Below, in pieces: positions 1 to 64,000 of a stretch of 64,000 bases of DNA (position 1 is the stretch's first letter; every line of letters starts with the position of its first letter). A program made the translations under genes and the position numbers. The DNA comes from Pseudosulfitobacter sp. DSM 107133 (lineage in GTDB: Bacteria > Pseudomonadota > Alphaproteobacteria > Rhodobacterales > Rhodobacteraceae): positions 507,402 through 571,401 of the forward strand of contig NZ_CP085155.1 in assembly GCF_022788695.1 (NCBI RefSeq). The letters are read 5' to 3'. The notes below the pieces were generated by a model. That model was not told the DNA's origin and searched no databases. It saw only the letters and a list, made by a program, of their open reading frames with translations.

Positions 1-902
1 TCCGCATGTTCGGACAGCGCCTGAACCAGCGCGATCACATCCTCAAACGCCAAACGGGTGCCGGAGCCGATTGAAAAATGCGCCGTATGGGCCGCGTCGC
101 CAACCAGCACATAGCGGTCATAGACCCATGTGGGGCACCACATGCGGGGAAACTGCCGCCAGATGGATTTGTTGGTAATCAGCCTGGCCCCGTCCAGCAC
201 ATCGGCAAACAGGTCTTCGCACAGCGCCGCACTGGCCTCCTCGCTCATGGTGTCAAAGCCATAGCGCTGGAATGTGGCGTCGCTGCATTCGACGATAAAG
301 GTCGAACGATCCGGCGAAAACCGGTAGTGGTGCGCGTTCATCGCCCCCTTTGGCGTGCGGATAAAGCTTTGGGTCAGGGTATCAAACGCACGGGTCGCCC
401 CGAACCAGGCGAAATGGCAATTAAAGCTTTCGATCTGGGGCGCGAACCGGCTTTCAAAGGTTTGCCGCACAAGCGAATTCAGCCCGTCCGCCCCCACCAC
501 AACGTCAGCGTCCAGCGCCGTGATATCGTCAATGCGGGCGTCGAACCTGATGTCTATCCCCAGGCCTTGCGCATGTTTTCGCAGGATTTCGATCAGCTCC
601 AGCCGCCCCAATGCGGTAAATCCGATGCCATCCAGCGTCACGGTGTCATCGGGCAGGTTCAGTGTCATGTTCTGCCAGCGCTCCATATGCGGCAGCACCA
701 GATCGTGAATTTCGGGATCGGCGGCCTTGAGAAACCCAAGCGCCTGATCCGAAAAAACCACTCCAAAGCCAAAAGTCGCGCCTTCGGGGTTCTGTTCAAA
801 AACGGTCACTTCGACCTGCGGCATTTTGCGACGCATCAGGATCGCGGCATACAGACCGGCAGGCCCGCCGCCGACTATTGCCATGGTTTTCAGCTTGGAC
901 AT
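1..902 (-). CDS. FAD-dependent aromatic monooxygenase, salicylyl-CoA 5-hydroxylase-like (partial, N-terminal part)
   Basis: About 300 residues are visible; the C-terminus lies beyond the left edge. The start is the ATG at 902, preceded by GGGAGGG at a good distance. The protein begins MSKLKTMAIVGGGPAGLYAA, with the dinucleotide-binding GGGPAG. The FGFGVVFSD segment near residue 45 resembles the FGWGVVFSD signature of salicylyl-CoA/anthraniloyl-CoA hydroxylases. The flavin-binding GDAAH motif is at about residues 268-272. By family it would hydroxylate an aromatic CoA thioester using NAD(P)H and O2 in the cytoplasm; the actual substrate is not readable from sequence. It is divergent from an IclR regulator, a frequent arrangement for aromatic catabolic genes. 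Relatives are either about 400 or about 770 residues long (the latter with a C-terminal oxidoreductase domain), and the window does not decide which this is. Confidence 0.82.
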   Translation of the reverse strand, partial: MSKLKTMAIVGGGPAGLYAAILMRRKMPQVEVTVFEQNPEGATFGFGVVFSDQALGFLKAADPEIHDLVLPHMERWQNMTLNLPDDTVTLDGIGFTALGRLELIEILRKHAQGLGIDIRFDARIDDITALDADVVVGADGLNSLVRQTFESRFAPQIESFNCHFAWFGATRAFDTLTQSFIRTPKGAMNAHHYRFSPDRSTFIVECSDATFQRYGFDTMSEEASAALCEDLFADVLDGARLITNKSIWRQFPRMWCPTWVYDRYVLVGDAAHTAHFSIGSGTRLAFEDVIALVQALSEHA

Positions 903-948
903 CGCAAACCCTCCCGTTCGACATCGACGGGTGTCAGTATTGCAAATT

Positions 949-967
949 TATTGCGTAATGCGCAATA
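949..967. promoter_or_regulatory. 19-bp perfect palindrome, probable IclR-family operator
   Basis: TATTGCG-N5-CGCAATA with 7-bp perfect arms lies between the divergent monooxygenase and IclR genes. It overlaps the -35 positions of candidate promoters in both directions: rightward TTGCGT at 951-956 with TATAAT at 975-980, and leftward TTGCGC within 961-966 with AATACT 17 bp away. The position suits autoregulation plus control of the monooxygenase by the neighbouring IclR protein. Binding itself is inferred. Confidence 0.6.
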
Positions 968-980
968 GATTCTGTATAAT
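951..980 (+). promoter_or_regulatory. Sigma-70-type promoter for the IclR gene
   Basis: TTGCGT (951-956) and a perfect TATAAT (975-980) are separated by 18 bp. This predicts a leader of about 180 nt before the IclR start at 1169. The -35 overlaps the palindrome at 949-967. Confidence 0.5.
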
Positions 981-1168
981 GGAAATATGATGCAGTTTCC
1001 TGCCGCCCGATTGGGTGCGATTTTCAGCCTGTGCACCGAACGTTGGCGTCGCTCCGCGATGGGGGAACCGGCCCGAACAGGCGCAAGGGACGCGCGCGTT
1101 GTTTGTCGGCATTGCGGCTGGTATCAGAACGGGCAACACCGGTTTTCCCAAGGCGGTTCAGGACTCAT

Positions 1169-1966
1169 ATGGCACGCGACACAAAGGACATGACTTCAGG
1201 CGGAGGCATTCAATCGCTTGATGCGGCGCTGCGCGTGCTGGCGGTAATGGCGCAACACGACAGCCCGATTTCGCTGACCGATCTTGCACGCGCCGCAGAC
1301 ATGCCCCCCAGCAAGGTGCACCGTTATCTGGCGTCATTCCTGAATGCGGGTCTTGTGATGCAGGGCGGGCGGTCGGGCAAATACGATCTGGGGCGCGGGT
1401 CTATCGACCTTGGTCTGGCGGCCCTTGCTCGGCACGATTTTGTCAACGGGCCGTCGGGCGAACTGGCAGAGCTGCGCGAAGACACCGGCCTGACCGTGCT
1501 GCTTTCTGTCTGGGGCGCAAGCGGGGCCACCGTGGTCAGGTGGGAGCGTGCTGCATCGCCCATTGTCACCTCGATGGGTCTGGGCACGACGCTGCCGCTG
1601 CTGAATTCATCAACCGGTCGGGTGTTTCTGACCTATGGGGCGCAGCCGCCTATGGAAAAGGCGCTGAAAACCGAATTGCTGCGTGCGCGCAAAGCTCCAG
1701 AGATCATGCCCGATTTTCCCGCGACCCAGGCAGGCATCGCAGCACTTGTCGCCTCGGTGCGTGGGCGTGGCTATTCCACTGTTCAGGGCGATTTCATTCC
1801 CGGACTGGTCGCTGTTGCCGCGCCGATACTGGATTGGCAGGGCGAGGCGCAGGCCGTGATTACCCTGATCGGGACAAGTCGGGACGTGATCCGCGAAGGA
1901 TCAGACGAAGTGCGCAAACTTCTGGATTTCTGCAAGGCGCATTCCTTTTCGGACATTGGTGAATGA
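1169..1966 (+). CDS. IclR-family transcriptional regulator
   Basis: 265 residues with the usual IclR layout. An N-terminal winged helix-turn-helix (about residues 12-70, containing SLTDLARAADMPPSKVHRYL) is followed by a C-terminal effector-binding domain ending in VRKLLDFC. I chose ATG 1169 (MARDTKDMTSGG) because the reading frame upstream does not look like protein; ATG 1190 (MTSGGG) is a possible alternative and neither has a strong Shine-Dalgarno sequence. The gene is divergent from the FAD monooxygenase and shares with it a promoter region carrying a 19-bp palindrome, so it most likely regulates that gene. The ligand is unknown, probably an aromatic acid or CoA ester if the neighbour is the target. 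Confidence 0.92.
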   Translation: MARDTKDMTSGGGIQSLDAALRVLAVMAQHDSPISLTDLARAADMPPSKVHRYLASFLNAGLVMQGGRSGKYDLGRGSIDLGLAALARHDFVNGPSGELAELREDTGLTVLLSVWGASGATVVRWERAASPIVTSMGLGTTLPLLNSSTGRVFLTYGAQPPMEKALKTELLRARKAPEIMPDFPATQAGIAALVASVRGRGYSTVQGDFIPGLVAVAAPILDWQGEAQAVITLIGTSRDVIREGSDEVRKLLDFCKAHSFSDIGE

Positions 1967-2004
1967 CCTTGCGGGGTCAGCCCAAGCGCACTTTGCCGAA
2001 AGAC

Positions 2005-2035
2005 GGCGGCGGCGCGACATATGCGCGCCGCCGCC
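2005..2035. terminator. Strong bidirectional hairpin between convergent genes
   Basis: A perfect 12-bp GC stem (2005-2016 with 2024-2035) has a 7-nt loop and lies between the IclR stop (1966) and the aminotransferase stop (2056). A-rich sequence on the left and TT on the right allow use from either side. Confidence 0.75.
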
Positions 2036-2055
2036 TTGCAGAAGAATAGTCCGCG

Positions 2056-3438
2056 TTACTTCAGCCCTTCGGCCTGCGCCCATTCCAGCGTCCGGTCCAG
2101 AGCTTTGCCCAGTTTTTCCAGCAACTCATCAATCTGCGCCTCGGTGATGATCAGCGGCGGGCAAATGCCGATGGTTTCATAGATGTTGCGGATGATCAGA
2201 CCCTCTTCGGCGGCAAATTTGGCCGCCATGGCGCAAATCTTGCCGGCCGGTTCGAAGGACGCCTTGGTCGCCTTGTCGCGCACCAGTTCGACGCCCGCGA
2301 TCAGGCCAATGCCGCGCACTTCGCCCACCAGCGGGTGATCGGAAAACGCGCGCAGCCCCGATTGCAGCCGGTCTGCCAGACGGGCAGCGTTGCCCATCAG
2401 GTCGTCTTCCTGAATGATGTTCAGGTTCTCGATGCCCACGGCACAGGCCACGGGGTTGCCACCTGCGGTAAAGCCATGACCCAGCGTGCCCAGTTCGGCG
2501 GTGTAATCCGCGATGATCTGGTAAACTGCATCGGTCATCAGAATTGCGGCCAGCGGCATATAGGACGAGGTCAGCTGTTTCGACGTCACCAGAATATCGG
2601 GGGTGAAACCATAGGTCTGGCAACCGAACGGCTGGCCGGTGCGGCCAAAGCCGTTGATGACCTCATCCGAGACCAGCAGGATGTCATACTTGCGGCACAG
2701 CGCCTCGATGCCCGGCCAGTAGCCTTCGGGCGGGGTCATGACGCCACCGGCACCCATCACCGGCTCGCCGATGAAGGCCGCGATTGTATCGGGATCTTCG
2801 GCCAGAATGGTGTCTTCGGCCTCTTTCAGCAGACGCGCGGTGAACTCGGTCTCGCTCTCGCCCTCATTGGCCCAGCGGTAGTGGTGCGGGCAGGTCAGAT
2901 GCACGACGGGAATCGCCGGCAGGTCAAAGCCGCGCTGGTTGCCCGGCAAGCCGGTCAGCGAGCCCGAGGCGATGGTGATGCCGTGATAGCCCTTGTTGCG
3001 GGCCAGGAATTTCTTTTTCTTCGGGCGGCCCAGCATGTTGTTCATGAACCAGACGAATTTGACGACCGTATCGTTCGCCTCTGAGCCCGAGTTGGTGTAA
3101 AACACTTTCGTCAGATGCTCGGGCGTCATTTCCACCAGCTTTTCGGCCAGCAGGATACCCGGCGCGTGCGCCTTGTGGGCAAAGTTCTGGATATAGGGCA
3201 GTTCGGCCATCTGCTTGGCCGCCGCCTCGACCAGACGCGGCTGCGAAAAGCCCACAGCGACCGACCACAGGCCCGCCAGACCTTCGAGGTATTTCTTGCC
3301 CTCGCTGTCATAGACATAGCAGCCCTCACCCTTAGTGATAATCATCGGGCCCTGCTCTTCATGCACCCGCGCATTGGTGTAGGGGTGCAGCTGATAGGCA
3401 ATGTCGGTTTCTTGCAGCGAGTTGGAACGCGTGTTCAT
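2056..3438 (-). CDS. Class III (omega) aminotransferase, PLP-dependent
   Basis: 460 residues, full length for the family. Visible motifs are the glycine/serine-rich phosphate-binding segment TNSGSEANDT, the aspartate of SDEVINGFGRTG (about residues 256-267), and the Schiff-base lysine in TSKQLTSSYMPL (about residue 287). It resembles the putrescine/beta-alanine:pyruvate transaminase group, which moves a terminal amino group to pyruvate; exact donor specificity cannot be read by eye. It lies 42 bp downstream of the acetylpolyamine-amidohydrolase-like gene and is the last gene of a GntR-deacetylase-aminotransferase operon. A natural scheme is deacetylation of an acetylated di- or polyamine followed by transamination of the freed amine, but this is inferred from gene order. 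Confidence 0.92.
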   Translation of the reverse strand: MNTRSNSLQETDIAYQLHPYTNARVHEEQGPMIITKGEGCYVYDSEGKKYLEGLAGLWSVAVGFSQPRLVEAAAKQMAELPYIQNFAHKAHAPGILLAEKLVEMTPEHLTKVFYTNSGSEANDTVVKFVWFMNNMLGRPKKKKFLARNKGYHGITIASGSLTGLPGNQRGFDLPAIPVVHLTCPHHYRWANEGESETEFTARLLKEAEDTILAEDPDTIAAFIGEPVMGAGGVMTPPEGYWPGIEALCRKYDILLVSDEVINGFGRTGQPFGCQTYGFTPDILVTSKQLTSSYMPLAAILMTDAVYQIIADYTAELGTLGHGFTAGGNPVACAVGIENLNIIQEDDLMGNAARLADRLQSGLRAFSDHPLVGEVRGIGLIAGVELVRDKATKASFEPAGKICAMAAKFAAEEGLIIRNIYETIGICPPLIITEAQIDELLEKLGKALDRTLEWAQAEGLK

Positions 3439-3480
3439 TTTGGCTTCCTGTAGGTCAGAGCGGCATAGGGCGCGCCCGTT

Positions 3481-4515
3481 TCAGAACTGCATGTCCCGTC
3501 CGGTGTATCCGGCCAGAAATGCAACAAGTGATGTTGTCAGGTCCGGCGAAAGATATCCGCCCTCCTGAACCAGTACTGTCGGCAGACCGGCGGCGGCAAT
3601 CATCGCACCCGCGCGGGCAAAGCCATCGAAGGTGACCAGCAACCCTTTGAGGGGGTCGTTTTCGTGGGCATCCAGCCCCAGACTGACAACCAGCGCATCA
3701 GGCTTGAATGCGGCGACGCGGTCAAGCCCTGTGGCGACAGCTTTGCACCAGCCATCGTCGCCGGTGCTTTGCGCCAGCGGGATGTTCAGGTTGAAGCCCT
3801 TGCCCGCACCCCGCCCCGTTTCGTGATCGTAGCCCACGAAAAAGGGGTAATAGGTTTCCGGCGTTGCGTGGACCGAGACAAACAGAACGTCGTCGCGTTC
3901 GTAAAAAATGTCCTGCGTGCCATTGCCATGGTGCACGTCGATATCCAGCACCGCGACCCGTCCATGGGTTTCGCGCAGGGTTTCGGCGGCAACGGCGGCG
4001 CAGTTGATCATGCAGTGACCCGCGACGATATCCGCCGAACTGTGGTGCCCCGGCGGACGGCAAAGCGCATAGGCCACAGCGTCGCCGCCCAACACCGCCT
4101 GCGCCGCATCGTGGGCTGCCGCCGCAGCGCCCAGTGTCGCCTGCCACGAATGCTTGCCCAATGGCGCGGATGTGTCACCCATGTGCCAGCCGGCCTTGCC
4201 CACGATATGTTTGGGATAGGTGCGCTCCGTGTTCAGCGCATGGACGTTCGGCACCACCTCGGGGCCTGACCCTTCCAGCGCCTTCCATTCGTCCCATCCG
4301 GTTTCCAGAAACCGCAGCAATTCCGGCGTGTGGACCTTTTCCAGCAGCGCACGGGGCACCTCGCCCGGCTCGGTTACGGGCATGTCCAGCCGGTCCAGCC
4401 CGGCCAGCAACAGCCGCGCCCGTTCGGCCTGTTCGGCGTTGCGCGCCATGTTTCCCATATACAGACGAAACGCGGGGTCATGCGCCTCGGTCTTTTTGGC
4501 GTAAAAGCATTTCAT
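3481..4515 (-). CDS. Acetylpolyamine amidohydrolase-like zinc deacetylase (histone deacetylase superfamily)
   Basis: 344 residues, nearly the same length as the Mycoplana acetylpolyamine amidohydrolase. The catalytic set is complete: the tandem histidines of RPPGHHSS (H157, H158), zinc ligands in DIDVHHGNG (D193, H195) and in LGLDAHENDP (D282), and the transition-state tyrosine in QEGGY (Y321). Bacterial members hydrolyse N-acetylated polyamines, although other amide substrates are known. The start codon overlaps the stop of the upstream GntR regulator (ATGA), so the two are translationally coupled, and the aminotransferase follows. Residues about 80-115 form the insert typical of the polyamine-type enzymes rather than eukaryotic histone deacetylases. 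The function is confident at family level; the substrate is inferred. Confidence 0.9.
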   Translation of the reverse strand: MKCFYAKKTEAHDPAFRLYMGNMARNAEQAERARLLLAGLDRLDMPVTEPGEVPRALLEKVHTPELLRFLETGWDEWKALEGSGPEVVPNVHALNTERTYPKHIVGKAGWHMGDTSAPLGKHSWQATLGAAAAAHDAAQAVLGGDAVAYALCRPPGHHSSADIVAGHCMINCAAVAAETLRETHGRVAVLDIDVHHGNGTQDIFYERDDVLFVSVHATPETYYPFFVGYDHETGRGAGKGFNLNIPLAQSTGDDGWCKAVATGLDRVAAFKPDALVVSLGLDAHENDPLKGLLVTFDGFARAGAMIAAAGLPTVLVQEGGYLSPDLTTSLVAFLAGYTGRDMQF

Positions 4516-5219
4516 TCCGCCTTGCCCTCTTGCTGGTCATAAAAATGCTGTGTCACCAAGTCTTTGGCGACGCGAATGTGATAGTCGATGGCTGCCGCCG
4601 CGGCATCCGCGTCTTTCTGTTCAATCGCTTCGACAATCGGGTCATGGGTTTCGGCCATCTTGTGCGCGTCGTCATACAGCCGCCCGATCACCAGCAAGCC
4701 CAGCTTTGTCTCGTTCGCGATCTGGTCGAACAATTGCAAAAACCGCAGGTTGCCCGAGTATTCGCAAATCAGCCGGTGAAACTGCATATCCGCCGAGACA
4801 TGGGCCATCAGATCGGCACCTTCATCCACCAGTCGGTAAAGCTCTGCTACCTGTGCCCGCAGGGCAGGCAGCGCGGCATCGGCGTTGGTGTCGGTCAGCC
4901 GCCGAACGGCTGCGGTTTCAAGCAGGATGCGCAGTTCGTAAAGGTCCGAGACCGACACCGCCGATACCGCCTTGACGAAAAAGCCGCGATTGGTCCGGTA
5001 TTCGACCAGCCCCGAGGATTCCAGCAACCGCAGCGCCTCGCGCACGGGGGCGCGGCTCAGGTCCATCTGGCGGGCAATCTGCGATTCGGCCAACCGCGCG
5101 CCCGGCGGGATGCGCCCTGACAAAATCGCGTCCACCAATGTCTTGGCAACCCGATCCACCAGTCCGTCACGGGTGAGGGGAACAAATCCGCCGTGCTCAG
5201 CCAACACCCTGTTCTCCAC
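4512..5219 (-). CDS. GntR-family (FadR/FCD subfamily) transcriptional regulator
   Basis: 235 residues. The N-terminal winged helix covers about residues 14-80 and includes LAESQIARQMDLSRAPVREAL, a classic GntR recognition segment. The rest is an all-alpha FCD effector domain with its metal/ligand-binding histidines in MQFHRLICEYSGN. It is the first gene of a three-gene operon and is divergent from the aldolase and ABC-transporter operon. The intergenic region holds TTGTCGACAA (5280-5289), which matches the TnGTnnACnA operator pattern of FCD regulators. It is therefore likely to control both its own operon and the transporter, released by an organic-acid or amine-derived ligand. Confidence 0.92.
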   Translation of the reverse strand: MENRVLAEHGGFVPLTRDGLVDRVAKTLVDAILSGRIPPGARLAESQIARQMDLSRAPVREALRLLESSGLVEYRTNRGFFVKAVSAVSVSDLYELRILLETAAVRRLTDTNADAALPALRAQVAELYRLVDEGADLMAHVSADMQFHRLICEYSGNLRFLQLFDQIANETKLGLLVIGRLYDDAHKMAETHDPIVEAIEQKDADAAAAAIDYHIRVAKDLVTQHFYDQQEGKAE

Positions 5220-5279
5220 TGTCCAGCATTGCCCAAATCCCCAGCGTTACCCCTGTTTTAGTAATTGATGATTTGTCGT

Positions 5280-5289
5280 TTGTCGACAA
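5280..5289. promoter_or_regulatory. Candidate GntR/FCD operator
   Basis: TTGTCGACAA is a perfect 10-bp palindrome of the GT-N2-AC type bound by FCD-subfamily GntR regulators. It lies between the divergent GntR gene and the aldolase/ABC operon. A partial second copy (TTTGTCG) starts 7 bp to the left. Confidence 0.5.
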
Positions 5290-5363
5290 TCTTCTTGACT
5301 CACCACCACCCAGACAATCTTCTGTGCCCACAGATGCAACTTTCTGTTGAAAGGCCCGACGCC

Positions 5364-6182
5364 ATGGGAACACCCAAGACCGAAGACGCCATTTCCATAG
5401 GTGGCAGCGCCGGGATCGCCGCCCGCCGTGATCCATCAAACGAGGCGCAGATCAGAACCGATCTGGCTGCGGCCTACCGTCTGATTGCCCTCAACGGGAT
5501 GGACGACAGCATCTTTACCCATATTTCGGCACGCCTGCCGGACGGGCCATCAGGGGCCAAGCGGTTCCTGCTGAACCCCTACGGATTGATGTTCGACGAG
5601 GTCACCGCATCGAACCTTGTGACCATCGACGAGACCGGCGCGATCATTGACGATCCTTACGGCGCGGGCGTGAATGCCGCTGGCTTCACCATCCATTCCG
5701 CCGTTCACATGGCGCGCCACGATGCGGTTTGCGTCCTGCACACGCACACCGTTGCCGGTGTGGCCATCAGTTCGCTGCAAGAGGGGCTGTTGTCGCTGAA
5801 CCAGTGGTCGGCACAGTTTCACGGGCAAATGGCCTTTCACGATTATGAGGGCATTGCGCTGGATCTGGACGAACGTGAACGGCTGGTGGCCGATCTTGGC
5901 GACCGGAACGTCATGCTGCTGCGCAACCACGGCACGCTGATCTGCGGGCGCTCGGTTGCCGAGGCGGTCAAGCTGGCCTTTAACCTCGAACGCTCGTGCA
6001 AGGCGCAAATCGCAGCGCTTTCAACCGGATTAACCCCGCTGCCCCTGAACGAAGGTGTCGCCGCCCACACAGCGGCCCAATATGCGCGCGCCTATGACCG
6101 CACAGAAGCGGCAGGCATTGACCCCGAATGGGACGCCATGCTGCGGCTGCTTGACCGCAGTTCCCCGGCCTATGCCGACTGA
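5364..6182 (+). CDS. Class II aldolase/adducin family protein
   Basis: 272 residues. The zinc-binding HTH of VLHTHTVAG (H126, H128) and the later histidine in RNHGTLICG (about residue 189) are the expected metal ligands. The family cleaves or decarboxylates phosphorylated and non-phosphorylated hydroxy-acids or sugars; without the sugar-phosphate motifs of fuculose aldolase the substrate remains open. I chose ATG 5364 because AAAGG lies about 10 bp upstream; the open frame reaches back to 5265 but without a ribosome site. It heads the operon with the Dpp-type ABC importer (68 bp before the binding protein), so it probably acts on the imported compound or a product of it. Confidence 0.85.
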   Translation: MGTPKTEDAISIGGSAGIAARRDPSNEAQIRTDLAAAYRLIALNGMDDSIFTHISARLPDGPSGAKRFLLNPYGLMFDEVTASNLVTIDETGAIIDDPYGAGVNAAGFTIHSAVHMARHDAVCVLHTHTVAGVAISSLQEGLLSLNQWSAQFHGQMAFHDYEGIALDLDERERLVADLGDRNVMLLRNHGTLICGRSVAEAVKLAFNLERSCKAQIAALSTGLTPLPLNEGVAAHTAAQYARAYDRTEAAGIDPEWDAMLRLLDRSSPAYAD

Positions 6183-6250
6183 CCCATAACACAACCAGAC
6201 CCGCAGCAAAGCGGGCCAACACTCACCCCAAACCGACAGGGACGATCACT

Positions 6251-7795
6251 ATGAAACACCTGAAACTGACAACCTTTCTTGTGGCCGCGATGCTGGCCAC
6301 GGGTGCCGCCGCGCAGCAAGACGGTGGCCGCCTTGACCTGATCGTGCAGCCCGAGCCGCCCGGCCTGATGCTGGGCCTTGTGCAGAACGGCCCAACGCAA
6401 ATGGTGTCCGGCCAGATCTATGAAGGTCTGCTGCGTTACAACACCGATCTGGAACCGCAACCGTCGCTGGCCAAAAGCTGGGAGATTGCCGAAGACGGCA
6501 TGACCTATACCTTCCATCTGAACGAAGGTGTCACATGGCATGACGGCGCACCGTTCTCGTCCGCTGACGTGGTGTTCACCACCAAGTTCCTGCAAGACAA
6601 CCACGCCCGTTTCCGTGGCGCATTCAGCCATGTGGAAAGCGTCGAGGCACCGGATGCCAACACTGTCATCATCCACATGAAAGAGCCCTATGGCCCCTTC
6701 ATCAACGCCTTTGAAGCAGGCTCCATGCCCATCGTGCCCGCCCATATCTACGAGGGCACGGATTATGCCACCAACGAAATGAACGCCACGCCGATCGGCA
6801 CCGGCCCCTACAAGTTCGTGGAGTGGAGCAAGGGCAGCTATATCCACCTGACCAAAAACGATGACTATTACATCGACGGCCTGCCCCATATCGACGATCT
6901 GTATTACCGCGTGGTCCCCGATGCGGCATCGCGTGCCGTGGCATTTGAAACCGGCGAGGTTTCCGTTCTGCCCGGTGGTGCGGTCGAGAATTGGGACGTG
7001 AAGCGGCTGACCGAGATGGACGGCGTCTGCTCGTCCTCGAAGGGTTGGGAATTCTTCGCGCCACACGCATGGATGTGGCTGAACAACCGCGAGGGGCCGA
7101 CCTCGGACAAGCGTTTCCGTCAGGCAGTCATGTACGCGCTGGACCGCGAGTTCGTGAAAGACGTGGTCTGGAACGGCTTTGGCACCGTGCCCACCGGCCC
7201 CGTGTCGTCCAAGACCAACTTTTATTCCGACGACGTGCCGCAGTACCCGCATGACCCCGACAAGGCCAGAGAACTGCTGGCCGATATGGGCTATGACGGC
7301 ACCCCCGTGCGCGTTCTGCCCCTGCCTTACGGCGAGACATGGCAGCGTTGGGCCGAAGCGGTAAAGCAGAACCTGGGAGAGGTCGGCATCAAGGTCGACA
7401 TCGACTCGGCTGATGTTGCGGGCTGGAACGAAAAGACGGCCAACTGGGATTACGACATGGCCTTTACCTATCTCTACCAATACGGCGACCCGGCCTTGGG
7501 TGTGGCGCGGAACTATACCGCCGACCAGATCAAGAAGGGCAGCCCGTGGAACAACGTCGAGGGCTATGAAAACCCCGAGCTGGACAAGAAATGGGCCGCT
7601 GCCGCGATTGAACCGAACGTCGAGAAGCGTCAGGCGCTGTACACAGAGATTCAGCAACAGATCGTCGAGGATGTTCCGGTTGCCTGGCTGCTGGAGATCG
7701 AGTTTCCGACGATCTACCGCTGCAATGTCAAGAACCTGATTACCACCGGGATCGGCCTGAACGACGGTCTGCGTGACGCGTGGATCGAACAGTAA
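6251..7795 (+). CDS. ABC transporter substrate-binding protein, family 5 (peptide/opine/nickel type)
   Basis: 514 residues with a Sec signal peptide (MKHLKLTTFLVAAM, cleaved near AAAQQ at about residue 22). The body has the family-5 signatures: YEGLLRYN, LAKSWEIAEDGMTYTFHL, HDGAPFSSADVVF and, toward the C-terminus, RQAVMYALDRE. Family 5 proteins deliver di/oligopeptides, opines, haem, nickel or glycosides to Dpp/Opp permeases from the periplasm. It is the first component of a complete import operon (binding protein, two permeases, fused ATPase) that is divergent from deacetylase and aminotransferase genes. The ligand is therefore likely to be an amine- or amide-containing compound; this is inference. 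Confidence 0.95.
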   Translation: MKHLKLTTFLVAAMLATGAAAQQDGGRLDLIVQPEPPGLMLGLVQNGPTQMVSGQIYEGLLRYNTDLEPQPSLAKSWEIAEDGMTYTFHLNEGVTWHDGAPFSSADVVFTTKFLQDNHARFRGAFSHVESVEAPDANTVIIHMKEPYGPFINAFEAGSMPIVPAHIYEGTDYATNEMNATPIGTGPYKFVEWSKGSYIHLTKNDDYYIDGLPHIDDLYYRVVPDAASRAVAFETGEVSVLPGGAVENWDVKRLTEMDGVCSSSKGWEFFAPHAWMWLNNREGPTSDKRFRQAVMYALDREFVKDVVWNGFGTVPTGPVSSKTNFYSDDVPQYPHDPDKARELLADMGYDGTPVRVLPLPYGETWQRWAEAVKQNLGEVGIKVDIDSADVAGWNEKTANWDYDMAFTYLYQYGDPALGVARNYTADQIKKGSPWNNVEGYENPELDKKWAAAAIEPNVEKRQALYTEIQQQIVEDVPVAWLLEIEFPTIYRCNVKNLITTGIGLNDGLRDAWIEQ

Positions 7796-7804
7796 GCCAT
7801 CTCC

Positions 7805-7826
7805 GGCGGGGCCTTCGGGCCCCGTC
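7805..7826 (+). promoter_or_regulatory. UUCG-capped hairpin between binding-protein and permease genes
   Basis: A 9-bp GC stem including one G-T wobble is closed by C(TTCG)G, an exceptionally stable tetraloop. It sits just after the binding-protein stop and 47 bp before the permease start. Such hairpins usually protect the upstream mRNA end or terminate part of the transcription, raising binding-protein output over the membrane components. No T-tract follows. Confidence 0.55.
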
Positions 7827-7872
7827 TTCCCGCTCTACCCGGGGCGATTAAAAGACGGACAGGTGACAACTG

Positions 7873-8850
7873 ATGGCCATTGCCGGAACGATTCTGGGGC
7901 GCTTGCTCAAGGCGGTGCTGACACTTCTTGCCATTGCGGTGCTGAACTTTTTCCTGATCCACGCCGCGCCCGGTGATCCGGCCGCGGTGCTGGCGGGCGA
8001 AGCGGGGGCGGCAGATGAACAGATGATCGCCGACCTGCGCGCGCAGTTTGGGCTGGACCAGCCGCTGTATGTGCAGCTGTACCGCTATGTCGGCAATATC
8101 CTGACGCTGGATCTTGGCTATTCCTTTCGTCAGGGCGCGCCGGTGCTGGACCTGATCCTGGAACGGCTGCCCGCGACGCTGATCCTGACGTTGACCGCCT
8201 TCTGGATTTCACTGTTGGCAGGCGTCGCACTGGGCGTTGCTGCCTCGGCGCGGGTGGGCAAGTTCACCGACAGCCTGATCACCGGCACCGCATTGCTGTT
8301 CTATGCCACGCCGCTCTACTGGGCCGCGCTGATGGCGGTGCTGGTGTTCTCGGTGCAACTGGGCTGGCTGCCGGGTTTTGGCTATGAAACCGTCGGCAGC
8401 GGTTACGGCGGGTTCGACCGCGCCGTGGACATTCTCAAACACCTGATCCTGCCGGCACTGACGCTGGGGCTGTTCTTTATGGCCGTTTACATGCGCATGA
8501 CCCGCGCCTCGATGCTGGAAGTCGCGCAACAGGATTTCGTCAAAACCGCCCGCGCCAAAGGGCTGGCCCCGTCGGTCATCCGCCGCCGCCACATCCTGCG
8601 CAATGCGCTGTTGCCGGTGGTGACGCTGGCGGGGCTTCAGGCGGGGCAACTGGTGGGCGGTGCCGTGCTGACCGAAACGGTCTTTGCATGGCCCGGCATT
8701 GGCCGGCTGATGTTCGAAAGCCTCGCAGCCCGCGATTACAACACCATCCTCGGCGTCTTCCTGGTCTCGGCGCTGATGGTCATCATTTTCAACATCATCA
8801 CCGACATCGTCTACCGGTTGATCGACCCGCGCATCGGGCAAAAGGCATAG
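7873..8850 (+). CDS. ABC transporter permease, DppB/OppB type
   Basis: 325 residues with the six-helix DppB-type arrangement. There is an N-terminal helix (LLKAVLTLLAIAVLNFFLI), the characteristic HAAPGDPA just after it, and a large first periplasmic loop containing FGLDQPLYVQLYRYV. The cytoplasmic EAA loop with TARAKGLAPSVIRRRHILRN near residues 222-245 docks to the ATPase. It pairs with the next gene to form the membrane channel of the importer. Confidence 0.95.
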   Translation: MAIAGTILGRLLKAVLTLLAIAVLNFFLIHAAPGDPAAVLAGEAGAADEQMIADLRAQFGLDQPLYVQLYRYVGNILTLDLGYSFRQGAPVLDLILERLPATLILTLTAFWISLLAGVALGVAASARVGKFTDSLITGTALLFYATPLYWAALMAVLVFSVQLGWLPGFGYETVGSGYGGFDRAVDILKHLILPALTLGLFFMAVYMRMTRASMLEVAQQDFVKTARAKGLAPSVIRRRHILRNALLPVVTLAGLQAGQLVGGAVLTETVFAWPGIGRLMFESLAARDYNTILGVFLVSALMVIIFNIITDIVYRLIDPRIGQKA

Positions 8851-8860
8851 GAGAACCCCC

Positions 8861-9700
8861 ATGAGTCTTTGGAGCCGTTTCGCCACCAACCGCGCCGCCG
8901 TCATCGGCCTGATCGTTCTGATCGCGGTCATCATCATCGCCCTGCTGGCCCCCGTCATGTTCCCCAAAGGACCGTGGGCCATGGTGCAACGCCCGTTCCT
9001 GGCCCCGTTTGACACCGACGGGCTGCCGCTGGGCACCGACACGCTGGGGCGCAATGTGCTGGCCGGTCTGATCTACGGCGCGCGGGTATCGCTGCTGGTG
9101 GGGCTTGTCTCGACCGTGATGGCCTTGCTGATCGGCGTGCCGCTGGGGGCTGTCGCAGGGTTCTACGGCGGCTGGGTCGACGAGATCGCCATGCGCTTTA
9201 CCGAGTTTTTCCAGACCATCCCCAACTTTGCCCTCGCCATCGTGCTGGTGGCGATCCTCGAACCCTCGCTGACCTCGATCACCATATCCATCGCCATCGT
9301 ATCATGGCCCCCCGTCGCACGTCTGGTGCGCGCCGAGGTCATGTCGGTTACGCGGCGCGAATATGTGGATGCGGCGCGGCTGGCGGGCCTGTCGAACCTG
9401 CACATCCTGACCCGTCAGGTGCTGCCCAATACCGTCTCGCCCATCATCGTCATGGCCTCGCTGATGGTCGCCACCGCGATCCTGCTGGAAAGCTCGCTAT
9501 CGTTCCTTGGTCTGGGTGATCCCAACATCATGTCCTGGGGCTATCAGATCGGAGCGGCGCGCACCGTCATCCGCTCGGCCTGGTGGCTGTCTTTCTTTCC
9601 CGGCGTCGCCATCGTTCTGACCGTGCTGGCGCTGAACCTGATCGGTGAAGGCCTGAACGACGCCCTGAACCCGCATCTGACACGAAAGGGCAAGTCATGA
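8861..9700 (+). CDS. ABC transporter permease, DppC/OppC type
   Basis: 279 residues. The N-terminal anchor helix (VIGLIVLIAVIIIALLAPVM) is followed by HPFGTD-like PLGTDTLGRNVLAG. The EAA loop reads AARLAGLSNLHILTRQVLPN at about residues 170-190, and five further helices follow. It starts 10 bp after the first permease, and its stop overlaps the start of the ATPase gene, so the three are co-translated. It is the second half of the heterodimeric channel. Confidence 0.95.
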   Translation: MSLWSRFATNRAAVIGLIVLIAVIIIALLAPVMFPKGPWAMVQRPFLAPFDTDGLPLGTDTLGRNVLAGLIYGARVSLLVGLVSTVMALLIGVPLGAVAGFYGGWVDEIAMRFTEFFQTIPNFALAIVLVAILEPSLTSITISIAIVSWPPVARLVRAEVMSVTRREYVDAARLAGLSNLHILTRQVLPNTVSPIIVMASLMVATAILLESSLSFLGLGDPNIMSWGYQIGAARTVIRSAWWLSFFPGVAIVLTVLALNLIGEGLNDALNPHLTRKGKS

Positions 9701-11304
9701 GCGTTCTGTCCATCACCGACATGTCCATCGCCCTGCCATCGGGGGCGGACCGTCCCTTTGCGGTCAAGGACTGTACCTATCAGATCGCCAAGGGCGAAAT
9801 CCTGTGCGTGGTGGGCGAAAGCGGCTCGGGCAAGTCAATGACCGCCAACGCGCTGATGGGCCTGCTGCCCGAAGGCGTGACCGTGGCCAAAGGAACGGCC
9901 GAGTTTGGCGGCAAGGATATCCTGAAAGTCCCCGAAATCGAACAGCGCGCCCTGCGCGGAGACCGTATCGCGATGATCTTTCAGGAACCGATGACGGCGC
10001 TGAACCCGCTGATGCGGATCGGCGAGCAGATCGCCGAAGTGTTCGAGGCGCACAAGCGCCACACCCCGTCCGAGCGCAAGGCCCGCGCGCTGGAACTGGT
10101 GCGCGAGGTCGGCCTGCCCGACCCCGAAAAGATCATCCGCGCCTATCCCTTCCAGCTGTCGGGCGGCCAGCGCCAACGCGCGATGATCGCCATGGCCCTT
10201 GCACTGGAGCCGGAACTGTTGATCGCAGACGAACCCACCACCGCGCTGGACGTGACCACGCAGGCGCAGATCCTCAAGCTGGTTCTTGATCTGCGCGAAC
10301 GGCGTGGCATGGCGGTGATGTTCATCACCCACGACTTTGGCGTGGTGGCCGAGATTGCCGACCGCGTGATCGTCATGCGCCACGGCGAAATCGTCGAACG
10401 CGGCACGGCGACCGAAGTGCTGGAGAACCCGCAACACGACTATACCAAACGTCTGCTCGCGGCGATCCCGACGGGAATGGTGCCGCAATCGGTCGCGGTC
10501 GAGAATGCGCCGGCGCTGGAAGTGCGCAACCTGAAGAAAACCTATCACACCGGCGGCGGCCTGTTTCGCCCCCGCCGCGATGTGCGTGCCATCGACGACG
10601 TGTCGCTGACCATCGCCAAGGGCGAGGTGCTGGGACTGGTGGGCGAATCCGGCTCGGGCAAATCGACGTTGGGCCGCGCCGTGGTGCGGCTGGTGACGCC
10701 GGATGCGGGTGCAATCCTTGTGGGGGGCACCGATATGGCGGCCCTGTCCGAGGGCGCGTTGCGCGCAGCGCGGCACAAGGTGCAGATGGTATTCCAGGAC
10801 CCCTATGCCTCGCTGAACCCGCGCCAGCGGGTGATGCGCGCGCTGACCGACGGACCAATGGCAAAGGGCGTGCCCCGCGACAAGGCCCGCGCCCGCGCGC
10901 GCGAACTGATGGAAACGGTTGGCCTTGGCGCTGATGCCGTGGATCGTTTCCCCCACGAATTCTCGGGCGGGCAGCGCCAGCGCATTGGCATCGCCCGCGC
11001 ATTGGCCATGGACCCCGAGCTGATTATCGCAGACGAAGCGGTCTCTGCGCTGGACGTGTCAATTCAGGCGCAGGTGCTGGATTTGCTGCGCGACCTGCGC
11101 CGCCAGTTCGACCTGTCGATCCTGTTCATCACCCACGATCTGCGCGTGGCCGCCCAGCTTTGCGACCGGATTGCCGTGATGCAAAAGGGCGCGCTGGTTG
11201 AAATCGGGCCGGTGTCTGATGTCTTCCTGAACCCACAGCACGAATATACCCAGAAATTGTTGGCGGCGGTTCCCGGTGGCGGCTGGGCCAGCGCGGCCGA
11301 ATAA
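9697..11304 (+). CDS. Dipeptide ABC transporter ATP-binding protein, DppD-DppF fusion
   Basis: 535 residues carrying two complete nucleotide-binding domains. Walker A motifs are GESGSGKS at about residues 40-47 and again at about 314-321; the ABC signatures are LSGGQRQRA at about 152 and FSGGQRQRI at about 424. Each domain ends with the oligopeptide-type extension, seen as [13 protein letters not shown] and [13 protein letters not shown]. This fused GsiA/YejF-like form replaces separate DppD and DppF subunits and powers import by the two preceding permeases. It overlaps the upstream permease by 4 bp and is the last gene of the operon. Confidence 0.95.
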
Positions 11305-11313
11305 CACCGCGAA

Positions 11314-11344
11314 ATAGCGGCGGCGGATCACCCGCCGTCGCTAT
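11314..11344 (+). terminator. Hairpin terminator after the ABC operon
   Basis: A 13-bp stem beginning ATAGCG and closing CGCTAT, with one internal G-T pair, starts 9 bp after the ATPase stop. It lacks a strong T-run, so termination may be partial. Confidence 0.6.
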
Positions 11345-11607
11345 GCCCGCCGTTCTGCCCCAACAACAGGGCGACCTTGCGCAGCTTGCTGGCGATCAGG
11401 CCGGCGTCACAAGCGCGCTGGCACAACTGTCCAGTGCACAGACGCAAATGACAGAAGGCCAAGCCCGCCCACACCCGCACCACAACCGTTGCAGACTGGT
11501 CCAGAGCCTAAAGACCCCCGGCGCAGTGGCGATGATCGCCCAAGCCGTGATCTTTGACCGAAAAACCGCGCCATGTAATACCTGTCTGACATGACAGGGG
11601 GCCAACA
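11345..11607. other. Non-coding gap
   Basis: No convincing gene was seen between the terminator and the DUF2270 gene; the short open frames here have arginine/cysteine-rich shadow composition. The only structure noted is GGTCCAGAGCCTAA at 11498-11511, identical to the outer right end of the fold-back element at 29179-29489. Confidence 0.5.
11498..11511. repeat. Short relic matching the end of the 29-kb MITE-like element
   Basis: GGTCCAGAGCCTAA matches 14 of 14 bases of the right terminus of the 29179-29489 element. Only the outermost bases are present, so it may be a decayed end or coincidence. Confidence 0.3.
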
Positions 11608-12294
11608 ATGAACTCAGACACGGATGAAAAGCAGCGCAAGGAACTTAACGCCGCCGAAATAGGCGCGGTTGCGCATCTTTATCGGGCCGAGGTCTACCGC
11701 TCGACAATCTGGCGGACACGTCTGGATACCACGACAAATTGGTCTGTGGTGACGTTGGGAATTGCCTTGTCGATCACCTTTGCTGCGCCCACAGCATCTG
11801 CGCTGCCGCTTGTCCTCGTCGGTGTGTTGCTCTTGTTCTTTTTGATCGTCGAGTCTCGCAGGTATCGCTTTTTTAATGTCTGGCGCGCCCGCTGTCGCTG
11901 GATAGAGACACATTTTTATGCCCCGATGCTGGACGATGGCGATCTGCATCTAGAGGAAAACTGGCAAAAAACGCTGGCAGAGGACTATTGGCGGCCGGAA
12001 TACCACGTCAGCATGATGGTCGCCGTGGGTCGAAGAGTGCGCAGCACATATCTTTGGATACTATTGATCCAGGCGCTTGCCTATATGGGCAAAATTATTG
12101 TGCACCCAGGACCCGCGCAATCCATTTGGGAAGTATTGGAAAGGGCGGATGTTGGGCCGGTCCCGGGCATTGTCGTGGTCATCCTGGGGTTTCTTTACAT
12201 CGTTATTCTGGTCGCAATAGCAACCTGGAGCTATCTTCGTGACCGCAAGCGGGCAATGCGCGGCGGACGCAGCCGAGGCAGCAGTATGGGCTGA
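11608..12294 (+). CDS. DUF2270 family integral membrane protein
   Basis: 228 residues. A charged N-terminus with the family-like HLYRAEVYRSTIWRTRLDTTTNW is followed by a pair of hydrophobic helices (about residues 45-83). Then come a soluble segment with SRRYRFFNVWRARCRWIE and ENWQKTLAEDYWRPE, and two more helices near 148-165 and 187-208. The family has no established function. It stands alone between the ABC operon and the siderophore island and its composition is not unusual. I identify the family by its conserved blocks from memory. Confidence 0.75.
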   Translation: MNSDTDEKQRKELNAAEIGAVAHLYRAEVYRSTIWRTRLDTTTNWSVVTLGIALSITFAAPTASALPLVLVGVLLLFFLIVESRRYRFFNVWRARCRWIETHFYAPMLDDGDLHLEENWQKTLAEDYWRPEYHVSMMVAVGRRVRSTYLWILLIQALAYMGKIIVHPGPAQSIWEVLERADVGPVPGIVVVILGFLYIVILVAIATWSYLRDRKRAMRGGRSRGSSMG

Positions 12295-12301
12295 ATGGCA
12301 C

Positions 12302-12319
12302 GGGCTCTGGACCCATTAA
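12302..12319. repeat. Relic of the MITE/IS terminal inverted repeat
   Basis: GGGCTCTGGACCCATTAA copies the left-end terminal sequence of the 29179-29489 element, with one difference in the first bases. It begins just after the DUF2270 stop. No matching partner end or transposase was found nearby, so it is probably the trace of an excised or decayed insertion. Confidence 0.5.
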
Positions 12320-12334
12320 GCCCAGACGCGAGAC

Positions 12335-12907
12335 CTACCGCTTTGCGCCCTGCTCCACTGCTCCCGAAGGCTCTGCGGCATCCACATAGGCTGCCAGCCT
12401 GGCTTGGGTATGGGCAATGATCCCGTTTATGCGGGCAGCAGACAGCCCATAGCGCCGTGCGATGTCCTTTTGGCTTTCGACCCTCAAACGGTGCGCGCAT
12501 AAAATATCGGCCTCGCGCGCAGGCAGCGCCACCATCCCACTGGCCAGCCGGACAAGGGCCTGACGGTCTTGCAATTGCCGTTCGGCCGAAGGCTGATCAC
12601 TCAGCAACTCATCATCCAGCTCAAGCGGCGTGACCCGCTCGCTGATCTCGCGGCGGCGATGGTCCAATGCCAGATTGCGCACGATCCGGCGCAAGAAACC
12701 GCGCGGGCTGGCGATATCTGCGCCAATGGCCTTGCTGCTCAGGCAGCGCATGGCCGCATCTTGGACCACGTCCTCGGCGCGATCGCGATTGCCGAGAATG
12801 CGCATCGCATCGCACAGCAGCATCTCGCGCTCGTCAATCAGGTGACGCAGCAATTTTTGCCGTGTCAAAGCACAGCCAGCGGGGGCAGGTTTGTGTGAGT
12901 TTGCCAT
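12335..12907 (-). CDS. FecI-like ECF sigma-70 factor
   Basis: 190 residues. Region 2 covers about residues 20-90 (MLCDAMRILGNRDRAEDVVQ, the DNA-melting and -10 reading part). Region 4 covers about 125-175 with the helix-turn-helix SQKDIARRYGLSAARINGII. I chose ATG 12907 (MANSHK); a GTG at 12940 in the same frame would add 11 residues. It borders the siderophore operon, where FecI-type sigma factors commonly switch on outer-membrane receptor and uptake genes. Neither a FecR-like anti-sigma gene nor an N-terminal signalling domain on the receptor at 26961 is present, so the activating signal is unclear; it may be controlled simply by iron-dependent transcription. Confidence 0.85.
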   Translation of the reverse strand: MANSHKPAPAGCALTRQKLLRHLIDEREMLLCDAMRILGNRDRAEDVVQDAAMRCLSSKAIGADIASPRGFLRRIVRNLALDHRRREISERVTPLELDDELLSDQPSAERQLQDRQALVRLASGMVALPAREADILCAHRLRVESQKDIARRYGLSAARINGIIAHTQARLAAYVDAAEPSGAVEQGAKR

Positions 12908-13057
12908 CTTTTTGCGCTTGAATAGGAAGGGGCACGACACGGTGTCTGCCTAGCGCGCAAGCTGAGTGGACTTGTGAAGTCTTTACGCCCAACCCGGACC
13001 CGCCACAACCCGCGAAGGTGTCGGTACGGGCAAATTTTCACCTAATACGTGTATATT

Positions 13058-13082
13058 CCGCCCCTGCCTCGCACAGGGGCGG
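13058..13082 (-). terminator. Hairpin at the end of the siderophore biosynthesis operon
   Basis: A 9-bp perfect stem CCGCCCCTG / CAGGGGCGG with a 7-nt loop starts 10 bp after the N-hydroxylase stop. The downstream side is AT-rich but not a T-run. Confidence 0.5.
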
Positions 13083-13091
13083 ATCAACACT

Positions 13092-14369
13092 TCACTCGGC
13101 TGCGATGGCAGACGCAGACCCGTGCAGATTCTCCAATTGTCGGGCAATCTCGTCCGAGCGCAGGGCCAGAACCGAAAGCAAAGTATCGCTTAGCCCGTGT
13201 GTCGGTTCACTAAACCCCTGAACAAAAATGCCCGGCTCAAAGGTTTCCTTCATTGGCAGGCGGTAATCGCGGTCCGGCTCTTGCGCGGTTTGCCAGGGGC
13301 TTAGCCCTGCCAAGACCGACTGGTCCAGCGCCCGCCGGTATCCTGTTCCCAGAACAACCAGGTCATAGGCTTCGACCCGCGGTCCGGACGGCCCCGACAA
13401 TCGCAGCCTGACCTGCGCACCCGCCTGTTGCGCCTCTTTCACCTGGGTTTCTGCCAGCAATCCCAGACGGTTATCGCCGCGCACATCCTGCGCATAAAGC
13501 GTTTCGTAGATATGTTCGATCAGATCCGCGTCGGTCACCGCATAGTTTGTCGCCGCAAGGCTGTGCAGGGTCTGGGCCCGCGTCTCTTCCGGCAAACCAT
13601 AAAACCGGTCTGTCTGTGCCGGATCAAAGATCTCGTTCACAAAGGGCGTGTCATCCGACGGTTTGAGCGCCCTGCCCCGCAGGATCAGATCAACGCGCGG
13701 CTGTTCGGGGCGGGCGGCAAGATCGGCAAACACTTCGGCGGCACTTTGACCCGCGCCGATTACAGCGATGCGCTGGCCCGGTTTCAGTTTCGGCGCAACT
13801 TGCGAAAGATAGCCGCTTGCGTGGATCACCCGACCGCAGCCTTTCAAGGGCGCGAAGGTTTCGGGCCAGTGCGGAATTCCGCCCGGTGCCAGCACGATAT
13901 TGCGCGCCAGATGCCGGGTCCGCCTGCCCTCCGCGCTTTGGCAGTGCACCGCCAGATGGGTCACCCTGTCGCCCGCTCGCACCGGTTCAAGGCCGGTGAC
14001 CCGGCTGTCGTATTGGCAATTGGAAAATTGCCCAGCGATCCAGCCCAGATAGTCGTTGAACTCTTCCCGGCTGGGGAAAAACGTCTTGCGGTTGATAAAG
14101 CGCGACAGACGCCCCTTGGCATGAAGGTAACTGAGAAACGAAAACCCGCTGCGCGGATTGCGCAGGGACACCAGATCTTTCAGGAAAGACACCTGCATGT
14201 CGGTGCCTGCCAGCATCATGTCGGGATGCCAGGCAAAGGCCGGCTTCGCCTCAAGAAACCCCGTGCGCAAGCGGCTGCCGCGTTCGTGCAAGGCCACCGC
14301 CAGCGCAAGGTTCGAGGGGCCAAAGCCGATGCCAAGCACATCCAGCGGTTGGGCGTTCTGATCGGTCAT
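13092..14369 (-). CDS. L-ornithine N5-/L-lysine N6-monooxygenase (siderophore hydroxylase)
   Basis: 425 residues, usual for the PvdA/IucD/SidA family. The FAD site is LGIGFGPSNLALAVAL at about residues 12-27, the NADPH site is IAVIGAGQSAAEVFADL at about 203-219, and the ATGY-type motif is VLGTGYRR near 342. The family also shows WHPDMMLAGTDMQVSFLKDL. It converts the side-chain amine of ornithine or lysine to a hydroxylamine, the first step to a hydroxamate siderophore. The adjacent acyltransferase (ATGA overlap) would acylate the product. Ornithine is the likelier substrate because the partner is an NRPS rather than an NIS synthetase, but the sequence does not prove it. Confidence 0.93.
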   Translation of the reverse strand: MTDQNAQPLDVLGIGFGPSNLALAVALHERGSRLRTGFLEAKPAFAWHPDMMLAGTDMQVSFLKDLVSLRNPRSGFSFLSYLHAKGRLSRFINRKTFFPSREEFNDYLGWIAGQFSNCQYDSRVTGLEPVRAGDRVTHLAVHCQSAEGRRTRHLARNIVLAPGGIPHWPETFAPLKGCGRVIHASGYLSQVAPKLKPGQRIAVIGAGQSAAEVFADLAARPEQPRVDLILRGRALKPSDDTPFVNEIFDPAQTDRFYGLPEETRAQTLHSLAATNYAVTDADLIEHIYETLYAQDVRGDNRLGLLAETQVKEAQQAGAQVRLRLSGPSGPRVEAYDLVVLGTGYRRALDQSVLAGLSPWQTAQEPDRDYRLPMKETFEPGIFVQGFSEPTHGLSDTLLSVLALRSDEIARQLENLHGSASAIAAE

Positions 14370-15409
14370 TGGTCTTCTCCTGTGCCAAGCATGTTTGTAA
14401 GCGACAGGGCCAGCGGCGTGCCCTGCCCCGTGTCGGGTCGTGCCCAGATGCGGGATTCGAAAAAATGCTGGCGTTCCAGCCGCACCAGCGTTGCGCGTTT
14501 GTGCGAAAAATCGAAATCGCGCAGATGGGCAAAGCCGCCGCGCCCCAGATTTTTAAGCTGTTTCAGATGGCTCGCCTTTGGTTCACCCATCAGCGCCTGC
14601 GTGCGCGGTTCTGCCAGAAACATATAGTGCATCAGCGACGGCATCCACGCGGTGACATAATCGGCGCCGCGCATGTCATCCTCTCCGATCAGCACATGCC
14701 AGCCGCGATCCCACGGGTCGGCGTCATAGACCCCGCCAATCCGGTTCTCGCGCGCCCAGTACAGTTCGAAATAGGCAAAATCGCGCCCGTCCAGACTGCC
14801 GATCACCGGCAGGATATGCGGGTCTGCGATCAGGCGTTGCAGGGTGTCGCGATGGGCCTCCAACGTGCCAGCCTCTTCAAAAAACGCGGCGACGCGCGGG
14901 TCGTTCTGCCAGCGGTGAAAGGTGGCCAGATCGTCCATATGTGCCGCGCGCAGTTCAATCTGCTGGCCCAGCCACGGAATGTGGCGGCGGTACAAGGGCC
15001 CGACAGGTTTGGGCGGGCGTACAGGGTGGCGCCCGTTGGGGCCGGTTTGCCACAGCGTTGGCCAGGGCGGCGTCGGATGCATGATCCAGCGCTCGGGCAC
15101 CTGCCAGAACGCCGCCGGCAGCACCCAATGCGCCGCACCGATGGGTGTTGCCACGCCCATCGTGGCCAGCTGTGGCAGCAAACCCGCCCATTGCGCGCCC
15201 TCCAGCCGGATGGCCACCTCACCGCCCTCTGCGCTGAGTGTTTCGAAAGCCGCCAACGCCTGCGCGATGGTCAGCTTCGGTGTCGCAGTCAGACCCAGCC
15301 TGCCATCGCCCGCATCGCTTAGGGGCAAGACAACATCCGCGCCAACCTGCACATGATCTCCGGTGCGCTGCGCCACGGGGCGATCTGCCAAAGGCATATC
15401 AAAAGCCAT
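14366..15409 (-). CDS. Siderophore N-hydroxy-amino-acid acyltransferase, IucB/RhbD/AlcB-like GNAT
   Basis: 347 residues. A variable N-terminal half precedes a C-terminal GNAT domain of the IucB type (about residues 170-330). Hallmarks are FHRWQNDPRVAAFFEEAG, FAYFELYWARENRIG, WHVLIGEDDMRG and the closing KRATLVRLERQHFFE. It transfers an acyl group from acyl-CoA (acetyl or a related short acyl) to the hydroxylated side-chain nitrogen made by the monooxygenase, creating the hydroxamate. Its 3' end overlaps the hydroxylase start by 4 bp, as expected for a substrate-channelling pair. The acyl donor cannot be told from sequence. Confidence 0.92.
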   Translation of the reverse strand: MAFDMPLADRPVAQRTGDHVQVGADVVLPLSDAGDGRLGLTATPKLTIAQALAAFETLSAEGGEVAIRLEGAQWAGLLPQLATMGVATPIGAAHWVLPAAFWQVPERWIMHPTPPWPTLWQTGPNGRHPVRPPKPVGPLYRRHIPWLGQQIELRAAHMDDLATFHRWQNDPRVAAFFEEAGTLEAHRDTLQRLIADPHILPVIGSLDGRDFAYFELYWARENRIGGVYDADPWDRGWHVLIGEDDMRGADYVTAWMPSLMHYMFLAEPRTQALMGEPKASHLKQLKNLGRGGFAHLRDFDFSHKRATLVRLERQHFFESRIWARPDTGQGTPLALSLTNMLGTGEDQ

Positions 15410-15411
15410 AA

Positions 15412-16323
15412 TCAGGTCCTTTCTTTGATCTGTGTTTCCGCAGCTTTGGGCTGCGTATCAGCAAGAGCAAAAGCCCAGCGAAGCGCGCGGTTCACCGCCA
15501 CCGGCAGCACCGACATATGCGTCTCGTCCGCGTAGATTTCGCACCGTGTGGTCACCCCGCGCGCTGACAGGGCAGCCGCCATGTCTTGCGCGGCGGCGAC
15601 GGTCCGGGTCTTGGCCTTTTCCGCCAGCCGCTCTGCCGCTTCGGGTCCGCTGGCCTGAAACGGTGCCAATGCGTCACCCTCCCACTCACCAGCCGACAAA
15701 TGCACCCGCAGGCGATGTTCGCCCACGTCAAAACGGTCGAGATGATCCAGCAAAAAGCTGTCTTCCCATGTGATCGCGGGGCTGGCGGCAATCCAGTTGG
15801 CAAAGGCATCGGGGCGGGTGAACATCAGCCACAGCGCAAACAGCCCGCCAAAGGAATGGCCAAACAGCGATTGCCGCGCCGGATCCAGCGCCACCTGACC
15901 AGTCAGAAAGCCCCGCACATCCTCCAGCAAAAACCGCGCCATTTCCGCGCCGCCGCCGGTCCTGACCTCGGGGCCATCCGGCACAAAAGGGGGATAGGTT
16001 TGCCCCGGCGGCGGTCCCAGATCCCAGCTGCGTCGGAAGGAATCGTAGGCCGCGTCGCTCGGATAACCCACCGCGATCAGCACGCCCCAGCCAAGGTTGG
16101 TGCCCCTGGGCCAGAACGCCTGTGCACGCATCACATCCACCGCCGTGCCAATCACCGCGTTGCCATCAAGCAGCCACAGCGCGGGCCATCCGGCTGCGGG
16201 GGCCTCGCCCGGCGGCACCCATAGAAATACGCGGCGGATATCGCCGGTCTGGCTGTCTTTCAAATCGAACCAGCGGGTGCCGCCATTGTCGGCCAGGCCC
16301 TGCGCCACAACATCCCGCATCAT
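15412..16323 (-). CDS. Fes/IroE-like alpha/beta-hydrolase esterase
   Basis: 303 residues of the 'putative esterase' alpha/beta-hydrolase family that includes enterobactin esterases. The nucleophile elbow is LFGHSFGGLFALW (serine near residue 166) and a C-terminal histidine lies in ADETHMSV. The start MMRDVV at 16323 overlaps the stop of the PLP-enzyme gene (ATGA); the frame extends upstream but with non-protein composition. It has no signal peptide, so it would act in the cytoplasm, hydrolysing ester bonds of imported ferric siderophore to release iron or trimming a biosynthetic product. Its presence suggests the siderophore contains an ester (for example a macrolactone) or another labile acyl link. 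Confidence 0.85.
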   Translation of the reverse strand: MMRDVVAQGLADNGGTRWFDLKDSQTGDIRRVFLWVPPGEAPAAGWPALWLLDGNAVIGTAVDVMRAQAFWPRGTNLGWGVLIAVGYPSDAAYDSFRRSWDLGPPPGQTYPPFVPDGPEVRTGGGAEMARFLLEDVRGFLTGQVALDPARQSLFGHSFGGLFALWLMFTRPDAFANWIAASPAITWEDSFLLDHLDRFDVGEHRLRVHLSAGEWEGDALAPFQASGPEAAERLAEKAKTRTVAAAQDMAAALSARGVTTRCEIYADETHMSVLPVAVNRALRWAFALADTQPKAAETQIKERT

Positions 16324-17486
16324 GCCGCCACCTCTTGTGCGGCGTGCAAGGCCGCGCGCAGATCGTCCATCAGCAGCTCCGCAGGTTCCAGCCCTGCCGC
16401 CAACCGGATGGTGCGCGGGCTGACGCCAAAGCGTTGAAACACATTCGCCGCCCCCGCAAGTGCGCAGGCCGCCTGACCCGGCACAATCAGGCTTTCGGGT
16501 CCGCCCCAGCTGACTCCGATCCGGATCGTGCGCAGCGCATCGCAAAAGCGGGCCACATCCACACCTGCCGCCAGATCAAAGGCAAACAACCCGCCAAATC
16601 CGCACAGCCCCTCGGGACGCGTGGCCAGCAATCCCGGATGATGCAGGGCTGTGACCTGCGGATGCGCCGCCAGCCCCTGCGCCAGCGTTAGCCCCGTCTG
16701 CATATGGCGCGCCATCCGCATATCCAGCGTGCGCATGCCACGCAGCACCAGAAACGCATCCATCGGCGACATGCGCCCGCCGAACAGGTGGGTTGCCTCG
16801 TGGTCAATGGTCTGGATCATCTGGCGCGATCCCGTGACCAGCCCGCCCAGCGTGTCGCTGTGGCCCGACAGGTATTTCGACGCCGCATGCACCACCAGGT
16901 CGACGGCCAGCTCATGCGGGCGCTGGTACAGCGGTGTGGCCCAGCTGTTGTCGATCACCGAGATTACCCCCAGACGCTGCGCCTCGGTCGCAATGGCACG
17001 CAGATCTTGCAGACGAAAGGTCCATGAGGTCGGGCTTTCCAGATAGACCAGCCGCGCACCCGCCAGCGCATCAACCATCGCCTGCGTGTCGGTGCCATCG
17101 ACATAGGTGGTTTCAACCCCGAACCGCGCCAATACCGTTTCGAACAGGCGGAAAGCGTCGGAATACAGATGCTCGACCGCGACAATGCGGTCACCGGCCT
17201 GTACAAACGGCAGCACCGCGCCGCAAATCGCCGCCATCCCCGACGAAAACCCGCGCGCCGCCTCCGCGCCTTCCAGCCGCGCAATCAGGTCTTCCAGCTC
17301 GCAAACTGTCGGGTTGTCGCCGCGCGAATAGATGAACCTGTCTGAACGGCCGGCAAAGACATCTTCGATCTGGGCATAGCTGTCGAACAGGAACGAACTG
17401 CTTTGAAAGATCGGCGTGGCGCTGGCGTCATGTGGCACGGGGCGCGATGGCGAAATCAGATCGGCTGTGGGTGGTGTTCGGGTCAT
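16320..17486 (-). CDS. Cystathionine beta-lyase/gamma-synthase family PLP enzyme
   Basis: 388 residues, full length for the MetC/MetB family. Motifs are YSRGDNPTVCELE (phosphate and cofactor contacts), EHLYSDAF (stacking tyrosine), VISVIDNSWATPLYQRP, and HAASKYLSGHSDTLGG with the Schiff-base lysine near residue 202. Start at ATG 17486 (MTRTPPTAD) overlaps the MATE stop by 4 bp; an upstream in-frame extension is not credible protein. By family it makes or breaks C-S bonds in cystathionine or substituted homoserine. Its role inside a hydroxamate-siderophore operon is not obvious: it could supply a sulfur- or homoserine-derived building block, modify the siderophore, or have been recruited for another gamma-substitution reaction. 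Confidence 0.9.
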   Translation of the reverse strand: MTRTPPTADLISPSRPVPHDASATPIFQSSSFLFDSYAQIEDVFAGRSDRFIYSRGDNPTVCELEDLIARLEGAEAARGFSSGMAAICGAVLPFVQAGDRIVAVEHLYSDAFRLFETVLARFGVETTYVDGTDTQAMVDALAGARLVYLESPTSWTFRLQDLRAIATEAQRLGVISVIDNSWATPLYQRPHELAVDLVVHAASKYLSGHSDTLGGLVTGSRQMIQTIDHEATHLFGGRMSPMDAFLVLRGMRTLDMRMARHMQTGLTLAQGLAAHPQVTALHHPGLLATRPEGLCGFGGLFAFDLAAGVDVARFCDALRTIRIGVSWGGPESLIVPGQAACALAGAANVFQRFGVSPRTIRLAAGLEPAELLMDDLRAALHAAQEVAA

Positions 17487-18808
17487 ACAGAGGCTCCGGT
17501 GGTTGAAAGGGGAAACAGGGCGGCGCGGATCGGGACCAGCGCCAACAGCGCAGCCAGCCAGGCCGCAACAAGAACGGCCATGGCAATGCCAACAGGGCCG
17601 AACAGCGGCACCATCAGCGCCATCGCCGGCCACAGCAGCCAGCCCATCGGCGCAAGGCCAAGAACGGTCGCAAGACGCGGCTGCACGGTGGCTTGCAGGG
17701 TGATCTGCGCACACAGGCGCAGCGCAATCGCGGGCAGGGAAAGGGCAAGGTATGACAGCATCGCAGCGGCCTGTGCCACGATGGCAGGATCAATCACAAA
17801 CAGTCGCACCAGCGGGCGCGCGCCCATACTGAACAGTATGGACAGCACAACAGTGGTTGCCCCGCAAAGGTACAAAACCCGGCGCAACGTGGCGGTAAAC
17901 CGCGCGGCATTGGCGCTACCATGCGCGTGCGACAGGATCGGCTGCACCCCAATGGCAAACCCCTCAAGCGGCAGCATCACGACAAAAACCAGACGCAGGG
18001 CAATCCCCAGCGCGGCCAGATCATCCGCCCCGCCAACGGCGGTGGCGATGCGCAGCAGGGCCATCAGGCTCAGCGTGGTCACCGCGACAGCCGCCGCTTC
18101 GGGCAGCCCGACGCGCAGCACCGGCGCCAACAGGCGCAGCGGGCCAAATGTCGGACGGCGGCGCGGGGCGCAAAAATGCCATGCCCAGACACTCAGCGTG
18201 ACAGATTGCGCGCACAGCGTCGCCCATGCCGCCCCCGGCAGCCCAAGGTTCAGCCCAAAGATAAACACCGGATCAAGAAGGATGTTCAGACCAAAACACA
18301 GGCCCAGTGTTTTCAGGCTAAAGGCTGCATTGCCGCGCCCGATGGCCAGAAAATCGCAAAGGATTTGCAAGATGGCGCAGCCGATGGTCAGGGATTGTAT
18401 CGCCAGATAGGGACGCGCGGTTGCCAGCAATTCACCCTGTGCGCCCAGCAGGTGCAACAGCCCCCCGCCAAAGGCCCACAGCCCGCCAACAGCGCCCACA
18501 GCCAGCACCAGCGCCGCCGCCATCGACACACCCGCCACCGCGCGTGCCTGATCCGGCTGACCCGCGCCCAGCGATCTGGCCGTGGCACTGGCCGCACCAA
18601 TGCCCAGCCCGATCCCCGCCGCCGCGACCAATCCCGCAAGCGGCGCCAGCAACACAAGTGCGGCCAGCGCATCGCCCCCCAGCCGCCCGACAAAGGCCGC
18701 ATCAACCGCCTGATGCAACGCGTTCAGCGACAGCCCCGCCATCGCGGGCAGGCCCAGGCGCCACATCAGGCGGGGCAGGTTCGGATCAGACAGATCGCTG
18801 TCGGCCAT
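17483..18808 (-). CDS. MATE-family efflux transporter, probable siderophore exporter
   Basis: 441 residues with about twelve hydrophobic helices arranged as two six-helix halves. The first half holds GLSLNALHQAVDAAFVGRLGG, the second holds GLPEAAAVAVTTLSLMALLR. Start ATG 18808 (MADSDLSDPN) has AAGGAG at ideal spacing; the frame continues upstream across the intergenic inverted repeat, which is unlikely to be coding. As the first gene of the biosynthetic operon and divergent from the NRPS genes, it is best explained as the inner-membrane exporter of the finished siderophore, driven by H+ or Na+. General drug efflux is the alternative. Confidence 0.9.
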   Translation of the reverse strand: MADSDLSDPNLPRLMWRLGLPAMAGLSLNALHQAVDAAFVGRLGGDALAALVLLAPLAGLVAAAGIGLGIGAASATARSLGAGQPDQARAVAGVSMAAALVLAVGAVGGLWAFGGGLLHLLGAQGELLATARPYLAIQSLTIGCAILQILCDFLAIGRGNAAFSLKTLGLCFGLNILLDPVFIFGLNLGLPGAAWATLCAQSVTLSVWAWHFCAPRRRPTFGPLRLLAPVLRVGLPEAAAVAVTTLSLMALLRIATAVGGADDLAALGIALRLVFVVMLPLEGFAIGVQPILSHAHGSANAARFTATLRRVLYLCGATTVVLSILFSMGARPLVRLFVIDPAIVAQAAAMLSYLALSLPAIALRLCAQITLQATVQPRLATVLGLAPMGWLLWPAMALMVPLFGPVGIAMAVLVAAWLAALLALVPIRAALFPLSTTGASV

Positions 18809-18848
18809 ATGTTTCTCCTTGTCCTGGTCACAGGACGCGGCGGCCTGC

Positions 18849-18896
18849 GGAAAATTCACCCTTTGCAGAAAATTTTTTTGGACCAGTGAATTTTCC
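18849..18896. promoter_or_regulatory. Divergent siderophore promoter with 11-bp inverted repeat
   Basis: GGAAAATTCAC (18849-18859) and GTGAATTTTCC (18886-18896) are perfect inverted copies 26 bp apart, in the 133-bp gap between the MATE operon and the MbtH-NRPS operon. An A/T-rich stretch (18868-18879) lies between them. Two outward-facing copies of one motif suit a common regulator controlling both operons, plausibly iron-responsive. The motif is not a clear Fur, RirA or Irr box by eye. Confidence 0.55.
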
Positions 18897-18941
18897 CAAC
18901 TCCGAAACGTCAGCAGGGAAAGAGCTGAAAGGAAAACCCAG

Positions 18942-19145
18942 ATGACCCTTCCCAACGAAACTCAAATCCTGTGGCGCGTGCTGCGCAATTGCGAAGGGCG
19001 CTATTCGATGACGCGCGCCACACACCCTATCCCCGCAGGCTGGACCCCTGTCGGCGACGCCGCTTTGCGTACCGAATGTCTGGAACGTATCGGCACATTG
19101 TGGACCGATATGCGCCCCCTGAGCGTGCAGGAGGCATTGGCATGA
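18942..19145 (+). CDS. MbtH-like protein (NRPS adenylation-domain partner)
   Basis: 67 residues. Family features are the NCEGRYS segment, IPAGWTPVGDAAL and the C-terminal WTDMRPLSV. The normally tryptophan-containing SLWP position reads SMTR here. MbtH proteins bind and activate or stabilise adenylation domains. ATG 18942 follows AAAGGA, and its stop overlaps the NRPS start (ATGA), so the two are made together. Confidence 0.92.
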   Translation: MTLPNETQILWRVLRNCEGRYSMTRATHPIPAGWTPVGDAALRTECLERIGTLWTDMRPLSVQEALA

Positions 19146-22100
19146 GCAAGGATTTCATCACCCCCACGGCCCAACCGCTGACCCCGCTTGAGCGGCGCAT
19201 CTATGCCCACGACCATGTGGGAGAGCTGGCGCCCTTTGCCTATGAGACGTTGATATTGGGCTTTGACCACCGCTTTGCCCGCGCGGGTCTGGTAACTGCC
19301 ATCAATGATGTTCTGGCGCAGCATCCGGCGTTCACAGCTGCCTTCGTGACCCATGCAGGCGGCGCGGTTGAACGGCACGACACGGGCCAGACGGGGCTGG
19401 TGGTGCATCAGGCTGGTGATCTTGATCGCGCCCGCGCCCATGCCGCAACCCACGCGCCCGATCTGGCTGGCCACCCCGCCTGCGCCGATCTGTGGCCCGA
19501 TGGCAGCGCCGGGCATATCCTGACCCTGGTGCTGCACCCTGTTCTGGGGGATGACGCGACATTTGCAAGCATCGAGGCGGCGTTGTGGGGGGCCTTGGCT
19601 CTGCGCCCCGCGCCAGATGTAACGTCGGCCCCCGCCGCGGACAATCCGCCCCTGAACGCCCGCACCCAATGGCGCGAGCTGATGAACAGCCACCAGATCG
19701 CGCGCCTGCCGCATCGCTATGTGGCCCCCGAGCAGGGACTGCCAACCGTCAAACGCATTACCCGCCAGATCACGATACCGGAACAGGTCGGATCGCTTGT
19801 TGCCCCCACCGACATAGCAGCAGCGCTTGGCATCGTTCTGCGCCGCTACGGCGCGCAGGATGCGTTGCGTTTTGCCGTGGCGCTGCCACCACAGGCCGCA
19901 GAACGGCGCAGCACCGATCTGCGCCCCCTGTGCCTGTCCCCAGACCTGACCGCGCCCTTTGGCGACACCGTGGCCCTGACCGCACGCGCGTTACATGCCG
20001 CACCGCCCGTGCCGTCAGAAACCCTGATCCAAGATCAGCTGGCCCATGCCGATGCCGATCCGCACCCGCTGGGCGCAATCGCACTGTACCTGCGCGCAAA
20101 CCGCGCCCTGCCAGCAGGGGTTTGCCACCATCACCGCCCGATGCCCCCCAGCGCCGAAGAACTGGTGCTGACTGCCCAAAGCACGCCGCAAGGCATCGAG
20201 CTGCACGCCGATGCCGACGCCGCCCTGTTCGAACCGGCCCTGATCGAACGGTTTCTGCGGCACCTGCAACGGGTGCTGCACGCGGGCCTGCACCAGCCCG
20301 ACCTGCCGGTCGGGCACATTCCGCTGCTGGATGACGCTGAACTGGCCACCCTGTCGGCCCCCTATCCCGATGACACACCGGTTGATCCAAGGGCCACGCA
20401 TGAAATCATCGCCGCCCATGCGCTGACCACACCCGACAAGATTGCCATTATCAGCGGGGCCGACCGTCTGACCCACGCCACGCTGGACGCGCGCGCCAAT
20501 GCGTTGGCGCACCGGCTGTGCGCCGCCGGTGTCGGGGCGGAAACGCCCGTGGCCATCCTGATCGAGCGCGGCGCTGATGCAATCGTGGCGATCCTTGCCG
20601 TGCTCAAGGCGGGTGGCGCCTATATCCCTGTCGAACCCGACCACCCCAGCAGCCGCAACCATCATATCCTGACCGATGCGGGTGTTGCCGTGGTTCTGAC
20701 CCGCAGCCACTTCCGCGACCGGCTGCCCGATGCGCTTGCGGCCCGGATCATCTGTCTGGACGATCTGGACGACGCACCGCGCCCGGATGCGCCCGAAGTC
20801 ACCATCCACCCCGACCAGCTGGCCTATGTCATGTATACCTCCGGCTCTACCGGCAAACCCAAGGGCGTGGCGGTGGAACATGGCCCCCTGTCGCACCACA
20901 ACCAGACCACCGCGCGCGTCTATGAGATGAGCGCCGAAAGCCGCGAGCTGCCGTTCCTGCCGTTTTCCTCCGACGGTGGCCACGAACGCTGGATGGTGCC
21001 GCTGATGATGGGCGGCTCGGTTGTGGTGCCCGACGGGCCGCTGTGGACGCCCGAGCAAACCCTGGGGGCGATGCGCGAACACGGCTGCAACAATGCCTCG
21101 ATCCCCACGACCTATCTGCAACAGCTGGCCGAATGGGCCGAAGACACCGGAACCGCCCCGCCGATGCGGCTGTATTCCTTTGGCGGCGAAGGGCTGGCGC
21201 AGTCCACCTTCGACCTGCTCAGCCGCGCCCTGAACGCGCAGACCCTGATTAACGGCTATGGCCCGACCGAAACCATCATGACCCCGATGGTCTGGAAAGT
21301 GGCCGCAGGCACGCGGTTTCAGGGCACCTATGCGCCGCTGGGCCGCGCGGTGGGCGACAGGCGGGTCTATGTGCTGGACGAAGACATGATGCCCTGCCCG
21401 CAAGGGGTGGTGGGCGAGATCTATCTGGGCGGCACCGGCGTTGCGCGCGGTTATGTCGGGCAGCCGCAGGTCACCGCCGACCGTTTCATTCCAGACCCCT
21501 TCGGGCCAGCGCTCGACGGCACATCGGGCGCGCGGCTGTACCGCACCGGCGATCAGGGACGCTGGCGCGAGGATGGCACGGTCGAATTCGTGGGTCGCGT
21601 CGATCTGCAAATCAAGATCAACGGCTATCGCATCGAACCCGGCGAAATCGAGGCCGCACTGCTGGGCGAACCCGACGTGACCGAGGCGCTGGTGCTGCTG
21701 CGCGAGGATGGCGGGGCCAAACGGCTGATCGGCTATGTCACCGGCCCCGCGCCGGGGGCCGGTGACGCCCTGCGCCGCGCATTGGAAAGCAAGCTGCCCA
21801 AACACATGCTGCCCGAGGCGGTGGTGGTGCTGGACAAGATGCCGACCAACCCCAACGCCAAACTGGATCGCGCCGCCCTGCCCCTGCCCGAGGCGCGCAG
21901 CCGACAGACACAGGGCGTTGCGCCCGCCTCGACCGCGGAACAGCAGGTGCTGACGCTGTGGCGCGATCTTCTGACCCTGCCCGACCTTGGCGTGACCGAT
22001 GATTTCTTTGCCATGGGCGGCTCGTCTCTGCTGGCGCTGAAAGCCATCGCAGGAATGCGCAAACTGTGGCCCGAGGTGCCGCTGACGGTGGCCGATTTCT

Positions 22101-22984
22101 TTGATGCACCCACGGTGCGTGGCTTCTGCACCCGCATGACGCAGGGCGGGCAGACCGGGCGCGCCGCCATCACCCTGCGGGCGGGTGGCACCAAACCACG
22201 GCTGTATTGCTTTCCGGGGCTGCTGGTCTCGACCCGCGAATATCTGCGGCTGACCGATTACCTTGGGCCCGATCAACCCGTCACCGGGTTTCTGTGCCAT
22301 TCGCTGAACGAAAACAAACAGTTGAACGTATCGGTGGCAGATGTGGTGGCCGAATATGTCGATCACATCCGCCGCGAAAGCGCCGGCGCGCCGGTGGCGT
22401 TTCTGGGCTGGTCATGGGGCGGTCTGCTGGCGTGGGAAGCCGCACGGCAGTTGCAGCACGAGGTCGATCTGAAACTGCTGGGCATGGTCGATGTCTGCGA
22501 TCTGGGCACCGATTTTACCCCCGGTGCCACGCCGGTCTTTGCCCCCGGAGAACGCGCGCGGCTTGAGGACGACTTGCAAGCATGGCTGGCCCGCACGCAG
22601 ATGCGTGCACAATGGGATCAGTTGATTGGCGCGATGGACGCCGAATGCTATGCGCAGTTCCTGCGGTTCATCGGCAACGAGTCCGACCCCCTGCCCTATG
22701 ACGGGCCGGAGATTTCCAGCCGCGAACACACGTTCTGGGTGCTGATCGACAATGCGCTGGTGTTCCGCCAGCACCGGCTGACGCGGCTGGACGTGCCGGT
22801 GGCTTCGTTCAGCGCGGGCGACAGCCTCAGCCGCGGGCTGAACCTGATGGACTGGCGCAAATGGTCGGCACGCGCCACGCCCGCCGAGATTGTAAGCGGC
22901 ACCAACCATCTGCACATCATCGGTGATCCGGCGTTTCACGACCGGTTTCGCGCGCGTCTGAATGCGGCCTTTGCGATGGGCTGA
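19142..22984 (+). CDS. Single-module non-ribosomal peptide synthetase (C*-A-T-TE), siderophore assembly
   Basis: 1280 residues. Residues 1 to about 400 are condensation-like, but the HHxxxDG site reads LHPVLGD near residue 130, so catalysis may be impaired. Adenylation domain, about 430-900: YTSGSTGKPKG near 564, NGYGPTE, YRTGD and a terminal NPNAKLDR. Carrier domain: DDFFAMGGSSLLAL, phosphopantetheine serine near 960. Thioesterase, about 1000-1280: GWSWGG near 1088 and the histidine of GTNHLH. Hand alignment to GrsA gives specificity residues starting D-G-E, compatible with a hydroxyornithine-type substrate but not proof. With only one module and a TE, the product is likely an iteratively assembled oligomer, as known for vicibactin in rhizobia. 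Start ATG 19142 overlaps the MbtH stop. Confidence 0.93.
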   Translation: MSKDFITPTAQPLTPLERRIYAHDHVGELAPFAYETLILGFDHRFARAGLVTAINDVLAQHPAFTAAFVTHAGGAVERHDTGQTGLVVHQAGDLDRARAHAATHAPDLAGHPACADLWPDGSAGHILTLVLHPVLGDDATFASIEAALWGALALRPAPDVTSAPAADNPPLNARTQWRELMNSHQIARLPHRYVAPEQGLPTVKRITRQITIPEQVGSLVAPTDIAAALGIVLRRYGAQDALRFAVALPPQAAERRSTDLRPLCLSPDLTAPFGDTVALTARALHAAPPVPSETLIQDQLAHADADPHPLGAIALYLRANRALPAGVCHHHRPMPPSAEELVLTAQSTPQGIELHADADAALFEPALIERFLRHLQRVLHAGLHQPDLPVGHIPLLDDAELATLSAPYPDDTPVDPRATHEIIAAHALTTPDKIAIISGADRLTHATLDARANALAHRLCAAGVGAETPVAILIERGADAIVAILAVLKAGGAYIPVEPDHPSSRNHHILTDAGVAVVLTRSHFRDRLPDALAARIICLDDLDDAPRPDAPEVTIHPDQLAYVMYTSGSTGKPKGVAVEHGPLSHHNQTTARVYEMSAESRELPFLPFSSDGGHERWMVPLMMGGSVVVPDGPLWTPEQTLGAMREHGCNNASIPTTYLQQLAEWAEDTGTAPPMRLYSFGGEGLAQSTFDLLSRALNAQTLINGYGPTETIMTPMVWKVAAGTRFQGTYAPLGRAVGDRRVYVLDEDMMPCPQGVVGEIYLGGTGVARGYVGQPQVTADRFIPDPFGPALDGTSGARLYRTGDQGRWREDGTVEFVGRVDLQIKINGYRIEPGEIEAALLGEPDVTEALVLLREDGGAKRLIGYVTGPAPGAGDALRRALESKLPKHMLPEAVVVLDKMPTNPNAKLDRAALPLPEARSRQTQGVAPASTAEQQVLTLWRDLLTLPDLGVTDDFFAMGGSSLLALKAIAGMRKLWPEVPLTVADFFDAPTVRGFCTRMTQGGQTGRAAITLRAGGTKPRLYCFPGLLVSTREYLRLTDYLGPDQPVTGFLCHSLNENKQLNVSVADVVAEYVDHIRRESAGAPVAFLGWSWGGLLAWEAARQLQHEVDLKLLGMVDVCDLGTDFTPGATPVFAPGERARLEDDLQAWLARTQMRAQWDQLIGAMDAECYAQFLRFIGNESDPLPYDGPEISSREHTFWVLIDNALVFRQHRLTRLDVPVASFSAGDSLSRGLNLMDWRKWSARATPAEIVSGTNHLHIIGDPAFHDRFRARLNAAFAMG

Positions 22985-22990
22985 CACTTT

Positions 22991-23018
22991 GGTCTGGCGG
23001 GGCAACCCCTGCCAGACC
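22991..23018. terminator. Bidirectional terminator between NRPS and ABC ATPase genes
   Basis: GGTCTGGC-GGGG / CCCC-T-GCCAGACC forms a 12-bp stem with one bulged base and a CAA loop. It lies between two convergent stops (22984 and 23024) only 39 bp apart. Confidence 0.7.
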
Positions 23019-23023
23019 ACACC

Positions 23024-23806
23024 CTATTCGCGCGGAAAGACCACCGGTTTGCCAAAGACAGGATCGCGGGCCACATCGGCCTGCAAATCATACAGCGCCG
23101 CGACCGTCTGGGGCGTAATCGCCTGCTCTGCCGGGCCTGCGCAGATCAACCGCCCGTCGCGCAGCCCCAGCACATGATCGCAGAACCGCCCCGCAAGGGT
23201 CAGCTCGTGCAATACCATGACAATGCTGCGCTGCCGTTCATCCGCAAGCTGGCGCAGCAGCCGCAACAGCAACAGTTGATGCTGCAAGTCCAGAAAGGCG
23301 GTGGGTTCGTCCAGCAATATCACCGGCGTGTCCTGTGCCAGCGCCAAAGCCAGCCAGACCCGCTGCCGCTGCCCGCCCGACAGCGCGCTCAGGCGGGTTG
23401 TGCGCAGGTCGGACAGACCCGTCGCGGCCAGCGCGCTGTCGATGGCCTTATGGTCCGCTCCTGACAGGGGCCGAAATGCCTTGCGCCAGGGCGTGCGCCC
23501 CTTGGCGACCAGCCCGCCAACGCTCATATCCGGCACCAGCGGCGGGTTTTGTGGCAGATAGGCCATGCGTTGCGCACGTTCGGCCGCAGCAAGGCCTGCC
23601 AGAGGTGCGCCCTGAAACACAATCCGCCCTGCATCGGGCTGTTGCACCCCGGCAAGGCAACGCAGCAAGGTGGACTTCCCGCAGCCGTTCGGCCCGACAA
23701 TACCGGTCAGCCCACCGCGGGGCAAAACCCCCGAAAAGCCGTCATAAATCTGGTGGCCTCCCAGACGCAGCGACAGGTTTTCAATGTTAAAAAGAGGATC
23801 AGTCAT
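23024..23806 (-). CDS. Ferric siderophore ABC transporter ATP-binding protein (FecE/FhuC type)
   Basis: 260 residues with one nucleotide-binding domain. Walker A is GPNGCGKST near residue 38, the signature is [17 protein letters not shown] near 140, and Walker B is VILLDEPTAFLD near 160. The LDEPTAFLDLQHQ form is typical of iron-siderophore, haem and B12 importers. It is the last gene of a three-gene importer operon, starting where the FecD-type permease ends (1-nt overlap). Confidence 0.94.
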   Translation of the reverse strand: MTDPLFNIENLSLRLGGHQIYDGFSGVLPRGGLTGIVGPNGCGKSTLLRCLAGVQQPDAGRIVFQGAPLAGLAAAERAQRMAYLPQNPPLVPDMSVGGLVAKGRTPWRKAFRPLSGADHKAIDSALAATGLSDLRTTRLSALSGGQRQRVWLALALAQDTPVILLDEPTAFLDLQHQLLLLRLLRQLADERQRSIVMVLHELTLAGRFCDHVLGLRDGRLICAGPAEQAITPQTVAALYDLQADVARDPVFGKPVVFPRE

Positions 23807-24747
23807 CAGCGGGTCTCCTGCCGGTCACGCCACAGAAAGAAAATCAGATAGGGCGCACCGATCACCCCCATGACCAAGCCCGTGGGAAACACCGCTACGG
23901 GCGCGATCAGACGTGCCATCAGATCAGCCGCCACCAGCAAACAGGCACCGGTCAGCGCGGCGGGCCATATGGCCGGCGCTTCCGCCCCGCTGACCACGCG
24001 CGCCAGTGGTGCGGCGACAAAGGCCACGAACCCGATGGGCCCCACCGCCAAAGTGCTGGCCGCCGTCAGCGCGGTGACAAGGCCCAGCACCAGAACCCGC
24101 ATCCGTGACAGATCAACCCCAAGCGACGCCATCACGTCATCACCCAGCCACAGCAATCCCAGCCGGTGCGCGCGCAGGGCAACCAGCGCCCCGCCTGCCA
24201 GCAACACCAGCCAGACCCAGCCCGCCGTTGCCAGATCGGCACGCGCCAGCGACCCCGAAAGCCAGATCATCGCGCGGGCGGCCTTGGCATCCGGTGCCAG
24301 CACCAGAAGAACCGTTGTGGCCGCCGCCGCCGTGGCCCCGATCCCGATGCCAAAAAGCACAAAGGCCAGCGCCCCGCGCCCCTGTGCCAACAGCGCCACG
24401 CACAGCATCGCAATCCCCGCCCCACAGGCCGCCCCTGCCAGCAAAGGCAGGTCCAGCAACAGCGCGATGGCAAAGCCCAGCCCCGCCCCCTGCGTCAGCC
24501 CGATGATATCCGGCGTGGCCAGCGGGTTGCGCGTCAGCCCCTGCATCAGCGCGCCCGCCATTCCCAGCGCCATACCGGCCCCGACAGCAATCAGCACACG
24601 CGGCAGGCGCAGCCCGTAGATCAGAAAATCCTGGGGGTTCAACAGCCCCTGCACCAGCGCCACGGGGCCAAGCCAATTGCGCCCACCGGCCAGTGCCAGC
24701 CAGACCAGTACCGACAGCGTCACAGGCAGAACCGCCGACCGTCTCAT
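23806..24747 (-). CDS. FecCD-family ferric siderophore permease
   Basis: 313 residues, about nine to ten transmembrane helices. Family signatures are LRLPRVLIAVGAGMALGMAG near residue 47, GLTRNPLATPDIIGLTQGAG, and the C-terminal GPIGFVAFVAAPLARVV, where the cytoplasmic coupling helix lies. It forms a heterodimeric channel with the upstream permease, whose stop overlaps this start by 4 bp. Confidence 0.94.
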   Translation of the reverse strand: MRRSAVLPVTLSVLVWLALAGGRNWLGPVALVQGLLNPQDFLIYGLRLPRVLIAVGAGMALGMAGALMQGLTRNPLATPDIIGLTQGAGLGFAIALLLDLPLLAGAACGAGIAMLCVALLAQGRGALAFVLFGIGIGATAAAATTVLLVLAPDAKAARAMIWLSGSLARADLATAGWVWLVLLAGGALVALRAHRLGLLWLGDDVMASLGVDLSRMRVLVLGLVTALTAASTLAVGPIGFVAFVAAPLARVVSGAEAPAIWPAALTGACLLVAADLMARLIAPVAVFPTGLVMGVIGAPYLIFFLWRDRQETR

Positions 24748-25733
24748 GCCCGCGCCCGCCCGCTGCGCGGCAGAAGCCGTGTCAGCACCACAACCAGCCC
24801 GACGCCCCCGAACATGGCCACGATCAACCCGGCATCAATCTCGCCCGGGCGCACGATCACCCGCCCTGCCAGATCGCTGGCCATCAACGCCGCCGCCCCC
24901 AGCGGAACACAATAGCCATAGGCCCGCCGCAACTCTGGCCCCGCCAGACCGCGCGCGACAAAGGGCACCAGCAGCCCCAGAAAGGCAATCGGCCCGACAA
25001 TCGCCACCGATGCCCCCGACAACACAGTGACCAGCGCAAGCGTCAGCGAGACGGTCACACGCGGATCGCGGCCCAGACTGTGACTTTGATCCGCGCCCAG
25101 TGTCAGCAGCGACAGGCGGTGGCACAAAAAGACCCCTGCGATCAAACTCAGGGCGATGACCAGCAGCGGGGTATCTTCCCCCCGTGACACAGGCGGCATC
25201 GCACCCGAAATCCAGTGCAGATAGCGCGCCTGCGACTGCGCATCGGTCAGGATCAGCATCATTGCCAGCGACAGGCACAGGGCCTCGATGGCAAGCCCCG
25301 CCAGGGGCAGGCGCAGCGCAATGCCTTCGCCGCCCAGCCCGGCGTCACCGCCCGCCAGCAGCCACAGCGCCAGCCCCGCCAGACCGGCCCCGGCTATGGC
25401 CGAGACCATCACCAGCCCCGCACCGGCCGACGGCACGAATTGCGCCGTTGCCACGGCCATCAGCGCCGCCCCGGCATTGATGCCCGTTATGCCCGGATCG
25501 GCCAGCGGATTGCCTGTCAGGCTTTGCAGCATCAGCCCCGACACCGCCAGCGCCGCACCCACCGCCATGGCACAGAGGGCGCGAAATCCGCGCCCCGACA
25601 GCAATCCTGCATCGCCGTGCCACAGCGCCTCGGCCGACATCTGCGCCGTGCCGAACCGCAGGGCGCAAAGCAGCACCAACGCAAAAAGGCTCCATAAGAG
25701 CAGATTAATATACAGGGGGCGCAGCGGGGCCAT
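24744..25733 (-). CDS. FecCD-family ferric siderophore permease (first subunit)
   Basis: 329 residues with the same fold. Motifs are RALCAMAVGAALAVSGLMLQ near residue 50, SLTGNPLADPGITGINAGAA, and GPIAFLGLLVPFVARGLAG near 250. It is the first gene of the minus-strand importer operon, and the substrate-binding protein is encoded divergently 174 bp away, so the complete importer is split across one shared promoter region. Confidence 0.94.
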   Translation of the reverse strand: MAPLRPLYINLLLWSLFALVLLCALRFGTAQMSAEALWHGDAGLLSGRGFRALCAMAVGAALAVSGLMLQSLTGNPLADPGITGINAGAALMAVATAQFVPSAGAGLVMVSAIAGAGLAGLALWLLAGGDAGLGGEGIALRLPLAGLAIEALCLSLAMMLILTDAQSQARYLHWISGAMPPVSRGEDTPLLVIALSLIAGVFLCHRLSLLTLGADQSHSLGRDPRVTVSLTLALVTVLSGASVAIVGPIAFLGLLVPFVARGLAGPELRRAYGYCVPLGAAALMASDLAGRVIVRPGEIDAGLIVAMFGGVGLVVVLTRLLPRSGRARA

Positions 25734-25907
25734 GGCAATCCATCAACATCAGGGATGTGTTGGCGGGCACTGGGCTGGCTGCGCCCCAGATAGCGCCGAA
25801 GCCCCTGCCCCCGCAACCCCCGCCGATGGCTTGACAGCGCGGGCGCGCCTATGGAATCTCCGCGCACCCAGCAGACGCCAGGTTTTCCCCCACCCAAGGA
25901 GAGTTTG

Positions 25908-26849
25908 ATGCGCGCTGCCCTGTTGTTTTGCCTTTTGCTGATCTCGGTGCCTGCCCTTGCCCAGCCGGTCGAGATTTCCCACCGTTTCGGCACCACCCGC
26001 ATTGATGCACCACCCCGGCGGATCGTTTCGGTTGGCTATCACGAGCAGGATTTTCTCTATGCACTGGGCCTTGCACCCGTGGGGGTACACGAATGGTTTG
26101 GCGCCCGCCCCTTTGCCACCTGGGTCTGGGCAGATGCCGCGCGCAAGGCTGCGGGCGCAGAACCACAGGTGCAGCGCGGGTTCGAGATTGATCTGGAATG
26201 GGTCTGGCAATTGCAACCCGACCTGATCGTGGCCAGCTTTGCGCCGATGGACGGGGCCACATATGAACAACTGTCGCGTATCGCCCCCGTGGTTGGCCCC
26301 CCTACGGGCTACCCCGACTGGGGTGCGCCCTGGCAAGAAGAACTGCGCCTGATCGCCCGCGCCACGGGCCGACAGGACCGCGCCGAAGCGGTCATTGCCG
26401 ATGTTGACGCCGTGCTGGCCGACACCCGCGCCCAATACCCGGCCTTTGACGGGGCCAGCGCCGCAGTGGTCCATGTCGCGGGCACCAAGCTGGTTGGATA
26501 CGGCCCTGCCGACGGGGCCAACCGCTTTATGGCAGCACTCGGGTTTGACATCCCCAAGGACTTTGAAACGCTGGCCAGTGCGGCTGGCAATTTCTCGGTC
26601 AGCCTGGAGCGGATCGACCTGTTTGATCGTGATCTTGCCCTGTGGCTGGGCGACACAGCGGGGCGCGAACTGATCGAGGCACTGCCCGCCTATCAGGCCA
26701 GCGCCCTTGCGCAAGAAGCTCGCTCGGTCTGGGCAGACGAAGACGAAACCGGCGCAATGAGCTTTCAAACACCGCTATCGATCCCTTGGGCGGCACAGCG
26801 GCTTGCCCCGAAATTTCAAAGCGCCTTGCAGGGTGCAAAAGCGGATTGA
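25908..26849 (+). CDS. Iron-siderophore ABC transporter periplasmic binding protein
   Basis: 313 residues. The signal peptide MRAALLFCLLLISVPALAQP is followed by an FhuD/FepB-type body: RFGTTRIDAPPRRIVSVGYHEQDFLYALG near the N-terminus and LQPDLIVASFAPM near residue 105. ATG 25908 follows an AAGGAGAG ribosome site; the open frame reaches further upstream without one. No lipobox cysteine is seen, so it should be soluble in the periplasm. It delivers the ferric siderophore to the FecCD-type channel encoded divergently, and the TonB-dependent receptor follows 111 bp downstream. Confidence 0.92.
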   Translation: MRAALLFCLLLISVPALAQPVEISHRFGTTRIDAPPRRIVSVGYHEQDFLYALGLAPVGVHEWFGARPFATWVWADAARKAAGAEPQVQRGFEIDLEWVWQLQPDLIVASFAPMDGATYEQLSRIAPVVGPPTGYPDWGAPWQEELRLIARATGRQDRAEAVIADVDAVLADTRAQYPAFDGASAAVVHVAGTKLVGYGPADGANRFMAALGFDIPKDFETLASAAGNFSVSLERIDLFDRDLALWLGDTAGRELIEALPAYQASALAQEARSVWADEDETGAMSFQTPLSIPWAAQRLAPKFQSALQGAKAD

Positions 26850-26960
26850 CACCCGCCCGCAGAACCGTAAGTTGCGCCCACCCAGGTCCGACCCAGGCGA
26901 GTGCTGATCTCTTCATCAGCATACCCCGCATGACACATGCGCCGCTTGACAGGACCAGAG

Positions 26961-29144
26961 ATGACAGTTTTCCCCGCCCCCCGTTTCCCCCGCAAATCCC
27001 TGACCGGCATTCTGGCAGGCTGCACCGCATTGTCCTGCGCGGCCCTGATGGTCCAGACCGCACAGGCCCAAACCGCACCGGCCCAGACCCCACAGGCGCA
27101 GGACAGTGCGCCGATGGAACTGCCCTCGATCCTGCTGCGCTATGAGCTGGACTATTCAGGCCGCGTTGAGGGCTATCTGGCGCCAGCCACCGAAACCGGG
27201 GTGAAATCCGGCGTGCCGCTCAGCGAAGTTCCGCAGTCGATTTCCGTTGTCACCTCGACCGAGCTTGAAACCCGCGCCCCCGACGAGGTGGAAGACGCGA
27301 TTGCCTATGTGCCGGGTATCAACGCATCGACCTGGGGCACCGATGACCGGTTTGACCAGTTTTCGATCCGTGGTTTCGATATGGGGTCAAGCGCGCTGTA
27401 CCGCGATGGCCTGCCGCAAAAAGTGCTGAGCTTTTCCGCCTTTTCCACCGATCCGTTCATGATCGACCGCGTCGATGTGCTGCGCGGCCCTGCCGGGGTT
27501 CTGTACGGATCGAACGACGCGGGCGGCATGGTGAACCTTGTGACCAAACGGCCGGTCTTTGACCGGCTGGCCGAAGGACGCCTGAGCTATGGCAACAACA
27601 ACACCGCCGAGGTTGGTTTCGACTGGTCCGACACCATCAGCGCCGACGGCACCATGGCGGCGCGGGTGACCGGCCTGCTGCGCGATGGCGAAACCGAGGT
27701 AGACAGTTCCGACAACGACCGGGCGTTTCTGGCGGGTGGCTTTACCTGGGCCCCAACGGAAAACACCACGCTGACCCTGCTGGGCCATGTTCAGCGCGAT
27801 GCCAAAACGCCGCTGATCTTCTCGCCAGTGGCAGGCGAAGATTTTGACGCCTCTTACGGGCCGCTGCCCGACGACTACGCCTATCGCCAATCGGATTACA
27901 ACCACTTCAAAACCACACAGGAATCGCTGGGATGGGCGCTGACCCATCGTTTCGGTGACGGTCTGACCTACAACCAGCGTGTCCGGTTCGCCCACCAGAC
28001 AACCGATTACGCGCATCTCGACTACAGCTATGCAGATGCAGCGGGCTTGAACTATTACGCCTTCCGCAATGACGAAGACGCACGCACCGTTGGCTTTGAC
28101 AACAACATCGAATGGGAAACCCAGTTGTTTGGCGCCGAGAACAGTATGATCGCGGGGCTGGATTACCAATACAGCCGCGTCGATGTCACACAGTATTACG
28201 ATGGCACCATTTACACACTGCCCTACAGCAACCCCAATTTTGACTTCACGGCGGCCGATCCGGCGCTGTCCTCGCACGACCGCACGACCTATCAGGAAAC
28301 CGGCGTCTATGTGCAGGACCACCTGAAGTTTTCCAACGGCACTGCGGTCACGGCAGGGCTGCGCTATAGCTGGTTCGAGAATGACGCCACCGACTTGCTG
28401 GCGGGCACGACCAGCAGCCAAAGCGACAGTGCCGCGACCGGCATGATCGGTGTGACCCATGAATTCGCCAACGGGCTGACACCCTATATCGGCTATTCCG
28501 AAGGGTTCATTCAGAACGTCGGCACCACCATAACCGGCCAAACGCTAAACCCGTCCAAAAGCCGCCAATGGGAGGCAGGTCTGCGCTATCAGCCGACCAA
28601 TGCCCTGATGTTCAGCGGCGCGATCTATGACCTGCGCAAGACGAATGTAAAAGATTACGATCTCTCCGATCCGACATTCTCAAGCTTTACACAGGTGGGA
28701 GAAGTCCGTTCGCGCGGCTTTGAATTCGAGGCGCGCGGCCGGTTGGCAGCCAACCTTCAGGGCATTCTAAGCTATGGCTATCTCGACTCTGAAATCACCA
28801 GATCTTCGGATGCTTCAAAGCTGGGACACGCAAATGCGATGGCCCCGATGCACCAGCTTTCGCTGTGGCTGGACTATGACGCATCGGCCATTGTGCAGGG
28901 GCTGACCATCGGCGCAGGTATCCGTTACACATCTGAATCCTACTCGACACAGGACAACCTGCGCATAACCCCCAGCCACACCACCGCCGATATGGCCATG
29001 ACCTATGAGGCGCGCAACTTTGATGTGAATCTGAACGTCAGCAACCTGTTCGACCGCGATTACTACGGGGTCTGCTACGACGGCTACGGCTGCGCAAAAG
29101 GCGAAGGCCGCGTCATCAAGGTGTCGCTCAGCCGCCAGTTCTAG
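26961..29144 (+). CDS. TonB-dependent ferric siderophore receptor
   Basis: 727 residues. A long signal peptide ends near QTAQAQ (about residue 37). The plug domain follows: SEVPQSISVVTSTELE, DRFDQFSIRGFDM and VDVLRGPAGVLYGSNDAGGMVNLVTKRP (given here only in part). A 22-strand barrel follows and ends in the expected terminal phenylalanine (SLSRQF). The hydroxamate/catechol receptor type (FhuA/FoxA/FhuE group) fits the plug motifs. There is no N-terminal STN signalling domain between signal and plug, so it should not itself feed the FecI-like sigma factor at 12335. ATG 26961 (MTVFPAPRF) is preceded by AGGA; an in-frame ATG at 26937 is less likely. Confidence 0.94.
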   Translation: MTVFPAPRFPRKSLTGILAGCTALSCAALMVQTAQAQTAPAQTPQAQDSAPMELPSILLRYELDYSGRVEGYLAPATETGVKSGVPLSEVPQSISVVTSTELETRAPDEVEDAIAYVPGINASTWGTDDRFDQFSIRGFDMGSSALYRDGLPQKVLSFSAFSTDPFMIDRVDVLRGPAGVLYGSNDAGGMVNLVTKRPVFDRLAEGRLSYGNNNTAEVGFDWSDTISADGTMAARVTGLLRDGETEVDSSDNDRAFLAGGFTWAPTENTTLTLLGHVQRDAKTPLIFSPVAGEDFDASYGPLPDDYAYRQSDYNHFKTTQESLGWALTHRFGDGLTYNQRVRFAHQTTDYAHLDYSYADAAGLNYYAFRNDEDARTVGFDNNIEWETQLFGAENSMIAGLDYQYSRVDVTQYYDGTIYTLPYSNPNFDFTAADPALSSHDRTTYQETGVYVQDHLKFSNGTAVTAGLRYSWFENDATDLLAGTTSSQSDSAATGMIGVTHEFANGLTPYIGYSEGFIQNVGTTITGQTLNPSKSRQWEAGLRYQPTNALMFSGAIYDLRKTNVKDYDLSDPTFSSFTQVGEVRSRGFEFEARGRLAANLQGILSYGYLDSEITRSSDASKLGHANAMAPMHQLSLWLDYDASAIVQGLTIGAGIRYTSESYSTQDNLRITPSHTTADMAMTYEARNFDVNLNVSNLFDRDYYGVCYDGYGCAKGEGRVIKVSLSRQF

Positions 29145-29160
29145 GTGATCGGCAATTAGT

Positions 29161-29176
29161 CTCAGCTTCGGCTGAG
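29161..29176 (+). terminator. Hairpin after the TonB receptor gene
   Basis: CTCAGC-TTCG-GCTGAG, a 6-bp stem with a UUCG loop, starts 17 bp after the stop. The MITE-like element is inserted immediately behind it, so any original T-tract may have been separated. Confidence 0.5.
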
Positions 29177-29178
29177 CC

Positions 29179-29489
29179 TAGGCTCTGGACCCATTAATCT
29201 TACATGCTCAGTTTGACAGATTTTTTCGCTGGTTAGGAGCATTTGCGCAGGAATAGTGGTTCTATTTCAAGCAGATGTGACGCATCCAGCGGGAAAATCC
29301 GTCAAACCCGTCACGCCGAAGGCGTGCCAATATCATATAGCGCTCCTTTGGAGCGACGGGCGGCGATTTCACTTCATTTCAACGGCTTGGGCCGCTTGCA
29401 AATAGAGCCACTATTGGCTGCGCGCCCCAAGCCATTGAAATTTCGTGAAATAGCCGCTGAGCACGTAAGATTAATGGGTCCAGAGCCTA
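29179..29489. mobile_element. MITE-like fold-back element with long terminal inverted repeats
   Basis: The ends are perfect 24-bp inverted repeats (29179-29202 and 29466-29489) beginning TAGGCTCTGGACCC; the match continues to about 32 bp with one mismatch. TA borders both sides and may be the target duplication. Inside are further paired arms: GTTTGACAGATTTTTTCGCTGG at 29211-29232 pairs imperfectly with about 29286-29308 (key shared parts TTTGAC and CGCTGG). A second pair surrounds GGCTTGGG near 29380 and CCCAAGCC near 29426. Local hairpins CACGCC-GAA-GGCGTG and CGCTCC-TTT-GGAGCG are also present. No transposase is encoded, so movement would need an enzyme in trans. Relics of the end sequence occur at 12302 and 32741. 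Confidence 0.75.
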
Positions 29490-29513
29490 ACACCCGCATC
29501 TCTGCGCCGGATC

Positions 29514-29544
29514 ACACCGTTTCAGGCTTCAGCCCGAACGGTGT
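29514..29544 (-). terminator. Hairpin overlapping the 3' end of the HxlR gene
   Basis: ACACCGTT (29514-29521) pairs with AACGGTGT (29537-29544) across a 15-nt loop containing the stop codon. It could terminate leftward transcription; no T-tract follows. Confidence 0.35.
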
Positions 29545-29911
29545 AATCTGTGCGCGCCTCGCAGATCGTTCGGTGATGTTCCTGCGCCCAGGCGATCAGC
29601 CCCTTCATCGGGATCAGGAACGAGCGGCCAAGATCCGTCAGCGCGTATTCAACACGCGGCGGCACCTCGGCATAGACGGTGCGCCGGATAAACCCGTCTT
29701 CCTCAAGACCTTTCAGCGTCTTTGAAAGCATCTGCTTTGAAATGTCGTCAATCGCGCGGTGGATCGCGCTAAAGCGCATGGTGTCCTGCGCCAGAACTTG
29801 CAGGATAAGCAGGCTCCATTGGTCCCCGATCCGGTCAAGAACATCCCGGATTGGACAGGGTTCTTCAAAGACAAATGGCAGCGTGCTCCGGCTGTCTGGC
29901 TTCAATTTCAT
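29522..29911 (-). CDS. HxlR-family transcriptional regulator
   Basis: 129 residues. The family hallmark CPIRDVLDRIGDQWSLLILQVL, with a cysteine at the start of the winged helix (about residue 19), is followed by MRFSAIHRAIDDISKQMLSKTL and VEYALTDLG. HxlR proteins bind DNA as dimers and many respond to electrophiles or oxidation through that cysteine. It is divergent from the oxidoreductase/DsbA/MBL genes, with two palindromes between, so it probably represses that operon in response to a reactive or redox signal. Its 3' end is next to the MITE-like element. Confidence 0.93.
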   Translation of the reverse strand: MKLKPDSRSTLPFVFEEPCPIRDVLDRIGDQWSLLILQVLAQDTMRFSAIHRAIDDISKQMLSKTLKGLEEDGFIRRTVYAEVPPRVEYALTDLGRSFLIPMKGLIAWAQEHHRTICEARTDYTVRAEA

Positions 29912-29934
29912 TACTCCTTGTCAGTGGCTTGGGT

Positions 29935-29952
29935 GGTCAGGTTGACCTGACC
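29935..29952. promoter_or_regulatory. 18-bp palindrome upstream of the HxlR gene
   Basis: GGTCAGGT-TG-ACCTGACC is a perfect inverted repeat 24 bp before the HxlR start codon, suitable for autoregulation. The protein that binds it is not known. Confidence 0.45.
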
Positions 29953-30016
29953 TGATCACGTTCCGATGACGTCTTGCGTCGATTTCTTGGCACAATATAT
30001 GTGAAATATCAGCAAG

Positions 30017-30031
30017 GTCTAGAACATAGAC
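30017..30031. promoter_or_regulatory. GTCTA-N5-TAGAC palindrome, candidate HxlR operator
   Basis: A perfect 5-bp-arm inverted repeat lies 34 bp before the oxidoreductase start and just downstream of a plausible -10 (TATATG near 29996). That position suits repression of the rightward operon. Confidence 0.45.
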
Positions 30032-30064
30032 TATATCACACAACCGCACCCAAGGATGGACACA

Positions 30065-30676
30065 ATGGCGAAAATTGTTCTTATCGGCGCATCAGGCAAT
30101 GCCGGGTCGCGCATTCTCAAAGAACTCTCGGATCGCGGCCATCAGGTGACAGCCATCGCGCGCGCACCCGAAAAAATCGCGGAACTGCCGGGCGTGACCG
30201 CCGTTGCAGGCGACGCCCAGGACGAAGCGGCGCTTGCCCCTCTGCTGGCCGGGCATGACGCCGTTGTCAGCTCGGTGCGCTTCACAGGCACGGATTATTC
30301 AATCATCATCAACGCCCTGCGCAAGGCAGGTGTCGCGCGCTATCTTGTGGTCGGCGGTGCCGCCAGCCTGGAGGTTGCCCCCGGAAAACGTCTGCTGGAC
30401 CAGCCCGAGTTCCCCGATGCCTACAAGGAAGAGGCCACCAATGGTGCCGCCACGCTGGACTATCTGCGCAGCCTTGATGACATTGATTGGACCTTCCTGT
30501 CGCCCTCGGCAATGTTCATCGCGGGCGCGCGCACCGGCAACTTTCGGCTGGGCAAGGATGCATTGCTGAGCACCGAAGACGGGTCGAGCATTTCCTTTGA
30601 AGATTACGCCATCGCCATGGTGGACGAAATCGAAGCCCCCAAACATATCCGCCAGCGGTTCACCGTCGGTTACTAA
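30065..30676 (+). CDS. NAD(P)-binding oxidoreductase/epimerase-like protein (atypical SDR)
   Basis: 203 residues with a single Rossmann fold. It starts MAKIVLIGASGNAGSRIL, with the GASGNAG nucleotide-binding loop at residues 8-14, then VTAVAGDAQDE and DWTFLSPSAMF. The family (YwnB/NmrA-like) includes flavin/quinone reductase-like and redox-sensor proteins. I preferred ATG 30065 because AAGGA lies 8 bp before it; ATG 30056 adds three residues. It is the first gene of an operon divergent from HxlR, a very common pairing. No catalytic YxxxK is evident, so the reaction is uncertain. Confidence 0.85.
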   Translation: MAKIVLIGASGNAGSRILKELSDRGHQVTAIARAPEKIAELPGVTAVAGDAQDEAALAPLLAGHDAVVSSVRFTGTDYSIIINALRKAGVARYLVVGGAASLEVAPGKRLLDQPEFPDAYKEEATNGAATLDYLRSLDDIDWTFLSPSAMFIAGARTGNFRLGKDALLSTEDGSSISFEDYAIAMVDEIEAPKHIRQRFTVGY

Positions 30677-30740
30677 CCGCGATCCGGCGTTGGCACCCGG
30701 CCAACGCCCCTCTCCCCAACCTCATTTGCAAGAGCCCCCT

Positions 30741-31385
30741 ATGTCCGGCACGATCCAACTTACCTATCTTTTTGATCCCCTTTGCGGCTGGTGCTATGGT
30801 GCCGAACCCGCGATCAAGACCCTGATGCAACAAGACGACATCACGGTTACCGCCCTGCCCTCTGGCCTGTTTGCCGGTGCGGGGGCCTTTGCGATGAATG
30901 CCGGCTTTGCCCAACATGCATGGGAAGCTGACCAGCGCATCGCCCAGCTGACAGGGCAGGAATTCAGCACGGCCTATCGCAAGAACCTGCTTGAAAACGG
31001 CAAGGGCAACGTTGATTCCGGCCCCGCAACGCTGGCGCTCAGCGCCGTGCACCTGACGGCCCCCGCGCGTGAGATTGAAACCCTGAACGCCATCCAGCAC
31101 GCCCGCTATGTCGCAGGGCGCGACAATGGCGATGCCTCGGTGATCGCCGCCGTTCTGGGTGAACTGGGGCTGGATGCCGCCGCCGCGCGTTTTGCCGACC
31201 CCGATGAAGAGCTGCGCGCGTTCAACGACAGCCGCACCCGGACGGCACAGGCCGAAATGCGCCGCCTCGGCGCACAGGGCGTGCCCACGCTTGTTCTGGG
31301 CCACGGCGCACAGGCGCGCGTCGTTTCCTCCAATGCGCTGTACGGGCAGAGCGATACGCTTTTGACCGCTTTGCGCGCCGCCTGA
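30741..31385 (+). CDS. DsbA-family (FrnE-like) thioredoxin-fold oxidoreductase
   Basis: 214 residues. The active site is DPLCGWCYGAEP (CxxC near residues 13-16), followed by an all-helical insertion and the cis-proline segment GAQGVPTLVLG near residue 175. There is no signal peptide, so it would act in the cytoplasm, like FrnE-type disulfide or 2-hydroxychromene-isomerase-like relatives. Start ATG 30741 (MSGTIQ) lies 64 bp after the oxidoreductase stop. Its pairing with an HxlR-controlled oxidoreductase suggests a thiol/oxidative or electrophile response. Confidence 0.88.
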   Translation: MSGTIQLTYLFDPLCGWCYGAEPAIKTLMQQDDITVTALPSGLFAGAGAFAMNAGFAQHAWEADQRIAQLTGQEFSTAYRKNLLENGKGNVDSGPATLALSAVHLTAPAREIETLNAIQHARYVAGRDNGDASVIAAVLGELGLDAAAARFADPDEELRAFNDSRTRTAQAEMRRLGAQGVPTLVLGHGAQARVVSSNALYGQSDTLLTALRAA

Positions 31386-31485
31386 ATATCATGCCCGACA
31401 AGACGCTTCTTATCCTCAAGGGCGACGGGCTCAGACTCGACTGAGCTTCCCCCGCGACCCTGCAACCAAAACAAGGAAACACACT

Positions 31486-32379
31486 ATGCTCACCCGTAGA
31501 ACCGTATTGAAAACAACGCTCGCCGCAGGTGCTGCGGCAACCATGCTGCCCCTGCCCGTTCTGGCCCAAACCAACCTGACCTGGGAATTCTTCCCCGCCG
31601 GTGAAAACGGCTTTTTGCGCGCGCCCGTTCTGGTCAAAGGCACCAGCGAAGCCGTGCTGATCGACGGGGGTTTCACATTGTCAGACGGTCAGGCCGTCGC
31701 CGATGCCATCAAGGCAACCGGGCTGGCGCTGACCACGATCTATGTCAGCGTCAACGATCCCGACTATTATTTCAGCCTTGCCCCGATCAAGGCCGCCTTC
31801 CCCGACGCCCGCGTCATTGCGGCCCCCGACACTGTCGCCGCGATCAAGGCGAATGTGGCCGGCAAGATCGAGGCACGGGGCCCGCAACTGGGTGACAACG
31901 GCCCGCAATCGGTCGAAGATGTGGTCATGCCCGAAGCCTCGGACGTCTCGACGCTGACCGTCGATGGCGAAGAAATTGACATCGTCACCATCAATGACAT
32001 GCACGACCGCCGCTATCACTGGGTGCCCTCGCTTGAAGCGGTCTTTGGTGGCGTGCTTGTCTTTGGCGGGCTGCACCTGTGGATCGCAGATGTGCCCGAA
32101 CCCGAAGACCGCGCCGCATGGGTCGCCGCGCTTGATGCCATCATCGCACGCAACCCAAAGATCGTCGTGCCCGGCCATATGACGGATGACTGGCCCACCG
32201 ACCTGTCCGGCGTGACATTCTCGCGCGATTACCTGATCGCCTACGAGGAAGAATTCGCCAAGGCGAAAGACAGCGGCGAACTGATCGCGGCGATGAAAAA
32301 GCGCTATCCCGATGCCGGTCTGGACGTGGCGCTTGAGATAGGCGCCAAGGTGGCCAAAGGCGAAATGACCTGGGGCTGA
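31486..32379 (+). CDS. Exported MBL-fold protein with degenerate metal-binding motif
   Basis: 297 residues. The N-terminus is a twin-arginine-like signal (LTRRTVLKTTLAAGAAA, cleavage near VLAQ). The body keeps the metallo-beta-lactamase fold start VLIDGGFTLSDGQAVADAI. At the usual HxHxDH it reads VNDPDY (about residues 89-94), keeping the aspartate but none of the histidines. A later HD-containing INDMHDRRYHW and a C-terminal VPGH (near residue 227) remain. It is the last gene of the HxlR-controlled cluster. Either it binds metal differently or it acts without a canonical dinuclear site; relatives annotated as MBL hydrolases with DPDYYF at this position exist, to my recollection. Confidence 0.82.
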   Translation: MLTRRTVLKTTLAAGAAATMLPLPVLAQTNLTWEFFPAGENGFLRAPVLVKGTSEAVLIDGGFTLSDGQAVADAIKATGLALTTIYVSVNDPDYYFSLAPIKAAFPDARVIAAPDTVAAIKANVAGKIEARGPQLGDNGPQSVEDVVMPEASDVSTLTVDGEEIDIVTINDMHDRRYHWVPSLEAVFGGVLVFGGLHLWIADVPEPEDRAAWVAALDAIIARNPKIVVPGHMTDDWPTDLSGVTFSRDYLIAYEEEFAKAKDSGELIAAMKKRYPDAGLDVALEIGAKVAKGEMTWG

Positions 32380-32399
32380 CACCTGAACACAGGCAGGTG
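32380..32399 (+). terminator. Weak hairpin after the MBL gene
   Basis: CACCTG pairs with CAGGTG across an 8-nt loop directly after the stop codon. The stem is short and has no T-tract. Confidence 0.35.
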
Positions 32400-32740
32400 C
32401 CGTTCATGGCGGCTCCTGCGACTTTCCAGGCGCGTTTGAACGGGACTGTTCTGTCCCGACACAACTATTCTGCTATCTGAACCCTATGCGCCGCACCGAC
32501 CAGGCTGCTGGTTTTGCGATTGACAGCAAAATAGCCGCGACCAATCCACCCAAACTCCAATGTCACATTGCCCAGCGGCTGGTCTTAAAGCTTCCCTTTG
32601 CCCTGACAGAGTTATCAATTTTACCTCTGCTTCATCATCCGGCAGGGCGTTGAACAGAAACGGTGCAAGGGGCGTGGTAAAGGGATTGGAATAAATACAT
32701 TCTCACAGGTTGCCCAGCACTACATGCCAAGCATGGCCAG

Positions 32741-32761
32741 GGTCTGGACCCATTCATCTTA
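32741..32761. repeat. Relic of the MITE/IS terminal inverted repeat
   Basis: The sequence GG-TCTGGACCCATTCATC then TTA matches the left terminal repeat of the 29179-29489 element except for one missing base and one A-to-C change. It has the same orientation as the left end; no partner end was found downstream. Confidence 0.5.
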
Positions 32762-33362
32762 GGCTCAACCGCAAGGTTAGAAAGACCTGCTGACTATTCT
32801 AGAGTCAGGACCCTGAGCCGACGAGGGGCCAATTGTGCTCAAAGCCGGAATCAGTAGTTGAACCTGACATATATCGCTAACAGCCTTGGGGAAAATCATT
32901 CAAAAAAACACCGTGAGTATAGACAAAAAGAGGTCATTCTAAATCGACACTTCGGATTCACCAAAAGAAGCTTGTTATTATCAATGCTTTTCTACTCTGC
33001 TTTAAATTGTAATTTTGCTACTTTAACGAGAACATTGCAATCTAGAAATCAACTTTTTTTAATCGACCTACCTTCACAACCTGCCACAGGTGGAGTGGCC
33101 GAAGAAGAAAATAAGTCATTGTTTCCAAAAAAGATATTATCAATTCGCCAGTCATTTCTGGGCACTTCAGATAGGCGGTCAAGATATAATTTACTGAAAA
33201 GACTAAAAAAAAAATCTTGACCTTGAGGCAGTCTCCGAGCAGATATTACGCAGGTTGGGGGGGCCCCACCGAAATTTACAGAAGTATGGCGCGCGCAGGT
33301 ATTCATCTGCACGACCAATCGTTGGCACACGTGTCAGGCGATGATTTTGCAATGTCTCCCGT

Positions 33363-33380
33363 ATGCAAGTTAGCTTGCAT
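33363..33380. promoter_or_regulatory. 18-bp palindrome upstream of the giant gene, candidate operator
   Basis: ATGCAAGTTAGCTTGCAT has perfect 7-bp arms around TTAG and lies 352 bp before the giant gene start; a further TTTTGCAT follows 5 bp later. The length and symmetry are similar to LuxR/TraR-type boxes, but no LuxR-type gene is in the window and the sequence is not an exact match, so the binder is unknown. Confidence 0.4.
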
Positions 33381-33731
33381 GTCATTTTGCATCTACCCGC
33401 GCGGAGACCAGTTTCCGCCGGATCATTTTTTGTCGCGTGTTTCAAGAAAGAGGCATTTGTGTATTTAAGTTTCGCGCGTGTGGCGCTTCTACAAATCCCG
33501 AAAATCCTAATTCACGCTGTCTTCTCAGGGCGGGACTCTGCAATTCGGAAATCTTGTCCGAATACAGGGAACCTGCATTGCGGCAACGCAACGCGCGCGC
33601 CCGTCCGCCGTTCCAAAACAGAAATTCAATTCCGGTCGCTGCACGCATGCCCCGGACCCGCCACTTCGCCCGCTCAATAGCGCGCTGCACCCAGATAAAC
33701 CCAATAAGAAATTCCCGACAGGAGCACTCTC

Positions 33732-36700
33732 ATGGCCGTCACATCCACAGGTACCAATGGTTTCTATTACGAATATGTCACCGCAAATGCGACGACCGTT
33801 ATTGACAGCAATGCCGACGCCCGCGCGCTGATCTTCGACGGAACCGGCCAAGCGACTCGGTCCGATGGCCATGTAAATTATGTCAGCATTCTGTCCCCCG
33901 GCGTCGATGACTTTGCGGTCCGCTATACCGGAACATTCAACGTATCACCCGCAAAAGTCGGCGACTGGGATTTCCAGATTGCGGCCGATGACGGGATCAT
34001 CCTGATCATCGACGGAGTAGAGATCAATTCGCGCTTTGATGAAAGTGACCCAGGCAGCGTTCCGGGCGGCTGGAACGACACCTCGACGGTCAACCTTTCG
34101 GCAGGTACCCACACGATCGAAGTGATTTATTGGGAACGCAGCGGCGGTGAAAGCGTGTCCTTGCTGGCGCAAGCCCCTGACGAGGTCAGCATGACGGCAT
34201 TTGGCGCCGATGATGGTGTCGCTGGTGCCACAATCACCAACGATGCCCCCGATTTCGGCACAGTGGCCAGCCCGATCAGCGTCGCCGAAGGTGAAACCGG
34301 CGTGGTCTTTGACGCGCAAGCCACAGATGATGGTGGCGCCGCAGATGCCGGGATTACCTATTCCTTCGATGGCGGCGTTGACGATGGCAAATTCACGATC
34401 GATTCAAGCACCGGCGAAGTTAGCTTTAGTGCAGCCCCCGATTTCGAAAATCCCACAGATGACGGCGCCAACAACACCTATGCAATTTCCGTTCGCGCGA
34501 CCGATGCCGAGGGTGCTTTCACCTCGCAAGCGGTCCAGTTCAATGTGACCAACGTTGCCCCCGTAGGGACCGTCACCGCAGACGGTGACGGCCTCTTTGC
34601 CGAGGGTGAAACCATCACCTTTACCGTGACCTTTGACGAAGTCGTGACAGAAAACTTGTCCGCGCTGACCCTGACCGGTCCGCGTAGCGCGACCTATGAC
34701 AGCGGCTCTGGCACCAACACGCTGACCTACACCTACACCGTCGGGGCGTCCGATGACGAAGCCGATCTTGAGGTGACAGGCTACACTGGCGATATCACCG
34801 ATGACGGTGGCGCCCCGGCTGTCCTTGTGGCAACCAGCGACCTCGACATCGTGCTGGACACCACAGCACCCGCAACACCGGGCGTGCCCGATCTGCTGGC
34901 GACCTCTGACAGCAATATTAACAACGATGACACCACCAACGACACGACTCCGACGTTTTCGGTCGATGTGTCCGGCCTGAGCGCTGGCGAATTTGTAACC
35001 CTGATTGATCAAAACGCGGGCGGCGCTACAATTTCGGCGGCCTATGAAGTCACGGGCACCGAAACCGACGGTCTGGCAGAAATCACGGCAAACATTCTGA
35101 CCGATGCTGTGTATAGCGTTGCCGCCCTCCCAACCGATGCGGCCGGCAACATCGGCACGGCATCAGCGGGGCTTCCCGTCACCATTGACACCGATGCAGA
35201 TGTTGGCGACGACCTTTCGATTGCCTTTGTGAACGCTGGCAGTGATCAAGTTTACGGCGGCACTGAAACCGTCGCGATCAGCGTGAGCGGACTTGACACG
35301 AACACCGCTGCCGAACTGACCATCACCGGCACGGCTGGCGATGTGGTCAAAGCGGTTTCCGGCAACGGCACCGTGACGCTGAACACAGCAGAGTCCGTAA
35401 GCCTGGGTGACGGCGCACTTTCGGCTGCGATCGTGGCCACAGACACGGCCGGCAACACGACATCCCCTGCTCCTATTAATTCCTTCTCGGCGGATTACAC
35501 TGCGCCCACCGTGGTTTCTGCCGCGATTTCAGGTGGCACCGGCGTGGACGGCACGATTCTTGATGCCGATACTGGCGGGACCGTTGAGCTGACCATCACC
35601 TTCTCGGAAGAAATGGACACCGCTACAGATCCGTCCATTGCCATCTTTACCGCAGGCACCGGCCTGACCGAAAGCGCAACCGTCGCGCGCAGCTGGTCCG
35701 TTGACGGCACCGCGCTGACCCTGACCTATGACGTGGCCGACACAGACGTTGATCTGGCCGACATTGAAGTGACCGTAACCGATGCCGCTGACGCTGCGGG
35801 CAACGTGCTGAGCATGGGGTCGCCGATCACCACCGAGACTGCCATTGATACCGACACATCCGCCGCGCAGACCGCGACAGTCGCCTTCGACGAGATCCCC
35901 GATCAGGCGCAAGCGACAGCTGGCGCGATTGATCTGGTGACGCTCGACGGTACCGACGGCACCACCTATGCCCTTTCAGGTATGGGAGAAATCAACACTC
36001 ATGTCGAATTCGATGGCCTGACGCTGCGGATCAGCGACAACGAGGCCGCACGCGCGTTTTTTGACCGCGAGGAAAATCCATCTATCGTGATCGAGGTCGC
36101 AGGGACCGACAACGCAGGCAACATCACCCTGTCGACGTTGACCTTCAACCTGAACGATCTGAATGATGCGCCAGAGCTGGGCGCAGGTCCGAACACCGAC
36201 GCCGACACCGTCAAGGAACGCGCTGATGGCGCGGGCGAGAACGCCGTGCCCTTCGGGACAGACGGCACCTTTACCGTCACCGACGACGACACCGGCAACA
36301 CCCATTCGGTCACGGTTTCCAACATCTCGACCACCGGGTCGGGCGGCTTCCTTGGCTTCTTCTCGGCTGGTTTCGATGATCCGATCACCGGTGACGGCGC
36401 CGGTACAGTCGCCTGGAACTTCAACGTCGGCGCCCCGCTGCCCGCCGGTGTTTCGGCCGCGCAAATGGCGACCATTGACGCATTGGCCGAAGGCGAGACC
36501 ATCGTTCAGACCTATGACGTGATCGTCACCGAGACCAACACCTCGCCCGCACAGTCGTTTACACAGCGTGTAACCATCACCATCGAAGGCACAAATGACC
36601 TGCCCGTAATCTCTGGCACAGAGATTGGCGCAAGCGTAACCGAAGTTGTTGATCCGTCGATGGCGGACCAGACGTTGACCGCCGAAGGCACGTTGAGCGT

Positions 36701-39700
36701 CGCGGACACAGACGCCACCGATACCGTTGTCGTTGAGGTCACCTCGGTCGCAACTTCTGGCACTTTCACCGGGACGAATCCGCTCGAGGGCACCGACTTG
36801 CTTGGCTTCATGCAGGTTGTCGCGGGTGACGGTACATCCGGCACTCCCGGCACTGCCACCGATGCAATGGCAGCAGCTGAATCCGCACCATCCGATTTCA
36901 CCTGGAAATTCAGCGCGGGCATCACTGCCACAAGCGCATTCGATTTCCTTAACGAAGGTGAAACTCTTGAGCTGGCCTATACGCTGACGGCCACCGACAG
37001 CAGCACCGCGGCAGGCGTCGACACGCAGGTCGTCACGATCACTGTTACCGGCAGCAACGACGTGCCAACCATCGCCGCCGCCAGTACCGTTGGTGGTGTG
37101 GTCGAGGCTGGTGACGGCATCCCCGGGACATCAAACGCAACCGGCTCGCTGAACGTGTCGGGTATGAACTGGGCCGATGCGGATGACGGCGAAACGGCTG
37201 ATTTGCTAATCACCAAGGGCTCCGCAGGAAGTGATGCGCAGAGCAATCTGACCTTTGACAGCGGTATGCTTTCGAACGAAGCGGCGATCGAAGGCACCTA
37301 TGGCACGCTTTATGTCACAGCGACCGGCGATTACCGTTACGAGTTGAACGATCTGGACGCAGACACCCAGGCGCTGGACGGCGGCGATCTGACTTCGGAA
37401 ACCTTCAACTACACCATTGCCAACCGCACGGGTGGTGCAGAAAACGAAGCAACACAGACACTTACCGTTAACATTACAGGCAGCAACGACGCGCCCGAAA
37501 TCACCGTGGTCGAAGCGGTGGGGACAGTCGTCGAAGCTGGTGTTGACAGCGAAAACGCTGCCAGCGCGGGCACGCCTTCCGCAACGGGCAGCTTTACCGC
37601 CAGCGACGTGGATGCAGACGATACTGACTTGACGTGGTCGGCCAATGTGAGTGGCATGCAAATCATCGGCATGGGCGGCGAAATCATCGGCACCTACGGC
37701 ACGTTCAGCGTCGACGCCTCCGGCGCATGGACCTTTACGCTGGCGAACGAGTCGCCCGCGGTCGATGCGCTGTACCAGGGGGAATCCGTCTCGGAAACCT
37801 TCGAGGTCGAGGTTGCTGACGGCAACGGCGGCACAGACACCGAAACCGTCACCATCAACATCACCGGCACCAATGACGCCCCGGTGGTCACCGCCGATGC
37901 CCTGCCAGATACCGATGTCACAGAAATCGGTGACGGGGTCGCAGGCGACGCGTCTGCTTCCGGCTCGTTCACTGTGACGGATGTCGATTCCGATGCGCCC
38001 ACCACCGATGACGATGCCAAAATCTGGTCCATCGTGGACGGCGATACCGGCGCCCTCACAACAGCGAATCCAGCCACCTCAGCGCAGGTTATCGGCACAT
38101 ACGGCACGCTGACGCTGACCAATATGGGTGCGTGGACCTACACATTGGGCGATTCATTCGCGGCGACGCAGGCGCTTGACGATAGCGGAAGCGTCAACGA
38201 TGTATTCACCGTGCGCGTGGCCGACGGCCTGGGCGGCTTTGACGAAATCGACGTGACCGTAACGGTCGCGGGCAGCAATGATGCACCCACCATCACGGTT
38301 GAAACCGGTGACGGCATCACCGGCGCGGTCACCGAAGGCAGCGGCACCCTCACTGCCAGCGATACGCTGACCATCTCGGACGTCGACGGCAATGAAACCG
38401 TGACAACCACCGTCACCGGCGTCACAGCCTCGGGTGTACTGGGCGAATTTGGCGCGATTGATGATGCAACGTTGCAAGCTCTTGTCGAGATTGCAAACGG
38501 CACGCTGACCAACGACGCATCCGGCAACGGGTCCAACCAGGCAACCTGGAACTTCAGCGCTGAATCGACCCTGTTCGACTATCTGGCCAAAGACGAGGTC
38601 CTGACGCTGGCCTATGAAATCACCAGCGATGACACCACCACCACCGACACCCAAACCGTGACTGTCACGGTCACCGGTTCGAATGATCTCCCCTCTGTAC
38701 AAATTGGCGCGGGCGACAGCGACACCGGCGCCGTGACGGAATCCGATATGCTTGTTATGGGCAACTTGGAAACCAATGGCACGCTGACCATTTCCGATCG
38801 AGATGCCAGTGACACACACACACCGAACGCTTATCTTGATACGGTAACCTGGACGGATCTGAACGGGACCAACAACGGAGGGACTCCGTCCTCTGCCGGG
38901 ACCATCAGCAACCCCGCATTGCTGGCCGCGCTTGAAAACGCCTTTTCGGTCGACAACAGCACCGACAACGACACGATCGAATGGACCTATAGCCTGGCCG
39001 ATACCCAGGTTGATTTCCTTGGTGCGGGTGAAACACTGACATTGGTGTTCTACGTCTCTGCGCAAGACGACAGCGCCAGCGGCGGCGGCGACATCAACAA
39101 CCAGCCGGACACTTCGCCCGTTCGCCCGGTCACCATCACGATCACCGGCAGCGACGACGCGCCAACCATCACCGCTGACACGCAAAACAGCTTTGACGAA
39201 GGTGACTCGCTGGTCATTGAAGATGGCGCGGCCACTGGCCCCAGCCTTGCCGATGACGTCACCGTCAACCTGCTGGGCACGGGCGTGGATACCACCTCGG
39301 AAATCTGGGTAACCAACGTCGATGAAGAGCTGGACACCAACGATACCCGCAGCACCACCGGCACACCGTCGATCTCTGTTGGCGGCTCGCTGCCCGCGGG
39401 CTATGCTGCTGCCGACGTCGAAGCTGCCTTTGGCGGTCTGACGTCCGACAGTGATGTGGTCACTTTCAACCGCAACGCCGCCGTCTTCGACGCACTTGAT
39501 GACGGGGCGTTCATTGACGTTACGCTCAGCTACACCGTGCGCACCACTTCGCCCGACGGGACAACCTTTGTCGACACGCCGCTGACCACCGTTGTGCGCG
39601 TGAATGGGGTGAACGACGCACCCTATATCGTCAATACCGAAGACTTTGAGGCCGACATCACTGAAGACGGCACCACCAGCCTGAACGGGGCCATCACTTT

Positions 39701-42700
39701 CAATGACATCGAGCCCACCGATACAGCGGCACTTTCGGTGACGGTCACCGCAGTTGAGGGCACCGGAGACGGTGCCGCCTCGCTGGCCGACTATGTCGGT
39801 ACCTTCTCGGCCGGTTCCCTGGCGCCTTCGGGTGGCAGCGATGGCTCGGTCTTCTATTCGTTCAACATCAGTAACGCCGTGTTGCAGAACCTGGCCGAAG
39901 GCGAAGTCTTTACCCAGTCCTATGAGGTTGCCATCACCGACGGCGATCTGGAAACCTCCCGTCCCATCGTGATCACCTTTACCGGCGTCAATGACGCCCC
40001 GGCGAATGTGGTCGTCAGCGGCACAACCGCCGTGACCGAAGATCTGGATACCGACGCGACGGCTGCCGCAACCACGCAGCAGCTGACCGGATCGATCAGC
40101 TTTGACGATGCAGATGTCTCGACACTTGCGGCAGGCGATCCCGCAATCACTGCGGATACACACACCGTCACCAGTGCCTTTGCTTCGGCCACACTCGATG
40201 GTGATGCTCTTGTCGGCTACAGCGGTGCCACCGGCACCTTTGCGATCGACGCGGCCAGCGTCGTTGCCGCGAACATGGCCCAGACGGTGGCGAACTCCGT
40301 CGACTGGACCTATGACATCAATGATGCTGACTTCGACTTCCTGGCAGACGGCGAAGCGCTGGCGCTGACGTTCACCGTGACCATCGACGACGGCAACACC
40401 GACGGCGTGACCACGCAGGATGTCACCTTTACCGTGACCGGCACCAACGACAGCCCGACATTGGGATTGACCGGCATGGGCGACAGCAACGCCGACACCC
40501 TTGCCGAGACTGACGCTGGTCTGACGGCCTCCGGCACCCTGACGCTGAGCGATGTCGATCTGAGCGACACTGTCTCGGTCAACGGGATTTCGGTTGCCGT
40601 CACCTCCGGCAGCGCGGGCACACTCGACAATGCCACGCTTCAGGCGATGCTGAGCGTCGCGGGTGACCTAGATGCCACCGAAACAAGCGAACAGGTCACC
40701 TGGACCTTTGACAGCGGAATGGAGGCTTTCGATTACCTGACCGCAACGCAATCGCTTGAGCTGACCTACACGTTGACGGCCACCGACAGCGCAGGTGCAA
40801 CCGACACCCAAAATGTCGTCATCACCATCAACGGCACCAACGACGTACCAACAATCGCAGGTACTGCCACGGGCACAGTCGCAGAAGACGCGATGGATCT
40901 GACCGCCAGCGGCCAGATCACCATTGCCGATCCTGACACCGGCGAAAGCACCTTTGGCGCGATTGCAGCGGGCACCGCGGGCGACAACGCCTATGGCACC
41001 TTCGAAGTAGATACCGCAGGCAACTGGACCTACACGCTCAACAACGCGTTGGATGTGGTACAGGATCTGGGCGTCGGCCAAAGCATCGACGACACGATCA
41101 CCGTCGCCTCATTTGACGGCACCGCGTCGCAGGTACTGACCGTCACCATCACCGGCACAAACGACGCGCCCGTGATCGACGAGGTTGCCACGGACAATGC
41201 GCCGACAACCGATGAGGATGTGCCGTTCACCGGTACCGTCGTGGCCGCTGACCGCGATGGCGACACGTTGACCTATGCTGTCGGCACCGATGCGGCGAAC
41301 GGATCGGTGACAATCAACGAGACGTCAGGTGAGTACACCTATACCCCCGACGCAAACACCAACGGCCCCGACAGTTTCATTATCAATGTGACTGACGGAC
41401 AGGGCGGATTGGACGCGATCACCATCAACATCGGGGTCACCGCCGTAGACGATGCGCCCGATGCCGCTGCCGGTACGGATACCACCGCTGAAGACACTGC
41501 CGTGATCATCGACGTGACGCCCTTCGTCACCGAGGTGGATGGCGAAACCTATTCGGTCACGGCCGCCAGCGTCCCTGCGGCGCAGGGTACTGTGACCTTC
41601 TCGGGCACCTCCATCACCTTCACCCCTGCCCTGAACTTCAACGGCAACGCCGAGATCGCCTATACCGTCACCGACGATGCAGGCACCCTCTCGGACAGCG
41701 ACACTGTCACTGTCACCGTCACCGCCGTCGATGACGCGCCGGTTGCCGCAGACGACACCCAGACGGTGCTGGAAGATGCCGCGACCACAGACTTTGATGT
41801 GGCATCGCTGATCACCGAGGTGGACGGCGACGCGGTCATCGTCTCTGCAACCGTTCCCGCAGCCGAAGGCACTGTCACCGTCACCGGCACCGTTATCAGC
41901 TTCACCCCCGCCGCCAACTTCAACGGTTTGGCGACGATCAGCTACACGGTCACCGATGACACCGGCGCCGCGCGGAGCGACAACGGCGTGATTGCGGTCA
42001 CCGTCACCCCGGTCAACGACGCAACCGAGATTGACGTGGCAGCTCAGGTCACTCCGACACATGTCGAAGCGGTTGATGCGGCACCCGCCGTGCCGACGCT
42101 GGTGGCCGATGCGGTCACGCTGGTCGATGTCGACGGGCTGGACTATGACGGCGCGGTCTTCACCGCGGCTGTCGACAGCGGCGATGCAAGCGATCTGCTG
42201 TCCCTCGACAACGCAGGCAGCGTTGCCGTCACAGGCAGCACCGTCAGCGTTGGCGGCACCGATGTGGGCACGCTGAGCAGCGGCACCGGCACGCTTTCGG
42301 TTGCCTTTGCCGGACTGGTCAGCGAAGCGCAGGTGCAGGCCGTTGTGCAAGCCCTGGCCTATGCCACCACCAGCGACCAACCCGCGGCAAGCCGCGCGAT
42401 CACGCTGGACCTCACCGATGGTGACGGCGGCACTGCAATGCAGCAATCCGTCTCTCTCGACATCTCAGCCAGCAACGATACGCCGACTGCAAATGACTTT
42501 ACAGCGGCGCCCTCCCTGGCCGAAGACCTGAATATCGACATTCCCATCGTCAATGGCACCGCAGGCATGGGCGAGATCTCTCTCGCAGAGTTCGGCAGCG
42601 ATCCCGATGGCAACATCGACCTGTCCTCGATCAGCTTTGCGGGCACGGCGATGGTGAACGGCATGTCCGAAACCTTTGCCACCCTCGGTCTGAGCTATGA

Positions 42701-45700
42701 CAGCCTGACGAATGAAATATCTGTAGACGGGACAGCCGCATTCTACCAAAGCCTGGATGCAGGCGACACGCTGTCGCTGGAGCTCGGCTTTACCTTGACC
42801 GACGGCGCAAGTGCCTCGGATGACGGGGTGCTCACCCTGACCGTGACAGGTGCGAACGACCTGCCGGTTCTGGGCGCTGCTAACCTTGTCACCTACGCCG
42901 ATACTAGCGCAGATGACACCTTTGGTGATGTCGCGGGCACCTTCGTTGCAACCGATGTGGACGAGGATGACACAGATCTGTTCTACAGCCTCGGCGGTGG
43001 TAGTTCGAGCGGCTCGGATGCAGGTGGCGGGTTTGAGACGCTTACCAGCCCATACGGCGTACTGAAACTGTACAATAACGGCAATTACACATTCGAAGTA
43101 AACAGCACGGCAATCAACGCGGCCCCCGCAGGCGCCCCGATCGTGGTCGAATTTGATGTCCTGGTCTACGACGACGATGGCGCCAACCCGACAACGATGA
43201 CGGTCACCGTGAATCCTGCCAATGACACGCCGGAAATCGACACAATCGCTCCGGGCAGCGTCGTTGATACGGTCGCAGCCGACAGCATTCCAGATCTGAC
43301 AGGTACGGCCACGGCCAGTGACCGCGACACCGGCGACGTGCCAGAGTTCACCATTGCGGGTGAAACAGTTGTGGAAGGTGAGACAAGCCAGACGTTCTAT
43401 TACGACCGCACAGCCGATACCGTCGGTACCACCGCGGGCGCTGGTCTGATCGAGCTGGGCACGCTGACCGTGCAAACCACGGGCGGCTATGTCTTTGACG
43501 TCAACGATGCTGGTATCGACGCCCTGCGCGCCGGTGAGGCCCCCGTGATCTCTACCGATCTGCGCGCAACCGACGATCTGGGGCTGTTCACCGAAACGCC
43601 GCTGACCATCAACGTCACCGGCGCGAACGACACCCCCGTTGTCGTTGGCGTGGTTCCCGGCCTGACAATCACCGCCAAGGAACAGCTGGAGGCAAGCGGC
43701 GAACGCCCGGATGCCGAAGGCACGGCAGTGACCGCAAACACTACGATCTCTTACGAGGATGCAGACAGCGTCGGCACGCCGAACTTCGCCTTCATCCCTG
43801 CCGAGTCTGGTTATGCCGGTACGATCTCGTTCACGCCGTCCGGCGGAAATGTGTCGACAGGCAGCGTCGGTGTGGGCTTCACAATCCCCGATGCACAGCT
43901 GAACGCTCTTGCTGAGGGCGAAGCGCTGGGTAGCAGCCCGCAAGAATACGAGATCCGTATTTTTGACGACAGCGGTGCCTTTGTTTCGCAGACAGTGCTC
44001 ATCCAGATTGTCGGCAGCAACGACCGCCCGGTGATCTCTGCCGCTGCTGGCCAGGATGGCGCGGATGTTTTCGAAGCGGCCGATGGCGTGCTTGACGGCA
44101 CAATCACCGCAACCGGCGACCTGAGTGTCACCGATGAGGATCTCATCGACAACGTGACGCTCAGCGTAACGGATGTTGCGGTATCGGGCAGCTACGCGGG
44201 TGACTCGACACCGACCGCGACGGCACTGAAGGGCATGCTCGGCTTCGGCCCAAGCGGCGCGACCTCCGGCTTCGCGGCTCTCTACACCGTTGACGCCGAT
44301 GGCGCAGGGTCGGATCTGACTTGGGGCTTCACTTCGGGGACAGCAGGCGACAATGCGTTTGAATTCCTCGCAGACGGCGAAACCCTTGTGCTGGCCTATG
44401 AGGTCACAGCCGACGACGCCTCTGGCACCGACACGGCAGCCACCACTCAGACCATCACCGTCACCATCACCGGGACCAACGACAGCCCCGTCGCCGCAGG
44501 CGATGTAACCGTCACCCAGAACGAGGATATCGACGCGCTTGAGGTCATCACGACCGCAACAGCGACAGACCTCGACGACAGCGATACACTTGTCTTCTCG
44601 ATCAACGCGGGCAACGACGATGGCCTGTTCGAGATTGACGCGACCACAGGCGAAATCTCACTCGCGGATGGCATGTCGCTTGATGCCGAAGCAGTGGGCG
44701 GCGGCCAGCATGTCCTGACAATCCTGACGGACGATCAGAACGGCGGGACGGGCACCCAGCAGGTGACAATCAACGTTGCAGATGTGGATGACAACATCAC
44801 CACCCTGCCCGTCGATGCAGACCCAACCGCGATGGGCGAAGGCAACGTGGACGAGAACGCCACAGCCGGAACGCTCGTGGGCATCTCTGCACAATCGACA
44901 GACGCCGATGTAACTGCGGCTCCGCTGAGCTATGCCATCACCGGTGGCACCGGCATGGGCCTGTTCGAAATCGACAGCGCGAATGGTGCCGTCAGCGTCG
45001 CCACTGGCGCGACAATTGATCGCGAAGCCTCCGGCGGCGACAGCTACACCATCGAGGTGACCGCAACGCCACAGAACGGGGCGGCAAGCGCTCCGGCAAC
45101 ATTCACGATCACCATCAACGATCTGGATGAGTTCGACGTAACCGCACCTGCCGATGACGACATGCTCACCCCGAACGAGATTTCGGAATCTGCGGCCGCG
45201 GGCACTTATGTCGGTCTGATGGCACTGTCGGTTGACGGCGACGCGACTCTTAACGGGGTGACCTATGCGCTGACCGACGACGCGGGCGGCCGGTTCGAAA
45301 TCGACGCCGTTTCTGGCGCGGTGACCCTGTCGGATGAACCCGGTGCCACCGGCATCGACTTTGAAACCCAGACCAGCCACCTGATCACCGTGCAAGCCAC
45401 CAGCGAGGATGGCAGCACGGCTAGCACCGATTTCACAATCGACATCCTCGTGGCCGACGATACGCCACCGGTGATCCAGACCAACGCGGCGCAGTCTGCG
45501 GCAGAGAACCAGACCACGGTTGTGCTGCTGGATGCGACAGACGTGGACAGCAACGATGCCTCTATCGTCTTCACGATCACTGGCGGCGATGATGCTGCGG
45601 CCTTTGAAATCGGAGAGGACAATGTCCTGCGCTTTGTCTCTGCGCCTGATTTTGAAATGCCGACTGACACCGGTGCCGATCGCACATACGAAGTGACAGT

Positions 45701-48700
45701 CCGGGCAACCGATCCACTGGGCAACTTCAGCGAGCGCACGATTTCGGTCGACCTGACGGATGTAAACGAGGCACCCGAGGTGGCGCTCGACAACACCGTC
45801 GTCACGATTGCGGAAAACACGGATCTGACCGGTGGCGTCAAGGTGGCGGATATCACCATCACCGACGATGCACTGGGAACCGAGGGACTGAGCCTCGCGG
45901 GAGACGATGCCGGTCGCTTCACAATTGTGATGGGCACATCGGGACCAGAGCTGCACTTCAACGGGACTTCACCCAACTTCGAAGCGCCTGACGACTTCGG
46001 CGGCGACGGGGTCTATGACGTAACGGTTCTGGTAGATGACGCCACGCTGGGTATGGGGTCGGACGACTCCGCCGCCTTTAGCCTGACCGTAACCGATGTA
46101 AACGAGGCGCCGGTTGCGGCGGACGAATTCGACCTTTCAGAAGGCAGCTTGGATGAAGACTCCAGCTTCAACGTGACGTTTACCACTGTGTCCGGAATGC
46201 TGGAGCCGGGACAGGTCGAACTGAGCACGATCGTTCAGGACGAGGACGGCAACGTCGATCTCACTTCGCTCTCCTTCGACAGTATAACGCTTGATGGTGT
46301 CACATTGGCCGACATTGCCGCAGGCGGTGTCAGCTACAATTCCGCAACGGGTGCCTTCACCCTCGATGCTTCGGTAGAGGCCTATCAATCGCTCGCCGTC
46401 GGACAGACAGGGATTGTCTTGGCGAATTTCACAGTCACCGACGCCGGAGGGCTAAGCGATACTGGCTCCTTGCGGTTCGAACTGGAAGGGACGAACGACC
46501 TGCCCGTCGTGACAGTGGCAGACTCCGATCTCACTGTGACAACGGACGAGGATACTGCAGTCAGTGGCACCGTGGTCGCAACCGATGTGGATGCAGGCAG
46601 CACGATTGCTTACAGCGTGGAAATAGACGACGGGCCTGCCAATGGAATCGTCACAATTGACGCCGTGACGGGTGACTACACCTACACACCCGATACCAAC
46701 ACAAGCGGCTTCGACAGCTTCACGGTCACCATCACAGACGATCAGATGGCAAGCGTCACACAGGTGGTCAACATCGGGGTCACCCCCGTAGACGATGCGC
46801 CCGATGCCGCTGCCGGTACGGATACCACCGCTGAAGACACTGCCGTGATCATCGACGTGACGCCCTTCGTCACCGAGGTGGATGGCGAAACCTATTCGGT
46901 CACGGCCGCCAGCGTCCCTGCGGCGCAGGGTACTGTGACCTTCTCGGGCACCTCCATCACCTTCACCCCTGCCCTGAACTTCAACGGCAACGCCGAGATC
47001 GCCTATACCGTCACCGACGATGCAGGCACCCTCTTGGACAGCGACACTGTCACTGTCACCGTCACCGCCGTCGATGACGCGCCGGTTGCCGCAGACGACA
47101 CCCAGACGGTGCTGGAAGATGCCGCGACCACAGACTTTGATGTGGCATCGCTGATCACCGAGGTGGACGGCGACGCGGTCATCGTCTCTGCAACCGTTCC
47201 CGCAGCCGAAGGCACTGTCACCGTCACCGGCACCGTTATCAGCTTCACCCCCGCCGCCAACTTCAACGGTTTGGCGACGATCAGCTACACGGTCACCGAT
47301 GACACCGGCGCCGCGCGGAGCGACAACGGCGTGATTGCGGTCACCGTCACCCCGGTCAACGACGCAACCGAGATTGACGTGGCAGCTCAGGTCACTCCGA
47401 CACATGTCGAAGCGGTTGATGCGGCACCCGCCGTGCCGACGCTGGTGGCCGATGCGGTCACGCTGGTCGATGTCGACGGGCTGGACTATGACGGCGCGGT
47501 CTTCACCGCGGCTGTCGACAGCGGCGATGCAAGCGATCTGCTGTCCCTCGACAACGCAGGCAGCGTTGCCGTCACAGGCAGCACCGTCAGCGTTGGCGGC
47601 ACCGATGTGGGCACGCTGAGCAGCGGCACCGGCACGCTTTCGGTTGCCTTTGCCGGACTGGTCAGCGAAGCGCAGGTGCAGGCCGTTGTGCAAGCCCTGG
47701 CCTATGCCACCACCAGCGACCAACCCGCGGCAAGCCGCGCGATCACGCTGGACCTCACCGATGGTGACGGCGGCACTGCAATGCAGCAATCCGTCTCTCT
47801 CGACATCTCAGCCAGCAACGATACGCCGACACCGACCGACGATATCTTTATTGTCGGCGAGGGCAGCTTCCTGTCGACAGGCAACGTGTTGACCGCAGGT
47901 ACAGCCGACAGCGATCCAGACGGGGATTCCCTGACGGTTAGTGCACTGGCCGATGTCAAGGACGACACCGGCACCGCCGACGCATCCGGCAATGCCCTCG
48001 TGGGCGCCTCGGCCGGGGTCATCACCACAGATTGGGGCGCAGAAGTCACGCTGCAGTCCAACGGTTCGCTGTTCTACAACCTCACCTCCAATACGGCCCG
48101 CTTCAACCAGCTGGCCGCAGGGCAAAGCGCGATTGACAGCTTCACGTACACCGTCACCGACGGGGTGCTGACCGAAACCGCAACAGTCAGCGTTACGATC
48201 ATCGGCACCAACGACAACATCAAAGCGGTTGCCGATACCATCACCGCAACCGAAGACACAGCTGCATCCGTCTCTGGCAACCTGCTGGCGAACGACACGG
48301 ATGTGGATGTTGGCGACACCCGCGAGATCATCAACGTGACCAGCTCGGTCACAGCGACGGCCATTGCAACCGCGACTGGCTATCAGATCACGACGGTGGA
48401 CGGTGTGGTCATCACGCTGGGACAAGATGGCAGCTATGCGCTGACTGCTCCGGATACCCTGGATGAAGGTACGCTTTATACTGCTACCTTCCAGTACAGC
48501 GTGCAGGATGGCGGATCGGCCCAGTCGACAACAACCGTGACTGTGAATGTCACCGGCAACAACGATGGCCCGGCAGCGGCAACAGTCACGCTGACCGCAT
48601 CGGATGAGGACACCACCCGTGTCATCACCGAAGCGGAACTGCTGGCCGGTGCGTCCGACCCGGATGCCAACGCGGTGCTGGAGATCACGGATCTGAGCCT

Positions 48701-51700
48701 GACGTCCGGCAACGGATCGCTGGACGACAACGGTGATGGCACCTGGACCTACACCCCCGAGCTTAACGACAACAGCGCTGTCACCTTCTCTTATACGGTG
48801 AGCGACGGGGCCTTGACGGCGACGGCATCTGCGGATCTGGATCTGCTTCCGGTTAATGATGCACCGGAAGTGGCGGCGGCTCTGACCGCGACGGCAACCG
48901 AGGACGATGCGGGCTTCTCGCTGAACCTGCTGGACGGCGCGACGGATGTGGATGCAAGTGACACGCTTGCCATCGACAACCTGGTGGTCACCGGCGACAC
49001 CAGCGGCGTCACCCTGACCGGCACCACGGTCACCGTCGATCCGAGCGCCTATAACGCGCTGGCGGTTGGCGAAACTGCGGTCATCACCTACGCCTATGAC
49101 GTCATCGACGGCAACGGCGGGTCCATCGCCCAGACGGCAACCATCACCATCACCGGCGCCAATGATGCACCGGAAGTGGCGGCGGCTCTGACCGCGACGG
49201 CAACCGAGGACGATGCGGGCTTCTCGCTGAACCTGCTGGACGGCGCGACGGATGTGGATGCAAGTGACACGCTTGCCATCGACAACCTGGTGGTCACCGG
49301 CGACACCAGCGGCGTCACCCTGACCGGCACCACGGTCACCGTCGATCCGAGCGCCTATAACGCGCTGGCGGTTGGCGAAACTGCGGTCATCACCTACGCC
49401 TATGACGTCATCGACGGCAACGGCGGGTCCATCGCCCAGACGGCAACCATCACCATCACCGGCGCCAATGATGCACCGGAAGTGGCGGCGGCTCTGACCG
49501 CGACGGCAACCGAGGACGATGCAGGCTTCTCGCTGAACCTGCTGGACGGCGCGACGGATGTGGATGCAAGTGACACGCTTGCCATCGACAACCTGGTGGT
49601 CACCGGCGACACCAGCGGCGTCACCCTGACCGGCACCACGGTCACCGTCGATCCGAGCGCCTATAACGCGCTGGCGGTTGGCGAAACTGCGGTCATCACC
49701 TACGCCTATGACGTCATCGACGGCAACGGCGGGTCCATCGCCCAGACGGCAACCATCACCATCACCGGCGCCAATGATGCACCGGAAGTGGCGGCGGCTC
49801 TGACCGCGACGGCAACCGAGGACGATGCGGGCTTCTCGCTGAACCTGCTGGACGGCGCGACGGATGTGGATGCAAGTGACACGCTTGCCATCGACAACCT
49901 GGTGGTCACCGGCGACACCAGCGGCGTCACCCTGACCGGCACCACGGTCACCGTCGATCCGAGCGCCTATAACGCGCTGGCGGTTGGCGAAACTGCGGTC
50001 ATCACCTACGCCTATGACGTCATCGACGGCAACGGCGGGTCCATCGCCCAGACGGCAACCATCACCATCACCGGCGCCAATGATGCACCGGAAGTGGCGG
50101 CGGCTCTGACCGCGACGGCAACCGAGGACGATGCAGGCTTCTCGCTGAACCTGCTGGACGGCGCGACGGATGTGGATGCAAGTGACACGCTTGCCATCGA
50201 CAACCTGGTGGTCACCGGCGACACCAGCGGCGTCACCCTGACCGGCACCACGGTCACCGTCGATCCGAGCGCCTATAACGCGCTGGCGGTTGGCGAAACT
50301 GCGGTCATCACCTACGCCTATGACGTCATCGACGGCAACGGCGGGTCCATCGCCCAGACGGCAACCATCACCATCACCGGCGCCAATGATGCACCGGAAG
50401 TGGCGGCGGCTCTGACCGCGACGGCAACCGAGGACGATGCAGGCTTCTCGCTGAACCTGCTGGACGGCGCGACGGATGTGGATGCAAGTGACACGCTTGC
50501 CATCGACAACCTGGTGGTCACCGGCGACACCAGCGGCGTCACCCTGACCGGCACCACGGTCACCGTCGATCCGAGCGCCTATAACGCGCTGGCGGTTGGC
50601 GAAACTGCGGTCATCACCTACGCCTATGACGTCATCGACGGCAACGGCGGGTCCATCGCCCAGACGGCAACCATCACCATCACCGGCGCCAATGATGCAC
50701 CGGAAGTGGCGGCGGCTCTGACCGCGACGGCAACCGAGGACGATGCAGGCTTCTCGCTGAACCTGCTGGACGGCGCGACGGATGTGGATGCAAGTGACAC
50801 GCTTGCCATCGACAACCTGGTGGTCACCGGCGACACCAGCGGCGTCACCCTGACCGGCACCACGGTCACCGTCGATCCGAGCGCCTATAACGCTCTGGCG
50901 GTTGGCGAAACTGCGGTCATCACCTACGCCTATGACGTCATCGACGGCAACGGCGGGTCCATCGCCCAGACGGCAACCATCACCATCACCGGCGCCAATG
51001 ATGCTGCGGTTATTACCGGAGATATTACCGGTACAGCCACGGAAGACGCGGGTGGCAACATCTCGGGGACACTTCTTTCGACAGATGTGGATGGCACTGA
51101 CGACACGTTCATCGCGGCAATGGGAAGCGTTGCCTACGGCAGCTACACCATAGATGCGATGGGGCTGTGGACCTACACGCTTGACGATACCAACCTTGAC
51201 GTTAACGGCCTGCGCGACGGGGAAACCCTGACCGACAGCTTCTCGGTCGCGTCAGAGGACGGCACCCTGCAAAGCGTGACAGTCACCATCAATGGCGTCA
51301 CCGATGGTGCGACCGAAGGAAACGACAGCCTTGTCGGATCCGCAGATGGTGATTTGATCGCAGCACTGGGTGGCGATGACACCGTGCGGGGCCGCGATGG
51401 TGACGACACGCTGGAAGGCGGTGCCGGCATGGACATGCTGGACGGCGACAGCGGGGCGGATCTGCTCACCGGGGGGGGCAATTCCGATACCCTGCTTGGT
51501 GGATTGGGCAACGATACGCTTGACGGTGGGCTCGGTTCGGACGTGCTGCGCGGCAACGGTGACGATGACTCGCTGATTGGTGGCAGTGGCAACGATACCC
51601 TTTCGGGTGGCACCGGCAACGACACGCTCTCGGGGGGCACCGGCAGCGACAACCTGGCGGGCAACCTCGGAGACGATGTATTGCTGGGTGGCAGTGGCTC

Positions 51701-52490
51701 GGATGACCTGAACGGCGGCGGCGGCGCGGATACACTGCGTGGTGGCACCGGAAAGGACACGTTGCTCGGTCTCGACGGGGACGACTTCCTTACCGGAGGT
51801 GGCGACACCGACAGCATCATCGGTGGCAATGGTAACGACACTCTGCTGGGCAACCTTGGCAACGACACCATGCGTGGCGATGGCGGCGACGACAGCCTTG
51901 TCGGCGGCGACGGCAGCGACGACATGGGCGGTGGTCTGGGCAACGACACGATGTTCGGTCTCAACGGCTCCGACCTTATGAACGGGGACGGCGGAAACGA
52001 CCTCATGGATGGTGGTGACCTGAATGATACGTTGAACGGCGGGGACGGCGACGATACCCTGGCGGGCGGCAACGGAGACGACAGCCTTGATGGTGGCGCC
52101 ATGAACGATGACCTCGACGGCAACACCGGCGCGGATATCCTCAACGGGGGGGCGGGCAACGATACGCTGAACGGCGGATCGGGCGCGGACACCCTTGACG
52201 GCGGCACAGGCGACGACCGGTTGATCGGTCTGGACGGCGCAGATGTCTTCATCTTTGCGGATGGCTCCGGTGTCGATATGGTGACAGACTTTAGCGCAAC
52301 CGACATGGATGTGCTTGACCTCTCCGGGGTTGCGTCGATCACTGACATGACTTCGTTGCAGGCCAGCCTGGGCACCAGCACAGAGGGCAATGCTGTGGTC
52401 AACTTCGGAGGCAACAGCGTCGAACTGCAAGGCGTCAGCGAAGCAGACATTGGCACCATCTTCGACGAAGACAATTTCATCTTCGTCTAA
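33732..52490 (+). CDS. Giant (6252-residue) secreted RTX protein with PA14-like, VCBS/cadherin/Ig-like repeats
   Basis: ATG 33732 has AGGAG 7 bp upstream. Residues about 1-155 form a PA14-like sugar-binding domain (GDWDFQIAADDGIILIIDG). From about 165 to 5860 run dozens of roughly 100-residue VCBS, cadherin-like and Ig-like domains, with signatures such as ITGTNDAPV, TYTLNNALD, DVDGDT and DFENPTDDGAN. Residues about 5042-5755 are seven nearly identical 102-residue units; residues about 2565-2919 are duplicated at 4346-4700. About thirty RTX nonapeptides (GGxGxDxLx) occupy about 5870-6170. The C-terminus ends hydrophobically (DNFIFV) as in type I secretion substrates. No Sec signal is seen. 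It is probably a calcium-stabilised surface adhesin or biofilm matrix protein; no type I ABC/HlyD genes are adjacent. Strong Asp/Thr/Ala bias fits an acidic extracellular protein. Confidence 0.93.
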   Translation: MAVTSTGTNGFYYEYVTANATTVIDSNADARALIFDGTGQATRSDGHVNYVSILSPGVDDFAVRYTGTFNVSPAKVGDWDFQIAADDGIILIIDGVEINSRFDESDPGSVPGGWNDTSTVNLSAGTHTIEVIYWERSGGESVSLLAQAPDEVSMTAFGADDGVAGATITNDAPDFGTVASPISVAEGETGVVFDAQATDDGGAADAGITYSFDGGVDDGKFTIDSSTGEVSFSAAPDFENPTDDGANNTYAISVRATDAEGAFTSQAVQFNVTNVAPVGTVTADGDGLFAEGETITFTVTFDEVVTENLSALTLTGPRSATYDSGSGTNTLTYTYTVGASDDEADLEVTGYTGDITDDGGAPAVLVATSDLDIVLDTTAPATPGVPDLLATSDSNINNDDTTNDTTPTFSVDVSGLSAGEFVTLIDQNAGGATISAAYEVTGTETDGLAEITANILTDAVYSVAALPTDAAGNIGTASAGLPVTIDTDADVGDDLSIAFVNAGSDQVYGGTETVAISVSGLDTNTAAELTITGTAGDVVKAVSGNGTVTLNTAESVSLGDGALSAAIVATDTAGNTTSPAPINSFSADYTAPTVVSAAISGGTGVDGTILDADTGGTVELTITFSEEMDTATDPSIAIFTAGTGLTESATVARSWSVDGTALTLTYDVADTDVDLADIEVTVTDAADAAGNVLSMGSPITTETAIDTDTSAAQTATVAFDEIPDQAQATAGAIDLVTLDGTDGTTYALSGMGEINTHVEFDGLTLRISDNEAARAFFDREENPSIVIEVAGTDNAGNITLSTLTFNLNDLNDAPELGAGPNTDADTVKERADGAGENAVPFGTDGTFTVTDDDTGNTHSVTVSNISTTGSGGFLGFFSAGFDDPITGDGAGTVAWNFNVGAPLPAGVSAAQMATIDALAEGETIVQTYDVIVTETNTSPAQSFTQRVTITIEGTNDLPVISGTEIGASVTEVVDPSMADQTLTAEGTLSVADTDATDTVVVEVTSVATSGTFTGTNPLEGTDLLGFMQVVAGDGTSGTPGTATDAMAAAESAPSDFTWKFSAGITATSAFDFLNEGETLELAYTLTATDSSTAAGVDTQVVTITVTGSNDVPTIAAASTVGGVVEAGDGIPGTSNATGSLNVSGMNWADADDGETADLLITKGSAGSDAQSNLTFDSGMLSNEAAIEGTYGTLYVTATGDYRYELNDLDADTQALDGGDLTSETFNYTIANRTGGAENEATQTLTVNITGSNDAPEITVVEAVGTVVEAGVDSENAASAGTPSATGSFTASDVDADDTDLTWSANVSGMQIIGMGGEIIGTYGTFSVDASGAWTFTLANESPAVDALYQGESVSETFEVEVADGNGGTDTETVTINITGTNDAPVVTADALPDTDVTEIGDGVAGDASASGSFTVTDVDSDAPTTDDDAKIWSIVDGDTGALTTANPATSAQVIGTYGTLTLTNMGAWTYTLGDSFAATQALDDSGSVNDVFTVRVADGLGGFDEIDVTVTVAGSNDAPTITVETGDGITGAVTEGSGTLTASDTLTISDVDGNETVTTTVTGVTASGVLGEFGAIDDATLQALVEIANGTLTNDASGNGSNQATWNFSAESTLFDYLAKDEVLTLAYEITSDDTTTTDTQTVTVTVTGSNDLPSVQIGAGDSDTGAVTESDMLVMGNLETNGTLTISDRDASDTHTPNAYLDTVTWTDLNGTNNGGTPSSAGTISNPALLAALENAFSVDNSTDNDTIEWTYSLADTQVDFLGAGETLTLVFYVSAQDDSASGGGDINNQPDTSPVRPVTITITGSDDAPTITADTQNSFDEGDSLVIEDGAATGPSLADDVTVNLLGTGVDTTSEIWVTNVDEELDTNDTRSTTGTPSISVGGSLPAGYAAADVEAAFGGLTSDSDVVTFNRNAAVFDALDDGAFIDVTLSYTVRTTSPDGTTFVDTPLTTVVRVNGVNDAPYIVNTEDFEADITEDGTTSLNGAITFNDIEPTDTAALSVTVTAVEGTGDGAASLADYVGTFSAGSLAPSGGSDGSVFYSFNISNAVLQNLAEGEVFTQSYEVAITDGDLETSRPIVITFTGVNDAPANVVVSGTTAVTEDLDTDATAAATTQQLTGSISFDDADVSTLAAGDPAITADTHTVTSAFASATLDGDALVGYSGATGTFAIDAASVVAANMAQTVANSVDWTYDINDADFDFLADGEALALTFTVTIDDGNTDGVTTQDVTFTVTGTNDSPTLGLTGMGDSNADTLAETDAGLTASGTLTLSDVDLSDTVSVNGISVAVTSGSAGTLDNATLQAMLSVAGDLDATETSEQVTWTFDSGMEAFDYLTATQSLELTYTLTATDSAGATDTQNVVITINGTNDVPTIAGTATGTVAEDAMDLTASGQITIADPDTGESTFGAIAAGTAGDNAYGTFEVDTAGNWTYTLNNALDVVQDLGVGQSIDDTITVASFDGTASQVLTVTITGTNDAPVIDEVATDNAPTTDEDVPFTGTVVAADRDGDTLTYAVGTDAANGSVTINETSGEYTYTPDANTNGPDSFIINVTDGQGGLDAITINIGVTAVDDAPDAAAGTDTTAEDTAVIIDVTPFVTEVDGETYSVTAASVPAAQGTVTFSGTSITFTPALNFNGNAEIAYTVTDDAGTLSDSDTVTVTVTAVDDAPVAADDTQTVLEDAATTDFDVASLITEVDGDAVIVSATVPAAEGTVTVTGTVISFTPAANFNGLATISYTVTDDTGAARSDNGVIAVTVTPVNDATEIDVAAQVTPTHVEAVDAAPAVPTLVADAVTLVDVDGLDYDGAVFTAAVDSGDASDLLSLDNAGSVAVTGSTVSVGGTDVGTLSSGTGTLSVAFAGLVSEAQVQAVVQALAYATTSDQPAASRAITLDLTDGDGGTAMQQSVSLDISASNDTPTANDFTAAPSLAEDLNIDIPIVNGTAGMGEISLAEFGSDPDGNIDLSSISFAGTAMVNGMSETFATLGLSYDSLTNEISVDGTAAFYQSLDAGDTLSLELGFTLTDGASASDDGVLTLTVTGANDLPVLGAANLVTYADTSADDTFGDVAGTFVATDVDEDDTDLFYSLGGGSSSGSDAGGGFETLTSPYGVLKLYNNGNYTFEVNSTAINAAPAGAPIVVEFDVLVYDDDGANPTTMTVTVNPANDTPEIDTIAPGSVVDTVAADSIPDLTGTATASDRDTGDVPEFTIAGETVVEGETSQTFYYDRTADTVGTTAGAGLIELGTLTVQTTGGYVFDVNDAGIDALRAGEAPVISTDLRATDDLGLFTETPLTINVTGANDTPVVVGVVPGLTITAKEQLEASGERPDAEGTAVTANTTISYEDADSVGTPNFAFIPAESGYAGTISFTPSGGNVSTGSVGVGFTIPDAQLNALAEGEALGSSPQEYEIRIFDDSGAFVSQTVLIQIVGSNDRPVISAAAGQDGADVFEAADGVLDGTITATGDLSVTDEDLIDNVTLSVTDVAVSGSYAGDSTPTATALKGMLGFGPSGATSGFAALYTVDADGAGSDLTWGFTSGTAGDNAFEFLADGETLVLAYEVTADDASGTDTAATTQTITVTITGTNDSPVAAGDVTVTQNEDIDALEVITTATATDLDDSDTLVFSINAGNDDGLFEIDATTGEISLADGMSLDAEAVGGGQHVLTILTDDQNGGTGTQQVTINVADVDDNITTLPVDADPTAMGEGNVDENATAGTLVGISAQSTDADVTAAPLSYAITGGTGMGLFEIDSANGAVSVATGATIDREASGGDSYTIEVTATPQNGAASAPATFTITINDLDEFDVTAPADDDMLTPNEISESAAAGTYVGLMALSVDGDATLNGVTYALTDDAGGRFEIDAVSGAVTLSDEPGATGIDFETQTSHLITVQATSEDGSTASTDFTIDILVADDTPPVIQTNAAQSAAENQTTVVLLDATDVDSNDASIVFTITGGDDAAAFEIGEDNVLRFVSAPDFEMPTDTGADRTYEVTVRATDPLGNFSERTISVDLTDVNEAPEVALDNTVVTIAENTDLTGGVKVADITITDDALGTEGLSLAGDDAGRFTIVMGTSGPELHFNGTSPNFEAPDDFGGDGVYDVTVLVDDATLGMGSDDSAAFSLTVTDVNEAPVAADEFDLSEGSLDEDSSFNVTFTTVSGMLEPGQVELSTIVQDEDGNVDLTSLSFDSITLDGVTLADIAAGGVSYNSATGAFTLDASVEAYQSLAVGQTGIVLANFTVTDAGGLSDTGSLRFELEGTNDLPVVTVADSDLTVTTDEDTAVSGTVVATDVDAGSTIAYSVEIDDGPANGIVTIDAVTGDYTYTPDTNTSGFDSFTVTITDDQMASVTQVVNIGVTPVDDAPDAAAGTDTTAEDTAVIIDVTPFVTEVDGETYSVTAASVPAAQGTVTFSGTSITFTPALNFNGNAEIAYTVTDDAGTLLDSDTVTVTVTAVDDAPVAADDTQTVLEDAATTDFDVASLITEVDGDAVIVSATVPAAEGTVTVTGTVISFTPAANFNGLATISYTVTDDTGAARSDNGVIAVTVTPVNDATEIDVAAQVTPTHVEAVDAAPAVPTLVADAVTLVDVDGLDYDGAVFTAAVDSGDASDLLSLDNAGSVAVTGSTVSVGGTDVGTLSSGTGTLSVAFAGLVSEAQVQAVVQALAYATTSDQPAASRAITLDLTDGDGGTAMQQSVSLDISASNDTPTPTDDIFIVGEGSFLSTGNVLTAGTADSDPDGDSLTVSALADVKDDTGTADASGNALVGASAGVITTDWGAEVTLQSNGSLFYNLTSNTARFNQLAAGQSAIDSFTYTVTDGVLTETATVSVTIIGTNDNIKAVADTITATEDTAASVSGNLLANDTDVDVGDTREIINVTSSVTATAIATATGYQITTVDGVVITLGQDGSYALTAPDTLDEGTLYTATFQYSVQDGGSAQSTTTVTVNVTGNNDGPAAATVTLTASDEDTTRVITEAELLAGASDPDANAVLEITDLSLTSGNGSLDDNGDGTWTYTPELNDNSAVTFSYTVSDGALTATASADLDLLPVNDAPEVAAALTATATEDDAGFSLNLLDGATDVDASDTLAIDNLVVTGDTSGVTLTGTTVTVDPSAYNALAVGETAVITYAYDVIDGNGGSIAQTATITITGANDAPEVAAALTATATEDDAGFSLNLLDGATDVDASDTLAIDNLVVTGDTSGVTLTGTTVTVDPSAYNALAVGETAVITYAYDVIDGNGGSIAQTATITITGANDAPEVAAALTATATEDDAGFSLNLLDGATDVDASDTLAIDNLVVTGDTSGVTLTGTTVTVDPSAYNALAVGETAVITYAYDVIDGNGGSIAQTATITITGANDAPEVAAALTATATEDDAGFSLNLLDGATDVDASDTLAIDNLVVTGDTSGVTLTGTTVTVDPSAYNALAVGETAVITYAYDVIDGNGGSIAQTATITITGANDAPEVAAALTATATEDDAGFSLNLLDGATDVDASDTLAIDNLVVTGDTSGVTLTGTTVTVDPSAYNALAVGETAVITYAYDVIDGNGGSIAQTATITITGANDAPEVAAALTATATEDDAGFSLNLLDGATDVDASDTLAIDNLVVTGDTSGVTLTGTTVTVDPSAYNALAVGETAVITYAYDVIDGNGGSIAQTATITITGANDAPEVAAALTATATEDDAGFSLNLLDGATDVDASDTLAIDNLVVTGDTSGVTLTGTTVTVDPSAYNALAVGETAVITYAYDVIDGNGGSIAQTATITITGANDAAVITGDITGTATEDAGGNISGTLLSTDVDGTDDTFIAAMGSVAYGSYTIDAMGLWTYTLDDTNLDVNGLRDGETLTDSFSVASEDGTLQSVTVTINGVTDGATEGNDSLVGSADGDLIAALGGDDTVRGRDGDDTLEGGAGMDMLDGDSGADLLTGGGNSDTLLGGLGNDTLDGGLGSDVLRGNGDDDSLIGGSGNDTLSGGTGNDTLSGGTGSDNLAGNLGDDVLLGGSGSDDLNGGGGADTLRGGTGKDTLLGLDGDDFLTGGGDTDSIIGGNGNDTLLGNLGNDTMRGDGGDDSLVGGDGSDDMGGGLGNDTMFGLNGSDLMNGDGGNDLMDGGDLNDTLNGGDGDDTLAGGNGDDSLDGGAMNDDLDGNTGADILNGGAGNDTLNGGSGADTLDGGTGDDRLIGLDGADVFIFADGSGVDMVTDFSATDMDVLDLSGVASITDMTSLQASLGTSTEGNAVVNFGGNSVELQGVSEADIGTIFDEDNFIFV
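41425..42487 (+). repeat. Intragenic 1063-bp duplication, copy 1
   Basis: This is repeated at 46768-47830, exactly 5343 bp downstream and in frame. Reading both copies base by base I saw two differences, G to C at 41442 and C to T at 41692 (serine to leucine). It encodes about 354 residues of VCBS/cadherin-like repeats starting near the GVTxVDDAPDAAAG segment. Confidence 0.9.
46768..47830 (+). repeat. Intragenic 1063-bp duplication, copy 2
   Basis: Second copy of 41425-42487. The match breaks sharply on both sides: upstream the two contexts differ in sequence (ACCATCAAC versus GTGGTCAAC), and downstream after CGCCGAC. Confidence 0.9.
48855..50996 (+). repeat. Seven tandem 306-bp units inside the giant gene
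   Basis: The units start at 48855, 49161, 49467, 49773, 50079, 50385 and 50691, each encoding 102 residues from NDAPEVAAALTATATEDD to ITITGA. The differences I noticed are a silent GCG/GCA at base 57 (copies 1-7: G, G, A, G, A, A, A) and a silent GCG to GCT at 50894 in copy 7. This near-identity indicates very recent expansion or active homogenisation, and copy number is probably variable. Confidence 0.95.
51340..52250 (+). repeat. RTX calcium-binding nonapeptide block
   Basis: About thirty GGxGxDxLx-type repeats encode a parallel beta-roll that folds on binding Ca2+ outside the cell. It is followed by a roughly 85-residue C-terminal segment that should carry the type I secretion signal. Confidence 0.9.
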
Positions 52491-52515
52491 ACCGGGCTAA
52501 CCGAAACCAAAAAAG

Positions 52516-52544
52516 ATCCCCGCCAAGGCATTGGCGGGGATTTT
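52516..52544 (+). terminator. Rho-independent terminator of the giant gene
   Basis: ATCCCCGCCAA-GGCA-TTGGCGGGGAT is a perfect 11-bp stem with a 4-nt loop, preceded by an A-run and followed by TTT. It begins 26 bp after the stop. Confidence 0.9.
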
Positions 52545-52747
52545 GCGTTTGTGCCGATTTGCCTACAAGGGGCCCTGACAGACCTACCCACCAAGACCAC
52601 CGACAAGGCTGCCGTCAGGCGATGCAGCCCTGTAACAACCCGCGTGGTATCGCCGCAAATACAGCGGCGTAATCCCTGCTTGGTCTTGACCTGAGCAGGC
52701 TCTTCCAACACACCATGAACATATAGTGGCTGAACGGATAAATTCTG

Positions 52748-54055
52748 ATGAAAATAGCAATGATTGGAACCGGCTATGTCGGGCTTGTTTCGGGCGTTTG
52801 CTTCTCTGATTTCGGCCATGAAGTCATTTGCGTCGACAAGGACCCGCGCAAGATCGACATGCTTGAGCAGGGCGAAGTGCCGATTTTCGAACCCGGTCTC
52901 GAACAACTTATGGCCAACAATGTCAAAGCTGGCAGGCTAACGTTTACACTGGATCTGGCAGAGGCCATCGCGGGTGCGGATGCGGTGTTTATTGCAGTCG
53001 GCACGCCCACGCGCCGCGGCGACGGCCATGCGGACCTGACCTATGTGATGGCCGCGGCCGAAGAAATCGCACGCGCGGCGAAAGACTATGTTGTCGTCGT
53101 CACCAAATCGACCGTGCCGGTGGGCACCAATCGCAAAGTGGCCAGCGTGATCGCCGCCGCCAATCCAGATCTTGATTTCGATGTGGCATCCAACCCCGAA
53201 TTCCTGCGCGAAGGCGCAGCGATTGACGACTTTATGAAGCCCGACCGCGTGGTTGTCGGCGTCCAGACCGATCGTGCGGCTAAGGTCATGGAAGACATCT
53301 ATCGCCCGCTGTATCTGCGCGACTTTCCCATCGTCACCACCGATCTGGAAAGCGCCGAGATGATAAAATATGCCGCCAACGCATTTTTGGCGACCAAGAT
53401 CACCTTTATCAACGAAATCGCGGCCCTGTGCGAAAAGGTCGGCGCGGATGTCAAACAAGTGTCCAAGGGCATGGGTATGGACGGGCGCATCGGCAACAAG
53501 TTTCTGCATGCAGGCCCCGGCTATGGCGGGTCGTGTTTTCCCAAAGATACCAGCGCACTGGCGCGGATCGGTCAGGAACACGGCCAGCCCATGCAGATCA
53601 CCGAAGCCGTGATAAAGGTGAACGAAGAGGTCAAACGCCGCATGATCGAAAAGCTGCGCGACTTGTGCGGCGGCAGCTTTAACGGCAAGCGCATTGGCGT
53701 GCTGGGCGTGACGTTCAAACCCAACACTGACGACATGCGCGATGCCCCCTCGCTGACCATCGTACCGGCCCTTGTCGGGGGCGGCGCCAAGGTCACGGTC
53801 ACAGACCCCCAGGGCCACCGCGAAGGTGAAGAATTGCTGCCCGGTGTGACCTGGGTCGACGATGCCTATGCCGCAACCGAAGGGGCCGATCTGGTTGTGC
53901 TTTTGACCGAATGGAACGAGTTCCGCGCGCTTGATCTGAAACGCATTGCCGCGTCTATGGCTGTTGCGTCCATGGCGGATCTGCGCAATGTCTATTCAGC
54001 GCAAGACGCGCTTGACGCGGGCTTTACCGCCTATGACAGCGTCGGACGCGCATAA
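52748..54055 (+). CDS. ugd: UDP-glucose 6-dehydrogenase
   Basis: 435 residues. The NAD-binding motif is [16 protein letters not shown], the family helix is [19 protein letters not shown], and the catalytic cysteine sits in [14 protein letters not shown] (C263). It oxidises UDP-glucose to UDP-glucuronate in two NAD+-dependent steps in the cytoplasm, feeding exopolysaccharide and LPS sugars. It stands 53 bp upstream of the rhamnose-pathway thymidylyltransferase on the same strand, so the two may be co-transcribed, linking both nucleotide-sugar routes to surface polysaccharide next to the giant surface protein. Confidence 0.96.
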
Positions 54056-54107
54056 CCTGCCCAAGACCGAAGATTATCCAAATTCAGAACGGAATACAGG
54101 GCCCATC

Positions 54108-54983
54108 ATGACACAGCGCAAAGGTATCATTCTTGCGGGCGGATCCGGTACACGGCTTTATCCTATTACAATGGGTGTCTCCAAACAGCTTTTGCCGATC
54201 TACGACAAGCCGATGATCTATTATCCGCTGTCGGTTCTGATGCTGGCAGGTATCCGCGAGATTTGCATCATCACCACCCCGCAGGATCAGGATCAGTTTC
54301 AGCGCACACTTGGCGATGGCAGCCAGTGGGGTATTGAGCTGACCTATGTCGAACAGCCCTCTCCTGACGGTCTGGCACAGGCTTATATTCTGGCCGAAGC
54401 GTTTCTGGATGGCGCCCCCTCGGCGCTGGTGCTTGGCGACAACATTTTTTACGGCCACGGTCTGCCGGAGATTCTGGACCAAGCCGACACCAAAGACACA
54501 GGCGCAACTGTTTTCGGCTACCATGTGAAAGATCCCGGGCGCTATGGCGTCGTCGATTTCGACAGCACAGGCCAGGCAATTTCCATTGTTGAAAAGCCGG
54601 ACGTCCCGCCGTCGAACTATGCCGTGACAGGGCTCTACTTTCTCGACAACACGGCGCCTGACCGTGCGCGCGAGGTCAAGCCATCAGAGCGGGGTGAACT
54701 GGAAATCACCACCTTGCTGGAAATGTACCTGCATGACGGCTTGCTGGACGTGAAAAAAATGGGACGTGGATATGCCTGGCTCGATACTGGCACCCACGGT
54801 TCGTTGCTGGATGCCGGCAACTTTGTACGCACGCTGGAGCAGCGTCAGGGCCAGCAAACCGGCTGCCTTGAAGAGATTGCATTCGGTCAGGGCTGGATCG
54901 ACCGCGAACAGCTTGCGGAACGTGCAAAAACTTTCAGTAAGAATGATTACGGGCGCTACCTTCAGGGATTGCTGCGTCACTGA
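54108..54983 (+). CDS. rfbA: Glucose-1-phosphate thymidylyltransferase
   Basis: 291 residues. The nucleotidyltransferase signature [16 protein letters not shown] is at residues 6-21, followed by [28 protein letters not shown] and the rhamnose-type [10 protein letters not shown]. It makes dTDP-glucose from dTTP and glucose-1-phosphate, the first step toward dTDP-L-rhamnose. Start ATG 54108 (MTQRKG); the open frame runs upstream into the ugd gene without a ribosome site. It is convergent with rfbD, the rest of the pathway being on the other strand. Confidence 0.96.
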
Positions 54984-55054
54984 AGTCTGGTCTGTATCAC
55001 AAAGATCGCCCCTTGGTCGGGCTTGTCAAAGAGCCCAGCCTAACGGCCCACAGG

Positions 55055-55930
55055 TCATTTAGACACCGCACCCAGATCCTTCAGGATATCGCGCAACCCC
55101 ATGCGCCAGTCAGTGCGCGCAATGCCGAAAGTGGTTTCGGTGGTGCTGTTGTCCATACGCGAATTCAGCGGGCGCACTGCGGGGGTGGGATAATCGGACG
55201 CGGGAATATCAGCTACCTCGCATTGCGTGCCAGACTGGCGAAAGATTTCGCGCGCGAATTCGGCCCAGCTGACGTCGGGGCCGCCGGACAGGTGGTAGGT
55301 TCCCGATTTCGACGGATCTTCCAACAGCTGGCGTGCCGCGCTCAGGCAGGTGTCGGCGATGTCCGCCGCGCAGGTTGGTCCGCCAATCTGGTCGGCCACG
55401 ATGGTCAGCCGGTCACGCTCTGCCCCCAAACGCAGCATTGTCTTGATAAAGTTGTTGCCATGCGCAGAAACCACCCAGGATGTGCGAAAGATCGCATGGG
55501 TGCCGCTGGCGGCGCGCACCGCCTCTTCGCCCGCAAGCTTGGTGCGCCCGTAGGCCCCCAACGGGCCGGTCGGATGATCGGTTGCAAAGGGCTGGTCGCC
55601 GCCGCCGTCAAATACATAATCAGTCGAAATATGCACCAATGGCAAACCCCGCGCCGCACAGACAACCGCAATTGCCCCCGGTGTGGTGCCGTTGATCGCC
55701 AGCGCCAGCTCTTCCTGTTCCTCGGCCTTGTCCACAGCCGTATAGGCCACGGCATTGATCACCGCATCGGCATCGGTGGCCGCGACCAATGCGGCACAAC
55801 TGGCAGGATCGGAAAAATCGGCCGTTTCCCGACCGTGCACTTCCAACGTTACGGCACCTGCACGGCGTTGCAATTCCTGCGCCACCTGTCCACTTTCACC
55901 GAAGACGAGAATTTTCTTGAGCAGCGACAT
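55055..55930 (-). CDS. rfbD: dTDP-4-dehydrorhamnose reductase
   Basis: 291 residues. The NAD(P)-binding GESGQVAQEL is near residue 12, the motif STDYVFDG lies at about 102-109, and the catalytic tyrosine/lysine pair is in YGRTKLAGEE near 127-131. It reduces dTDP-4-keto-L-rhamnose to dTDP-L-rhamnose, the last pathway step. It lies 48 bp downstream of rfbB as the third gene of rfbC-rfbB-rfbD. Confidence 0.95.
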   Translation of the reverse strand: MSLLKKILVFGESGQVAQELQRRAGAVTLEVHGRETADFSDPASCAALVAATDADAVINAVAYTAVDKAEEQEELALAINGTTPGAIAVVCAARGLPLVHISTDYVFDGGGDQPFATDHPTGPLGAYGRTKLAGEEAVRAASGTHAIFRTSWVVSAHGNNFIKTMLRLGAERDRLTIVADQIGGPTCAADIADTCLSAARQLLEDPSKSGTYHLSGGPDVSWAEFAREIFRQSGTQCEVADIPASDYPTPAVRPLNSRMDNSTTETTFGIARTDWRMGLRDILKDLGAVSK

Positions 55931-55978
55931 AGGGTTTCCAAATCTGTTTCTGTGAGGGCTGCAAATTGCGCCTTCGGC

Positions 55979-57025
55979 TCAGCCTTTGCCCAGCCTGGTG
56001 CCCACACCCTGACGCGCTTGCAACGGACGCCACCACGCCTCGTTGTCCAGATACCACTGCACGGTCTTCTCCAGACCTTCCTCGACCGTCACGCTTGGCC
56101 GCCAGCCCAGTTCGGCGCGAATGCGTGCGGGGTCGATGGCATAGCGCGCATCATGGCCCGGGCGGTCGGCCACAAAACGGATCTGGTCGGCATAAGAGCC
56201 GCTGTCCCTGGGCCGCTTGGCATCCAGAATTTCACACAGGGTTTTCACCAGTTCCAGATTGGTCCGCTCGTTTTCGCCACCGATGTTATAGGACCGGCCC
56301 AGCTGGCCCTTTTGCACAACCGTCAGCAGCGCGTCGGCGTGGTCCTCGACATACAGCCAGTCACGGATGTTGTCGCCCTTGCCATAGATCGGCAGATCCT
56401 TGCCCGCCAACGCGTTCAGGATGATCACCGGCACCAGCTTTTCGGGGAAATGGTAGGGGCCGTAATTGTTCGAGCAATTGGTCATCACAACCGGCAGCCC
56501 GTAGGTCTCGTGCCAGGCGCGCACCAGGTGGTCCGAACTGGCCTTGGACGCCGAATAGGGCGAGCGCGGATCATAGGGCGTGTCTTCGGTGAACATCACC
56601 GCAGGGTCGGCAGGCAGCGAGCCGAATACTTCATCCGTCGAGATATGGTGAAAGCGGAAGCCTTCGGGCTTGCCCTGTGCGCTCCAATAGGCCCGCGCCG
56701 CTTCCAGCATGTTGTAGGTGCCGGTGATGTTGGTCTCGATGAAATCGCCGGGGCCGTCGATAGAACGATCAACATGGGATTCAGCGGCCAGATGCATCAC
56801 CGCATCGGGTTTGTGCGTTTCGAACACGCGGTCCAATGCGCTGCGGTCGCGGATGTCGGCCTGCTCGAACGCATACAGCGGGCTGTCGGCCACCGTGGCC
56901 ACATTCTCAAGACAGGCCGCATAGGTCAGCGCATCAAGGTTGACCACATGATGGCCCGCGGCCACCGCCTGTCGCACCACAGCAGATCCGATAAACCCGG
57001 CACCACCGGTCACCAACAGTTTCAT
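55979..57025 (-). CDS. rfbB: dTDP-glucose 4,6-dehydratase
   Basis: 348 residues. The extended SDR signature [13 protein letters not shown] is at residues 7-19, with [15 protein letters not shown] near 81, the catalytic STDEVFG, and [14 protein letters not shown] carrying the YxxxK near 158-162. It converts dTDP-glucose to the 4-keto-6-deoxy sugar with bound NAD+. Start overlaps the rfbC stop by 4 bp. Confidence 0.96.
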
Positions 57026-57588
57026 GCCGCGCCCTCCCAGACAAAGGGGCTTTCAAAATCGGCCAGAGCGGGGGCTTTGGCGTCCTTGTCACTCAGCAAT
57101 GCCTCATCCGAATCAATGCCCCAATCCACCCCGCAACTGTCCCAGCGCACGGCACCGTCACATTCCGGCGCATAGTAATCCGAACATTTATAGACAATCT
57201 CGGTATCGGGAAGGCGCGTGACGAACCCGTGCAGGAAACCCGCAGGCACCAGCAACTGCTTGCCGTTCTCAAAGCTCAGCTCGACACCGATCCAGGTGCC
57301 ATAGGTCGGGCTGCCACGACGGATATCCACGGCCACATCATACAACGCGCCGCGCCCGCAGCGCACCAGTTTGTCTTGTGCATGGGGGGGCGATTGAAAA
57401 TGCAAGCCCCGCACAGTGCCAACTTTGGCAGACACAGAATGATTGTCCTGCACAAAATCAATAGTGATCCCGGCAGCGACCATGCGCTGGCGATTCCAGC
57501 TTTCGGAAAAGAAACCGCGTGCATCTCCGTGGCGTTTGGGGGTGAGGATTAAGACGCCCGGCAGGGCAGTTTGTTGAACATCAAGCAT
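57022..57588 (-). CDS. rfbC: dTDP-4-dehydrorhamnose 3,5-epimerase
   Basis: 188 residues, cupin fold. The signatures are [33 protein letters not shown] with the catalytic histidine (near residue 63), and [10 protein letters not shown]. The [12 protein letters not shown] segment carries the catalytic tyrosine. It epimerises C3 and C5 of the 4-keto sugar. It is the first gene of the rfbC-rfbB-rfbD operon. Confidence 0.96.
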
Positions 57589-57776
57589 GAATTCTGGGTC
57601 CTAAAAGGATGTCCGTTGTCTAACCAATTAAGCCGCTCTGCAAAAGGGACAAGCGGAATTGCACGGCGCCCGTCGCAGACCATCACCTCAGGCCCTCTGA
57701 TAAATACAGTTGCTAATGAGCGTGCTGGCCATTCTCTGTCGATCCTTGACGTTCAGGCTGATGTCATCAGCTCGGC

Positions 57777-60700
57777 CTATGGGTTGATCCCTACGGGTCC
57801 GATGGTGTGGATCGTCGGCGGCGTGGCGCAAACCTTTTGCGCGATGTCGACCACATGGCGGTGGTGCGTCAGGTAAATTGCCTGCCCGCTGCGCCCGATC
57901 TGCTCCATCACCCGGCAGGCGGCGGCGGTGCGCTCTTCGTCGAAGGTCTCGAAAATATCATCGCACAGGAACGGCAGGCACACGCCCTGCCCCACCAGTT
58001 GTTGATAGGCCGCCGCCCGCAAGGCCAGATACAGCTGGAACCGCGTGCCTTTCGACAAGTCCTGCGCCTGTTTCGCGGTGCCCGCAGCGTCGATGGCCAG
58101 CAGCGTTTCGGCCCCGTTCGCCCCCTGTTGCGTGCCCAGCCTGGCATAGGCCCCGCCGGTCAGCGTGCAAAACGCGGTTTCGGTCGCCTGCATCATGCCG
58201 CTGCGGTGGCTGTCGCGATAGCGGCGCAGCGCCTCTTCGGCCAGCCGCTGTCCCATGCGCAGTTCCAGATAGGACAGCGCACAATCTTCCATCTGCAATT
58301 CCAGCGTGGCGCGGCGTTCGCTAAGCCGGGCAATATCCGTGTCGCCGGTGATCGCGTTCAGCGCCGATTGCGCGTTGGCGCGGGTTTCAATGGCGGTTTC
58401 CAGACGGGCGGTCAGACTGTCACATTCTGTCTCTAACGTAGCGGTTTCGGCCTCAAGGTCGACACTGGTGCTGTCGGCCAGCAGGCTGCGCGCGTCGTCC
58501 AGCGTCGTGGCCGACAGCACAAGACACGCTTCGTCCTCCAGCGCGCCCATCCGCTTGCGCGCAGCGATAACGGCGGCCCCCTCGGTGACCGCGCGGCGCA
58601 ATGCGCCAAGCGTCGCGGTGTCGACATGGGACGGAAAGACATCGGCCCAAACCGCGACCTTGCGGGCTATGTCGGCGCGGGTTGTTTCGGCACGGGCCAA
58701 CGCCTGCTGCGCCTGTTCCAGTTTCGTGCGCAGGGTGCTGTGCAGGGTCTGCGCGGTACTGGCGTCATTGGCCTGTTTGCGCAGCGCGTCAAAAATCGCA
58801 TTCGGATCGTCACCGGCAATCCCGTGTTGCCGCGCCAGCCCCGGCATGACCGCACGAAACTGCGTTTGGTCCTGCTCCAGCTTGCCGATCCGTTCGGCCA
58901 TGCCGGCGCGTTTGTCCGCCAGCGCGGCAAGGTCGCGCAGTGGTTGAAACGATGCCTCCAGCACCTCGGGTGTCACCCGCCCCTGCAAGGCGTCAGCCAC
59001 CGCAGCATGCCAGACCTGCGCACGGGCGTCTTTTTGCGCGGTGAAAGCCTGCAATCTGTCGGCGCGTTCTTTCAAATCCGCCGCACAACCATCGCGCATG
59101 GCCACAGCCTGCACACGCGCCTCGACCATGCTGCGATCCTGCGCCGCGCGGCGGCGGGCCGCGTCGATCAGGCTGGCAAAGTCGGGCGCGTCCAGATCAA
59201 CCATCGGCGTCAGCTCGGCGCGCAGCCGTGCAGCCTTGTCCAGCGTTGACCGGTGCGCCTCTTCGCAGCGTTCCAGATTTTGCAACGCCGCTTTGGCGCC
59301 GGCATGCGCCGCGACCCACAGGGCCAGATCAAAGGGTGTCATCGGGTTCACCACCCCCGCCCCCCGCGCGGCCTGTGCCGCCTGACCTGCCAGATCGTCC
59401 AGTGTTTGCTGGCACCGTTCGGCCTGTGCCTGTGCCTGCGTTGCGCGCGTTTCGGCCTTGGTCAGCGCCTGTTCCGCCAGCCGCAGATCCGCCAGCGCGC
59501 GGGCGTGGGCCAGACGCGTATCGGATGCGCTGTCAACCTGCGCCATGGCTTGCGCGAACCGGTCTGCCGTTGTTTCGGACAGCGTCGCGCGGTGGGCGTC
59601 CCACAGCGCATCGCGGGCGGCGCGTTTGCTGTGCGCATCGGCGTCGCTGATCTGCCCCACCTGCGCGGTGCTTCGTGCGATCTGCGCCGTCAGTTCCTCT
59701 TCAAGGGATTGATGTTCCTGCATTTTTTCCAACGCCTGCGCCCTGTCGCGCGTGGCTTCGGCGTGCTGGTCCGCCAGTATCTGCGCCTCTTGTGGCGACA
59801 GCGGACAGGGCGGCAGGGCATCGAAATCCTGCCCTTTGAACTGCAACCCGTCCAAGGCCACGCGCAGGGCCGCGGCGGCGCTGTCAACCGCGGCGCGGGC
59901 GGTGGCATATGCGCCTTGCAGGCTGTCGGCACCATAGCGTTCCAACAGCGCGCCAATGCCGCTGTCTTGCGCGGCGGCGTGATCTTTCAACGCAGTTTCG
60001 GCATCGTTCAGCCGCCTCTGCAACGCGGCAACCTCGCGGGCTTCGGCATCTGCCGCCTGCGCCGCCGTGCGGGCCGCATCGCGCGCTGCTTCCAGCCGTT
60101 GTATCTGCACCGGAGTCAGCACCAGCACCGCCGGGTCGCCCGTGGCTTCCAGCACACGCGCGGTGTCGGCCATCGCCTGTTCCAGCCCCGTCAGATCGCC
60201 ACGGCGGCGCGGCAAATCGCGTTCGGCGGTGATATAACGGCTGCGCAGATCGTCCAGATCGCCAAGGGTCTGCGCCAGATCCTGTTGATCGGGGTGCAGG
60301 GTCACTGCGGCAATATCCGTCTCTAATTCAGCAATTTCGCGGCCAAGCCGCCCGATGTCGCTTTCGGCCTTGCCGTCTTCGGTCAACAGGTCAACCAGCG
60401 CCTCGGCGGTGATGTCCAGCTGCGGCGGATAGTCGGATTTGTCGGCAATCTGCGCGGCCAGCCTGTCATATTCCATCACCAGCGGCAGCGCGGTCCGGCG
60501 GGCCGCCACATGTGCCAGTGCACGTGCCTGCGCATCGCGTGCGTCGCGCAAATCGCGCTCGGTTTGCTCTGCCTGCGCCAGATCGGTTTTCAACCGCGCA
60601 AAAGCACTGGCCGACACGTCGCCGGCGCGGATCGCTGCCGTAACCTCGGCCAGTTCCTTTTTCAGTTCCGCCATTTGCGTCTTGCCGGACTTCTTGCGGT

Positions 60701-61220
60701 ACAGCGCATCGGCCTGCGCCCCCGCCTGATCCAGAACCGCCCCCAGATCGCCCAGACCGGCCGCCGCCGAAAACAGCAACCGCCCGATGTCGCCCTTGCT
60801 GCTGGCAATCGCCTCGCCGCCCTTTTCGATGGTGTCGTCATCCAGACACAGCAAGGTGCGGTAATCGTCCAGCGCCAGCCCGCCCAGATGCGCCGACACC
60901 GCCGCCTCGGGCAGGGTTGCGCCGTTGGCATCGGTCAACGCGCCCTTGCGTCCGCTCATGCGGATCAGTTCGCGCGGCGCGCCGTCAACCTCGATGATGC
61001 CCGACACCTGAAGGCTTTTGCGTTGGTGTTGAAAGTCATAGCTCTCGCGCAGCGGAAACCCGTACAACAGACGCAGCACTGCTTCCATGGTGGTGGTTTT
61101 GCCGGCCTCGTTTGGTCCATAGATCACATGGAAATCGGGCGCGTCCCGGGGCGTGCCAAAATCATAGCTTTGGCCGGTAAAATGGCCGAAGTAATCCAAA
61201 GACAAATGGCGCAGACGCAT
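57777..61220 (-). CDS. YhaN-like SMC/Rad50-type ATPase
   Basis: 1147 residues. The N-terminal ATPase half has Walker A GPNEAGKTTTME near residue 35. Long alanine/glutamine/arginine-rich coiled coils cover about 190-1000. The C-terminal half has the ABC signature LSKGTRFQLYLALR near 1048 and Walker B LPFLCDDIFETFDEER near 1078, then an H-loop THH. This is the Rad50/SbcC arrangement in its YhaN form, which lacks an obvious zinc-hook CxxC. It partners with the nuclease encoded immediately upstream (1-nt overlap), presumably in DNA-end or structure processing; the biochemical role of YhaN proteins is less well established than that of SbcC. Confidence 0.9.
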   Translation of the reverse strand: MRLRHLSLDYFGHFTGQSYDFGTPRDAPDFHVIYGPNEAGKTTTMEAVLRLLYGFPLRESYDFQHQRKSLQVSGIIEVDGAPRELIRMSGRKGALTDANGATLPEAAVSAHLGGLALDDYRTLLCLDDDTIEKGGEAIASSKGDIGRLLFSAAAGLGDLGAVLDQAGAQADALYRKKSGKTQMAELKKELAEVTAAIRAGDVSASAFARLKTDLAQAEQTERDLRDARDAQARALAHVAARRTALPLVMEYDRLAAQIADKSDYPPQLDITAEALVDLLTEDGKAESDIGRLGREIAELETDIAAVTLHPDQQDLAQTLGDLDDLRSRYITAERDLPRRRGDLTGLEQAMADTARVLEATGDPAVLVLTPVQIQRLEAARDAARTAAQAADAEAREVAALQRRLNDAETALKDHAAAQDSGIGALLERYGADSLQGAYATARAAVDSAAAALRVALDGLQFKGQDFDALPPCPLSPQEAQILADQHAEATRDRAQALEKMQEHQSLEEELTAQIARSTAQVGQISDADAHSKRAARDALWDAHRATLSETTADRFAQAMAQVDSASDTRLAHARALADLRLAEQALTKAETRATQAQAQAERCQQTLDDLAGQAAQAARGAGVVNPMTPFDLALWVAAHAGAKAALQNLERCEEAHRSTLDKAARLRAELTPMVDLDAPDFASLIDAARRRAAQDRSMVEARVQAVAMRDGCAADLKERADRLQAFTAQKDARAQVWHAAVADALQGRVTPEVLEASFQPLRDLAALADKRAGMAERIGKLEQDQTQFRAVMPGLARQHGIAGDDPNAIFDALRKQANDASTAQTLHSTLRTKLEQAQQALARAETTRADIARKVAVWADVFPSHVDTATLGALRRAVTEGAAVIAARKRMGALEDEACLVLSATTLDDARSLLADSTSVDLEAETATLETECDSLTARLETAIETRANAQSALNAITGDTDIARLSERRATLELQMEDCALSYLELRMGQRLAEEALRRYRDSHRSGMMQATETAFCTLTGGAYARLGTQQGANGAETLLAIDAAGTAKQAQDLSKGTRFQLYLALRAAAYQQLVGQGVCLPFLCDDIFETFDEERTAAACRVMEQIGRSGQAIYLTHHRHVVDIAQKVCATPPTIHTIGPVGINP

Positions 61221-62455
61221 CAGCTGTCGGCCCCTTTCATCCGCGCAATCATCTGTGCCGCCCCCGAGGCCGCCAGTTGCTGCGCGCGCGCGGCGGCGGC
61301 CTCTGGCGTCGGGGCAAGGTCGGTGCGCCGCGCGGCGGGCAATTCGGCCAGCATAGTGTCGAATTCAGCCTGTAGTGCCGCCATCATTCCCGGCTCGGCC
61401 AGCATGTCGTGCATCATCTGCGCCAGCGTATCGGTGGCCGAGGCTTCGGCGGGCGTGTGGGTGTCGGAAATGTCGAACCGCAGCTTTTCCAGCCACAAAA
61501 CGCCGGTGTCCTGCGCCATCTGCTCCAGCGTTTCCTGCCAGATGTCGCGGTCGCGCAGCAATTGCCAGTGCAGCGGTGTCGCGCCCGTCAAGGTCAGCCG
61601 CAGGATTGCATCAACCGTTTGGCCCGCCGCCAGTTCCGCCAGCGCGGCGCGCAGATGGCTGCGCAGGGTGTCTGCATGGTCCTGGCCCGACACATCCATT
61701 TCGTGATGCAGGAATGTAATCGCGGATGTCGGCACCTCACGGACCGCGATCGCGCCGTTTTCAATGGTCAGCAGGCTGGCGGATTTCGCACCGGCCTCGC
61801 CCATGTCGCGGCCTTGCGGAATGCCGGGCATCACGATCCACGGTGCCTGCCCGTGCACCTGCCGTTTGTGCACATGCCCCAGCGCCCAGTAATCAAACCC
61901 CATGCCCGCCAGCTCGGCCACCGTACAGGGCGCGTAGGGATCATGCCCGACCGCCCCCACCAGCGAGGTGTGCAGCATCGCGATGTTCACCGCGCCCGCC
62001 ACAGGTGCCGGAAACTTGCCCAGCAGACTGTCGGGGGCGTGGCGGCCCGAAAAACTGACACCGTGAATCCACACATCGGTGCCGTCCAGCTGCACCATGC
62101 CACCGCGCCCGTCGAAGACATGGACATTGTCCGGCAGGCTGAGCGCACCGGTAATCGGGTTTTCGGCGTCGTGGTTGCCCTTGATATAAAACACCGCAAT
62201 GCCCGCGCTGTGCAGCCGGTCCAGCTGTGCGGTCAGAAAGGCGGCTGTCTTGGCGCTGCGTTCGGCTCCGTCAAACAGATCGCCCGCAACCAGCAACGCC
62301 TGCACCTGTTCGGCCAGGGCCGTGTCGATGATGCGGGCAAAGGCGGTGCGGGTCGCGGTCTGCACCCTGTCGCGCAAGGCCGGATCGCGCAACGCCAGCG
62401 AATGCAGCGGCGAATCCAGATGGCAGTCGGCGGTGTGCAATATGCGCAGAGTCAT
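61220..62455 (-). CDS. YhaO-like DNA repair exonuclease (Mre11/SbcD-type metallophosphoesterase)
   Basis: 411 residues. The calcineurin-like motifs are in order: LHTADCHLDSPL at residues 5-16, VAGDLFDG near 55, IKGNHDAE near 95, and WALGHVHKRQ near 195. The C-terminal part is the accessory domain that docks to the ATPase. ATG 62455 (MTLRIL) is preferred to an upstream in-frame start. It should be the Mn2+-dependent nuclease of a two-component YhaO-YhaN complex. Confidence 0.92.
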   Translation of the reverse strand: MTLRILHTADCHLDSPLHSLALRDPALRDRVQTATRTAFARIIDTALAEQVQALLVAGDLFDGAERSAKTAAFLTAQLDRLHSAGIAVFYIKGNHDAENPITGALSLPDNVHVFDGRGGMVQLDGTDVWIHGVSFSGRHAPDSLLGKFPAPVAGAVNIAMLHTSLVGAVGHDPYAPCTVAELAGMGFDYWALGHVHKRQVHGQAPWIVMPGIPQGRDMGEAGAKSASLLTIENGAIAVREVPTSAITFLHHEMDVSGQDHADTLRSHLRAALAELAAGQTVDAILRLTLTGATPLHWQLLRDRDIWQETLEQMAQDTGVLWLEKLRFDISDTHTPAEASATDTLAQMMHDMLAEPGMMAALQAEFDTMLAELPAARRTDLAPTPEAAAARAQQLAASGAAQMIARMKGADS

Positions 62456-62759
62456 GCGGCGGGCACCGACCGGATGGCGCAACCGCGCGGCGCAAGGCAA
62501 TGGTATGGCATGGCGGCATCCTGTTCTGCGCCGCTCAGCCTAGACAGCTTGTTACGGATTTTCAACGCGGCAGTTGCAGTCGGCCCCTGCCCTGCCCCGA
62601 ATCCGGATTGATGTGTCAAAATCTGCATCCTGTGTCGTTTTTCTGTCGCCTCGCGCCGTTGTGCATCCTTGCCCAGAGGCGATGTTGGCGCATAGGTGTC
62701 GGGACGGGTGCCGACCAAACTTCAACTTCTTTAGCATCCACAGTTTAGGATATCTGACG

Positions 62760-63644
62760 ATGACAAAATATTGCCTGAACGTTAGCTGCGCGTCGCGCCG
62801 TGGTATTGTGTCTGCGATCTCGGGCTTTCTGGCCGACAACGGGTGCAACATTCTGGACAGTGCGCAGTTTGACGACATGAACACCGGTATGTTCTTTATG
62901 CGTATCGGCTTTACGTCCGAACAGGATGCAACCCTGGAAACGCTGACCGAGGCGTTCGGTCCGGTCGCCGAAGGTCTGGACCTGACCTGGTCGTTCCATG
63001 ACGAAATGGTCAAGATGAAGGCCGTTATCATGGTCAGCCGGTTTGGCCACTGCCTGAACGACCTGCTGTACCGCTGGCGCATCGGCGCGCTGCCGATCGA
63101 CATCGTCGCGGTGATTTCGAACCACACCGACTATCAAAAGGTTGTGGTCAATCACGATATCCCCTTCCACCACATCAAGGTGACGCCGGAAAACAAACCG
63201 CAAGCCGAGGCGCGGATCATGGAAGTGGTCGAAGACGTTGACGCCGATCTGATCGTGCTGGCGCGCTACATGCAGATCCTCAGCGATCAGATGTGCAAGA
63301 AAATGTCGGGACGGATCATCAACATCCACCACTCGTTCCTGCCGTCCTTCAAGGGGGCCAACCCCTACAAGCAAGCGTTCGAGCGCGGCGTGAAACTGAT
63401 CGGGGCCACTGCCCACTATGTCACCGCAGATCTGGACGAAGGCCCGATTATCGAACAGGACACCGTGCGCGTGACCCACGCCCAGAACGGTACCGATTAT
63501 GTATCGTTGGGCCGTGACGTCGAAGCGCAGGTTCTGGCCCGTGCGATCCACGCACATGCCAACCGACGCGTGTTCCTGAACGGCAACAAGACCATCGTCT
63601 TCCCGCCGTCGCCCGGTGCCTATAGCAGCGACCGCATGGGCTGA
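62760..63644 (+). CDS. purU: Formyltetrahydrofolate deformylase
   Basis: 294 residues. An N-terminal ACT domain (about 1-85, starting MTKYCLNVSCASRRGIVSAI) precedes the formyl-transferase-type hydrolase domain. The latter has VISNHTDY, INIHHSFLPSFKGANPYKQA near 187 and AHYVTADLDEGPIIEQD near 222, covering the catalytic Asn/His/Asp. It hydrolyses 10-formyl-THF to formate and THF, balancing one-carbon pools. ATG 62760 has AGGA upstream; the frame extends left without a ribosome site. It is divergent from the nuclease gene. Confidence 0.95.
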   Translation: MTKYCLNVSCASRRGIVSAISGFLADNGCNILDSAQFDDMNTGMFFMRIGFTSEQDATLETLTEAFGPVAEGLDLTWSFHDEMVKMKAVIMVSRFGHCLNDLLYRWRIGALPIDIVAVISNHTDYQKVVVNHDIPFHHIKVTPENKPQAEARIMEVVEDVDADLIVLARYMQILSDQMCKKMSGRIINIHHSFLPSFKGANPYKQAFERGVKLIGATAHYVTADLDEGPIIEQDTVRVTHAQNGTDYVSLGRDVEAQVLARAIHAHANRRVFLNGNKTIVFPPSPGAYSSDRMG

Positions 63645-63655
63645 CCCTTTGATAC

Positions 63656-63682
63656 TGGTGCTGGCCGGACCGGCCGGCACCA
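63656..63682 (+). terminator. Strong hairpin terminator after purU
   Basis: A 12-bp stem (63656-63667 with 63671-63682, one G-T pair) has a 3-nt loop and is followed by CCCTTTC. It starts 11 bp after the purU stop. Confidence 0.75.
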
Positions 63683-64000
63683 CCCTTTCAGTTGATCCGG
63701 GACCGTTCGGCCCGTTTCGACCCTAAATTTCTCCAAAACAGTCTCTAATCCGCGCCAATGACCCATCTGGCGCGAATCGCCGACGCCGGTTTGCGATGCC
63801 CGCGATGGTTGAAATTGCCCGTTTGCGCGCATTTCCCCCGCTCAAGACCCCACAACCTGTTCTTTTCTTGTGTCACAGGGGCAGTTACGCACAAGATATC
63901 CACAAATCTCTTGCCAGAATCCCGAAGCTGCTGCATTCATATACGCCAAGAGGCATATAACACGCAAAAAACCGTAACAAACGGTGGCGAGTGAGGGAAA
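63683..64000. other. Non-coding end of the window
   Basis: No gene is supported here. A small hairpin ACCGT-AACAA-ACGGT lies near 63970-63984, and TATCCACA (63897-63904) matches most of a DnaA box, but it is alone. The last bases could be the upstream region of a gene beyond the edge. Confidence 0.4.

Follow-up and report, generated by a model that had tools for sequence, protein, structure and literature searches.

A compact siderophore gene set at positions 12335–29144 of the window (the whole stretch of DNA analysed, 64,000 nucleotides), in a marine bacterium related to Sulfitobacter, probably specifies a pathway of the vicibactin type. Its product would be an unacetylated trimeric ring, built by the thioesterase (TE) domain of an NRPS with a dead condensation domain, and handled by export, import and esterase release. 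The predicted product is a cyclic tri-ester of N5-hydroxy-N5-(3-hydroxybutyryl)-D-ornithine; its core appears largely predictable, because five cluster proteins (NRPS, PLP enzyme, acyltransferase, MbtH protein and MATE exporter) have 38–53% identity to Rhizobium vbs proteins. The vicibactin kind itself is known from root-nodule bacteria. What is new here, judging from the genes, is very probably a variant of that pathway in which the hydroxylase is of another type and the gene for amino-group capping, that of the acetyltransferase VbsC, is absent.

Gene content and regulation

All genes named in the initial annotation are present in the locus (Table 1), but that list had overlooked the PLP enzyme and had left the leftmost gene, for an ECF sigma factor, uninterpreted. 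Two PPTases are encoded elsewhere in the genome. VbsP and FhuF were not found in the cluster, and FhuF was not found in the genome either.

Table 1. Features of the siderophore locus, with positions in the window. Identities given for the NRPS, PLP enzyme, GNAT, MbtH protein and MATE exporter are to R. johnstonii vbs genes.
Feature	Position	Strand	Evidence
ECF sigma factor, RpoI-like	12335–12907	−	Sigma70_r2 + r4; ATG start read; 30% to R. johnstonii RpoI
PvdA-type L-ornithine N5-monooxygenase (predicted)	13092–14369	−	PF13434, E 7e-112; PvdA 3s5w, 348 bits; 32% to VbsO
GNAT N5-hydroxyornithine acyltransferase, VbsA-like (predicted)	14366–15409	−	PF13523; 47% to VbsA; SidF 7qf6
Siderophore ester hydrolase (predicted)	15412–16323	−	PF00756; siderophore-esterase kin; GHSFG at residue 155
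PLP enzyme, VbsL-like acyl-hydroxyornithine epimerase (predicted)	16320–17486	−	PF01053; 52.5% to VbsL over 377 residues; SKY motif, residue 203
MATE exporter, VbsD-like	17483–18808	−	PF01554; 38% to VbsD
Putative ECF promoter towards MATE operon	18834–18860	−	GGTGAATT-N15-CGTC, exact
Putative ECF promoter towards mbtH-NRPS	18885–18911	+	One mismatch to motif
MbtH-like protein	18942–19145	+	PF03621, 44 bits; 43% to VbsG
NRPS C*-A-T-TE, VbsS-like, 1280 aa	19142–22984	+	Pfam domains; 50% to VbsS over 1311 aligned positions
C* domain of NRPS	19142–20353	+	Full condensation fold, Pro in place of catalytic His
Importer ATPase	23024–23806	−	PF00005
FecCD permease	23806–24747	−	PF01032
FecCD permease	24744–25733	−	PF01032
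Periplasmic substrate-binding protein	25908–26849	+	Annotation of homologue; 88% match in L029; start read
TonB-dependent siderophore receptor	26937–29144	+	PF00593 + PF07715; FhuA/FoxA-like NCBIfam matches below cut-off

The putative promoter motif has 13 matches in the window at up to two mismatches (5.8 expected) and 46 in the genome at up to one mismatch (six for the reversed control), and is not specific by itself; what gives it weight is its conserved position alone. Two further exact sites lie in the genome. In the R. johnstonii region, the motif was not found at 0 or 1 mismatch.

Kinship to the vicibactin cluster

The cluster has much in common with the vbs genes on pRL12 of R. johnstonii 3841. 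The NRPS has the C*-A-T-TE order of VbsS and matches it in the A-domain pocket residues, and the predicted epimerase and acyltransferase are of the VbsL and VbsA types; a MATE exporter, an MbtH protein, an ECF sigma factor and a TonB receptor are also common to both. In contrast to the R. johnstonii genes, the present cluster has a PvdA-type hydroxylase and not one of the VbsO type, is without VbsC, VbsP and FhuF, and includes an importer and an esterase; gene order and the putative promoter motif also differ. The product had been considered unpredictable from known clusters, a view that overlooked the VbsL homologue. Because of this homologue and the common A-domain pocket, a vicibactin core is indicated.

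The vicibactin pathway, known from soil rhizobia, is extended to bacteria of marine origin, many of which have been cultured with diatoms, and a definite product structure is now available to look for. Pseudosulfitobacter pseudonitzschiae carries this cluster too, with an NRPS about 90% identical to the present one. Among the literature matches listed, no description of this cluster variant was found, which is weak evidence of its absence, most subscription papers being outside the coverage. VbsL is the acyl-hydroxyornithine epimerase characteristic of vicibactin according to one paper (PMC12971057); another (PMC12144892) states that the scheme it gives for its own acyltransferase is consistent with the model for vicibactin, where acylation of the monomer precedes loading.

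Hydroxylase, acyltransferase and esterase

PvdA is the best solved relative of the hydroxylase. In the hydroxylase tree, a branch with full support separates the present enzyme from VbsO (support is 80 for the Rhodobacterales group and 46 for the VbsL-less group); this tree and that of the GNAT were built from 40 of the 64 rows. Because the enzyme differs from VbsO, its substrate is only a predicted one. The best solved relative of the GNAT, SidF, belongs to the fusarinine pathway.

The structural kin of the esterase are headed by 6guo (E 2.6e-30), followed by BES, PfeE, the TAFC esterase and IroE. This kinship, together with the catalytic serine motif GHSFG, points to a siderophore esterase, and the kinship implies ester bonds in the product. 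Among the whole genomes of 12 rhizobial carriers, ten contain an esterase homologue of 46–51% identity (G455 has a match of only 29–31% and G458 none); for seven of these ten homologues, the coordinates suggest a place at or just past the end of the compared stretch. Given these ten homologues, the apparent pattern in which VbsC and the esterase exclude each other was rejected, and the tree pair test was not significant (four pairs with starred branches, five with all, median p 0.5).

Assembly by the NRPS

Identity to VbsS differs strongly by region, being 22% in C*, 71% in the A core, 83% across A4–A5 and 65% in the TE. The C* motif reads HPVLGD in place of HHxxxDG, the catalytic second His being missing. 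HHxxxDG with the second His occurs in 0 of 57 VbsS-type NRPSs; the degenerate motif is family-wide and not peculiar to the present cluster. NRPS relatives in Methylobacterium and Chelatococcus lack the condensation domain altogether, and these are also without VbsL and have a different pocket. The L091 protein, whose reading frame extends upstream into unrelated sequence, was judged C-less, since PF00668 has no match anywhere in the genome that encodes it. The absence of HHxxxDG throughout the family, the low identity of C* to VbsS beside that of the A core and TE, and the existence of C-less relatives support the proposal of the initial annotation that oligomerisation falls to the TE and not to the C domain; its proposal of one iterative hydroxamate module is likewise supported. 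Of the 64 rows, five near-duplicates were dropped, which left 59 for the NRPS tree; in it, gain is indistinguishable from loss, and the order of L073, L033 and L078 is unsure because their branches are long.

The pocket positions, which we take from motif alignment to GrsA numbering and not from a structure, hold identical residues across the 57 VbsS-type NRPSs apart from Y/F at one position. The pocket reads DGES[Y/F]FGMT in loci with the VbsL epimerase and DGEG[Y/C/L]FGIS in those without it; a VbsL match was obtained for 56 loci, and L058, without VbsL in its 10-kb flank, was counted by hand as VbsL-type. This difference accompanying the epimerase offers a testable code for D- versus L-acyl-hydroxyornithine. 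That natural forms range from C*-A-T-TE to A-T-TE also makes the role of the inert VbsS condensation domain directly testable, as well as the question of whether the TE alone trimerises and cyclises. A broader reading can be put forward tentatively, at a little less than even chances: the ring of marine Rhodobacterales would be unacetylated, D-configured and fusarinine C-like, the TE alone would build it, the pocket would track monomer configuration (with or without VbsL), and the C domain would be decaying, with its loss in one branch.

Instead of being idle, C* may serve a purpose other than catalysis, for instance by keeping hold of the A and T domains or by gating the length of the chain. 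The entire condensation fold is retained, and all 28 aligned NRPSs, without exception, have the motif's first His and its Asp; the low identity to the C* of VbsS and the C-less relatives, even if these have no VbsL and another pocket, make such a role somewhat unlikely. Participation of the other Condensation-domain NRPS of the genome, the sole one and located on contig C9, is very improbable. This C-A-T-TE protein has a well-scoring condensation domain and recurs in genome G003 (73%, with a single in-frame TGA). However, no match to it in G002 exceeds 35%, and it is broken in G004 (an internal stretch is missing and there is an in-frame TGA), the siderophore cluster being kept in both. The gene adjoins IS transposases, and no siderophore gene was found among the ten neighbouring ORFs scanned. 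The contig C9 protein looks unnecessary for the product.

Acetylation and nature of the product

The functions of VbsS and VbsC reportedly come from Heemstra 2009. No VbsC homologue was found in the present genome at E 0.001, in a search where the controls gave 56–94% identity, and whole-genome searches showed VbsC to be missing in 16 of 17 Rhodobacterales carriers. Since VbsC is missing, the α-amines are probably free, and the ring would, we infer, be unacetylated and fusarinine C-like. Another acetyltransferase, unrelated and encoded elsewhere in the genome, could replace VbsC, giving ordinary, fully N-acetylated vicibactin. Every other vicibactin function has a counterpart here, and the one carrier with VbsC (G241) shows that the enzyme is possible within a Rhodobacterales cluster; against the failure of both searches, this outcome is unlikely. 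A product with another hydroxyacyl group, another ring size or a linear form is suggested because the GNAT (only 47% identical to VbsA) and the hydroxylase (of a different subfamily from VbsO) have diverged, but it is improbable in view of the strong conservation of the A-domain pocket and TE.

For the unacetylated trimer, the following pathway is the probable one. L-ornithine would be hydroxylated at N5 by the PvdA-type enzyme, acylated by the VbsA-like GNAT, most likely from (R)-3-hydroxybutyryl-CoA, and inverted at the alpha carbon by the VbsL-like PLP enzyme. The NRPS A domain would load the finished monomer onto the T domain; the TE would hold it as an acyl-enzyme, link three units and then close the ring, with ester bonds from ornithine carboxylate to hydroxybutyrate hydroxyl. 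The condensation domain would be catalytically dead, and the three α-amines would probably be left free, making the product a bacterial counterpart of fusarinine C. The siderophore would be exported by the MATE protein and its ferric form retrieved by the TonB receptor and the FecCD system, after which the esterase would cleave the ester bonds, releasing iron. Transcription of the two divergent operons probably depends on the linked ECF sigma factor.

Comparison with other systems

Enterobactin is likewise made by one module with a TE (EntF), as a cyclic ester-linked trimer with esterase release (Fes). The TE of the present NRPS weakly matches EntF, which differs in having an active C domain and in making a catecholate. 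The fungal fusarinine C/triacetylfusarinine C system (SidA, SidF, EstB) likely follows the same logic of acylated hydroxyornithine, ester-linked ring and esterase release, and supplies the closest solved relatives of the present GNAT and esterase. It differs in acyl group and NRPS, and the likeness is drawn from the GNAT and esterase. Hydrolysis by EstB is mentioned in PMC8781417.

Phyllobacterium vicibactin-like clusters share the in-cluster esterase and importer and the lack of an in-cluster VbsC, but have a VbsO-type hydroxylase, and one of the two genomes searched (G462) has a VbsC homologue elsewhere. One NRPS-like cluster 'similar to' vicibactin, with a glutamine synthetase, is mentioned for P. 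pseudonitzschiae SW (PMC12376047); no glutamine synthetase was seen in the present cluster. EntE/EntF-like NRPS clusters are described for two roseobacters, Citreicella SE45 and Oceanicola S124, in PMC4771312.

Cluster content and likeness to the vicibactin genes

The 5.2-Mb genome of Pseudosulfitobacter sp. DSM 107133, whose genus also includes Pseudosulfitobacter pseudonitzschiae, carries the complete siderophore cluster described in the initial annotation, and each gene named there (hydroxylase, acyltransferase, NRPS with MbtH, exporter, esterase, importer and receptor) was found in the window. That account is extended here by two genes, one at the left end of the cluster for an ECF sigma factor and one, lying between those for exporter and esterase, for a PLP enzyme (Cys/Met family). 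The identical gene set, in the same order, occurs on an annotated plasmid of P. pseudonitzschiae H46.

Most of these genes are matched by counterparts in the vicibactin (vbs) cluster of R. johnstonii 3841; the record of the latter gives products only, and the vbs names used here are our presumed assignments, guided by gene position. Identity to the R. johnstonii counterparts is 52.5% for the PLP enzyme (VbsL), 50% for the NRPS (VbsS), 47% for the GNAT protein (VbsA), 43% for MbtH, 38% for the MATE exporter, 32% for the hydroxylase, 31% for the receptor and 30% for the sigma factor. The importer and esterase genes lie within the cluster, unlike those of R. johnstonii, and likewise within it in Phyllobacterium. 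The esterase is not a distinguishing feature with respect to rhizobia, because 10 of 12 rhizobial genomes carry a homologue (46–51% identity). No FhuF was found in a whole-genome search. Judging from sequence, the mode of working of the cluster is very probably that of a vicibactin-like system. It lacks two features of vicibactin proper, the VbsO type of hydroxylase and VbsC, and is therefore named vicibactin-type. PMC12971057 describes VbsL as the acyl-hydroxyornithine epimerase and as a marker for vicibactin biosynthesis; the closest printed mention seen is a single sentence in PMC12376047, which likens one cluster of P. pseudonitzschiae to that of vicibactin ('similar to').

A whole-genome search revealed no VbsC homologue. 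VbsC is present in one of 17 Rhodobacterales carriers searched whole (G241, 59%), the genomes of the remainder giving matches of just 20–24 bits in four cases and none in 12. The same search in five non-Rhodobacterales genomes detected it in G448 (94%), G450 (56%) and G462 (58%), with a 23-bit match in G463 and none in G464.

The closest solved relatives of the hydroxylase are PvdA (348 bits), MbtG (300) and SidA (272); for VbsO they are 6xbb (229 bits) and an enzyme that hydroxylates putrescine (202), and PvdA scores 130. A tree was built from 40 of the 64 compared hydroxylases; in it a fully supported branch separates 16 rhizobial VbsO proteins from 19 Rhodobacterales enzymes and five from VbsL-less clusters. 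Rhodobacterales hydroxylases share 26–37% identity with rhizobial ones (792 pairs) and 42–53% with those of VbsL-less clusters (168 pairs). In the NRPS tree the Rhodobacterales proteins adjoin rhizobial VbsS; at least two changes of hydroxylase type are therefore required on that tree.

Proposed assembly by the thioesterase

The motif of the N-terminal condensation domain (C*) of the NRPS reads H-P-V-L-G-D. Across 28 aligned sequences neither its first His nor its Asp varies, and the catalytic second His is replaced by Pro (26) or Ala (2); over 64 loci the motif is HP..D in 42, HA..D in 15 and HR..D in two, with no aligned motif in five. Despite this motif, the fold is that of a complete condensation domain. 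Identity to VbsS is 22% in C*, 71% in the A core, 83% over A4–A5, 42.5% in T and 65% in TE. The TE serine S1091 and near-terminal histidine H1256 are invariant (28/28), and PDB matches of this domain are weak, EntF among them.

Among the relatives without VbsL, the NRPSs of Chelatococcus (L078) and Methylobacterium (L080) have an A-T-TE architecture preceded by an MbtH match, under the Pfam cut-off in L080, and neither has a Condensation match. Four whole Methylobacterium genomes gave no such match, and the two in the Chelatococcus genome both lie in a separate 2036-aa frame. These C-less clusters also carry hydroxylase, GNAT and MATE genes, and their NRPSs offer a natural system in which assembly by the TE alone can be tested. 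Microvirga (L033) and Duganella (L073) retain a C domain with the motif HR..D. Taken together, motif loss, the contrast in identity between C* and the A and TE domains, and the C-less relatives support the initial proposal that the TE, rather than the C domain, would perform oligomerisation and cyclisation. The closest solved relatives of the esterase are siderophore esterases (fungal enzymes, BES, PfeE, TAFC esterase and IroE), which supports an ester linkage in the product; that of the GNAT protein is SidF of the fusarinine pathway.

A check of the genome for a second NRPS that the product might require returned one further gene with a Condensation match, the C-A-T-TE gene on contig C9. Its homologue in G003 (73% identity) has one in-frame TGA, that in G004 is broken, and the best match in G002 reaches 35%. 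All three genomes keep the siderophore cluster (L025–L027), and this second NRPS is therefore unlikely to be needed. The multidomain protein on contig C1 contains formyl-transferase, AMP-binding, luciferase-like monooxygenase and carrier domains, without a condensation domain; the neighbouring Sfp-type PPTase may serve the siderophore cluster.

Locations of features in the genome under study (contigs C1, C2, C9) and compared loci; the promoter motif is a putative one
Feature	Location	Remark
Siderophore cluster	window 12335-29144	
C-less MbtH-A-T-TE NRPS	L078:9740-12607	no VbsL
C-less MbtH-A-T-TE NRPS	L080:9683-12646	no VbsL
C-less MbtH-A-T-TE NRPSs	L081, L082, L091	no VbsL
Orphan C-A-T-TE NRPS	L024:9925-14121 (C9)	beside IS110-type and IS30-like transposases
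PKS with TE, multidomain protein, Sfp-type PPTase	L028:1522-15397 (C1)	in this order
Further exact promoter-motif match	G000:C1:3480344-3480370	
Further exact promoter-motif match	G000:C2:380050-380076	

Substrate pocket

Pocket residues were placed through motif alignment onto GrsA positions. The pocket DGES[Y/F]FGMT (55 Y, 2 F) occurs in all 57 NRPSs of VbsL-type clusters, 56 of which have a VbsL match and one (L058) is included by assignment; all seven VbsL-less NRPSs have DGEG[Y/C/L]FGIS. The pocket type is perhaps a code for monomer configuration (D- vs L-substrate), a hypothesis rather than a proof, since the complete correlation with VbsL over 64 loci stems from few evolutionary events.

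Regulation

In the window, the motif GGTGAATT-N15-CGTC occurs twice, in divergent orientation, within the 133-bp gap between the MATE and MbtH genes; one copy matches exactly and the other departs from it at one position. As counted from a listing of 38 of 159 loci, at least one exact copy is present in 23 of 24 Rhodobacterales clusters, the exception being G340, and in none of 33 rhizobial and seven VbsL-less loci. The alignment of the gap itself covered seven of these clusters. A genome scan indicated that the motif by itself is not specific. The simple reading is a putative ECF promoter recognised by the linked sigma factor.

Distribution

Of 390 genomes sampled evenly across the order, 12, among them the present one, gave an NRPS match at E of 1e-200 or better. 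The set of 64 compared loci, which contains duplicates, was drawn also from named loci, plasmid records and genus members; it comprises 24 loci of Rhodobacterales, 33 of rhizobia and seven without VbsL. All 24 Rhodobacterales loci have epimerase, esterase, GNAT, sigma factor and window-type hydroxylase matches, and all except L044 a MATE gene. In L136 (G379) the GNAT and PLP gene matches are each broken over two frames, and this copy may be damaged. In L058 (Phyllobacterium sophorae), with neither VbsL nor MATE match in the locus, the GNAT match lies at the locus edge, nearly 10 kb from MbtH; the cluster there may be split by insertion. Pseudosulfitobacter clusters are plasmid-borne, 44 of 255 matched plasmid records belonging to this genus, and among the matches listed the plasmids are about 211 or 250 kb in size.
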